Positions 1 to 64,000 of a stretch of DNA of 64,000 nucleotides are shown piece after piece. Position 1 is the stretch's first letter; each line of letters begins with the position of its first letter. Made by a program: the position numbers and the translations under genes. The notes under the pieces were generated by a model. The model worked only from the letters and a program-made list of their open reading frames with translations. It did not search any database and was not told the origin of the DNA. The DNA is from an uncultured Aquitalea sp. (GTDB lineage: Bacteria > Pseudomonadota > Gammaproteobacteria > Burkholderiales > Chromobacteriaceae): contig NZ_CAMFLA010000006.1 in assembly GCF_945957525.1 (NCBI RefSeq), positions 62,001 through 126,000 on the forward strand. Direction: 5' to 3'.

Positions 1-34
1 AAAGGCAAAGGCCACCCGCTGTTGACGGGTGGCC
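1..34 (-). terminator. Rho-independent terminator of the phosphonate-binding protein gene
   Basis: A perfect 9-bp stem (GGCCACCCG at 10-18 with CGGGTGGCC at 26-34) has a 7-base loop and, read on the minus strand, is followed by TTTGCCTTT. It lies 16 bases past the stop codon at 50, so the gene appears to be transcribed alone. Confidence 0.85.
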
Positions 35-49
35 TGGGTCATTGCGTCA

Positions 50-1072
50 TCAGCTATTGGGCGCGGCCTTGCTTTCAAAGCGACGCGACCATTCCTTGAG
101 GATGGCTTCGCGGTTCTTGGCGGCCCAGGCGAAGTTGTTGTGGCTCAAGCGCTTGGCGTAGTCCGTGGGAATGAAGGCGTTCTGCTTGGCTACGCCCGGC
201 ATGGCCAGCACGGCGTAGTTCTTCTCGTACAACTGCATGGCCGGCAGACTCACCGAGAAATCAGCCAGTTTCTTGGCGGCTTCCAGATTCTTGCTGCCCT
301 TCATGATGGCGGTGGCTTCCAGATCCCAACCCAGGCCTTCCTTCGGATAGATCAGGTCGATCGGCGCGCCTTTGCCCTTCAGTTCGGCGCCGCGGTATTC
401 AAACGAGATGCCGATCGGATACTCGCCGGCGGCGGCCATCTTGCAGGGCTTGGAGCCGGAGTGAACATACTGCGCCATGTTGTCGTGCAGCTTGTCCATG
501 TACTCCCAGCCTTTTTTCTCGCCCATCATCTGCAGCCAGGCGGATACGTCCAGATAGCCGGTGCCGGAAGAAGCCGGATGCGGCATCACGATCTGGCCCT
601 TGTAAACCGGCTTGAGCAAATCGGCCCAGCTTTCCGGCTTGGGCAGGTTTTTCTTGGCGGCTTCCACCGTGTTGAAACAGATAGTGGCGGCCCATACGTC
701 CATGCCGGTCCACTTCGGCGGCTTGGCCTTGTCGACGAATTGCGGGCTCAGCTTTTCCACGCCTTTCGGGGAGTAAGCCTGCAGCATGCCTTGCTGATCG
801 AGGATCATCAGACTGGTGGCGGCCAGACCCCACACCACGTCGGCTTGCGGATTGTTCTTCTCGGACAGCAGCTTGGCGGTGATCACGCCGGTGGATTCGC
901 GCACAAAGCGCAGTTCGATGCCCGGATTGGCCTTTTCGAAGGCTTCCTTGTACTCCTTCACCTGGTCCGCTTCCAGCGCGGTGTAAACGGTCAGCGTGGT
1001 GGCGGCTTGGGCCACGGAGGCGAACAGACCTGCCAGCAACAGACCGGCGGCGACGGCAATCGGCTTTTTCAT
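50..1072 (-). CDS. ABC transporter substrate-binding protein, 2-aminoethylphosphonate type
   Basis: A periplasmic solute-binding protein of 340 residues resembling the family annotated as 2-aminoethylphosphonate-binding. The start at 1072 gives a signal peptide (MKKPIAVAAG, hydrophobic core, cleavage near AQA) and has GGGGAAG upstream; a longer in-frame start at 1108 would hide the signal. The mature part opens with LTVYTAL and later shows the PASSGTGYLD stretch seen in this family, which is related to ferric-iron binding proteins. No permease or ATPase is adjacent, and a terminator follows directly, so it must work with components encoded elsewhere. A tandem GTNTANAC site at 1090-1105 resembles the one in front of phnG and implies control by PhnF. 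Ligand identity is inferred from family resemblance; another phosphonate or an iron chelate cannot be excluded. Confidence 0.85.
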   Translation of the reverse strand: MKKPIAVAAGLLLAGLFASVAQAATTLTVYTALEADQVKEYKEAFEKANPGIELRFVRESTGVITAKLLSEKNNPQADVVWGLAATSLMILDQQGMLQAYSPKGVEKLSPQFVDKAKPPKWTGMDVWAATICFNTVEAAKKNLPKPESWADLLKPVYKGQIVMPHPASSGTGYLDVSAWLQMMGEKKGWEYMDKLHDNMAQYVHSGSKPCKMAAAGEYPIGISFEYRGAELKGKGAPIDLIYPKEGLGWDLEATAIMKGSKNLEAAKKLADFSVSLPAMQLYEKNYAVLAMPGVAKQNAFIPTDYAKRLSHNNFAWAAKNREAILKEWSRRFESKAAPNS

Positions 1073-1089
1073 GAGTGCTTCCCCATCAG

Positions 1090-1105
1090 GTTTAGACGTA
1101 TAGAC
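1090..1105 (-). promoter_or_regulatory. Putative PhnF operator, two tandem GTNTANAC boxes
   Basis: On the minus strand GTCTATAC is followed directly by GTCTAAAC; both fit GTNTANAC, the form known for operators of the HutC branch of GntR regulators. The pair ends 18 bases before the start codon at 1072. A near-identical pair stands at 8473-8488 in front of phnG. PhnF is the only HutC-type protein encoded in the window, so it is the natural candidate. Confidence 0.65.
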
Positions 1106-1214
1106 CAATTCAGCGACGCAACAAGGCGCCGGAATAGCAAGACAGCGTCACGATAAGGCGGAGGCATTACAGCCAAGTGACTCGCACATGAAGCTTGTTT
1201 GTCGCCGCTAGACG

Positions 1215-1242
1215 TTTGCCGAAGACCCGCCTGCGCTACAAT
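1215..1242 (+). promoter_or_regulatory. Probable gntR promoter
   Basis: TTTGCC (1215-1220) and TACAAT (1237-1242) are separated by 16 bases and lie 30 bases before the gntR start. The -35 element falls inside a copy of the dispersed GTTTGCCGAAG motif (1214-1224), so promoter and motif overlap. Confidence 0.45.
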
Positions 1243-1271
1243 CGGGACTTGTTTCGCCATCCGGATCAGAC

Positions 1272-2291
1272 ATGCCCAGAAAACCCCGCGTCCGCGCCGG
1301 CAACGGCGTCACCCTGCATGATGTCGGCGACGCCGTCGGCGTCAGCGCCATCACCGTGTCGCGCGTGCTGCGCACCCCGGACAAGGTGTCGGAAGCCTTG
1401 CGGGAAAAGGTACTGGCGGCGGTGGACCGACTGGGTTACGTGCCCAACCGGGCAGCGCGCCACCTGGCCTCGGCCCGCTCCAACACCGTGCTGGTGCTGA
1501 TCCCCTCTCTGAGCAATACCGTATTCATCGACACCCTGGCCGGCATCGAAGAAGTGCTGCAGCCGGCGGGCTACCAGATGCTGATCGGCAACACCCATTA
1601 CGATGCCGATCAGGAGCTGCGCCTGTTGCGCGCCTATCTGGAGCACAGCCCGGACGGGCTGCTTCTCACCGGGCTGACCCAGCATGCCGACTTCCGCGCG
1701 CTGGTGGAGCGCCATCGCCTGCCAGTGGTGCACATGATGGACCTGGCCGACGATGGCCGCGCCTGTGTCGGCTTTTCACAGGAAGACGCCGGCCGCGCCA
1801 TTGCCGGGCATCTGCTCTCTCGCGGCAAGCGCCGCATCGCCTTCTTCGGGGCGCAGCTGGACGAACGCGTGATGAAACGGCTGGACGGTTACCGGCAGAC
1901 GCTGGCCGCCGCTGGCCTGGCTGCGCCGGAGCTGGAAATCCTCGACCCTCGCCCCTCCACCATGCAGATGGGCGCGGACATGCTGGACAGCCTGCTGGCA
2001 GCCCACCCGGACTGCGACGCGGTGTTCTGCTGTAACGACGACCTGGCCATCGGCGTACTGGCCCGTTGCCAGCAACGCGACATCGCCGTCCCCGCACAAC
2101 TGGCCGTGGCGGGCTTCAACGACCTCTCCCCGGCCGCCTGGACCAGCCCGCCATTGACCACAATTGCCACACCGCGACGCGAGATTGGCCGTATTGCAGC
2201 GCAGCAATTGCTGGCGCGACTGGATGGCAAACCCCACGGCCCATCTCGCATCGATCTGGGTTTTGCGCTGCAACATCGTCAAAGCGCCTGA
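1272..2291 (+). CDS. gntR: LacI-family transcriptional regulator, gluconate repressor type
   Basis: A 339-residue LacI-family repressor, the usual family length. The N-terminal helix-turn-helix is at residues 14-38 (VTLHDVGDAVGVSAITVSRVL), followed by the hinge (YVPNRAARHLAS) and a periplasmic-binding-protein-like sensor domain up to the C-terminus. It stands immediately before a gluconokinase gene and a transporter gene, and two perfect GTTAGCGCTAAC palindromes separate it from the kinase. Together these indicate that it represses gluconate uptake and phosphorylation and is released by gluconate or a close sugar acid. Its own promoter (1215-1242) carries no such operator, so it is probably not autoregulated through that motif. 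The effector is inferred from context. Confidence 0.88.
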   Translation: MPRKPRVRAGNGVTLHDVGDAVGVSAITVSRVLRTPDKVSEALREKVLAAVDRLGYVPNRAARHLASARSNTVLVLIPSLSNTVFIDTLAGIEEVLQPAGYQMLIGNTHYDADQELRLLRAYLEHSPDGLLLTGLTQHADFRALVERHRLPVVHMMDLADDGRACVGFSQEDAGRAIAGHLLSRGKRRIAFFGAQLDERVMKRLDGYRQTLAAAGLAAPELEILDPRPSTMQMGADMLDSLLAAHPDCDAVFCCNDDLAIGVLARCQQRDIAVPAQLAVAGFNDLSPAAWTSPPLTTIATPRREIGRIAAQQLLARLDGKPHGPSRIDLGFALQHRQSA

Positions 2292-2349
2292 TTCCGTCCC
2301 TTTCCTGCTGACTGCGGCCCGGCTCGCGTCGTCATTGCATTCTCAAAAT

Positions 2350-2363
2350 TGTTAGCGCTAACA
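2350..2363. promoter_or_regulatory. GntR-type operator O1 (perfect palindrome)
   Basis: TGTTAGCGCTAACA is a perfect 14-base palindrome of LacI-family operator form. It lies 76 bases before the gluconokinase ATG and 59 bases after the gntR stop. Together with O2 at 2412-2427 (centres 63 bases apart, about six helical turns) it could allow looping by a tetramer or double occupancy. Confidence 0.8.
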
Positions 2364-2373
2364 TTTGCAGCCA

Positions 2374-2387
2374 TTGGCACTTGCCAA
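2374..2387. promoter_or_regulatory. Inverted repeat TTGGCA-CT-TGCCAA between the two operators
   Basis: A perfect 6+2+6 dyad lies between the two GntR operators. It differs from the operator sequence and could bind a second regulator or be part of the core promoter, since TTGGCA and TTGCCA both resemble -35 hexamers. No function can be assigned from sequence alone. Confidence 0.35.
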
Positions 2388-2411
2388 CGCTCGTCAAACT
2401 GTCACACAACA

Positions 2412-2427
2412 ATGTTAGCGCTAACAT
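2412..2427. promoter_or_regulatory. GntR-type operator O2, overlapping the gluconokinase start codon
   Basis: ATGTTAGCGCTAACAT is a perfect 16-base palindrome whose last two bases are the first two bases of the gluconokinase ATG (2426-2428). No Shine-Dalgarno sequence fits between operator and ATG. The operator therefore fills the position of a ribosome binding site, or the mRNA starts at or near the ATG. Confidence 0.8.
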
Positions 2428-2944
2428 GAAAAACAGAAACATCGTCGTCATGGGCGTGGCCGGCTGCGGCAAAAGCAGCGTCGGCCAAGCGCTCGCCGCA
2501 GCGCTCGGCCAGCCTTTCATCGAGGGCGACCGCTTTCACCCGCAGGAAAACATCGCCCTGATGTCGGCCGGCATTCCACTGGACGATCAGCACCGGCAGG
2601 GCTGGCTGGAAACCCTGGCCGGGCAGTTGGCCGAAGGGCTGGCGGACGGCCGCGGCCGCGTACTGGCCTGTTCCGCCCTCAAGCGGCGCTATCGCGACAT
2701 CCTGCGCGCAGCCGACCCGCAGCTGCTGTTCGTGCACCTGACCGGCACGCCGGAGCTGATCGCCCCGCGCATGCGCGAACGCACCGCGCACTTCATGCCG
2801 CAAAGCCTGCTGGACAGCCAGTTCGCCGATCTGGAACCGCCGGGCGAGGACGAAAACGCGCTCGCACTCGATGTGGCGGACACCCCGGAAAACCTGACCC
2901 GCGCCGCGCTGGACCACCTTGCCCGCCAGCCTGCGCAATCCTGA
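2426..2944 (+). CDS. gntK: Gluconokinase
   Basis: Phosphorylates gluconate to 6-phosphogluconate with ATP, feeding the Entner-Doudoroff and pentose phosphate pathways in the cytoplasm. The protein of 172 residues has the usual GntK length, with the Walker A loop GVAGCGKSS at residues 9-17, the substrate segment EGDRFHP and the ACSALKRRYRD segment typical of gluconokinases. The ATG at 2426 is preferred over an in-frame TTG at 2381 because the family begins just before this P-loop. The start codon overlaps operator O2 and lacks a visible Shine-Dalgarno, so leaderless translation or use of the upstream TTG is possible. The MFS gene follows 28 bases later in the same unit. Confidence 0.93.
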   Translation: MKNRNIVVMGVAGCGKSSVGQALAAALGQPFIEGDRFHPQENIALMSAGIPLDDQHRQGWLETLAGQLAEGLADGRGRVLACSALKRRYRDILRAADPQLLFVHLTGTPELIAPRMRERTAHFMPQSLLDSQFADLEPPGEDENALALDVADTPENLTRAALDHLARQPAQS

Positions 2945-2972
2945 GCCAAAGCAAGAACAGAGGAGAATCCCA

Positions 2973-4289
2973 ATGACCACGACTACACCCCGCGCCGGCC
3001 GTCGCTGGCGCATCGGCGCCTTGCTGGGCGTCGGCATCCTGGTGAACTACTTCGATCGCATCAGCCTGTCCGTGGCCGCGCCGCAGTTGCAGCAGGAATT
3101 TCATCTGAGCAGCGGCGACATCGGCCTGCTGTTCAGCGCTTTCTTCTGGACCTACGCCTTGCTGCAGATTCCCACCGGCATGATTCTGGATCGCTTCGGC
3201 GTGACGCGAGTGGGACGCTGGGGGGCTTTCCTGTGGGGCATCGCCTCCACGCTTACCGCTTTTGCCGGCGGCTTCGGCGGCATCTTCGCCGCCCGCGCCC
3301 TGCTGGGCGTGGCGGAAGCACCCGGTTTCCCGGCCAGCTCCAAGGCCACCGGTTACTGGTTTCCGCGTCGCGAACGCGCCATGGCCACCGCCATTTTCGA
3401 CGCCGCCGCCAAGTTCTCGAATGTGATCGGCGTGCCTCTGGTGGCGTTGGCGGTAGTGCATCTGGGCTGGCGCTGGGGTTTTGCCGTCACCGCCTGCCTC
3501 AGCATTGCCTACTTCTTCGCTTTCTGGCTGCTTTACCGCGACCCGAGCCAAGACCCGAAACTGACCGAAGAAGAGCGTCGCTACATCCTGGATGGCGGTG
3601 CCACGCCGGAAGGCCAGTCGCAAGGCGGCTCGCTGCGCATGCTGGGCTACCTGCTGCGCCAGCGCAAAGTGTGGGGGCTGTCGCTGGGTTTCGCCGCCTA
3701 CGGCTATGTGTTCTACCTTTTCCTCACCTGGCTGCCCGGCTATCTGGTGCAGGCCATGCACATGAGCATTCTCAAATCCGCCGGCTTTGCCGCCATCCCC
3801 TGGATTTTCGCCACGCTGTCCGACCTCATCGTCGGCGGCTGGCTGATCGACCACCTGATTGCGCGCGGCCACGATGAAACCCGCGTGCGCAAGGCCGTAT
3901 TGCTGGGGGGCATGCTGATGGGGCTGGCCGTATTCGGCGCCACCACCACGCAGGACCCCTATGTGGCGATTGTATGGATCACCATCGCGCTGAGCGGGCT
4001 AGCCGCCGCCGCGCCGGTGGGCTGGTCCTTGCCGTCGCTGATTGCCCCGCAAGGCGGTACCGGCACCGTGGGTGGCATCATGAACTTCGCCAACAACATG
4101 ATGGGCGCGGTGGCTCCCATCGTAACCGGCTACATCGTCGGCAGCACCCACTCCTTCACCAACGCTTTTCTGGTGGCCGGCATCATGCTGCTGATCGGCG
4201 TGGCGGCCTTTGTCTTCCTGCTGGGCCGCATCGAAGCCATTCCCTCGCCTGACTTCGCCAACAGCGAAACCGCGCAGCGCGCCGCCTGA
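2973..4289 (+). CDS. MFS transporter, anion:cation symporter family, probable sugar-acid importer
   Basis: A 438-residue inner-membrane permease of the major facilitator superfamily with about twelve hydrophobic segments in two halves. The segment NYFDRISLSVAAPQLQQEF and the loop motif GMILDRFGVTRVGR are typical of the anion:cation symporter family, which includes galactonate, glucarate and tartrate carriers. The start at 2973 has a clear AGGAGAA upstream. It follows gluconokinase by 28 bases and so should be under GntR control. Gluconate clusters often carry a GntP-type carrier; here the MFS protein presumably takes that role. Gluconate as substrate is inferred from position; a related hexonate is possible. 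Confidence 0.88.
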   Translation: MTTTTPRAGRRWRIGALLGVGILVNYFDRISLSVAAPQLQQEFHLSSGDIGLLFSAFFWTYALLQIPTGMILDRFGVTRVGRWGAFLWGIASTLTAFAGGFGGIFAARALLGVAEAPGFPASSKATGYWFPRRERAMATAIFDAAAKFSNVIGVPLVALAVVHLGWRWGFAVTACLSIAYFFAFWLLYRDPSQDPKLTEEERRYILDGGATPEGQSQGGSLRMLGYLLRQRKVWGLSLGFAAYGYVFYLFLTWLPGYLVQAMHMSILKSAGFAAIPWIFATLSDLIVGGWLIDHLIARGHDETRVRKAVLLGGMLMGLAVFGATTTQDPYVAIVWITIALSGLAAAAPVGWSLPSLIAPQGGTGTVGGIMNFANNMMGAVAPIVTGYIVGSTHSFTNAFLVAGIMLLIGVAAFVFLLGRIEAIPSPDFANSETAQRAA

Positions 4290-4306
4290 TCGCACGCGTC
4301 GCCAAA

Positions 4307-4341
4307 GAGCAAGGGCCGCTACAGCGGCCCTTGCTCATTTT
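4307..4341. terminator. Terminator between convergent genes
   Basis: A perfect 14-bp stem (GAGCAAGGGCCGCT at 4307-4320 with its complement at 4323-4336) has a 2-base loop and is followed by ATTTT. It ends the gnt unit on the plus strand and may also serve the opposing gene that ends at 4356. Confidence 0.85.
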
Positions 4342-4355
4342 ACGATGACGCCCTG

Positions 4356-6068
4356 TCAGCAATGACCGGCGGCCGGATCGTCCAGCGACACCCCTTGCCC
4401 TTTCGGCAAACCTTGCTCTTCGCTCTGGCGCAGCCGGCTGGGTTGCAACTGTCCGGCCGCCTCCAGCGCCGGGTAAGCCGCCGCGCAAAGATGCGAGTGT
4501 ATGCGCTTGAGATCGCGCAGGATGTCCAGATGCAGCGAGCTGGTTTCAATGCTTTCCAGCCTCCCTTCGCGCAGGCGTTGCAAATGTTGCTCGGCAGCGC
4601 GCATTTCCAGCTCCCGGACCCGGGTTTTCTCATCCAGCAACTGCCGCGCCGATTTCACATCGCCGGACAGAAACACGCTGAACGACAGCTTGAGGTTGTC
4701 GATGATCAGCCGGTGAAAGGCTTCCAGCTCCTGCGCGCCCTCGCGCGAGAACTGCAGCTGGCGCTTGATCTTCTTGGCCGCCAGCTCCATCAGGTTCTTG
4801 TCGATGATGTCGCCGATGTGTTCCAGGTTGATCGCCAGCGCCATGATCTCCATCGCCCGCCGGCCTTCGGCTTCGTCCAGGCTGTCGCGCGTCAGTCGCA
4901 CCACGTAAAGCTTGATGGCTTCGTGCAGGCTGTCCACCGCGTTGTCGCGCTGCGCCACTTCGGCCACCAGCTTGCGGTCATTAGTGAGTATGGCCTGCAT
5001 GGATTCGCGCATCATGGTTTCCACGATGTCGCCCATGTGCAGGGTTTCACGTGCGGCGCAGGCCAGCGCCACGCTGGGCGTATTCACTACGCTGGCGTCG
5101 AGGTACAGCGGCACGGCCGGGTCTTCGCTGCTGCGTTTTTCCGGCAACCAACGGGTCAACAAACGGCTCACCCAGGGCAGCGGCAGGATGAACAGCAGCG
5201 CCACCGCCGCATTGAACAGCGTGTGGAAATCCGCCGCCAGCCTCGCCGGGTCGGCATCCCACTGCGCCAAGGCCTGACTCAGCGGCGACAGCAAGGGCAA
5301 GGCCAGTGCGCAGCCCACCACGCGGGTAAGCAGATTGCCTGCCGGCAGACGGCGATGCGCCGGGTTGTCGCTGGACAGCCCTTCAATGAAGGGGTTGAGC
5401 GCGCTGCCAAGATTGGCCCCTAGCACCAGCGCACAAGCCGCCAGCGGCGTGATGAAGCCGGACACGGCCAAGGACATTGTCAGCAGCACGGTTGCCACGC
5501 TGGAATGGGCCAGCCAGGTAATCAGCGCGCCGATCAGCAGGGTAACCAAGGGGTCGCCGGTCAGCGCGCCCAGCAGGGTGCGCACCACTGGCGCGTTTTC
5601 CGCCGGTGCCAGGCTGGTAAGCAACAGGTGCAGCGACAGCAGCATCAGGCCAAGGCCGATGGCGACGCGCCCCAGATCGCGCCCGCGCGACTGCCGGCTG
5701 CGCTTGAAGGCCACCACGCCCACCACCAGCAGCAAGGGTGAAATGGCGGAGGAATCGAATGACAGCAGCTGCACAATCAAGGTGGTGCCGACATTTGCGC
5801 CCAGCATCACCGCCAGCGCGGGAGTGAGATCCACCAACCCGGAGGCGGAAAAAGACGACAACATCAGGGCGGTGGCAGTGCTGCTTTGCAATAGCGCGGT
5901 GACGCCGAGGCCAGCGAGAAAAGCATGCGCGCGGGTACGCAACACCGCGCTCATGGCGCGCCGCAGACCAGCGCCAAAGGCGCGCACGATGCCGCTGTGA
6001 ACCATGTGCAAGCCCCACAGCAGCAAGGCGACGCCGCCCATCAGATCCAGCAGGATGGTGGTAGCCAT
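4356..6068 (-). CDS. Na+/phosphate cotransporter family protein with PhoU-like tail
   Basis: A 570-residue inner-membrane protein of the Na/Pi cotransporter (NptA/YjbB-like) family. Residues 1 to about 330 carry the paired hydrophobic repeats with the signature QSSTATALML and a second HSSVATVLL copy, which form the inverted-repeat transport core. From about residue 350 the chain becomes helical and charged (GDIVETMMRESMQAI, NLEHIGDIIDKNLMELA), the PhoU-like regulatory domain. The start at 6068 has AGGGGAGA upstream; a longer frame to 6239 adds no recognisable sequence. The gene lies between the sugar-acid unit and the C-P lyase region, which fits a phosphate theme, but direction of transport (import or export) is not decided by sequence. 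Confidence 0.88.
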   Translation of the reverse strand: MATTILLDLMGGVALLLWGLHMVHSGIVRAFGAGLRRAMSAVLRTRAHAFLAGLGVTALLQSSTATALMLSSFSASGLVDLTPALAVMLGANVGTTLIVQLLSFDSSAISPLLLVVGVVAFKRSRQSRGRDLGRVAIGLGLMLLSLHLLLTSLAPAENAPVVRTLLGALTGDPLVTLLIGALITWLAHSSVATVLLTMSLAVSGFITPLAACALVLGANLGSALNPFIEGLSSDNPAHRRLPAGNLLTRVVGCALALPLLSPLSQALAQWDADPARLAADFHTLFNAAVALLFILPLPWVSRLLTRWLPEKRSSEDPAVPLYLDASVVNTPSVALACAARETLHMGDIVETMMRESMQAILTNDRKLVAEVAQRDNAVDSLHEAIKLYVVRLTRDSLDEAEGRRAMEIMALAINLEHIGDIIDKNLMELAAKKIKRQLQFSREGAQELEAFHRLIIDNLKLSFSVFLSGDVKSARQLLDEKTRVRELEMRAAEQHLQRLREGRLESIETSSLHLDILRDLKRIHSHLCAAAYPALEAAGQLQPSRLRQSEEQGLPKGQGVSLDDPAAGHC

Positions 6069-6198
6069 TATTGTTCTCCCCTGACGCGTCCTGATATGTT
6101 TTCGGCCGGTTATCAGCCCGGCTTGAACAGACTTGGCGGCACAAGCTGCGAAGAAGCCACGCGGGGCCTCGGCAGCAGCTGCCGATCTGTCGAGTTTA

Positions 6199-6210
6199 TG
6201 GACTAGTCCA
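6199..6210. promoter_or_regulatory. Perfect palindrome TGGACTAGTCCA in the 6069-6362 gap
   Basis: The 294-base gap between the Na/Pi gene and phnN contains this 12-base perfect palindrome, 131 bases upstream of the Na/Pi start. It could be an operator. Nothing else definite is seen in the gap, and no Pho box was recognised. Confidence 0.3.
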
Positions 6211-6362
6211 GATGGGATTTGTCTTGATCCGACCTCCACCTGTCAGCATCCGCAAACACCGTCTTTCGGGTCGCCGGCAACAGCGCAACAGACGGGCCTG
6301 TTGTCAGCGGCTCATAAGCTCAATAAAGCACAACAATGTCGCAAGCGCACATGGGCAAAACG

Positions 6363-6941
6363 TTACCAAACGTTGGCCTCCGCCGGCAGACAACCTTCGG
6401 CCAACAGGGTAATCAGCGCATCGCCGGCCTCTGAAAGCGGACCATCGTTGCGCAGCACCAGACAGCCCGGCGGCGGCGCATAGGCCTGCGCCTGGAGCAG
6501 CCGGCGCCGGATTGCCTCGGCATCCTCCCGGCCGCGCCGCGCCAGTCGGGTCGCCAGCACCTCGGGGCTGGCGGTGATCCATAAGGGGCGCAGCTGCGGA
6601 AACAAGGCCACTGCTTGCGGCAACACCGCGCGGGAACCGTTGGCCACCACGTCCAGCCCCCGCTCCAGCCACAAGCCCACCTCCGCGCCCAAACCATAGG
6701 CCAGCCCATTGCGACGCCAGCTCAAGACAAAGCAACCGGCCTGTTCGCGCCGGGCAAAATCCGCCTCGCTCAGCGCAATGTGATTTTCGCCGCCGGCATC
6801 CGCCGGCCGGGTGATGTAACGGTGGGCGAATACCGGCCCGGCCTGATGCGACATGCGCTCTCTCGCATATGCCAAGAGGCTGTCCTTGCCAGCGCCGGAG
6901 GGGCCGATCACCAGCCACAGCCTTCCGCTGCGCTCAGTCAT
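6363..6941 (-). CDS. phnN: Ribose 1,5-bisphosphate phosphokinase PhnN
   Basis: Converts ribose 1,5-bisphosphate to PRPP with ATP, the salvage step that returns the sugar part of the C-P lyase product to nucleotide metabolism. The protein of 192 residues is of usual length, with Walker A GPSGAGKDS at residues 12-20 and the guanylate-kinase-like AHRYITRPADAGGENH segment. The ATG at 6941 was chosen because it places the P-loop at the normal distance from the N-terminus. It overlaps the stop of the upstream 2H phosphoesterase gene by 8 bases, indicating translational coupling. The third gene of a phnF - 2H phosphoesterase - phnN unit divergent from phnGHIJKLM. A dispersed 11-mer copy lies near its end (6395-6405). 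Confidence 0.93.
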   Translation of the reverse strand: MTERSGRLWLVIGPSGAGKDSLLAYARERMSHQAGPVFAHRYITRPADAGGENHIALSEADFARREQAGCFVLSWRRNGLAYGLGAEVGLWLERGLDVVANGSRAVLPQAVALFPQLRPLWITASPEVLATRLARRGREDAEAIRRRLLQAQAYAPPPGCLVLRNDGPLSEAGDALITLLAEGCLPAEANVW

Positions 6942-7623
6942 GGCGTTGCACCTCGCCACTGAAAGCGCAGGACGCCAGATAACGGAAAGGTTGGCCGGGG
7001 GCATCTTCGGCAAACACCGCCAAGCGGTCCACCGTCAGCCGGGCGTGGGAGGCAAAGCACGCGCGCGCAGCGTCCAGCAAAGCCTGCGCCGCAGGGCGAT
7101 CCGCCGCCATGCCAGCCGCCAGCGTGTAGTGAAAGCGATAGTGCTCGAACACATGCGGATAGCCCCAGCGACGGGCTAGCGCCTGCCGCCGCGCGTCCAG
7201 CCCCGGCCAGGCGCGCGCGCTGTCGGCCGGAGCGGCCAAGGGCGACAGCCCCACCACGCAGGCGGCAGCCAGTTCGCCCAACTCGGGCGGCGGCGTCAGC
7301 GCTCTCAGCGCGGGGAAGCCTGCCAGCCAGGCGGGCTGCAAATCCACGGCAAAAGGCGCAAAACCCGACGCCAGCGCACTGACCGCCGTCAGCAACCGGC
7401 TTTCATCCACGCCGTCGCGCAGGGCGAACGGCGCTTTCAGGGTGGCATGCCAGCCATAACGGGCGGCAACGGCGGTGATCTCGGAGAATGCCTCGGCCGA
7501 CCAGCCGGGAACCAGCGGTTGCACCACCTGTGCGCCGCTGTGGGCATCCTGACCCAGCCAGGCACTGCCGGCGCGCCAGAAGGCGCTGTCGGGCGGCGGC
7601 GCATGGTAAATGGCGTAGCGCAT
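6934..7623 (-). CDS. DUF1045-type 2H phosphoesterase of phosphonate metabolism
   Basis: A 229-residue protein of the DUF1045 family found in phosphonate gene clusters. Two H-x-T motifs, HATL near residue 59 and HYTL near residue 165, are the paired catalytic signature of the 2H phosphoesterase superfamily, which opens cyclic phosphates. It lies between phnF (4 bases away) and phnN (8-base overlap). The C-P lyase pathway yields 5-phosphoribosyl 1,2-cyclic phosphate, which PhnP normally hydrolyses, and no phnP is present here. I therefore infer that this protein may open that cyclic phosphate. The family assignment is firm; the reaction is a hypothesis. Confidence 0.85.
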   Translation of the reverse strand: MRYAIYHAPPPDSAFWRAGSAWLGQDAHSGAQVVQPLVPGWSAEAFSEITAVAARYGWHATLKAPFALRDGVDESRLLTAVSALASGFAPFAVDLQPAWLAGFPALRALTPPPELGELAAACVVGLSPLAAPADSARAWPGLDARRQALARRWGYPHVFEHYRFHYTLAAGMAADRPAAQALLDAARACFASHARLTVDRLAVFAEDAPGQPFRYLASCAFSGEVQRHD

Positions 7624-7627
7624 GCTC

Positions 7628-8347
7628 TCAATCCTCCATCACCAGTTGCACTAGATCACCGTTGAAATGGGTCACACCGTATTGCACCGGTACGCCGGCT
7701 GGGTCGACATTCAGCGATTTGACGTGCAGCACCGGCCGGTTCTTGGGAATGCCCAGATAATCCACCACCTCGGCGTCCGGCAGTCTGGCGGTAACGCGGG
7801 TAAAGCGCCGGGTGTAATCCTGCACCCCGAAATGCTGCAGCGTGCGCGTGACGGAGCGATGGCGGTAATACACCTCTGGCAGGCCGGGAAAGCGGGCAGC
7901 GGGAAAAAACATGGTGGCATAGTCCACTACCCGCAACTCTACCCGGCTAAGGGTGCGGATGCGGTGCACCTCCTCGCCCGGCTGCAGCGCCAGCAAGCCA
8001 GCCAGCTCGGCAGAGACGGGCAACAGGTCTACCGAGAGAATGTCCACATCGGAACTGAGATTCTGCCGCGCCATGTTCTGCGAGAAGCGCGTGCGCTTGC
8101 TGATGGCGTAATCGATGGCGTTGTCCTGCACGAAAGTGCCGCGCCCCTGCTCCACCCGCAACAAGCCGCGCTCCACCAGCGTGGACACCGCGCGGCGGAT
8201 GGTGTGGCGGTTGACGCCAAAGCGTTCGGCCAACTGCAGTTCGGTGGGCAGCCTCTCCCCTGCCTGCAAGCGCCCGCCGGCGATCTCTTCCGCCAGCGTG
8301 TTTTCAATCTGCCGCCACACGGCCACGCCTGAGCCTCTTTCTATCAT
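7628..8347 (-). CDS. phnF: Phosphonate utilisation regulator PhnF (GntR/HutC family)
   Basis: A 239-residue regulator with an N-terminal winged helix (LPTELQLAERFGVNRHTIRRAVSTLVERGLL, about residues 33-63) and a C-terminal UTRA ligand domain, the HutC branch of the GntR family. The start at 8347 has AAGGG seven bases upstream; in-frame GTG and ATG codons at 8404 and 8395 lack a good ribosome site. It is divergent from phnG, and the 177-base gap holds a tandem GTNTANAC site (8473-8488), the operator form known for HutC proteins. The same tandem site precedes the distant substrate-binding gene at 1072. Likely a repressor; its ligand is not evident from sequence. Confidence 0.9.
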   Translation of the reverse strand: MIERGSGVAVWRQIENTLAEEIAGGRLQAGERLPTELQLAERFGVNRHTIRRAVSTLVERGLLRVEQGRGTFVQDNAIDYAISKRTRFSQNMARQNLSSDVDILSVDLLPVSAELAGLLALQPGEEVHRIRTLSRVELRVVDYATMFFPAARFPGLPEVYYRHRSVTRTLQHFGVQDYTRRFTRVTARLPDAEVVDYLGIPKNRPVLHVKSLNVDPAGVPVQYGVTHFNGDLVQLVMED

Positions 8348-8472
8348 CGCTGCACCCTTTTCAAGGACGGCCTTCCCGGCCGCCGAATGGTCCATCACCG
8401 ACACGAAACGGTCATCGAATCTTCACCGGAACATGCTGTTTTCACGTTTGCGCTGGCCATTATCATGCAGTC

Positions 8473-8488
8473 GTCTATACGTTTATAT
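8473..8488 (+). promoter_or_regulatory. Putative PhnF operator in front of phnG
   Basis: GTCTATAC is followed directly by GTTTATAT, the second box matching GTNTANAC at seven of eight positions. The pair ends 36 bases before the phnG start and matches the pair at 1090-1105 closely. Operator form and location point to PhnF. Confidence 0.65.
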
Positions 8489-8524
8489 GAATTTTTCTTG
8501 AACAAGACCGAGCGAACCCAAAGC

Positions 8525-8965
8525 ATGGATATCCCGACAAGACAGCGCTGGCTAGGCGTGCTGGCCAACAGCGAAGCGGCTGCGTTGCAGACGTTGCTGA
8601 GCCCTCATCTGCCACCGCCGGAACACGTGGAATGGCTGCGCCAGCCGCAAACCGGCCTGGTGATGGTGGAGGGGCGCACCGGCGGCGCCGGCGCGCGCTT
8701 CAATCTCGGCGAAGTAGCCGTCACCCGCGCCAGCTGCCGCTGGCAAGACCTGACCGGTCACGGCTGGGTGCGCGGCACCGACCCGGCGCACGCCGCGCTC
8801 ATCGCTCAGGCCGACGCCCTGCTGCAAGCGCCCGACCGGCACCCGGCGCTGATGGCCGCCGTCATTGAACCGCTGGCCGATGCCTTGCGCGCCCGACGCG
8901 AACTGGCCTCGCGTCAGGCCGCCGCCAGCAAAGTGGAATTCTTCACCATGGTGCGGGGTGAATGA
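8525..8965 (+). CDS. phnG: C-P lyase subunit PhnG
   Basis: First gene of phnGHIJKLM. PhnG is a 146-residue subunit of the PhnGHIJ core complex that, with PhnI, installs the phosphonate on ribose by displacing adenine from ATP. The protein starts MDIPTRQRW and has the family segments VEGRTGGAGARFNLGEV and VTRASCRW. The ATG at 8525 was chosen because upstream in-frame sequence runs through the operator region and does not resemble the family. The next gene overlaps by four bases (ATGA). Transcription is probably controlled by the PhnF site at 8473-8488. Confidence 0.93.
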   Translation: MDIPTRQRWLGVLANSEAAALQTLLSPHLPPPEHVEWLRQPQTGLVMVEGRTGGAGARFNLGEVAVTRASCRWQDLTGHGWVRGTDPAHAALIAQADALLQAPDRHPALMAAVIEPLADALRARRELASRQAAASKVEFFTMVRGE

Positions 8966-9540
8966 TGCTGCATACCGGATTCAAGCACCCCGTCGACGAC
9001 GCCCAGCGCAATTTCCGCGCGCTGCTGGAGGCGCTGTCCCGCCCCTTGCAGCCGCGCGCGCTGCCGACGCTGCCGCCGGCCTTGCCCGGCCTTGCCGCCG
9101 GCACGGTCGCCCTGCTCTACACGCTGGCGGATCAGGACGTGGCCGTGTGGCTGCCGGACCTGCCGGCCGACACGCTGGCCACGCTGCGCTTTCACACCGG
9201 CATGACGCTGGCCGCCTCGCCGCTGGCGGCGGATTTCATCGTGATTCCCACCGGCCGCGCCCTGCCGGCGCTGGACGCCTTGCCCGCGGGCGAAGCCGAG
9301 TACCCGGACCGCGCCGCCACGCTGATCATCGAAACCGGCGCCTTTCACCAGTGCGATGTCGAAGCCTCCGGCCCCGGCATCGCCGCGCCGCTGCGCTTTG
9401 GCGCACAAGGTTTGCCGAAGGACTTCTGGCGGCAGTGGCAGGTCAATCACGCCCGCTACCCGCTGGGCGTGGACGCGCTGCTGGTGGCGGACGGCGTGAT
9501 TGCCGGCCTGCCGCGCAGCGTCTCGGTCAAGGAGGGATGA
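8962..9540 (+). CDS. phnH: C-P lyase subunit PhnH
   Basis: A 192-residue subunit of the C-P lyase core complex; its exact role is structural or unknown in the family. Length and the opening segment GFKHPVDDAQRNFRALLEALSRP match PhnH. Two adjacent ATG codons (8962 and 8965) are possible starts; the first overlaps the phnG stop. A copy of the dispersed GTTTGCCGAAG motif lies at 9410-9420, where it encodes Gly-Leu-Pro-Lys. phnI begins one base after the stop. Confidence 0.93.
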   Translation: MMLHTGFKHPVDDAQRNFRALLEALSRPLQPRALPTLPPALPGLAAGTVALLYTLADQDVAVWLPDLPADTLATLRFHTGMTLAASPLAADFIVIPTGRALPALDALPAGEAEYPDRAATLIIETGAFHQCDVEASGPGIAAPLRFGAQGLPKDFWRQWQVNHARYPLGVDALLVADGVIAGLPRSVSVKEG

Positions 9541-9541
9541 C

Positions 9542-10633
9542 ATGTATGTAGCCGTCAAAGGCGGAGAAACCGCCATCGCCCGATCCTGGGACCTGCTGGC
9601 CGCGCGTCGGCGCGGCGACGAGGCCGTACCCGAGCTGAGCCTGGCGCAGATCCGCCAGCAGTTGCGGCTGGCCGTGCACCGCGTGATGCAGGAAGGCTCG
9701 CTCTATGACGAAGAGCTGGCGGCGCTGGCGCTGAAGCAGGCCGCGGGCGACGCCATGGAAGCAGTGTTCCTGCTGCGGGCTTTCCGCACCACGCTGCCCC
9801 GTCTGGCCACCAGCCTGCCGTTGGACACCAGCGCCATGCGCGTGGCGCGGCGCGTGTCCGGCACCTTCAAGGATGTGCCCGGCGGGCAGATACTCGGCCC
9901 CACCGCCGATTACACCCAGCGTCTGCTGGATTTCTCGCTGGCGGAGCCGGCTGCGACGCCGCGCTGCGAACTTGCAGAAGCGCCCCTGCCCGAGTGCCTG
10001 CCCAGCGTGCTGGACTTGCTGGCGGCAGAAGGCCTGATGGAAGCCGACCTGCCGCCGCCGGACGACCCCGCCCCGGCCGACCTCACCCGCGAGCCGCTGC
10101 TGTTTCCCGCCGACCGCCCCGCCCGCCTGCAGAATCTGGCGCGCGGCGACGAAGGCTGGCTGCTGGGCCTGGCTTACTCCACCCAGCGCGGCTACGCGGA
10201 GAATCACCCTTTCGCCGGTGAAATCCGCATGGGCGAGATCAGCGTGATGCTGCTCCCCGACGAGCTTGGTTTCGAGATCGACATCGGCGCCATCGTGGTT
10301 ACCGAATGCCAGATGATCAACCAGTTTGCCGGCGGCCCGCACGCGCCGCCGCAATTCACCCGGGGTTACGGCCTGGTGTTCGGCGAATCCGAGCGCAAGG
10401 CCATGTCGATGGCGCTGGTGGATCGCAGCCTGCGGGCGCAGGAGCTGGGCGAAAGCACCGGCTCGCCGGCCCAGCAGGCCGAGTTCGCCCTTTGCCACAG
10501 CGACAGTGTGGAAGCCTCCGGCTTCGTCCAGCATCTCAAATTGCCGCATTACGTGGACTTTCAGGCCGAGCTGTCACTGATCCGCACACTGCGCGCCGAA
10601 CACGACCGCCAACAGGATGCCCCGCATGACTGA
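9542..10633 (+). CDS. phnI: C-P lyase subunit PhnI
   Basis: The nucleosidase-type subunit of C-P lyase: with PhnG, H and L it couples methylphosphonate-type substrates to the ribose of ATP, releasing adenine. The 363-residue protein begins MYVAVKGGETAI, the usual PhnI start, and contains the conserved LAYSTQRGYAENHPFAGEIRMG and TECQMINQF stretches. The ATG at 9542 follows the phnH stop by one base with GGAGGG upstream. It overlaps the start of phnJ by eight bases. Confidence 0.95.
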   Translation: MYVAVKGGETAIARSWDLLAARRRGDEAVPELSLAQIRQQLRLAVHRVMQEGSLYDEELAALALKQAAGDAMEAVFLLRAFRTTLPRLATSLPLDTSAMRVARRVSGTFKDVPGGQILGPTADYTQRLLDFSLAEPAATPRCELAEAPLPECLPSVLDLLAAEGLMEADLPPPDDPAPADLTREPLLFPADRPARLQNLARGDEGWLLGLAYSTQRGYAENHPFAGEIRMGEISVMLLPDELGFEIDIGAIVVTECQMINQFAGGPHAPPQFTRGYGLVFGESERKAMSMALVDRSLRAQELGESTGSPAQQAEFALCHSDSVEASGFVQHLKLPHYVDFQAELSLIRTLRAEHDRQQDAPHD

Positions 10634-11501
10634 ACCCTTCTCCCCGCCTTCGGCCAACCTTGACGACCGCTGGCGCTACAACTTCGGTTTTCTCGACGAA
10701 AACACCAAACGCATGCTGCGCCGCGCCCTGCTCAAGGCTGTAGCCGTGCCCGGCTATCAAGTGCCCTTCGGCAGCCGGGAAATGCCGCTGCCTTACGGCT
10801 GGGGCACCGGTGGCATCCAGCTGACAGCGGCAGTGATCGGCCACGAAGACGTGCTCAAAGTGATAGACCAGGGCGCTGACGACACCACCAACGCCGTCAA
10901 CATCCGCCGCTTTTTCGCCCGCGTCGCCGGCGTGGCCACCACCACCGTCACCCGCGACGCCACGCTGATACAGACCCGTCACCGCATCCCGGAAACACCG
11001 TTGGCCGAAGGCCAGATCATGGTGTTCCAGGTACCGGAACCCGAGCCTTTGCGCACGCTGGAAGCCAGCGAGGTGGAAACCCGCAAACTGCACGCCCATC
11101 AGGAATACGGACTCATGCATGTCAAGCTGTACGAGGACATCGCCCGATACGGCCACATCGCCACCAGCTACGACTATCCGGTAATGGTGAACCGCCGCTA
11201 TCTAGCCTCCCCTTCTCCCATTCCCAAATTCGACAATCCCAAGCTGCACCGCAGCCCGGCGCTGATGCTGTTCGGCGCTGGCAGGGAGAAGCGCCTCTAC
11301 GCCATCCCGCCGTATACCGAGGTGGAAAGCCTCGCCTTCGAGGACCATCCCTTCGAAGCGCAGCACTGGTCGCAGGCCTGCGCACTGTGCGGCAGCTCCG
11401 ACAGCTATCTGGACGAAATCATCGCCGACGACGCCGGCGTGCGGCAGTTTGTCTGCTCGGACACGGACCACTGCCGGCAACAGCGGGAGGCCGCGCAATG
11501 A
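10626..11501 (+). CDS. phnJ: C-P lyase radical-SAM subunit PhnJ
   Basis: The catalytic subunit that cleaves the carbon-phosphorus bond of 5-phosphoribosyl 1-phosphonate by a radical mechanism, using a [4Fe-4S] cluster and S-adenosylmethionine. The C-terminal cysteines follow the special PhnJ spacing: CALC, then 21 residues, Cys, five residues, Cys (CSDTDHC). Length is 291 residues. The ATG at 10626 has AGGA eight bases upstream; another ATG at 10617 would add three residues. The stop overlaps the phnK ATG. All cluster and catalytic cysteines appear intact, so the lyase should be active. Confidence 0.96.
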   Translation: MTEPFSPPSANLDDRWRYNFGFLDENTKRMLRRALLKAVAVPGYQVPFGSREMPLPYGWGTGGIQLTAAVIGHEDVLKVIDQGADDTTNAVNIRRFFARVAGVATTTVTRDATLIQTRHRIPETPLAEGQIMVFQVPEPEPLRTLEASEVETRKLHAHQEYGLMHVKLYEDIARYGHIATSYDYPVMVNRRYLASPSPIPKFDNPKLHRSPALMLFGAGREKRLYAIPPYTEVESLAFEDHPFEAQHWSQACALCGSSDSYLDEIIADDAGVRQFVCSDTDHCRQQREAAQ

Positions 11502-12268
11502 CACCCATCCTTTCCGTACAAGGCCTGCGCAAGGACTATGGCAACGGCCAGGGCTGCTTCGACATCGATTTCGAGCTGTTTGCCGGCGAGGTGCTGTGCA
11601 TTGTCGGCGAATCCGGCTCCGGCAAATCCACCCTGCTGGCCACGCTGGCCGGCAAACTGGCGGCGGATGACGGCAGCGTGGTGTTCCGCGACAAGAACGA
11701 ACGCGCCCATGAGCTGACCCGGCTGGCGGAAGCGGAACGCAGGCGGCTGGCGCGCAGCGAATGGGGCTACGTCACCCAGCACGCCCGCGACGGGCTGCGC
11801 ATGAATGTGTCGGCCGGCGCCAATGTCAGCGAGCGGCTGATGGCGCTGGGCGAGCGGCACTACGGCCGGCTGCGCGCCGCGGCCGCCGACTGGCTGGAGA
11901 AAGTGGAAATCGGCGCGGACCGTCTGGACGACAAACCCTGCGCCTTTTCCGGCGGCATGCAGCAAAGGCTGCAAATCGCCCGCAACCTGGTGACCCGGCC
12001 GCGACTGGTGTTCATGGACGAACCCACCGGCGGGCTGGATGTCTCGGTGCAGGCGCGCTTTCTCGACCTCACGCGCCGGCTGGTGCACGACAATCGCATC
12101 GCCGTCATCATGGTGACGCATGATCTGGGCGTGGCGCGCTTGCTGGCGCAGCGCACGCTGGTGATGCAGGGCGGCCGCGTTGTGGAGGCCGGTCTCACCG
12201 ACCAGATTCTCGACGACCCGCAACACCCTTACACCCAGCTTCTGGTGTCTTCCATTCTGCAGGCCTGA
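11498..12268 (+). CDS. phnK: C-P lyase ATP-binding protein PhnK
   Basis: An ABC-type ATPase that docks on the PhnGHIJ core; it is not a transporter subunit. The 256-residue protein carries Walker A GESGSGKST (about residues 37-45), the signature FSGGMQQRLQIARNL, Walker B LVFMDEPTGGLD and the switch histidine in VMVTHDLG-like sequence (MVTHDLGVA). The ATG overlaps the phnJ stop (ATGA), and phnL begins three bases past its stop. It resembles peptide-transport ATPases in its C-terminal DDPQHPYTQLL segment, as is usual for PhnK. Confidence 0.94.
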   Translation: MTPILSVQGLRKDYGNGQGCFDIDFELFAGEVLCIVGESGSGKSTLLATLAGKLAADDGSVVFRDKNERAHELTRLAEAERRRLARSEWGYVTQHARDGLRMNVSAGANVSERLMALGERHYGRLRAAAADWLEKVEIGADRLDDKPCAFSGGMQQRLQIARNLVTRPRLVFMDEPTGGLDVSVQARFLDLTRRLVHDNRIAVIMVTHDLGVARLLAQRTLVMQGGRVVEAGLTDQILDDPQHPYTQLLVSSILQA

Positions 12269-12271
12269 ACC

Positions 12272-12979
12272 ATGACCCGACTGATAGACGCGCAATCTGT
12301 TTGCAAAACCTTCGTGCTGCACCAGCAGGACGGGCTGGCGCTGCCGGTACTGGATGATGTCTCGCTGACGGTGGACGCAGGCGAATGCGTCGCGCTGACC
12401 GGCCCCTCGGGCGCCGGCAAAAGCACCCTGCTCAAAGCCCTGTACGCCAACTACCTGACCGGGCGCGGGCGCGTTCTGATCCGCCATCGGGACCGTTGGG
12501 TGGACATGGCCGCCGCGCCGCCGCATGAAGTGGCCGATGTTCGCCGCCACACCCTGGGCTATGTCAGCCAGTTCCTGCGCGTGATCCCGCGCGTGCCGGC
12601 ACTGGACATCGTGGCCGAACCACTGCTGGAGTGGGGTTGCCCGCAAGCAGAAGCCCGCGACGAGGCGGCCGCCTGGCTGGCGCGCCTCAATATCGCGCCC
12701 CGCCTGTGGCGCTTGCCGCCCGCCACCTTTTCCGGCGGCGAACAACAACGGGTCAACATTGCGCGCGGCATGATCGCCCCGCGCCCCATCCTGCTGCTGG
12801 ACGAACCCACGGCCTCGCTGGATACCGGCAATCGCGACGTAGTGGTGGCGCTGATGCGCGAGGCACTGCAGCGCGGTGCGGCGCTGGTGGGCATTTTCCA
12901 TGACGAAGCCACTCGCGACGCCATCGCCACCCGCGTCTTCGACGTGCCGCTGGCGCGCGCAACGGAGCAAGCCGCATGA
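12272..12979 (+). CDS. phnL: C-P lyase ATP-binding protein PhnL
   Basis: Second ABC-type ATPase of the C-P lyase machinery, needed with PhnGHI for the initial phosphonate-ribose coupling. The 235-residue protein has Walker [10 protein letters not shown] (about residues 44-52), signature [14 protein letters not shown] and Walker [13 protein letters not shown]. The FHDEATRD sequence replaces the usual switch-histidine context, as is common in PhnL. The stop overlaps the phnM ATG by four bases. Confidence 0.94.
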
Positions 12980-14133
12980 GCACGCTACTGACCAACGCCC
13001 GGCTCATCCTTGCCGATGCCGTCATCGAGCGCGGCGCGCTGCTGATCACGCAAGGCCGCATTGCCCATGTTTTTCCCGCGCCGCCCGCGCCAAATGAACT
13101 ACCGGCTTGCGAAACGGTGGATCTCAACGGCGACGACCTCATCCCTGGCCTGGTGGAAATCCATACCGACAACCTGGAAAAACACCTGATGCCGCGCAAT
13201 GGCGTGCTGTGGCCGGTACTGCCGGCCGTGGTCACCCATGACGCGCAGTGCGTGGCCGCCGGCATCACCACGGTGTTCGACGCCTTGGCGGTGGGCGATC
13301 TGGAAGGAGAAAGCGTACGACTGGACACGCTGCACACGGCCTTTGCCGCCATTGATCAAGGCATGCGCGAAGGCGCGCTGCGCGCCGATCACCTGTTCCA
13401 TCTGCGCTGCGAGCTGGCGTTTCCACGCCTGCTGGAGGAGTTGACGCCGCTGATCGACCACCCGGCAGTACGGCTGGTATCGGTGATGGACCACACACCG
13501 GGCCAGCGCCAGTATCGCGACATCGCCCAGTACCAGAAGTACTATGCCAAGAAAAAGGTCAGCTGGACGGAAGACACCTTTTTGCAGGCCGTGGCCGAGC
13601 GCAAGGCGCGCCAGCTGCAGTACGCGGCTGGCCACAAGGCCGCGGTAGTGGCCATGGCACGCGAGCGCGGCCTGGCGCTGGCCAGCCATGACGATACCGA
13701 CGCCGCGCACGTGCGAGAGGCGCAAGCGGATGGCGTGCGGTTGTCTGAATTCCCCACCACGCGCGAAGCGGCAAGCGAAGCCCGTCGGCTGGGCCTGTCT
13801 ACGGTGATGGGCGCGCCCAATGTGGTGCGCGGCGGTTCGCACTCCGGCAATGTGGCCGCGCTGGAGCTGGCGCGCGCCGGCCTGCTGGACATCCTGTCAT
13901 CGGACTACGTGCCGGCCAGTCTTCTGCATGCCGCCTATCTGCTGGAACGCGAAGCCGGCTGGCCTTTGTGGCGCGCCGTAGCCACGGTCAGCACCAATCC
14001 GGCCCAAGCGGTGGGCTTGCTGGATCGCGGCTGCATCGCAGAAGGCCAGCTGGCCGACCTGGTACGGGTAAAGCCGCATCCGTCGGCGCCGTTGGTGCAA
14101 CGGGTATGGCGACAAGGAAGCATTGTGTTCTGA
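12976..14133 (+). CDS. phnM: Phosphonate metabolism hydrolase PhnM
   Basis: An amidohydrolase-superfamily metal enzyme that removes pyrophosphate from 5-phosphoribosyl 1-phosphonate triphosphate to give the substrate of PhnJ. The 385-residue protein has the PhnM metal segment [14 protein letters not shown] near residue 57 and a later [13 protein letters not shown] metal site. It is the last gene of the operon; a strong bidirectional terminator follows at 14154-14203. No phnO or phnP lies downstream, and the remaining steps are divided between phnN and the 2H phosphoesterase on the opposite strand. Confidence 0.95.
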
Positions 14134-14153
14134 CCTTGCGCCCAAGAAACACA

Positions 14154-14203
14154 GGCATGAAAAAACCGCTGCCGGCCAAGCCGTGACAGCGGTTTTTCAT
14201 GCC
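14154..14203. terminator. Bidirectional terminator between phnM and acbP
   Basis: A long stem (17 pairs with one bulged A; arms 14154-14171 and 14187-14203) contains A and T tracts inside the arms. It lies 20 bases past phnM and 16 bases past the convergent acyl-CoA-binding gene, so it can stop both. Confidence 0.8.
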
Positions 14204-14219
14204 TGCCGCAACTGCGGAA

Positions 14220-14480
14220 TCAGGCTTCCAGCAGCTTCTTCACCACGTCGATATAGCCTTGTTTGGCATCGTCGCCGCTCATGCCCTTGAGCTTGTCCCA
14301 AGCGTCGTATTTGGCGCGATTGATGAAATCCATCATGCCTGGGCGTTCGCCGGCGACATCGCCGTCGGTGGCTTGCTTGTACAGCGCATACAGCTGCAGC
14401 AGGGACTGATTGTCCGGACGCTCGGACAGGGAGGTAACGTCGGCCTGCGCCTGAGCGAACAGGGTATTGAGATCGGACAT
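14220..14480 (-). CDS. Acyl-CoA-binding protein (ACBP)
   Basis: An 86-residue cytoplasmic protein with the full acyl-CoA-binding domain: LQLYALYKQATDGD, followed by RAKYDAWDKLKGMSGDDAKQGYIDVVKKLL, including the lysine and tyrosine positions that hold the CoA phosphate and adenine. Such proteins bind medium- and long-chain acyl-CoA esters and buffer their free level. They are typical of eukaryotes and present in only some bacteria. The gene stands alone between a terminator and a TonB-like gene, about 29 kb from the beta-oxidation genes of this window. No PsrA-like site was seen upstream; an inverted repeat GGCGG-N6-CCGCC occurs there. Confidence 0.93.
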   Translation of the reverse strand: MSDLNTLFAQAQADVTSLSERPDNQSLLQLYALYKQATDGDVAGERPGMMDFINRAKYDAWDKLKGMSGDDAKQGYIDVVKKLLEA

Positions 14481-14602
14481 GGTTCTTCCTCGTAATCAGA
14501 TCGGCGGTATGTTCCGCCATGCTTGGTCCGGGCTGCGCGCCCGGTGTCGTGGCCCGGCGCTAAGCTACGCGCCGGCTTGCTGAATGTAGCATGAAATCCG
14601 GC

Positions 14603-15409
14603 CTATTTCCCAGCAGAAGCCGGGATTTGTCCCGGCTGCAGCGGGTCTGCCTCGCTGTCCGGCTCAAGGCCGATATGAATCACCTTGTAGCTTTTCACAG
14701 GTCGCCCCTGGCGAATGGCGGGATAGAAACGCGCCTGCTGGAAAAAGGGCAGCAAGGGCTGCTCGGCGCCTGCGGGTCGGGCGCTGGCTACCTGTACCGC
14801 GTCCACGCCGCCGGTTTCGTTGATGTACACCCGCAAAGTGATGTCCACGTCGTCCAGCGAGAGTCCGTAAGGTTCGAGCAACTGGATGGGCGCCTGCTCC
14901 AGCGCCAGCACGTCCAGCTGCCTGGCCGCGTAATAGAAATCCAGCCCGAACTGCATGCCGGCGCTGTTCTCCGGCCCTTCTCCGTCCGCCAGCTCGCTTA
15001 GCGGCATGGAAGCGGTGCTGGGAGGCAGGTTGGCCGAAGGCGCGGAGGCAGGCTTGGGCGCATCGGCGACGGGAGACGACGCCTCTCGCGCAGCAGGCAA
15101 AGGCAGGGGGTTGACCGCCGCCTTGGGCAAGGAGGATGGTGGCAATGCCACCGGCTCGGGCTGCTTCGGCGCAAGGGGTTTGGTCTGGTCGGGCTGAACG
15201 CGGTCAGGCTTTGCCGGCGCGGCGCTCTGCAGCGACACTGTCAGGCTATGGCCGGTACCGCTCGGTTTGCCCTCTAGCGCCAGCCGGAAGAATAACGGCG
15301 CATGCAAAAGAACGGACAGGCTGAGCATCAGCAGCAGCCTGTCCGCGTCCGTCAGCGCGGACCATTTCCACTCCGAGGGGAGCCAGGTCCATCCTGTCGG
15401 CCATTTCAT
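14603..15409 (-). CDS. TonB-like protein of unknown partner
   Basis: A 268-residue protein with one N-terminal membrane helix (LLLMLSLSVLLHAPLFFRLAL, about residues 24-44), a proline- and alanine-rich linker from about 65 to 145, and a C-terminal domain resembling TonB C-termini: a strand pair VDITLRVYINETGGVDAVQV followed by FFQQARFYPAIRQGRPVKSYKVIHI. TonB proteins carry proton-motive energy to outer-membrane receptors, but no exbB, exbD or receptor gene is nearby. The ATG at 15409 lies 26 bases after dsbC and has only a weak ribosome site, suggesting co-transcription with dsbC. It may instead serve envelope assembly. A dispersed 11-mer copy is at 15029-15039. Confidence 0.7.
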   Translation of the reverse strand: MKWPTGWTWLPSEWKWSALTDADRLLLMLSLSVLLHAPLFFRLALEGKPSGTGHSLTVSLQSAAPAKPDRVQPDQTKPLAPKQPEPVALPPSSLPKAAVNPLPLPAAREASSPVADAPKPASAPSANLPPSTASMPLSELADGEGPENSAGMQFGLDFYYAARQLDVLALEQAPIQLLEPYGLSLDDVDITLRVYINETGGVDAVQVASARPAGAEQPLLPFFQQARFYPAIRQGRPVKSYKVIHIGLEPDSEADPLQPGQIPASAGK

Positions 15410-15435
15410 GACAGGATCAGCGCTCCCGGTCTGGC

Positions 15436-16170
15436 TTACTTGGCATTCAGCAGCTGTTCGATCTGCGCAGTATCGATAGCGCCCGGCACCATGCGGCCAT
15501 TGGCGAAGATCAGGCCCGGCGTGCCGGTAATGCCCAGTTGGCTGCCGATTTCCTGGATCTTGGCAATCGGGGTATCGCATTTGTCGCTGCCGGTGAGCGG
15601 CTTGCCATCGCGCATGAAAGCGGTCCAGGTGGCGGCGCGGTCCTTGGAACACCAGATCTGGCGCGCCTTGCGGGAGGCGTCCGGGTGCAGCTCATCCAGC
15701 GGGTAAAGGAAGGTGTAAATAGTGACGTTGGTCACGCCCTTCAGGCTGTCCTGTTCAAGACGCTTGCAGAACGGGCAATCCGGATCGGTAAACACCGCCA
15801 TCTTGCGCGCGCCGTTGCCGCGCACTTCCTTGATGGCGTACTGGAACGGCAGCTTGCTGAAATCCACCTTGTTGAGATCGGCCATTTTCTCTTCGGTCAG
15901 ACTGACCTTGCGCTCGGCATCGATCATGTCGCCCACAAAGATGTAATTCACCTTCTCGTCGACATAGACCACCTGCTTGCCCTTTACCACCACCTCAAAG
16001 ATGCCCTTGAGCGGGGTTTCGCTGACGCTCATCACTTCGCGGTTGGGGAAACGGCCGGCAAAGGCCTGCTTGACTTCTTCGGTGGCGGAGGTGCCAGCGT
16101 TGGCGGTGCAGGCAACCGCGCCCAGCAGGATGGAGGCGGCCAGCGCCAGAGTCTTGATGGTGGTTTTCAT
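15436..16170 (-). CDS. dsbC: Thiol:disulfide interchange protein, DsbC type
   Basis: A periplasmic disulfide isomerase of 244 residues. A signal peptide (MKTTIKTLALAASILLGAVACTANA) is followed by the dimerisation domain and then a thioredoxin fold with the active site CPFC in FTDPDCPFCKRLEQ near residue 133, and the cis-proline segment GITGTPGLIF. A second cysteine pair (WCSK, DKCD) matches the structural disulfide of DsbC. The protein corrects wrongly paired cysteines in exported proteins. It is followed 26 bases later by the TonB-like gene and preceded 12 bases upstream by a ubiquinone hydroxylase gene. Confidence 0.93.
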   Translation of the reverse strand: MKTTIKTLALAASILLGAVACTANAGTSATEEVKQAFAGRFPNREVMSVSETPLKGIFEVVVKGKQVVYVDEKVNYIFVGDMIDAERKVSLTEEKMADLNKVDFSKLPFQYAIKEVRGNGARKMAVFTDPDCPFCKRLEQDSLKGVTNVTIYTFLYPLDELHPDASRKARQIWCSKDRAATWTAFMRDGKPLTGSDKCDTPIAKIQEIGSQLGITGTPGLIFANGRMVPGAIDTAQIEQLLNAK

Positions 16171-16182
16171 CGGAAATCCTTG

Positions 16183-17337
16183 TTAAAAGCCGATGGCATG
16201 GCGGGCAAATTGCCGCTTGATCGGAGTCAGTCTGTCGGTGAGAGACAGTCCGGCATTACGCAACCAGCCGATGCCCGGCAGGTTTTTTTCATGGAACAAC
16301 CGGAAAAGGCTGTCGCAAGTGTACTGCATGGTTTTGACCGCTTCACGCCGTTGTCGCTCGTAACGCCGTAAACGCAGCCATTCTCCCGGATCGCGCGCCT
16401 CGCGCAGCAGCGCCGCCAGCGTGGCCGCATCCTGAAAGCCCAGATTGACGCCCTGCCCGGCCAGCGGATGCACGGTATGGGCAGCGTCGCCCACCAGCGC
16501 CAGGCGCTGGCTGACCACGCTTTCAGGCTGGATCAGCCGCAGAGGAAAAGCCGCCGCCGGCGTCAACAGTTCGAAACCGCCCAATTGATGACCGCCCGCA
16601 GCAGCCACGCGCAGGCACAGGTCGTCCGCGCTCAGCGCCAGCAAGGCGTCCGGATCGGAAGTTGACCACACCATGGACACTCGGTTCCCCGCCATGGGGA
16701 GCCAGGCAAGAATGCTGTCGCCGGTAAACCACTGGCGCGCCACCCCGCCATGCGGCAATTCGCAGGCGAAATTGGCCACCACGCCGCTCTGGTCATAGGT
16801 TTTGACGCTGGCCTCCACACCGGCCTGACGCCGCGCCCAGGAGTTGGCGCCATCCGCGCCCACCACCAGCTTCGCCGTCAGCGCGTCTCCATTGGCCAGC
16901 ACCAGCCGCGCCTGCTCGGCGTTGCTGCTCAGGCTGTCCGGCCGCACGCCGCTCAGGCAGCGCACCGGGCTGTCAGCCAATCTGGCCCACAAGCCGGCAA
17001 GCATCCAGCGATTTTCCGCAATATAGGCCAGCGCGTCCGCGCCGGCGTCGCTGGCGGCAAAGCGGATGCGCCCGCCGGCATCGCCGGCCACATCCATCGC
17101 GCTGATCACGCCAATGCGCCGCTCGTCCGGCCAGGCGCCCATTTGCTGCAAAAATGCGCGATTGCGCGGGCTGACGGCGTAAATACGCGCATCCCAGCCC
17201 TCCTCCAGTTGGCCGAAGGCCGGTTCTCCGCCCTCCATCAGGGCGATGCGATGGCCGCTGTCGGAGAGCGCCAATGCCAGACTGGCGCCCACCAGGCCGC
17301 CGCCAATGATGATGATGTCGAAATCCTGTTGCGTCAT
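16183..17337 (-). CDS. FAD-dependent ubiquinone-biosynthesis hydroxylase (UbiI/VisC-like)
   Basis: A flavoprotein monooxygenase of the UbiH/COQ6 family, hydroxylating the aromatic ring of a ubiquinone precursor. The 384-residue chain shows the Rossmann motif IIIGGGLVGASLALAL at the N-terminus, the DG motif VVGADGANSWARRQAG and the GD motif LVGDAAHTVHPLAGQGVNLG. An in-frame GTG at 17349 overlaps the ubiH stop and is an alternative start; the ATG at 17337 fits the family N-terminus. Position directly after pepP and ubiH matches visC (ubiI) of enteric bacteria. Which ring carbon it attacks cannot be told from sequence. Confidence 0.88.
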   Translation of the reverse strand: MTQQDFDIIIIGGGLVGASLALALSDSGHRIALMEGGEPAFGQLEEGWDARIYAVSPRNRAFLQQMGAWPDERRIGVISAMDVAGDAGGRIRFAASDAGADALAYIAENRWMLAGLWARLADSPVRCLSGVRPDSLSSNAEQARLVLANGDALTAKLVVGADGANSWARRQAGVEASVKTYDQSGVVANFACELPHGGVARQWFTGDSILAWLPMAGNRVSMVWSTSDPDALLALSADDLCLRVAAAGGHQLGGFELLTPAAAFPLRLIQPESVVSQRLALVGDAAHTVHPLAGQGVNLGFQDAATLAALLREARDPGEWLRLRRYERQRREAVKTMQYTCDSLFRLFHEKNLPGIGWLRNAGLSLTDRLTPIKRQFARHAIGF

Positions 17338-17345
17338 GGCGGCGG

Positions 17346-18536
17346 TCACACTCCAAACACCAGATGCCGGGCGAAGGCGCGACGTAGCGGCGGCACGCTG
17401 TCCAGCACGCTCATTCCCATGCCGCGCAGGGCGCTGACCACCGGTGAATGCCCGTCGAACAACTGGATCAGGCCATGGGTAAAGCCCACTACCGCGTGAC
17501 TGTCCAGCCGGCGGCCGGCGGCGTACACAGCCAGACCGGACGCATCGCCCGGATCATCCAGACCCTGCAAGGCATCCGCCAGGCCGATGGCATCGCGCAA
17601 GCCAAGATTCAGGCCTTGCGCGGCAACCGGGTGCATGGTCTGGGCGGCGTTACCGATCAGCACCACCCTTCCACTGCTGACGCGATTCACCTGACGCAAG
17701 GCCAGCGGGAAGGTGGCGCGCGGCCCCACCGACAGAATGCGTCCCTGACGTTGGCCGAAGGCCTCCTGCAGCTCGCTGATCACGCTATCGTCATCCGCCT
17801 CGCGCAGCCTGTCGGCGTCTTCATGGCTGCGAGTCCACACCAGCATGTAGTCGTCGCCGTGCGGCAAGAGTGCAAACGGCCCCTGGCGGGAGAAGCGCTC
17901 GTAGGCCACGCCGTCAGGCGCTTTTTCCGTGCGCACTTCGGCCAGCACGGCGCACTGATGGTAGTCATGGATGCGACGACGCACGCCGGGCAGGCTGTCC
18001 GCCAGCGCGCCGCCTTCGGCCAACACCACCAGCCGGCTGGTGAGCGCGGCTTCCCCTTCCGGGCCGCTGACATTTACCGTGGCGTAGCCGGACAGGCTGA
18101 TCACTGCCGTCACGCGAGTTTGCCACAGCACCTCCACCCCGGCGGTTTCCAGCTGGGCATTGATGGCCTGGGTCAGCGCCGGATAATCTACCACCACGCC
18201 AAGATGAGGCAGTTTGAGGTCTTCGCGATTGAGGCGGGTGCGGCCCATCGCGCCTTGCTGTGATACGTGCACCGTGTCGATGGGCGTGCAGGGCAAGTCA
18301 TCAGGCCAGGCGCCGGCCGCCGCCAGCGCTTCGCGGCTGTACCAGGACAAGGCCAGCGCGCGCGCGTCGTTCAGCGGCGCCGCCTTGGCTCGCGCTTCCA
18401 CCAACCGCACCTTGCGGCCTTCGCGCGCGAAACGAATGGCCGCCAGCGCGCCCACCGGGCCGCCGCCCACTACCACGATGTCGGCGTGGCCACCGCACAC
18501 GGCGTCGCGCCGGGATTGCTTCGAGCTTGCTGTCAT
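17346..18536 (-). CDS. ubiH: 2-octaprenyl-6-methoxyphenol hydroxylase UbiH
   Basis: Flavin monooxygenase of ubiquinone biosynthesis, 396 residues. Rossmann motif IVVVGGGPVGALAAIRF is near residue 20. The stretch YERFSRQGPFALLPHGDD and the GD-region NAAQTMHPVAAQGLNLGLRDAIGLADAL follow the UbiH pattern, with GNAAQ in place of GDAAH as in enterobacterial UbiH. The central DG motif reads AEGG, a deviation from the common ADG. The stop overlaps a possible GTG start of the next hydroxylase gene, and pepP ends three bases upstream of the start, so pepP-ubiH-visC form one unit. A dispersed 11-mer is found at 17750-17760 and another at 18014-18024. Confidence 0.92.
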   Translation of the reverse strand: MTASSKQSRRDAVCGGHADIVVVGGGPVGALAAIRFAREGRKVRLVEARAKAAPLNDARALALSWYSREALAAAGAWPDDLPCTPIDTVHVSQQGAMGRTRLNREDLKLPHLGVVVDYPALTQAINAQLETAGVEVLWQTRVTAVISLSGYATVNVSGPEGEAALTSRLVVLAEGGALADSLPGVRRRIHDYHQCAVLAEVRTEKAPDGVAYERFSRQGPFALLPHGDDYMLVWTRSHEDADRLREADDDSVISELQEAFGQRQGRILSVGPRATFPLALRQVNRVSSGRVVLIGNAAQTMHPVAAQGLNLGLRDAIGLADALQGLDDPGDASGLAVYAAGRRLDSHAVVGFTHGLIQLFDGHSPVVSALRGMGMSVLDSVPPLRRAFARHLVFGV

Positions 18537-18539
18537 CGC

Positions 18540-19835
18540 TCAGATACCCTGCATCAGAATTTCAATTTCATCGATACGCTTCGGCACCGCCTCGGTATAC
18601 ACCTCGTGGCCGGTATCGGTCACCAGCACGTCGTCCTCGATACGGATGCCGATGTTGTGCAGCGCCTCGGGCACATTGTCCGCCGGGCGGATATACAGGC
18701 CCGGCTCGATGGTGGTGCACATGCCGGGCTGATAGGCGCGCCAGGCACCGTGCAGTTTGCGCTGGCCCACATCGTGCACATCCAGGCCGATCATGTGACC
18801 GATGCCGTGCATGTAAAACTGGCGGAAGGAGCCGGACTCGATCACGCCGTCCACGCTGCCGTTCAACAGTTTGAGATCCAGCATGCCCTGCACCAGCACG
18901 CGCAGCGCGGCGTCGCCCGGTTCGTTCCACAGGGCGCCGGGGCGTACCTTGTCGATACCGGCCAACTCCGCAGCCAGCACAATCTCGTACACATCGCGCT
19001 GGGCGGCGGAAAACTTGCCGTTTACCGGAAAGGTGCGGGTGATGTCGCCGGCGTAGCCGTTCAGCTCGCAACCGGCGTCGATCAGCAGTAGATCGCCGTT
19101 GTTCAGCCGGGCGTTGTTGGCGGCGTAATGCAGGGTGCAGGCATTGCCGCCGCCGGCCACGATGCTCTCGTAAGAAGGGTAGCGCGCGCCGTTGCGGATG
19201 AAGACGTGCAGAATCTCCGCCTCCACCTGATATTCATACATTCCCGGGCGGGTGGCGCGCATGGCGGCCAGATGACCCTCGGCGGAAATCTGCCCCGCGC
19301 GGCGCAGGATGGCGCGTTCGCTCTCGTCCTTCACCATGCGCATCTCGTCCACCAGAGCAAACAGATCATGGTAGACAGCGGGCGGCTGTTCGCCGGTGCG
19401 ATAGCGCTGGCGGACAGCTTCCAGCCAGCCGTGCGCGCGTTGATCGAGCGCGGGGTTGCGCCCCACGCCCCACCACAGCGACTTTTGCCCGGACAGAATG
19501 TCCGGCATGCGCTGATCCAGCTCGTCGATGGGCCAAGCCTCGTCAAAACCGAAACGCTCGCGCGCGCCCTCAGGGCCATAACGGAAGCCATCCCAGACTT
19601 CCCGGTCGGGGTGTTTGGCGCGACAGAACAGGATGGACCGGCCGCTGCCGGCGTCCAGCACCAGCACGGCCTCGGGTTCGGTGAAGCCGGACAGATAGAA
19701 AAAATGGCTGTCCGGGCGATAGGGGTAGTGGCTGTCCGCGTTGCGAATGACTTCGGGCGCGGTGGCCAGCACGGCGATACCCTCGCCCATTTGCGCCATC
19801 AGGCGGGTACGACGATCAGCGTGAGTCTGGTGCAT
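18540..19835 (-). CDS. pepP: Xaa-Pro aminopeptidase PepP
   Basis: Cytoplasmic metalloprotease removing N-terminal residues that precede proline. At 431 residues it has the usual length: an N-terminal creatinase-like domain (GEGIAVLATAPEVIRNADSHYPYRPDSHFFYLSGF) and a C-terminal pita-bread fold with the two-metal ligands in LLIDAGCELNGYAGDITRTF, the histidine in YMHGIGHMIGLDVHD, and the glutamates in TTIEPGLYI and GIRIEDDVLV. First gene of the pepP-ubiH-visC unit. Its promoter must lie in the 288-base gap 19836-20123, which otherwise holds only the yebC terminator. Confidence 0.95.
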   Translation of the reverse strand: MHQTHADRRTRLMAQMGEGIAVLATAPEVIRNADSHYPYRPDSHFFYLSGFTEPEAVLVLDAGSGRSILFCRAKHPDREVWDGFRYGPEGARERFGFDEAWPIDELDQRMPDILSGQKSLWWGVGRNPALDQRAHGWLEAVRQRYRTGEQPPAVYHDLFALVDEMRMVKDESERAILRRAGQISAEGHLAAMRATRPGMYEYQVEAEILHVFIRNGARYPSYESIVAGGGNACTLHYAANNARLNNGDLLLIDAGCELNGYAGDITRTFPVNGKFSAAQRDVYEIVLAAELAGIDKVRPGALWNEPGDAALRVLVQGMLDLKLLNGSVDGVIESGSFRQFYMHGIGHMIGLDVHDVGQRKLHGAWRAYQPGMCTTIEPGLYIRPADNVPEALHNIGIRIEDDVLVTDTGHEVYTEAVPKRIDEIEILMQGI

Positions 19836-20042
19836 GAAAGGCTCTTTCAGAAGACCGCCGCCTTTGACCCGCCAACAGCCCCGCCCCGCCGCACGGCCCG
19901 GCCTGCCGGGCTGGCAGTGCTATCGACGGGCCCGGGAACGGGTATCTGCAAGGTTGAGTCGGCGGCTCTTGATACGGCCAAGGAAAACAGGCGACAGTTT
20001 ACACCGCCCCTCGCCGTCGCCCAATGCCCGGGCAACATGCGG

Positions 20043-20072
20043 CAACAAAAAGGGCCTGCCAATGGCAGGCCC
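20043..20072 (-). terminator. Rho-independent terminator of yebC
   Basis: On the minus strand GGGCCTGCC and GGCAGGCCC (20052-20072) form a 9-bp stem with a 3-base loop, followed by a T-rich run (20043-20051). It lies 51 bases past the yebC stop. Confidence 0.85.
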
Positions 20073-20123
20073 TCGCTTCGGGCAACCCCGCGCCAGACAG
20101 GCAGCGCGAGCGGCTTGGCGCTT

Positions 20124-20849
20124 TTACTCGTCCATCACGGCGGAGGTGTATACCTCCTGCACGTCGTCCAGATCTTCCAGCGCGTCCAGCAGCTTTTGCA
20201 TGCGCGCCGCATCGTCGCCGCTCAATTCGGTTTCGTTCTGCGGCTTCATGGTGACTTCGCCCATCTCGGCCTTGAAACCCTTGGCTTCCAGCGCTTCTTT
20301 CACATCGGTGAATTCGTAGGGGCTGGTAATCACTTCCATCGAGCCGTCATCATGGCTCACCACATCTTCCGCGCCGGATTCCAGCGCGGCTTCCATCAGC
20401 GCGTCTTCGTCCAGACCCGGCGCAAACACCAGGTAACCACAGTGGGTGAACTGGAAGGCCACGCAACCGTCGGTACCCATGTTGCCGCCATACTTGGAGA
20501 AGGCGTGGCGCACATCGGCCACGGTGCGGGTTTTGTTGTCGGTCAGGCAGTCCACCATCACCGCCGCGCCGCCGATGCCGTAGCCTTCGTAGCGGCATTC
20601 CACGTAGTCCACGCCTTCTAGCTGGCCCGTGCCGCGCTTGATGGCGTTTTCGATATTGTCCTTGGGCATGGACTCGGCCTTGGCCTTGTCCACCGCCAGA
20701 CGCAGGCGCGGGTTCATGTTGACGTCGCCGCCGCCCATCTTGGCGGCAACGGTGATTTCCTTGATCAGACGGGTGAAGATCTTGCCGCGCTTGGCATCCT
20801 GGCGACCCTTGCGATGCTGGATGTTAGCCCATTTGCTATGACCTGCCAT
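20124..20849 (-). CDS. yebC: YebC/PmpR family regulatory protein
   Basis: A 241-residue cytoplasmic protein of the YebC family, starting [23 protein letters not shown] as the family does and carrying the acidic middle and C-terminal domains. Members have been described as DNA-binding regulators and, more recently, as ribosome-associated factors helping translation of proline-rich stretches. Downstream of fliR but separated by 76 bases and ended by its own terminator, so probably an independent gene. Confidence 0.95.
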
Positions 20850-20925
20850 AAATCCCTCGATAACAGTCTTGGCCCGAAAAGAGCCGGTTGTATGCGCAAA
20901 AATTTGGGAAGATTCTAGCAGAAAG

Positions 20926-21702
20926 CTACTTCAGCTTCAGCATGGACAACATGAAGGCGAACGACTCGCGATACATCTGCTCGATCACCGGCACCATCAT
21001 CGGCAAGGTCAGATAGATGGTGATGAAGCCGATCATCATCGTCAGCGGAAAACCGAAGGTGAAGATATTGAACTGCGGCGCGGCGCGGGTCATCACGCCG
21101 ATGGCGAGGTTGGTCACCAGCAAGGCGGCGATCACCGGCATGGCCAGCCAGACGCCCCAGCTGATGATGTGGCCGCCCCACAGCACCAGCGCGCGCAGGG
21201 AATCCGCCGGCATGCTCATGCCGATGGGCAGCGTGGTGAAGCTTTCCACCAGCACCGAGAGTACAACCTGATGACCATCGAAAGTGAGAAACAGCAGGAA
21301 GACAAAGATAGTGAGCATCTGCGACAGCACCGGCACCTGCGCCGCGTGCATCGGATCGAAAAACATGGCGAAGCCAAGCCCGGTCTGCGCACCCATGATG
21401 AAGCCCGCCATTTCCACCGCGGTAATGGCGATGCGCATGACAAAACCCATCGCCAGGCCGATCAGCACCTGCTGAAACAGGATGGCGATGCCGACGGCCG
21501 ACACCAGCGGCGCCGAAGGCAGCGGCGGCAGAATGGGCGCCAGCAACATGGTCAGCATCAGCGCGAAACCCGCTTTGAACCGGCGCGGCACGCCGCGATA
21601 GGCGTAAATGGGCTCAGCCAGGAACAAGCCGATGATGCGGGCGAACGGCCAGACGAACATCGCGACGAAAGTGTTGATCTGGGCGTCGGACAGATTGATC
21701 AT
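20926..21702 (-). CDS. fliR: Flagellar biosynthesis protein FliR
   Basis: Inner-membrane component of the flagellar type III export gate, 258 residues with about six hydrophobic segments. The segments [37 protein letters not shown] and [12 protein letters not shown] are typical of FliR. The start at 21702 has GAGG five bases upstream and lies seven bases after the fliQ stop; a longer start at 21717 would overlap fliQ. Last gene of the fliK-R operon. Confidence 0.95.
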
Positions 21703-21709
21703 CCGCGCC

Positions 21710-21979
21710 TCAACCAATCATGCCGGGAATGCTCTTGAACAAGCGGGTGGTGTAATCGATCAGCGTGCTCAGCATCCACGGCCCGGCCAGCACCAGTACC
21801 AGAAACATGGCCAACAGCTTGGGGATGAAGGTCAACGTCATTTCATTGATCTGGGTTGCGGCCTGCAGCACGCTGACCAGCAAACCCACTACCAGCGACA
21901 CCAGCAACACCGGCGCGGCCACAATGATCAGCACGTACAAGGCTTGCTGCACCAGATTGATGACGAGTTCCGGACTCAT
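21710..21979 (-). CDS. fliQ: Flagellar biosynthesis protein FliQ
   Basis: An 89-residue inner-membrane export-gate subunit with two membrane helices (ALYVLIIVAAPVLLVSLVVGLLVSVLQ and LLAMFLVLVLAGPWML) and the conserved ATQINEMTLTFIPK loop between them. The ATG overlaps the stop of an acetyltransferase gene (four bases) that separates fliQ from fliP, an unusual arrangement since fliP and fliQ are normally adjacent. Confidence 0.95.
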   Translation of the reverse strand: MSPELVINLVQQALYVLIIVAAPVLLVSLVVGLLVSVLQAATQINEMTLTFIPKLLAMFLVLVLAGPWMLSTLIDYTTRLFKSIPGMIG

Positions 21980-22476
21980 GCTTCGCTCCTTCCCGTTGGC
22001 GGCTCTTGCCAGCCGCCCTTGGCCATCAGCCAGTTCTCTATCGTGACGCCGTCGCGCAGCACGGCATTAGGCCGCAAAACGCTATAGCCCAGACGCTCCA
22101 GCACCGGCCTTGCCGCATGACTGGCCCAGGCATGCAAGCCGGCAACGCCAGCGCCAGCCGCCTCGACTTCCAGCGCCTGGATCAGCGCTCGGCCAATGCC
22201 TGCGCCCTGTGCGTGCGGCGCGACATAAAGCATGTCCAGTTCGCCATCGCGCGTCAGCCAGGCAAAACCCAGCAACTCGTCGCCCGCCATCGCCGCCCTG
22301 CTCCAGCTCTGCGCCAGACGAGCCTCCCACGCGCGTTGAGACTCGTCGTCCCACACACCAGCCCAGGCCAGTCGCGCCGACAGGGGGTAACATTCATCCG
22401 GCAGCGCGGCCACGCTATCGGCCAACAGCGCATGACAAGCCGGCAGCATGCCCGGCTCAAGCTCGCGATACTCCAT
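21976..22476 (-). CDS. GNAT-family N-acetyltransferase inside the flagellar export-gate operon
   Basis: A 166-residue GNAT acetyltransferase transferring an acetyl group from acetyl-CoA to an unknown amine. The acetyl-CoA pyrophosphate loop is AQGAGIGRAL near residue 92, preceded by the strand ELDMLYVAPH and followed by GLHAWASHAARPVLERLGY, typical of the fold. It starts three bases after the fliP stop and overlaps the fliQ start, so it must be translated with them. It is not a known part of the flagellar export gate. It may be a chance passenger or modify a flagellar, ribosomal or metabolic target. Base composition does not obviously differ from its neighbours. Confidence 0.85.
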   Translation of the reverse strand: MEYRELEPGMLPACHALLADSVAALPDECYPLSARLAWAGVWDDESQRAWEARLAQSWSRAAMAGDELLGFAWLTRDGELDMLYVAPHAQGAGIGRALIQALEVEAAGAGVAGLHAWASHAARPVLERLGYSVLRPNAVLRDGVTIENWLMAKGGWQEPPTGRSEA

Positions 22477-22478
22477 AC

Positions 22479-23225
22479 TCAGCCTGTGTAAAAACTTTGC
22501 ACCAGCGACCCCATCAGCAAGGTCCAGCCGTCCACCAGCACAAACAGCATCAGTTTGAACGGCAAGGAAATGGTGACGGGCGACACCATCATCATGCCCA
22601 TCGCCATCAGGATACTGGCCACCACCAGGTCAATGATCATGAAGGGAATGAAGACCATGAAACCAATCTGGAAAGCCGTTTTCAGCTCGCTGATGATATA
22701 GGCAGGGATGAGCGTCTTCATGCTGACGTCGGCCTTGGTGGCCGGCTTCTCCGAGCGCGAAATCTCGATGAAAAAGGCCAGATCCTTCTCGCGCGTCTGC
22801 GTCAGCATGAAAGCCTTCATCGGCTTACTGCCCTCATCCATCGCCTGCGATATGGAAATCTTGTCGTCGGAAAACGGCACCCAGGCCTTGCTGTACACCT
22901 GATCGAAGGTGGGCCCCATCACAAACAGGGTGAGAAACAGCGACAGACCGACAATCACCTGGTTGGGCGGTGCCTGCGCAACGCCCAGCGCCTGTCGCAG
23001 CAGCGACAGCACGATCACGATGCGGGTGAACGAGGTCATCATCAGCAACATGGCCGGGATGAAGCCGAGCGCCGTCATGAATAGCAACATCTGCAGCGAC
23101 AGCGAGTAATTCTGGCCGCCGCCCGCGCCCGGCGTGCTGGTCATCAAGGGCAAGCCTGCCGCTTCGGCCAACGTTGGCCCCAGCAACAGGATGAAAGGCA
23201 GTATCTGTCTGCGGAAAAATGTCAT
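22479..23225 (-). CDS. fliP: Flagellar biosynthesis protein FliP
   Basis: Core export-gate protein of 248 residues with a cleavable signal peptide (LPFILLLGPTLAEA) and four further membrane segments. The conserved MTSFTRIVIVLSLLRQALG, PPNQVIVGLSLFLTLFVMGP and IPAYIISELKTAFQIGFMVFIPF stretches are intact. Together with FliQ and FliR it forms the helical pore for rod, hook and filament proteins. It ends three bases before the acetyltransferase start. A copy of the dispersed 11-mer sits at 23162-23172 in the signal-peptide coding region. Confidence 0.96.
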   Translation of the reverse strand: MTFFRRQILPFILLLGPTLAEAAGLPLMTSTPGAGGGQNYSLSLQMLLFMTALGFIPAMLLMMTSFTRIVIVLSLLRQALGVAQAPPNQVIVGLSLFLTLFVMGPTFDQVYSKAWVPFSDDKISISQAMDEGSKPMKAFMLTQTREKDLAFFIEISRSEKPATKADVSMKTLIPAYIISELKTAFQIGFMVFIPFMIIDLVVASILMAMGMMMVSPVTISLPFKLMLFVLVDGWTLLMGSLVQSFYTG

Positions 23226-23234
23226 GAGATGGCG

Positions 23235-23696
23235 CTACTCGGTGTTTTTCTTTTGCCGGGTCTTGTCCATGGCCAGCTTGAGCCAGTGGGAAAACGGCTC
23301 CTGCGGCGGGGTAGGCCGAGCATCGGCATCGGCGGGGCGCGGCATGCGACTGAGCAGGTTGACGTTATGGTTGGTCACGCCCAGCACCAGCCATTCCCCC
23401 TCCACCTCAATAATCACCACCTTTTCGCGCTGCCCCACCATGGCGCCGCTCACCACCCGGATGCGGCTGCCCACGCCCAGCATGCCGCCCTGAACACGAC
23501 GAAACAGCCAGGCCACGCCGACAATGGCGGCCAGCACCAGGCCCAGGCCAAAAATCACTTGCAAGAGACTGCTGAAGGGCGTGGGCGCATCAACAGCGCC
23601 TGCGGCCATAGCCAGCGGCGATGCGACAAACGACAAGGCAGCCAGCGCCGACTGCGATGTCGGCCCCCGGCTGCCCGGAAGGAAACGCGCGCTCAT
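23235..23696 (-). CDS. fliO: Flagellar protein FliO
   Basis: A 153-residue membrane protein assisting assembly of the FliP pore. It has a hydrophobic N-terminal region ending in LAMAAGA, a membrane helix (LLQVIFGLGLVLAAIVGVAWLFRRV) and a cytoplasmic domain with GSRIRVVSGAMVGQREKVVIIEVEGEWLVLGVT typical of FliO. The ATG at 23696 overlaps the fliN stop by four bases; an upstream in-frame start at 23798 would lie inside fliN and adds no family sequence. Confidence 0.92.
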   Translation of the reverse strand: MSARFLPGSRGPTSQSALAALSFVASPLAMAAGAVDAPTPFSSLLQVIFGLGLVLAAIVGVAWLFRRVQGGMLGVGSRIRVVSGAMVGQREKVVIIEVEGEWLVLGVTNHNVNLLSRMPRPADADARPTPPQEPFSHWLKLAMDKTRQKKNTE

Positions 23697-24154
23697 TTCT
23701 GCAATCGGCGAATACGCTCGGCCGGCGTGATGATGTCGGTTAGACGAATACCAAATTTGTCGTTCACCACCACCACCTCGCCCTGGGCGATCAGGCAACC
23801 ATTGACCAGCACATCCATTGGCTCGCCCGCCAGTCCATCAAGCTCCACCACCGAACCTTGCGCCAACTGCAGCAGGTTGCGGATGGCGATCTTGGTTCGA
23901 CCCAATTCCACGGTCAGCTGCACCGGGATGTCCAGAATCATGTCCAGATTGCTGGGCACCGCCAGGCCTGCCTCGGCGGAGCCGCCCAACTCCTGAAAGA
24001 GATGGGAGGCCGGCTGCGCCGCAACGCTGTCCGCTTCAGCGCCCTGAGCGCCCTCCATGACCTCTTGCTCCGCCATTGCTGCGGCCCAGTCGTCCATGGA
24101 CACTTCCTCATCCGCAGCTCCTGCCGCTTGGCCTTCTTCCAGCTGATCGCTCAT
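23693..24154 (-). CDS. fliN: Flagellar motor switch protein FliN
   Basis: C-ring protein of 153 residues. The first 70 residues are acidic and poorly conserved (SMDDWAAAMAEQE); the C-terminal SpoA domain from about residue 73 (DIPVQLTVELGRTKIAIRNLLQLAQGSVVELDGLAGEPMDVLVNG and GEVVVVNDKFGIRLTDII) is clear. Works with FliM and FliG in torque generation, switching and cargo docking. Overlaps fliM and fliO by four bases each. Confidence 0.96.
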   Translation of the reverse strand: MSDQLEEGQAAGAADEEVSMDDWAAAMAEQEVMEGAQGAEADSVAAQPASHLFQELGGSAEAGLAVPSNLDMILDIPVQLTVELGRTKIAIRNLLQLAQGSVVELDGLAGEPMDVLVNGCLIAQGEVVVVNDKFGIRLTDIITPAERIRRLQK

Positions 24155-25161
24155 TGTTTTTTCTCTCCTGCCGCGGGTAGCTCGGCGAACTCATTGGCGC
24201 CGGCCAGCACTTTATCCACTTTGAGCGCATAGCGCCCTTGCACGGTGCCGTAATGGCATTCGAACACCGGAATGCCAGACACGTCGGCCACCACGGCTTC
24301 GGGGATTTCCAGCATCACCACGTCGCCGCTTTTCAAATTGAGAATCTGGCCCAGCGTCACCTTGGTCTCGGCCAAGGTGGCCACCAGCTCCACTTCCGCC
24401 GCCTGCACCTGATGCGTCATCAGGCTGACCCAGCGGTTGTCCACCTCGGTGCGGTCGGCCTGCATGGTGCTGGACAGCACGTCGCGGATAGGCTCCACCA
24501 TCGAGTATGGCAAACACATGTGAAAATCGCCGCCGCCCGCGCCCAGTTCGATATGGAAAGTCACCGCCACCACCACTTCGGTGGGGGTGGCGATATTGGC
24601 GAACTGGGTGTTCATTTCCGAGCGCAGATAGACAAACTCGATCGGGTGCACCGGCTCCCAAGCCTTCTGGCACTCGGAAAACACCACCTCCAGCAGACGA
24701 TGGATGATTCGCTGCTCGGTTGGAGTGAAGTCCCGTCCCTCCACCCGCACATGGTAGCGACCGTCGCTGCCGAACAGATTGTCGACAATGAGGAACACGA
24801 GATCGGGATCGAAAATCAGCAGACCCGTGCCGCGCAGCGGTTTGACATGAACCAGATTGAGGTTGGTGGGCACCACCAGATTGCGAATGAATTCGCTGTA
24901 CTTCTGAACCCTGACCGGGCCGACGGAAATCTCGGCGTTGCGGCGAATGAAGTTGAACAGGCCGATGCGCAGGTTGCGGGCGAAGCGCTCATTGATGATT
25001 TCGAGCGTGGGCATGCGCCCGCGCACGATGCGCTCCTGACGGCCGATGTCGTAGCCGCGTATGCCCTGCGCATCCTGCGCGCTGTCGTCGTCTTCGTCCT
25101 CGCCGGTGACGCCCCTGAGTAGGGCGTCAACCTCTTCCTGGGACAGGATATCGTCGCCCAT
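24151..25161 (-). CDS. fliM: Flagellar motor switch protein FliM
   Basis: C-ring protein of 336 residues that binds phosphorylated CheY. The N-terminal CheY-binding peptide is ILSQEEVDALLRGV, followed by the CheC-like middle domain (RFARNLRIGLFNFIRRNAEISV) and a C-terminal SpoA domain (LGQILNLKSGDVVMLEI). Four-base overlap with fliN; fliL lies six bases upstream. Confidence 0.97.
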   Translation of the reverse strand: MGDDILSQEEVDALLRGVTGEDEDDDSAQDAQGIRGYDIGRQERIVRGRMPTLEIINERFARNLRIGLFNFIRRNAEISVGPVRVQKYSEFIRNLVVPTNLNLVHVKPLRGTGLLIFDPDLVFLIVDNLFGSDGRYHVRVEGRDFTPTEQRIIHRLLEVVFSECQKAWEPVHPIEFVYLRSEMNTQFANIATPTEVVVAVTFHIELGAGGGDFHMCLPYSMVEPIRDVLSSTMQADRTEVDNRWVSLMTHQVQAAEVELVATLAETKVTLGQILNLKSGDVVMLEIPEAVVADVSGIPVFECHYGTVQGRYALKVDKVLAGANEFAELPAAGEKKQ

Positions 25162-25167
25162 GGCCGC

Positions 25168-52359: not shown

Positions 52360-53544
52360 TCAGCTCAATCCGCGCGCCAGATCGGTTTTCAGATCACCGG
52401 CATATTCCAGCCCCACTGCCACGCGAATCAGACCTTCCTCGATGCCCGCTTTCAGCCGCACTTCCGGCGCAACGCGGGCATGCGTGGTGGAAGCCGGGTG
52501 AGTGATGGTGCTCTTTACATCGCCCAGATTGGCTGTGCGAGAAATCACCTGCACGCCATCCACCACCTTCCAGGCCGCCGCGCGACCGCCCTTCACGACG
52601 AAAGACACCACCGCGCCGCCGCTCTTTTGCTGACGCAGGGCCAGTTCGTGCTGCGGATGGCTGGGCAGCCCGGGGTAAAACACTTTTTCTACCGCGGGAT
52701 GCGCCTCCAGCCACTTGGCCAACTCCAAGGCATTGGTGGATTGCTTCTCCATGCGCAAATGCAGGGTCTCCAGGCCCGACAGCAACACCCAGGCGTTGAA
52801 CGGGGCCAGCGTCGGACCCGCCGTGCGCACATGCAGGTATACCTGCTCGATCAGCGCATCGCCGCCAACCACCGCACCGCCCAGCACGCGACCATGACCA
52901 TCCAGGTACTTGGTAGCGGAATGCACCACGAGGTCCGCGCCCAGCTTGATGGGCTGCTGCAAGGCCGGCGAACAGAAACAGTTGTCCACCACCAGCAGGG
53001 CCCCATGCGCGTGGGCGATATCCGCCACGGCGGCGATATCGGCCACTTCAGTCAGCGGGTTGGAGGGTGTTTCCAGGAAAAACACCTTGGTATTGGGCTT
53101 CACCGCCGCCTGCCAGGCCGCCAGATCGGTAGCGTCGACAAAGGAGGTTTCCACGCCGAACTTTGCCAGCAAACCGGAGAACAGATTGGTGGTGGAACCA
53201 AACAGGCTTTGCGACGACACGATATGATCGCCCGCCTTCAGCAAGGTGAGCATGGTGGCCTGAATGGCGGCCATGCCGCTGGATGTGGCAATGGCGCGCT
53301 CGGCCCCCTCCATGACAGCCAGGCGCTGCTGAAAAGCGGTGACCGTAGGATTGGTGAAACGGGAGTAGGTATAGCCTTCGATCTCGCCAAGAAACATGGC
53401 GGCCGCTTGCTCGGCGGACTCGTAAGTAAAGCTGGAGGTAAGATGCAGACTCTGGCTGTGTTCGCGATATTCGCTGGTTTCCCGCCCGGCGCGAATGGCC
53501 AGTGTTTCCGGGTGCAATTCGGGGATGTTGGTTTCAACTGACAT
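52360..53544 (-). CDS. metZ: O-succinylhomoserine sulfhydrylase
   Basis: PLP-dependent enzyme of methionine synthesis that converts O-succinylhomoserine and sulfide to homocysteine. The 394-residue protein belongs to the Cys/Met-metabolism family. The PLP lysine lies in LVVHSATKYLDGHGRVLGG near residue 203, with the N-terminal SQSLHLTSSFTYESAEQAAAMFLGEIEGYTYSRFTNPT typical of MetZ. The start at 53544 follows GAGAG; a longer frame to 53592 has no family sequence. It is monocistronic, between two terminators. The related O-acetylhomoserine and cystathionine enzymes are alternatives but fit less well. Confidence 0.92.
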   Translation of the reverse strand: MSVETNIPELHPETLAIRAGRETSEYREHSQSLHLTSSFTYESAEQAAAMFLGEIEGYTYSRFTNPTVTAFQQRLAVMEGAERAIATSSGMAAIQATMLTLLKAGDHIVSSQSLFGSTTNLFSGLLAKFGVETSFVDATDLAAWQAAVKPNTKVFFLETPSNPLTEVADIAAVADIAHAHGALLVVDNCFCSPALQQPIKLGADLVVHSATKYLDGHGRVLGGAVVGGDALIEQVYLHVRTAGPTLAPFNAWVLLSGLETLHLRMEKQSTNALELAKWLEAHPAVEKVFYPGLPSHPQHELALRQQKSGGAVVSFVVKGGRAAAWKVVDGVQVISRTANLGDVKSTITHPASTTHARVAPEVRLKAGIEEGLIRVAVGLEYAGDLKTDLARGLS

Positions 53545-53682
53545 GATGACTCTCGTTATTGTGCGGGCCGCCAAGCGGCATGCTTGCGGCAATGCCGTCT
53601 ATATTGCCTGATCGCGGCACTTTTTTTAAATCACAGTCTGTCATAAGCATCGCGACATCCGGCAACGTTTGCCGAAGATATG

Positions 53683-53708
53683 AAAAAACCGGCCCGCAAG
53701 GCCGGTTT
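53683..53708 (-). terminator. Rho-independent terminator of purF
   Basis: AAACCGGC (53686-53693) and GCCGGTTT (53701-53708) form an 8-bp stem, followed on the minus strand by a run of T. It lies about 40 bases past the purF stop. Confidence 0.85.
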
Positions 53709-53747
53709 CCTGTTTGCAAAAGCCGCCAGCGGGGCAGCCTTGAAACA

Positions 53748-55283
53748 TCAGATCAGATTCTGCTCGGCCACATTCAGATTAAGGTCGATCATCTGCGAAC
53801 TGGTGGGCTCTTCCTTGCCGCCCTTGCTTTCCTGACGGGCATTCTCGATAGCGTCCAGATACGCGTCATCAATATCGCCGGTGATGTATTCGCCGTTGAA
53901 ACAAGAGGTTTCGAAGTGATTCAGCTCCGGATTCACCGAATGCACCGCTTCTTTCAGCGAGTCCAAATCCTGATAGATCACCGCATCTGCGCCGATTTCA
54001 CGCGCGATATCCTCCTCGGTGCGACCGGTTGCCAACAATTCAGCGCGGGTCGGCATGTCGATGCCGTACACATTGGGGAAACGCACGGCCGGCGCGGCCG
54101 ACGCAAAGTACACCTTGCGTGCGCCGGCATCGCGCGCCATCTGCACGATTTCCTTGGAGGTGGTGCCGCGCACTATGGAGTCGTCCACCAGCAGTACGTT
54201 GCGATCCTTGAATTCGCAAGCCACCGGATTGAGTTTCTGCCGCACGGACTTCTTGCGCACGGCCTGGCCCGGCATGATGAAGGTGCGACCGATATAACGG
54301 TTCTTGATGAAACCTTCGCGGTACGGCAGGCCAAGGTGATTGGCCAGTTGCAGCGCGCTGGGGCGGCTGGTGTCAGGAATCGGCATCACGACGTCAATGT
54401 CGATCGCCGGCAGCACGCGGCGCACCTTGTCCGCCAGCTTTTCACCCATCACGATACGGGCCTGATAAACCGATGCGCCGTCAATGACGGAATCAGGACG
54501 GGCAAAGTACACGTATTCAAACAGGCAAGGCGCGTGACGGGCGTTGGCCGAACAGCTGCGTGCATGAAACTGGCCGTCGAAGGTGACAAACACGCCCTCG
54601 CCCGGCTGCACGTCGCGCAGGATGGAGAAGCCGGAGCAATCGAGCGCCACCGACTCGGAAGCAAACATATATTCGGTCTTGCCGCTGGCTTCGCTGGTGC
54701 CGATCACCAAAGGACGAATACCGTTGGGGTCGCGGAAAGCCACCAGACCGTAGCCGGCGATGAGAGCCACCACGGCATAGGCGCCGCGCACGCGGCGATG
54801 AACGGCCTCGACTGCGCCGAATACCGCGTCCTCGCTCAACTCGAAGCCTTTTACCCGAGTGGCGATTTCATGGGCGAACACGTTCAGCAGCACTTCGGAG
54901 TCCGAGTTGGTGTTGATGTGGCGCAGATCATGACGGAACATGTCGGCCTTCAACTCTTCGGTGTTGGTGAGGTTGCCGTTGTGGGCCAGTACGATGCCGA
55001 ACGGCGAGTTCACATAGAAAGGCTGTGCCTCGGCCAGGCTGGAGGCCGAACCGGCGGTGGGGTAACGCACATGCGCAATGCCGGCGTTGCCCATCAGCGA
55101 GCGCATGTTTCGGGTGCGGAAAACGTCGCGCACCATGCCGCTGCCCTTGTGCATATGAAAGGTCTTGCCACTGGCGGTAACGATACCGGCGGCATCCTGA
55201 CCGCGATGCTGCAGTACCTGCAGGCCGTCATACAGCAACTGGTTGACGGGGGTCTGCCCTACCACGCCTAGAATTCCACACAT
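53748..55283 (-). CDS. purF: Amidophosphoribosyltransferase PurF
   Basis: First committed enzyme of purine synthesis, making phosphoribosylamine from PRPP and glutamine; 511 residues. Cys2 (MCGILGVVG), which becomes the N-terminal nucleophile after removal of Met, begins the glutamine amidotransferase domain ([11 protein letters not shown]). The PRPP-binding loop is [18 protein letters not shown] near residue 370. The upstream cvpA gene is separated by 84 bases containing a strong terminator. Confidence 0.97.
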
Positions 55284-55337
55284 GCTCTACTCTCTCTTCC
55301 CAACTACCCAGGTTTCAACGCAAACCGTCCAGCCATG

Positions 55338-55382
55338 AAAAAAGGCGGAAATCTTGAAGTGAAGATATCAAGATATTCCGCC
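55338..55382 (-). terminator. Terminator overlapping the cvpA stop codon
   Basis: On the minus strand GGCGGAATATCTTGA and TCAAGATTTCCGCC form a stem of about 14 pairs with one bulge, followed by TTTTTT (55338-55343). The first arm contains the last codons and stop of cvpA. This isolates purF from cvpA transcription unless it is read through or regulated. Confidence 0.8.
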
Positions 55383-55886
55383 TGTTTCCGCCTGTCCGGT
55401 GTAATTCAGGTGATCGGCCATCATGGCCGGCAACCATGGCCTCAATGACAAGGCCAGTGTTTCGAATGGAGCGGCCAATACCGCATTCCTCCACATCGGC
55501 TGGCGGGGAAGGTCGCTCAACCCGCCAATCAGCACCAGCGCCGTAACCAGTACCAGCCCTCTGGCCAGACCGAACACGGCGCCCAAAAATCGGTTTACAC
55601 CACCCAGCCCGGTCGAGTCCAAAAGACTGGTCAGCGTAATGCGCAGCAAGGCCGTTGCCAGCCAAGCCAGGAAAAACAGCGCCACAAAAGACGCCACCAA
55701 CCTCAAGCCCTCGGAGGGCACGGAGGCCGGCATGAAGGCCGACACGCTGGGCGCGAACTCTTTGGCGCACCAGAAAGCCAGCAGCCAGGAGCCAAGCGAC
55801 AACACCTCGGCCACCAGCCCACGGATCAGCGCCACCAGCACCGAGCCGGCGATGATCGCGATGACGATATAGTCGAAAGCGGTCAT
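55368..55886 (-). CDS. cvpA: CvpA family protein
   Basis: A 172-residue inner-membrane protein with four hydrophobic segments (DYIVIAIIAGSVLVALIRGLVAEVLSLGSWLLAFWCA; GLRLVASFVALFFLAWLATALL; RFLGAVFGLARGLVLVTALVLI). CvpA is needed for colicin V production and envelope tolerance in enteric bacteria. It stands between the SPOR protein and purF, its classical place. The stop codon lies inside the terminator stem at 55338-55382. Confidence 0.92.
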   Translation of the reverse strand: MTAFDYIVIAIIAGSVLVALIRGLVAEVLSLGSWLLAFWCAKEFAPSVSAFMPASVPSEGLRLVASFVALFFLAWLATALLRITLTSLLDSTGLGGVNRFLGAVFGLARGLVLVTALVLIGGLSDLPRQPMWRNAVLAAPFETLALSLRPWLPAMMADHLNYTGQAETGGIS

Positions 55887-55893
55887 TCAGGCC

Positions 55894-56793
55894 TTATTTG
55901 TTGACGATGATGCCCGACACGCCGGCATGGGACAGCTTCTGCAGGGCGGCTTCGGCTTCGGCGCGGCTGGCAAAAGGCCCCACCCGCACGCGGGTGACTT
56001 CGCCCTTGCTGGTTTGCACCTTGCTGAAGTGCGCGGAAACGCCAATCGACGACAGCTTGGCCTTCAAAGCGTCGGCCTTGGCCGGATCGGACAGGGCCGC
56101 AAGCTGGATCACCGGTTTGCCGCTGGCGGCATTATCCACTTTTTCCGGCTTGTTCGCCGTATTTTTCTTCGGCGTCGGCGCGGCGTCCGCGCCGTCGAAG
56201 CGGCCCTCAAGAATGGCGGCCGGATCAGGCTGCTTGTGCGGTTTGGCCGGTTCGGCGACTGCTGGTTTTTCCGTTTTGGCGGGCTTCGCGGGCGCGTGCT
56301 CGGCAGGCTTGCTGGCGGTTTTTTTCGGCTCCGGCTTCTTCACCGGCTCCGCGGGCGGCTCAGCAGGCTTGTTCGGTTTCACGGTCTGGGCGACCGCGGC
56401 GCCGGCGGCGACACCAGCCACAGCGCCCACCACGGGGGCCGCCACAACCGGCTTGGGCTTGTCTTCCGGCTCAACCGTCGCCAGCGAAGCCGGCAACTGC
56501 GTGCCGGCGGCAACGGCAGGCGCGGAAGCCTCGGTCGCCTTGGGCGCGGATGCGCCTGCCTTGGCAGCGGGCGCGGAAGCGTTGCCGACCGGCGGCAACG
56601 CCGTATCGGGCAAGGGACCAGAGGACTCGCTGACGATTTCCACCGACTCCGGCTTCATTTGCTGATCCGGCAGGTGGCCCACCACGTTCCACAGCACGCC
56701 GGTGGATACGCTGACCAGCACGATGGCGCCCACCAGCCGGCGGCGCGCCCGTTTGCGAAGCAGTATCAGTTCGTCGTGTGCGGAAAGTGCCAT
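55894..56793 (-). CDS. SPOR-domain protein, DedD-like
   Basis: A 299-residue bitopic membrane protein: a short basic cytoplasmic start, one membrane helix (VGAIVLVSVSTGVLWNVVG, about 21-39), a long Ala/Pro/Lys-rich linker (about 60-215) and a C-terminal SPOR domain (GKPVIQLAALSDPAKADALKAKLSSIGVSAHF...TRVRVGPFASRAEAEAALQKL). SPOR domains bind denuded septal peptidoglycan, so the protein is likely recruited to the division site. It is seven bases from both folC and cvpA, the usual folC-dedD-cvpA-purF order. Confidence 0.92.
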   Translation of the reverse strand: MALSAHDELILLRKRARRRLVGAIVLVSVSTGVLWNVVGHLPDQQMKPESVEIVSESSGPLPDTALPPVGNASAPAAKAGASAPKATEASAPAVAAGTQLPASLATVEPEDKPKPVVAAPVVGAVAGVAAGAAVAQTVKPNKPAEPPAEPVKKPEPKKTASKPAEHAPAKPAKTEKPAVAEPAKPHKQPDPAAILEGRFDGADAAPTPKKNTANKPEKVDNAASGKPVIQLAALSDPAKADALKAKLSSIGVSAHFSKVQTSKGEVTRVRVGPFASRAEAEAALQKLSHAGVSGIIVNK

Positions 56794-56800
56794 TCAGTCC

Positions 56801-58066
56801 TCAATGTTTGCGCTGTCGGGCTTCCATGACCTCGGCCACGGTGTGAAACGACCCGAAAACAGTGATTCTATCATTCTCGCCCGCCGCGGATAAGGCGGAC
56901 CGCCATGCGTCGGCCATGGTTTTGTGCGCATGCACCTGCTGCAGCCCCATCGCCTTGAGACGTTCGGCGATGACTTCGCCGCTCTGGCCACGCGGCATGT
57001 CCAGTCCGCCCACATGCCATTGGTCGAACTCATCACGCGCCAGTTCCACCACGGCTTCAAGATCCTTGTCCGCCAGCATGGAAAACACGGCAATGCGGTT
57101 TTCGGCAAACGGCAGCTGGCGCAGGCTGGCCGTCATGGCCTTGACCGCGTGCGGGTTGTGTCCCACGTCCAGCACCACTACCGGACGGCCGGGCAGCACC
57201 TGGAAACGGCCTGGCCAATCCACCTCCACCAAACCCTGTTTCACCGCGCCGATGCCTACCGGCAAACGCTCGCGCAGGCACTCGAGCGCTGCCAGCGCGG
57301 CAGCGGCGTTGCCCAACTGGTAGCCGCCACGCAGGGCCGGCATGGGCAAAGCGTGCCGACGCGAATCGCCCATGCTGAACGACCACTGGTTATCCATGCG
57401 GCTGTAGTTGTAGTCGCGTCCCACCAGCTTCAATTCCGCACCGATGGCGGTTGCATGCGCCAGCAGGCGGGCCGGCGGATTGGGGTCGGCGCAGATGGCG
57501 GGTTTGCCGGCGCGGTAGATGCCGGCTTTCTCGAAACCAATATCTTCTCGGTTGTCGCCCAGAATGGCGGCGTGGTCGATATCCACGCTCACCACCACGG
57601 CCACGTCCGGATCAAACAGGTTGACGGCATCCAGGCGGCCGCCCAAGCCCACTTCCATGATGGCCACGTCTACCCGCTCTTCCATGAAAGCGTGCATGGC
57701 GCCGAGCGTGCCAAACTCAAAATAGGTCAGCGAGACATCGCCGCGCGCGGCGTCGATGGCGGCAAAGCTGCGCATAATGCGTTCGTCGCCCACCGGGGCG
57801 AGGTTGATCGCCACCCGCTCGTTGTAGCGCAGGATGTGCGGCGAGGTGTAGGTGCCCACCTTGAACCCAGCGCGCTGCAGCATGGTGGACAGCATGGCGC
57901 AGACCGAGCCCTTGCCGTTGGTGCCGGCGACGGTGATGACCGGGAAGCTTGGCCGCAGGGCCATGGCGTCGCGCACTTTGCCGACGCGCTCCAGGCCCAT
58001 GTCTATAGTGGTGAAGTGCAGGTTTTCCAGCCAGTGCAGCCAGTCGTCCAGTGTGGTGCGTTGCAT
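56801..58066 (-). CDS. folC: Folylpolyglutamate synthase / dihydrofolate synthase
   Basis: Adds glutamate to dihydropteroate and to tetrahydrofolate; 421 residues. The ATP loop is VITVAGTNGKGSVCAML near residue 44, followed by YTSPHILRYNERVAIN and a MurD-like central domain with VEVDWPGRFQVLPGRPVVVLDVGHNPHAVKAM. The ATG at 58066 fits the family N-terminus (TLDDWLHWLENLH) although its ribosome site is weak. It is two bases from the ygfX-like gene, so the two are coupled. Confidence 0.94.
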   Translation of the reverse strand: MQRTTLDDWLHWLENLHFTTIDMGLERVGKVRDAMALRPSFPVITVAGTNGKGSVCAMLSTMLQRAGFKVGTYTSPHILRYNERVAINLAPVGDERIMRSFAAIDAARGDVSLTYFEFGTLGAMHAFMEERVDVAIMEVGLGGRLDAVNLFDPDVAVVVSVDIDHAAILGDNREDIGFEKAGIYRAGKPAICADPNPPARLLAHATAIGAELKLVGRDYNYSRMDNQWSFSMGDSRRHALPMPALRGGYQLGNAAAALAALECLRERLPVGIGAVKQGLVEVDWPGRFQVLPGRPVVVLDVGHNPHAVKAMTASLRQLPFAENRIAVFSMLADKDLEAVVELARDEFDQWHVGGLDMPRGQSGEVIAERLKAMGLQQVHAHKTMADAWRSALSAAGENDRITVFGSFHTVAEVMEARQRKH

Positions 58067-58068
58067 GC

Positions 58069-58521
58069 TCAGGAGTCTGTTAGGGGCGCATCGCGATGCA
58101 GATCGCGCGCGCTGTGGAACCAGGAAAGATAAACGCGCAGTTTGCGCAGGCTGTCGGCATTGGCGCTGTCCGGCAGCAAGACCCAACTGCGACGCCGACC
58201 ATCGGCAACCGCGTTGACCACCGTCAGCCAGGGCATGACAAAGCTGTCTGGCGACAGCGTCAGCTCCAGCCGCCGGCCGCCCTCTTCGGCAAACATTCTG
58301 CCGTCCAGCTCCACCTGCAGGCTGCCCGCCCGGGGTAGCGCGCGCTGGCAGCGCAGCGCCCCCAACATGGCCGGCAAGCAGGCCCACCAATGGACGACTG
58401 GCAAATACAGCAGGCAAAGCAAGACAGCAGCGACGGCGCAGCCCCAAGTCAGCGCGGGGCCCAGCCGGGACGGGCGCAAGACCACCCGGAAAGGCGGCAG
58501 GCGACGACCGGATACGCTCAT
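58069..58521 (-). CDS. YgfX/CptA-like membrane protein
   Basis: A 150-residue protein with two adjacent membrane helices (about 26-60) and a soluble C-terminal part (LQVELDGRMFAEEGGRRLELTLSPDSFVMPWLTVV...WVLLPDSANADSLRKLRVYLSWF) resembling the YgfX family (DUF1434). In E. coli YgfX is encoded with SdhE (YgfY) and has been described as a toxin acting on FtsZ and MreB. Here no sdhE gene is adjacent; a small acidic gene lies 19 bases upstream instead. The family assignment is by pattern only. Confidence 0.7.
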   Translation of the reverse strand: MSVSGRRLPPFRVVLRPSRLGPALTWGCAVAAVLLCLLYLPVVHWWACLPAMLGALRCQRALPRAGSLQVELDGRMFAEEGGRRLELTLSPDSFVMPWLTVVNAVADGRRRSWVLLPDSANADSLRKLRVYLSWFHSARDLHRDAPLTDS

Positions 58522-58540
58522 TGGCGGTTCAAACCCATGA

Positions 58541-58900
58541 TCACAGATCGTGAGCCGGCATATTGGTGATGTCGCCTTCCACGCTGTCGATCACCGTGGA
58601 GTGGATTTCCACGTCGAACCATTCCCAGAAGGTTTTCAGCGACATGTCGGCCGGCCAGACCGCCTCATCGTCAAACCAGCTGGCCACTTCCATCTTGAAC
58701 AGCTGTTCGTAGATCTCGTCGATATGGGCTACCGCTTCTTCCGGCTGATTGAATTCCGGCAGCAGGATCACGGTGCAATCGCTGCGCAGGCTGTCCAGCG
58801 ACAGATCCACCATGTCCTCGTTGCCCGGCACGGCGTTCAGCCAGTCCAGAAAAGGTTGCTTGGGCTTGACGACGGCCACGGCGCGATCAACGAAATACAT
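58541..58900 (-). CDS. Conserved small acidic protein of unknown function
   Basis: A 119-residue acidic, tryptophan-containing cytoplasmic protein (starts MYFVDRAVAVVKPKQPFLDWLNAVPG; contains EVASWFDDEAVWPADMSLKTFWEWFDVEIHSTVID). I do not recognise a functional domain. It lies 19 bases upstream of the YgfX-like gene, facing away from uup, and seems to be first in the unit leading to folC. Its charge and position could suit a partner of the YgfX-like membrane protein, but that is speculation. Confidence 0.8.
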   Translation of the reverse strand: MYFVDRAVAVVKPKQPFLDWLNAVPGNEDMVDLSLDSLRSDCTVILLPEFNQPEEAVAHIDEIYEQLFKMEVASWFDDEAVWPADMSLKTFWEWFDVEIHSTVIDSVEGDITNMPAHDL

Positions 58901-59007
58901 GGTTTTCCTTTCAAAGCAGAATTGGCGCGCATTGTACCCCAGCGGGAAAAGCGTCGCACACGTGCATGCTACAATGGCGACCGTTTCCGATTATTACAAG
59001 ATGCGCC

Positions 59008-60921
59008 ATGGCTCTTATTTCCGTCGAGAAGGCTTGTCTCGCCTTCGGTCACCACGCCCTGCTGGACAATGTGGATTTTTCGCTGGACACAGGCGAAGTG
59101 GTCGGCCTGATCGGCCGCAACGGCGCGGGCAAGTCCTCGCTGCTGAAAAGCATTGCCGGCACGGTGGCGCTGGATGACGGTCGCGTCAACACCAAGGGCG
59201 ACGTCAAAGTGGCCTATGTGCCGCAAGAGCCCGAGTTTGCCGAAGGGCAAACCGTCTTCGACGCTGTGGCCGAGGGCCTGGGCGAACTCAAGGCCCTGCT
59301 GAGCGACTACCACCGCCTTACCCATCAACTGACCCAGGCTTCGGCCAACGCCGACGACTTGCTGGCCCGCATGGAAACCATCCAGCACCAGCTGGAGGCC
59401 CAGGGCGGCTGGCAGTTTGATGCCTTGATCACCACCACCCTGTCCCATCTGGGGCTGAATCCGGACACCCTCATCGCCGACCTGTCCGGCGGCTGGAAAA
59501 AACGCGTGGCGCTGGCTCGCGCGCTGGCCGCCAAGCCGGACGTGCTGCTGCTGGACGAACCCACCAACCATCTGGACGTATCCGCCATCGAATGGCTGGA
59601 AGGCCTGCTCAAGAGCTTCAGCGGCAGCGTGCTGCTGATCACCCACGACCGGCGCTTTCTCGACAACACCGCCAACCGCATCGTGGAGCTGGATCGCGGC
59701 CTGCTGCGCAGCTATCCGGGCAGTTTTTCCGCCTATCAGGTGCGCAAGGCGGAAGAAATCGCCATTGAAGAAGAGCAAAACCGCATTTTCGATAAATTCC
59801 ACGCGCAGGAAGAAGTGTGGATTCGCAAAGGCATCGAGGCGCGCCGCACCCGCAACGAAGGCCGCGTGCGCCGGCTGGAGGCCATCCGCCGCGAACGCTC
59901 CGCCCGCCGCGAACGCGTGGGCCAGGTGAACTTCCAGCTGGATGCGGGCGAACGCTCCGGCAAACTGGTGGCCGAGCTGGAACACGTCAGCAAGGGCTAT
60001 GACGGCAAGACGCTGATTCGCGACTTCACCACCCGCATCCTGCGCGGCGACAAGATCGGCCTGATCGGCCCCAACGGCGCCGGCAAGACCACCCTGCTCA
60101 AGCTCATTCTCGGTCAGCTGGAGCCCGACAGCGGCGTGGTAAAGCAAGGCACCAAGCTGGAAATCGCCTACTTCGACCAGTTCCGCGAACAACTGGACGA
60201 AGAAACCAGCGTGGCCGACATCATCAGCCAGGGCAACGACTTTGTCGAAATCGGCGGCGTGCGTAAACACGTGATGAGCTATCTGGAAGACTTCTTGTTT
60301 TCGCCGCAGCGCGCCCGCAGCCCGGTGCGCTCGCTGTCCGGCGGCGAACGCAACCGCCTGCTGCTGGCCCGGCTGTTCACCCGCCCCGCCAACGTGCTGG
60401 TGCTGGACGAACCTACCAACGACCTGGACATCGACACCCTGGAACTTCTGGAAGAGGTGATTGCCAACTATTCGGGTACGGTTTTCCTGGTCAGCCACGA
60501 CCGGGCCTTCCTCGACAACGTCGTTACCCAGGTCATCGCTTTTGAAGGCGAAGGCAGGCTGGAAGAATACCCGGGCGGCTATCAGGACTGGCTGGACACC
60601 AAGGCGCGCATGGCCGCCATGAAGCCTGCCGACGCGCCCAAAACCGTCGCCAGCGCGCCGGTTGCCGCGCGCCAGGACAAGCCCAAACCGGCCCGCAACA
60701 AGCTTTCCTATAATGAAACGCGGGAATTGGCCGCGCTGCCGGACGATATCGCGGCGCTGGAAACCGAGCAGGCCGAACTCAACCAGAAACTGCTGGACCC
60801 GGACTGCTACCGCAACACCCCCAAAGAAGCCGTACAGTGGCAACAACGCATCGAGGCCATCGATGAATTGCTGCTGGAAAAACTGGCGCGCTGGGAAGAA
60901 CTGGAGTCACGACTGAAATGA
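59008..60921 (+). CDS. uup: ABC-F family ATPase Uup
   Basis: A 637-residue cytoplasmic protein with two ABC ATPase domains and no membrane part, acting on ribosomes in this family. First domain: GRNGAGKSSLLKS, LSGGWKKRVALARAL, LLLDEPTNHLD. Second: GPNGAGKTTLLKL, LSGGERNRLLLARL, VLDEPTNDLD. Between them is a basic linker (RKGIEARRTRNEGRVRRLEAIRRERSARRERV). The C-terminal coiled coil (YNETRELAALPDDIAALETEQAELNQKLL) identifies Uup rather than EttA or YheS. Two dispersed 11-mers lie close together at 59235-59245 and 59339-59349 in opposite orientation. Confidence 0.93.
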   Translation: MALISVEKACLAFGHHALLDNVDFSLDTGEVVGLIGRNGAGKSSLLKSIAGTVALDDGRVNTKGDVKVAYVPQEPEFAEGQTVFDAVAEGLGELKALLSDYHRLTHQLTQASANADDLLARMETIQHQLEAQGGWQFDALITTTLSHLGLNPDTLIADLSGGWKKRVALARALAAKPDVLLLDEPTNHLDVSAIEWLEGLLKSFSGSVLLITHDRRFLDNTANRIVELDRGLLRSYPGSFSAYQVRKAEEIAIEEEQNRIFDKFHAQEEVWIRKGIEARRTRNEGRVRRLEAIRRERSARRERVGQVNFQLDAGERSGKLVAELEHVSKGYDGKTLIRDFTTRILRGDKIGLIGPNGAGKTTLLKLILGQLEPDSGVVKQGTKLEIAYFDQFREQLDEETSVADIISQGNDFVEIGGVRKHVMSYLEDFLFSPQRARSPVRSLSGGERNRLLLARLFTRPANVLVLDEPTNDLDIDTLELLEEVIANYSGTVFLVSHDRAFLDNVVTQVIAFEGEGRLEEYPGGYQDWLDTKARMAAMKPADAPKTVASAPVAARQDKPKPARNKLSYNETRELAALPDDIAALETEQAELNQKLLDPDCYRNTPKEAVQWQQRIEAIDELLLEKLARWEELESRLK

Positions 60922-61469
60922 GACCGACACGGCCCGAAACTGCCCTGCTGAACCGCCGCGCCGCGCTGCGCGGTGCGCTGATGGCCTCCGCCGCCTTGCT
61001 GCTGGCAGCCTGCGGCACCACCAAAAAGCCGACGCAGACCGCCAAACCCCGCCCTTCTCAGGACAAAACCCTGTCCGCGCTGAAGGCTGACGGCGCGGGC
61101 CGTGAAATCCTCATGTACACCTTGGGTCTGCTGGACCTCGACTACAAATTCGGCGGCGGCAACCCGGAGGCCGGTCTCGATTGCAGCGGCATGGTCAGTT
61201 ATATCTACCAGAACGCCGTTGGCGTGAAGTTGCCCCACAACGCTGCGCAGATCGCCGGTCTGGCCCGTCCCGTCAGCAACAGTCAGATGCAGGTGGGGGA
61301 CTTGGTGTTCTTCAACACCATGAACCGCTCCTTCTCCCACATGGGCATCTACATCGGCGACAGCAAGTTCGTCCATGCGCCGCGCACCAACAGCACCATA
61401 CGCGTGGACCGGCTGGACAACAGCTATTTCTCCGCCCGCTACGAGGGCGCGCGCACCCTGTTCTCCTGA
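60918..61469 (+). CDS. NlpC/P60 (C40) peptidase lipoprotein
   Basis: A 183-residue cell-wall peptidase. The signal region ends in the lipobox LLAAC (Cys33) and contains a twin-arginine-like NRRAALRG, so it may be a Tat-exported lipoprotein. The catalytic Cys is in GLDCSGMVSYIYQ, the His in FSHMGIYIGD and the third polar residue in KFVHAPRTN, as in C40 endopeptidases that cut peptide stems. The ATG overlaps the uup stop by four bases, so it is translationally coupled to a ribosome factor, an odd pairing. Confidence 0.9.
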   Translation: MRPTRPETALLNRRAALRGALMASAALLLAACGTTKKPTQTAKPRPSQDKTLSALKADGAGREILMYTLGLLDLDYKFGGGNPEAGLDCSGMVSYIYQNAVGVKLPHNAAQIAGLARPVSNSQMQVGDLVFFNTMNRSFSHMGIYIGDSKFVHAPRTNSTIRVDRLDNSYFSARYEGARTLFS

Positions 61470-61474
61470 GCGCC

Positions 61475-62038
61475 ATGACCAGAAGCGACACCGCAGGCCG
61501 GCTGGTTCGCTATTGGCGACAACGTCCGCACCTGCATCGCGACGGTATCTCCTTGCCGGAGTCCCTGCTCTTCGGCCAACTCAAACAGGCGCTGGACAGC
61601 GAGGCCATGGAAGTGGCCGCGCTGTCCTTGCTCAGCCGCGACAGCACCTTGCACCTCGTCCTGAAGCAGCCCCTGGCCGCCCGGCTTACCCTGCACCTGG
61701 ATTTCCTGCCGCCCGACTGGGCTCAACGCCAGCTGCGTCTTGCCTACCATGTAGACGGCGAAGCGGCCTCTCCATCCCTGCTGCGCCGGGCCATTGGCGG
61801 CTTGGTGTTGACCGCGCTCAGCGGCGGCATGGGCGACCGCTTGCTGCGCCAGCTGGCAGCACCGCTGGACTGGCTCAAGCTGGAAGACGGCATCGCCACC
61901 ATAGGGCTGGACGCCCTGCCCGCAGTCAAAGAGTGGCTGGACTACCCGCTGTTTGGCCGCGCGCTTGGCGAGCGCTGGCAAGTACGCACCTTGGAAACCT
62001 CTCCCGGCTGGCTGCGCCTGCGCTTCGCAAAAACCTGA
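61475..62038 (+). CDS. Protein of unknown function
   Basis: A 187-residue protein, probably cytoplasmic or peripheral: no signal peptide is seen, and only a weakly hydrophobic stretch (AIGGLVLTALSGGMGDRLLRQL) near residue 110. The opening RLVRYWRQRPHLHRDGISLPESLLFGQLKQAL is basic. I do not recognise the family. It begins five bases after the NlpC/P60 gene and so belongs to the uup unit. A copy of the dispersed 11-mer lies at 61570-61580. Confidence 0.75.
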   Translation: MTRSDTAGRLVRYWRQRPHLHRDGISLPESLLFGQLKQALDSEAMEVAALSLLSRDSTLHLVLKQPLAARLTLHLDFLPPDWAQRQLRLAYHVDGEAASPSLLRRAIGGLVLTALSGGMGDRLLRQLAAPLDWLKLEDGIATIGLDALPAVKEWLDYPLFGRALGERWQVRTLETSPGWLRLRFAKT

Positions 62039-62138
62039 CTCGCCGCTGTCGCTTCCCCACGCCACCCAATCTGAATAAAATGTCCACGCCATTTGCATAG
62101 CAAAGCGGCACGTGAAATGACTTTTTGATTGGATAATC

Positions 62139-62918
62139 ATGCTGCAAATTCTTGAAAACGCCTATCTCGCCATCCTGCGCTTTGTGGTGCTGGCCGTTGC
62201 CGGCCTGATGCTGGTGGCCGTCGTCTGGTTTGGCATCGACGCCCTCCATCTGATGAAGAGCGAGCCTGCCCCGGTACGAGTGGAACCCAAAGTCACCGCG
62301 CAGGAAATGATCTCCCTCGCCACCAGCCCCGCGCCGGCAGCCGCCTCCACCGCCGACAACGAAGCCGCCCCCCAGGGCAAACCCGGCGCGGACCCGTTGA
62401 CGGCCTACTACCGCCGCGGCGCGGACGCCATCATCCGCTTTGGCGAAAAAGCCTCCCATGGCCAGATTTCCGCCGACCGCGAACCGCTGGTCTCGGTGCT
62501 GAAAGAGCAAAGCGCCGATCTCAAGGACCCACACTACGAAGCCGCATACGTCAAAGGCCTGGCCGAGACGCTGGAACAAACGCTGAGTTCGCCCGCCGTC
62601 CTCAAGACCGCCTCCCCCGAGGAGCCGTTCCGGGTGGTGGACAAAGTGCTGGATGGCTACAAAGAACGCTTCAACGGCCAGATTGAAACCGTGGAGGCCA
62701 AGAATGCCGAAGCGCAGCAGAAATATCTGGGTGAGAAAGCAGAAAGCCAGATGAGCCTCTATTACGCTGCCGCCGCGTTTGGCGCGTTTCTGCTGATTGT
62801 CTTCCTCTCCATCACCATCAAGATCGAGCGCAATCTTCGCCTGCTGGAGAACCTGCCGCGCCCCGAGAAGGCTGCGCCGCAAGCCAAGACAAGCCGCCCG
62901 GCCGAGGCGCAGGCCTGA
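62139..62918 (+). CDS. Membrane protein of unknown function, two transmembrane helices
   Basis: A 259-residue protein with one membrane helix near the N-terminus (LAILRFVVLAVAGLMLVAVVWF, about 10-31) and one near the C-terminus (YYAAAAFGAFLLIVFLSITI, about 207-226). The 170 residues between are helical and charged, probably periplasmic, with a possible coiled coil (VEAKNAEAQQKYLGEKAESQM). The C-terminal tail is Pro/Lys/Ala rich. I do not recognise the family. It is separated from its neighbours by about 100 and 130 bases, so it is probably transcribed alone. Confidence 0.75.
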   Translation: MLQILENAYLAILRFVVLAVAGLMLVAVVWFGIDALHLMKSEPAPVRVEPKVTAQEMISLATSPAPAAASTADNEAAPQGKPGADPLTAYYRRGADAIIRFGEKASHGQISADREPLVSVLKEQSADLKDPHYEAAYVKGLAETLEQTLSSPAVLKTASPEEPFRVVDKVLDGYKERFNGQIETVEAKNAEAQQKYLGEKAESQMSLYYAAAAFGAFLLIVFLSITIKIERNLRLLENLPRPEKAAPQAKTSRPAEAQA

Positions 62919-63048
62919 CCCTCAGACGCGCAGGACGGCAAGGCGCCGCAGCCAAGGTTGGCCGAAGGCCGACTACCGCGCAGGCTTTGCCCTGACACCG
63001 CCTTGCCGCAGACTCAATACATCGTCATCCCAACCAGGAATGCCAATC

Positions 63049-63630
63049 ATGAAAAACGCCCTGCTCATCGCCGGCCTCGCGCTGGCCTCCGCGCTGGCCC
63101 ACGCCGACGACAAAGCCTGCCTTGCCGACCTCGCCGGCAACTTCCAGCACACCTTCAGTCGCGGCAAACAAGAAACGGTGCTCAGCGTGCGCCAGGACAA
63201 GAGCGGCTGGAGCTTCAGCCAGCCCGCCAGCACTGACCGCGACCGCCTGTTCCGCGACCATTTCGAAGGCAAGGAGCCGCTCAAAGCCCAGATCATTCCG
63301 GCCAAGCAGCTGGCTGGCGTCGGCGCGCTGATGCTGACCCCCTTCGTGGAAGAAGGCAGCCAGTTGCGCAATGTGAAAGCGGAATGTGGCCTGACGGTGG
63401 ACGATGTGTATCTGGTGCGGCTGGATCTGTCCCGCGCCGACAAGGACTTACTGGAAAACATCGTCACGCTGGGCAGCGCGCTCAGCGGCCAGAAGAGCGA
63501 CGCAGCAGTCAGCGACGCCGATATCGCGCGCATGCGCCAGCAAAAGTATTTCGCCGGCGAAACGCTGAAACTGGAAGGCGTCATCAGCACCATCGTGCCG
63601 GTACTGGTGCAGAAAGCCAGTGCGAATTAA
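63049..63630 (+). CDS. Secreted protein of unknown function
   Basis: A 193-residue protein with a clean signal peptide (MKNALLIAGLALASALAHA, cleavage before DDKAC). The mature part has two cysteines (KACLADLAG and AECGLTVDD) that could pair in the periplasm. AGGAA precedes the ATG at 63049 and settles the start. Strong predicted strand content at the start (ETVLSVRQDKSGWSFSQP) is visible, but no domain is recognised. It may be a lipid- or metal-binding periplasmic protein; this cannot be decided. Confidence 0.78.
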   Translation: MKNALLIAGLALASALAHADDKACLADLAGNFQHTFSRGKQETVLSVRQDKSGWSFSQPASTDRDRLFRDHFEGKEPLKAQIIPAKQLAGVGALMLTPFVEEGSQLRNVKAECGLTVDDVYLVRLDLSRADKDLLENIVTLGSALSGQKSDAAVSDADIARMRQQKYFAGETLKLEGVISTIVPVLVQKASAN

Positions 63631-63671
63631 CACACAACGGGGCCAGCAGCCTCGCCCTTTTTGCGGATGAA

Positions 63672-64000
63672 CTACCCCGCCTGATTGATTTCCAGCATCA
63701 GCAAGAACAGCCCGGCCTGGGCGGTGACATTGAGCTTGGCGTAGAGATTGCGCCGGTGCGCCTTGACGGTTTCATGCGAGATATTGAGCTGGCGGGCAAT
63801 ATTCTTGGCGGGGTGACCGGCCAGGATGAGCAGCGCCACGTCCAGCTCGCGGTCGGTCAGCGGGGTGCTGCCTTTCAGGCGCAGTTGTTCGCGCACTTTC
63901 TGCTCGCGCTCGGCGCCCGCCTCGGCCGGGTCTGGCCGGGCTGCCGGCGCGGCCAGCGTCATCAACTGCTTGATCCAGGGAAAATACAGCAAGATGGCGC
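63672..64000 (-). CDS. LuxR-type transcriptional regulator (C-terminal part, cut by window edge)
   Basis: Only the C-terminal 109 codons are inside the window; the reading frame is open to base 64000. The helix-turn-helix (LTDRELDVALLILAGHPAKNIARQLNISHETVKAHRRNLYAKLNVTAQAGLFLLML) is of the LuxR/FixJ type. The N-terminal domain, which would show whether it is a response regulator or ligand sensor, lies outside. A TTG at 63992 could be read as a start but is unlikely. Confidence 0.85.
   Translation of the reverse strand, partial: AILLYFPWIKQLMTLAAPAARPDPAEAGAEREQKVREQLRLKGSTPLTDRELDVALLILAGHPAKNIARQLNISHETVKAHRRNLYAKLNVTAQAGLFLLMLEINQAG

Follow-up and report, generated by a model that had tools for sequence, protein, structure and literature searches.

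A putative DNA uptake sequence dialect with a CCG core in Chromobacteriaceae

Why does an 11-mer, GTTKGCCGAAG, recur throughout a 64-kb stretch of a Chromobacteriaceae genome? We analyzed this stretch, hereafter referred to as the window, together with its source genome (G000), a 4.05-Mb assembly that groups with Aquitalea. Across both strands of the window we counted 29 exact copies, the first beginning at 1214 and the last finishing at 62967. An earlier note on this DNA had recognized the repetition but tallied 27 copies; its figures of 18 copies with G at position 4 and 13 on one strand stand, whereas 11 rather than 9 copies carry T and 16 rather than 14 lie on the other strand. Its four intergenic copies agree with the 4/29 that fall outside genes in the simple gene calls made for this analysis. 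GTTGGCCGAAG is the most frequent 11-mer in the window, and GTTTGCCGAAG is joint second. The 29 copies are located as follows.

1214..1224, + strand, GTTTGCCGAAG, intergenic
2626..2636, + strand, GTTGGCCGAAG, in gene 2381-2944 +
6395..6405, - strand, GTTGGCCGAAG, in gene 6363-6941 -
7005..7015, - strand, GTTTGCCGAAG, in gene 6934-7623 -
9410..9420, + strand, GTTTGCCGAAG, in gene 8965-9540 +
10648..10658, - strand, GTTGGCCGAAG, antisense in gene 10617-11501 +
11000..11010, + strand, GTTGGCCGAAG, in gene 10617-11501 +
15029..15039, + strand, GTTGGCCGAAG, antisense in gene 14603-15328 -
17208..17218, + strand, GTTGGCCGAAG, antisense in gene 16183-17349 -
17750..17760, + strand, GTTGGCCGAAG, antisense in gene 17346-18500 -
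18014..18024, - strand, GTTGGCCGAAG, in gene 17346-18500 -
23162..23172, - strand, GTTGGCCGAAG, in gene 22479-23225 -
27657..27667, - strand, GTTTGCCGAAG, antisense in gene 26941-27942 +
28019..28029, + strand, GTTGGCCGAAG, in gene 27947-29551 +
28946..28956, - strand, GTTTGCCGAAG, antisense in gene 27947-29551 +
31110..31120, - strand, GTTGGCCGAAG, in gene called at 30703-31152 -
33018..33028, - strand, GTTGGCCGAAG, in gene 32539-33366 -
35745..35755, - strand, GTTTGCCGAAG, in fliF-like gene 34332-36083 -
38593..38603, - strand, GTTGGCCGAAG, intergenic
39903..39913, - strand, GTTTGCCGAAG, in patatin-like gene 39196-41403 -
40336..40346, + strand, GTTGGCCGAAG, antisense in patatin-like gene 39196-41403 -
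42023..42033, + strand, GTTTGCCGAAG, in gene 41526-43040 +
49178..49188, - strand, GTTGGCCGAAG, in acyl-CoA dehydrogenase gene 49032-51485 -
53667..53677, + strand, GTTTGCCGAAG, intergenic
58284..58294, - strand, GTTTGCCGAAG, in gene called at 58069-58368 -
59235..59245, + strand, GTTTGCCGAAG, in ABC-ATPase gene 59008-60921 +
59339..59349, - strand, GTTGGCCGAAG, antisense in ABC-ATPase gene 59008-60921 +
61570..61580, - strand, GTTGGCCGAAG, antisense in gene called at 61475-62038 +
62957..62967, + strand, GTTGGCCGAAG, intergenic

The 10-mer GTTKGCCGAA occurs 36 times in the window; the 7 occurrences beyond the 11-mers have A or C in place of G at position 11.

4401..4411, - strand, GTTTGCCGAA then A
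8224..8234, - strand, GTTGGCCGAA then C
44098..44108, - strand, GTTTGCCGAA then C
46386..46396, - strand, GTTGGCCGAA then A
47397..47407, + strand, GTTGGCCGAA then A
54543..54553, + strand, GTTGGCCGAA then C, antisense in purF-like gene
57100..57110, - strand, GTTTGCCGAA then A

The degenerate motif has 13 one-mismatch neighbors in the window, and in 7 of these it is position 11 that differs.

Genome-wide, GTTKGCCGAAG is present in 1,518 copies (745 and 773 on the two strands) compared to 8 for a reversed-pattern control, and it is the top-scoring 11-mer against an order-3 model in a 424-kb sample of G000. Background abundance elsewhere in the genome, a Markov model of order 5-6, codon use and membership of a larger mobile repeat had each been raised by the earlier note as a way in which its reading might fail, and none of them describes the data. 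In Markov-simulated 64-kb sequences (60 per order), the motif averaged 0.27 copies at order 2 (maximum 2), 0.77 at order 5 (maximum 3) and 1.65 at order 6 (maximum 4), versus the 29 seen. The 424-kb sample holds 137 genic and 40 non-genic copies; after shuffling of synonymous codons, a mean of 6.1 coding copies remained (maximum 14 in 200 shuffles). Leu-Ala-Glu tripeptides are spelled TTGGCCGAA in 84 of 176 cases, compared to a codon-use prediction of 4.9%. As the earlier note had indicated, different reading frames hold the motif; all six are used, but unequally, with sense (G)TTK GCC GAA, encoding Leu/Phe-Ala-Glu, accounting for 79 of the 137 coding copies in the sample.

Around the motif in G000, information stays above background only between about -2 and +13, and no conserved sequence extends past the core, unlike in REP/MITE mobile repeats. 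Ortholog alignment covers 4 of the window's 29 motif sites, where motif-less Aquitalea carry the same stretch without the motif at 67-77% identity. Two of these sites align without gaps, a third is gap-free in 4/5 relatives and the fourth is gapped in 4/5.

Within the conserved interval, the 5′ flank shows a preference of its own: among 224 copies in G000, A occupies position -2 in 50% (0.37 bits) and, weakly, G occupies position -1 in 39% (0.08 bits). Both preferences are stronger in 5/6 other samples, and the sixth, G037, favors GG. With inverted pairs merged, motif spacing has a coefficient of variation of 0.68 compared to 0.94 in simulation (0/2000 simulations were as low), and density is even across 18 stretches (variance/mean 0.38). 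Leading-strand bias was lacking in a hand count of these 18 stretches oriented by GC skew (79 versus 69 of 148 copies), in line with the earlier argument from strand neutrality against KOPS- or Chi-like polarity. An apparent polarity, with only + copies past ~180 kb of contig 1, was rejected because stretches L002-L004 there carry both strands.

Close pairs of the motif are no more numerous than chance predicts in the 424-kb sample (5 versus 4.7 expected), and their geometry alone is special: 5/5 are inverted, lie outside called genes and have loops of 4-7. One inverted-pair arrangement occurs at 12 places genome-wide (control 0), and 12 hairpins are predicted to fold at -17 to -32 kcal/mol. 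The computed geometry and folding fit terminator-type DNA uptake sequence (DUS) pairs.

We found a motif spelling in 23 of 61 Chromobacteriaceae genomes: GTTGGCCGAA in 8, GTTGGCCGCA in 13 and GTTGGCCGAG in 2. Spelling corresponds to genus group, with CA in 13/13 genomes of g10, AG in 2/2 of g4, and AA in 2/2 of g5, 1/1 of g6, 1/1 of g8 and 3/3 of g9; within g1, G000 is the sole carrier (1/10). Every spelling found in the family has the core CCG. All three counted spellings are missing from 38/61 genomes, nine of them in the genus group of G000. GTTKGCCGAAG itself is at background in these nine and, outside Chromobacteriaceae, in 386 sampled genomes (maximum 41 copies). Among carriers, copies are few in G035 (579; sister genome 2,168) and in G046 (183; sisters 1,104 and 893), the latter an assembly 84% complete. 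Word scans covering 40-240 kb per group, which rare spellings could escape, came up empty in Aquitalea G002, G003 and G005, Chromobacterium, g3 or g7. In g7, counted words are mildly in excess in two genomes (G039, 92 GTTGGCCGAG and 62 GTTGGCCGAA; G042, 85 and 45, respectively). A candidate spelling for Chromobacterium G022, GTTTGCCGAGC, was set aside as it is confined to one stretch and looks like a local repeat. As a positive control, the known DUS GCCGTCTGAA was recovered at 1,863 to 4,285 copies in 8/9 g53 genomes and at 247 in the ninth; four Neisseria dialect cores were unenriched in samples of G000, Vogesella G059, G036, G033 and Aquitalea. A PurF tree does not resolve the placement of G000.

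Like the hosts of Neisseriaceae DUS, G000 encodes an ortholog of the DUS receptor ComP (C9:75150-75599, start codon assumed), immediately downstream of a gene for a PilX-like minor pilin. Similarity runs across the globular domain, which is homologous to that of ComP (PF16732; 2M3K, 5HZ7, 2NBA) and includes the stretch S-T-x-W-P-x-L-P. The best solved relatives are the Neisseria ComP structures 2m3k, 5hz7 and 2nba (E 2.8e-10 to 3.9e-10). The protein scores 41 bits against PF16732 (cut-off 27.3), an unspecific family with four matches in G000 of which this is the weakest, and its NCBIfam label is a general prepilin only. ComEC is also encoded, and both comP and comEC are open frames. A ComP profile matches 61/61 Chromobacteriaceae genomes. 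Its score is highest in 9 of the 23 motif carriers, six of which are profile seeds; scores for G044 and the 13 carriers in g10 range from 93 to 123 bits, and those for motif-less Aquitalea are higher, at 152 to 169. ComP does not predict motif presence. On the tree, three changes are required to account for the ComPs that accompany the motif, and a single clade is not rejected (p-AU 0.20). One C-terminal cysteine pair, a feature of the sequence rather than an observed disulfide, is conserved in 51/51 Chromobacteriaceae ComP proteins, with extra cysteines elsewhere in some, including that of G000. This single pair differs from Neisseria ComP, for which two disulfides are reported to be essential to DUS binding, and the remaining C-terminus aligns poorly.

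Eight Neisseriaceae DUS dialects have been published (PMC3630211). Frye et al. (2013) treat CTG as a core that all dialects share and as near-essential in Neisseria, report that an obvious DUS is missing from five Chromobacteriaceae-type genomes and place the origin of DUS after the split from Chromobacterium violaceum (PMC3630211). Their Table S1D, of over-represented 10-mers of Lutiella nitroferrum 2002 and others, may include the motif under no DUS label. The motif resembles Neisseriaceae DUS in being a 10-12-mer found at high hundreds to thousands per genome, on both strands and in coding and non-coding DNA, and also in its genus-specific spellings, its A/G preference at -2/-1 and its inverted pairs with predicted hairpins. 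In Neisseriaceae, AG or AT is semi-conserved at -2/-1. AGGTTGGCCGAA is identical to AG-simDUS and AG-mucDUS at 9/12 positions. Among 20,000 shuffled 12-mers compared with five known dialects, 0.9% do as well when strand and shift are free and 0.36% in fixed register; likeness of the bare 10-mer is equaled by 7.5% of shuffles. The Vogesella spelling carries an A-to-C change at +9 that parallels AA-king3DUS. Unlike the published dialects, however, the motif is found in Chromobacteriaceae, has at +5 a G absent from the dialect sequences compared, and reads CCG rather than CTG at +6 to +8. The putative Chromobacteriaceae dialect group departs from the CTG core that published work holds to be invariant, and we therefore file it as a sister group rather than as a further member of the Neisseriaceae DUS. 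The Pasteurellaceae USS is likewise a dispersed short self-DNA tag. Its core, AAGTGCGGT, is unrelated to the motif. The proposed USS receptor, ComN/PpdA, differs in fold arrangement from ComP (PMC12616744).

We consider it highly probable that 5′-(AG)GTTKGCCGAA(G)-3′ is a DUS dialect, one of several related Chromobacteriaceae spellings to be set beside the eight published ones. The earlier note's first proposal, that a relative of Neisseria has an uptake dialect of its own, is strongly supported at the sequence level by abundance, genus spellings, flanks, hairpin pairs, spacing and the ComP ortholog. Points that weigh against this reading are the CCG core, the single cysteine pair, the failure of ComP to predict the motif, the unspecific PF16732 and NCBIfam labels, the three changes on the ComP tree, the weak likeness of the bare 10-mer and the chance-level number of close pairs. 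By analogy with Neisseria, the ComP minor pilin on the type IV pilus would bind motif-bearing DNA, pilus retraction would pull this DNA across the outer membrane, ComEC would move one strand into the cytoplasm, and recombination would swap out the resident allele. Motif-bearing alleles would enter more often, and copies would build up where protein or terminator tolerates them; build-up wherever tolerated would lead to even, strand-neutral spacing.

It is possible, if doubtful, that the motif is an uptake sequence independent of the Neisseria DUS, with a 12-mer likeness due to chance or to convergence on similar ComP surfaces. The bare 10-mer likeness is weak, the AG flank was added post hoc, and the family is patchy, with the spellings missing from most genomes, nine in the genus group of G000 among them. 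Against this, the flank preference shares the AG-DUS register, the fixed-register match is rare among shuffles, the candidate receptor is a ComP ortholog, and the +9 change in Vogesella has its counterpart in AA-king3DUS. We regard as improbable a relic, formerly used for uptake and now decaying: although same-genus relatives lack the motif and G035 and G046 are copy-poor beside richer sisters, one-mismatch neighbors in the window are rarer than perfect copies (13 versus 29), 7/13 differ solely at the loosely held position 11, and comP and comEC are open.

An abundant, short, non-palindromic and dispersed word could also be a site for a chromosome-organizing, segregation or repair protein (of the KOPS, Chi, SlmA, Noc or matS type), as the earlier note had offered. 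This reading is disfavored, and we judge it very unlikely: the motif lacks the strong leading-strand bias of KOPS or Chi, its density is even in the sampled stretches, it is at background in nine same-genus genomes where persistence would be expected, and hairpin-forming inverted pairs would be unexpected. Concentration of coding copies in the single Leu/Phe-Ala-Glu frame is what a codon-usage or compositional artefact would have in its favor, but such an artefact, or a piece of a larger mobile repeat, is hardly credible given the codon-shuffle and order-6 results, the absence of conservation beyond about -2 to +13 in G000 and the persistence of the same stretch in motif-less Aquitalea at the four alignable sites, two of them ungapped.

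Returning to the putative DUS dialect, we lean toward a view in which DUS-ComP uptake did not originate in Neisseriaceae. It would extend across Chromobacteriaceae with three or more spellings built on CCG, would predate (or have crossed) the family split and would have been lost in most Aquitalea and in Chromobacterium, the CTG core regarded as essential being only one lineage's solution. A dispersed DUS-like word with its own spellings is present in a group where earlier work reported none. Chromobacteriaceae, as a second family, bring spellings and candidate receptors of their own; the receptor family would be the same, with +5, +7, +9 and +10 altered in the spellings, which offers a natural experiment on how pilin and DNA word change together. 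The motif may be used to flag foreign DNA in Chromobacteriaceae genomes, and its carriers provide organisms outside Neisseria for tests of self-DNA uptake.

The 11-mer GTTKGCCGAAG, which the earlier note proposed as a possible DNA uptake sequence like the DUS of Neisseria, is present in 29 exact copies within the 64-kb window (13 on the plus strand and 16 on the minus strand), and its 10-mer core, GTTKGCCGAA, in 36. The window corresponds to C6:62001-126000 of the source genome, G000. Markov simulations of the window (n=60 per order) peaked at 2 copies for order 2, 3 for order 5 and 4 for order 6, so a model of order 5-6 does not produce the observed count. Genome-wide, G000 carries 1,518 copies (strands 745/773, about 1 per 2.7 kb) compared to 8 of the motif read backwards; the motif is not at background level outside the window.

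We examined coding context in a 424-kb sample of G000, comprising the window and 18 stretches of 20 kb, with genes taken from simple calls of our own. Of this sequence, 88% was called coding, and 40 of the 177 copies lie outside genes. The 137 genic copies span six frames, with 79 reading in sense as Leu/Phe-Ala-Glu. When synonymous codons were permuted inside each gene (200 rounds), the count averaged 6.1 copies and never exceeded 14, compared to the 137 observed, which removes codon use as an explanation. Within the same sample, TTGGCCGAA encodes 84 of 176 Leu-Ala-Glu tripeptides, against 4.9% expected from codon use. The abundance of the motif is not a protein or codon effect.

With close pairs merged, the copies are spaced more evenly than random (CV 0.68 vs 0.94; 0/2000 simulations as low), and counts per 20 kb have a variance/mean ratio of 0.38. 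The absence of strand bias reported earlier is borne out by the genome-wide split and by orientation to GC skew, with 79 copies running with it and 69 against (hand count of 148 copies in 18 stretches). In each of the five closest neighbor pairs of the 424-kb sample, the two copies are inverted, 4 to 7 bases apart and clear of any called gene. As this number matches the chance expectation of 4.7, the evidence lies in the geometry of the pairs. One inverted arrangement is found at 12 places across G000, and at 0 for the reversed control. Twelve hairpins, ten from those places and two of the other arrangement, have folding energies of -17 to -32 kcal/mol; T-rich stretches follow some of them.

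The window's PurF has its top matches in Aquitalea (89-90% identity), and G000 falls in genus group g1, where the motif positions of G001 and G004 coincide with those in Aquitalea aquatica and A. magnusonii. PurF alone leaves the position of G000 unsettled, and we assigned the family Chromobacteriaceae because of these neighbors. We counted three spellings of the motif in 61 genomes of this family, of which 23 are carriers of one spelling. GTTGGCCGAA occurs 1,368 times in G000, 2,168 in G036, 579 in G035, 1,245 in G037, 1,851 in G044 (Paludibacterium denitrificans) and 1,104, 893 and 183 in three genomes of genus group g9. All 13 genomes of group g10 carry 1,871 to 2,895 copies of GTTGGCCGCA, and both g4 genomes carry GTTGGCCGAG (1,940 and 1,590). 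From these counts, g10 appears to be Vogesella and g9 Pseudogulbenkiania. In the remaining 38 genomes all three spellings are at or near background, the largest excess being in two g7 genomes (G039, 92 GTTGGCCGAG and 62 GTTGGCCGAA; G042, 85 and 45). The nine other genomes of G000's own group hold only 17 to 33 copies of GTTKGCCGAAG compared to 1,518 in G000, and this word, the sole one counted in 386 genomes from other families of the order, reaches at most 41 there.

G035 (579) and the g9 genome G046 (183), whose assembly is incomplete, have few copies of GTTGGCCGAA: the sister of G035 has 2,168, and those of G046 have 1,104 and 893. A loss in progress is possible. Separately, G044 contains TCTATAGCTAT-type words 20 times in 60 kb (L057-L059), unrelated to the motif.

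A pooled word, GTTGGCCGMR, was counted in 29 named genomes drawn from 32 family loci (L082-L113). It was found 1,018 to 2,824 times, against 42 to 113 for the reversed control, in six Vogesella, Pseudogulbenkiania ferrooxidans 2002, P. subflava and Paludibacterium denitrificans. In five Aquitalea and eight Chromobacterium it occurs 86 to 220 times, and its control 57 to 109 times. The corresponding figures are 148 and 79 for Pseudogulbenkiania sp. bin3, and for two further Paludibacterium 245 and 223, with controls of 115 and 123. Members of a carrier genus need not all carry the motif. In 20-kb samples, Vogesella uses the CA spelling, and P. ferrooxidans, P. subflava and Paludibacterium denitrificans the AA spelling. 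Strain 2002 is probably the same organism as 'Lutiella nitroferrum 2002', which Frye et al. place among the genomes without obvious DUS.

Flanking the 10-mer in G000, A is found at -2 in 50% of 224 copies (0.37 bits) and G, weakly, at -1 (39%, 0.08 bits); both are stronger in five of six other samples, the exception, G037, favoring G at both positions. Conservation stops at about +13. The 12-mer AGGTTGGCCGAA shares 9/12 bases with each of AG-simDUS AGGCTGCCTGAA and AG-mucDUS AGGTCGTCTGAA, as given in excerpts of PMC7371117. With the AG flank included post hoc, a match this good to at least one of the five known dialects compared was reached by 0.9% of 20,000 shuffled 12-mers when strand and shift were free, and by 0.36% when the register was fixed. 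The resemblance is weaker for the bare 10-mer, which 7.5% of shuffles equal. The Vogesella spelling differs by A-to-C at +9, the change that marks AA-king3DUS AAGCAGCCTGCA.

As a positive control, we counted the known DUS GCCGTCTGAA in 41 genomes from the family of G344. It occurs 1,863 to 4,285 times in eight of nine g53 genomes and 247 times in the ninth, with balanced strands, and this word suggests that g53 is Neisseria. In the same family, G498 (L261, L262; G+C 0.34) contains AGTCTGCCGGAA (listed as TTCCGGCAGACT) 24 times in 27.8 kb. The reversed control AAGTCTGCCG was found 551 times in G498 and 411 times in G502, where GCCGTCTGAA occurs 1 and 0 times. By eye, AGTCTGCCGGAA matches AG-simDUS at 10/12 bases with CGG replacing CTG, and it is possibly another undescribed dialect.

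The candidate receptor in G000 is a pilin of about 150 residues (C9:75150-75599) resembling ComP, the minor-pilin receptor of DUS. It scores 41 bits against Pfam ComP_DUS (cut-off 27.3), the weakest of four matches in G000, and NCBIfam assigns it as a general prepilin only. Its closest solved structures are meningococcal and N. subflava ComP, and a profile from six such pilins returns the same top three solved relatives. The gene directly upstream is PilX-like in G000 and G033 and PilY1-like in G037 and G045. ComEC in G000 is an open frame. Paludibacterium denitrificans has two adjoining ComP-like pilin genes (L170, L230).

The six-seed profile matches all 61 family genomes. Nine carriers, six of them profile seeds, score highest (185 to 237 bits). 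Nine genomes of the Aquitalea group that lack the motif come next, at 152 to 169 bits; scores drop to 93 to 123 bits in G044 and all 13 g10 carriers, and to about 63 to 69 in g3 genomes. Because the match is universal and some carriers fall below motif-less genomes, having a ComP is no predictor of carrying the motif. A tree of 50 ComPs requires three changes to account for the carriers, and a single clade of carrier ComPs is not rejected (p-AU 0.20).

Excerpts of Frye et al. (PMC3630211) describe five genomes without obvious DUS and a negative BLAST for ComP in C. violaceum, and date the origin of DUS later than the split from that species. According to excerpts of a 2024 paper, the dialect count is still eight, and candidate new dialects are characterized by CTG at positions 6-8. 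Our searches of the open-access literature found no report of such a motif with uptake sequence in Vogesella, Pseudogulbenkiania, Laribacter or Chromobacterium, nor under Chromobacteriaceae ComP DNA uptake or Aquitalea natural transformation; the motif words themselves gave no uptake title among the matches listed. The Chromobacteriaceae core reads CCG, whereas the published dialects all have CTG, and we keep the motif apart from them because it lacks this defining core. Its function is most likely like theirs. Taken together, our analysis points to a new group of spellings in Chromobacteriaceae, an uptake sequence of DUS type that very probably works through ComP.
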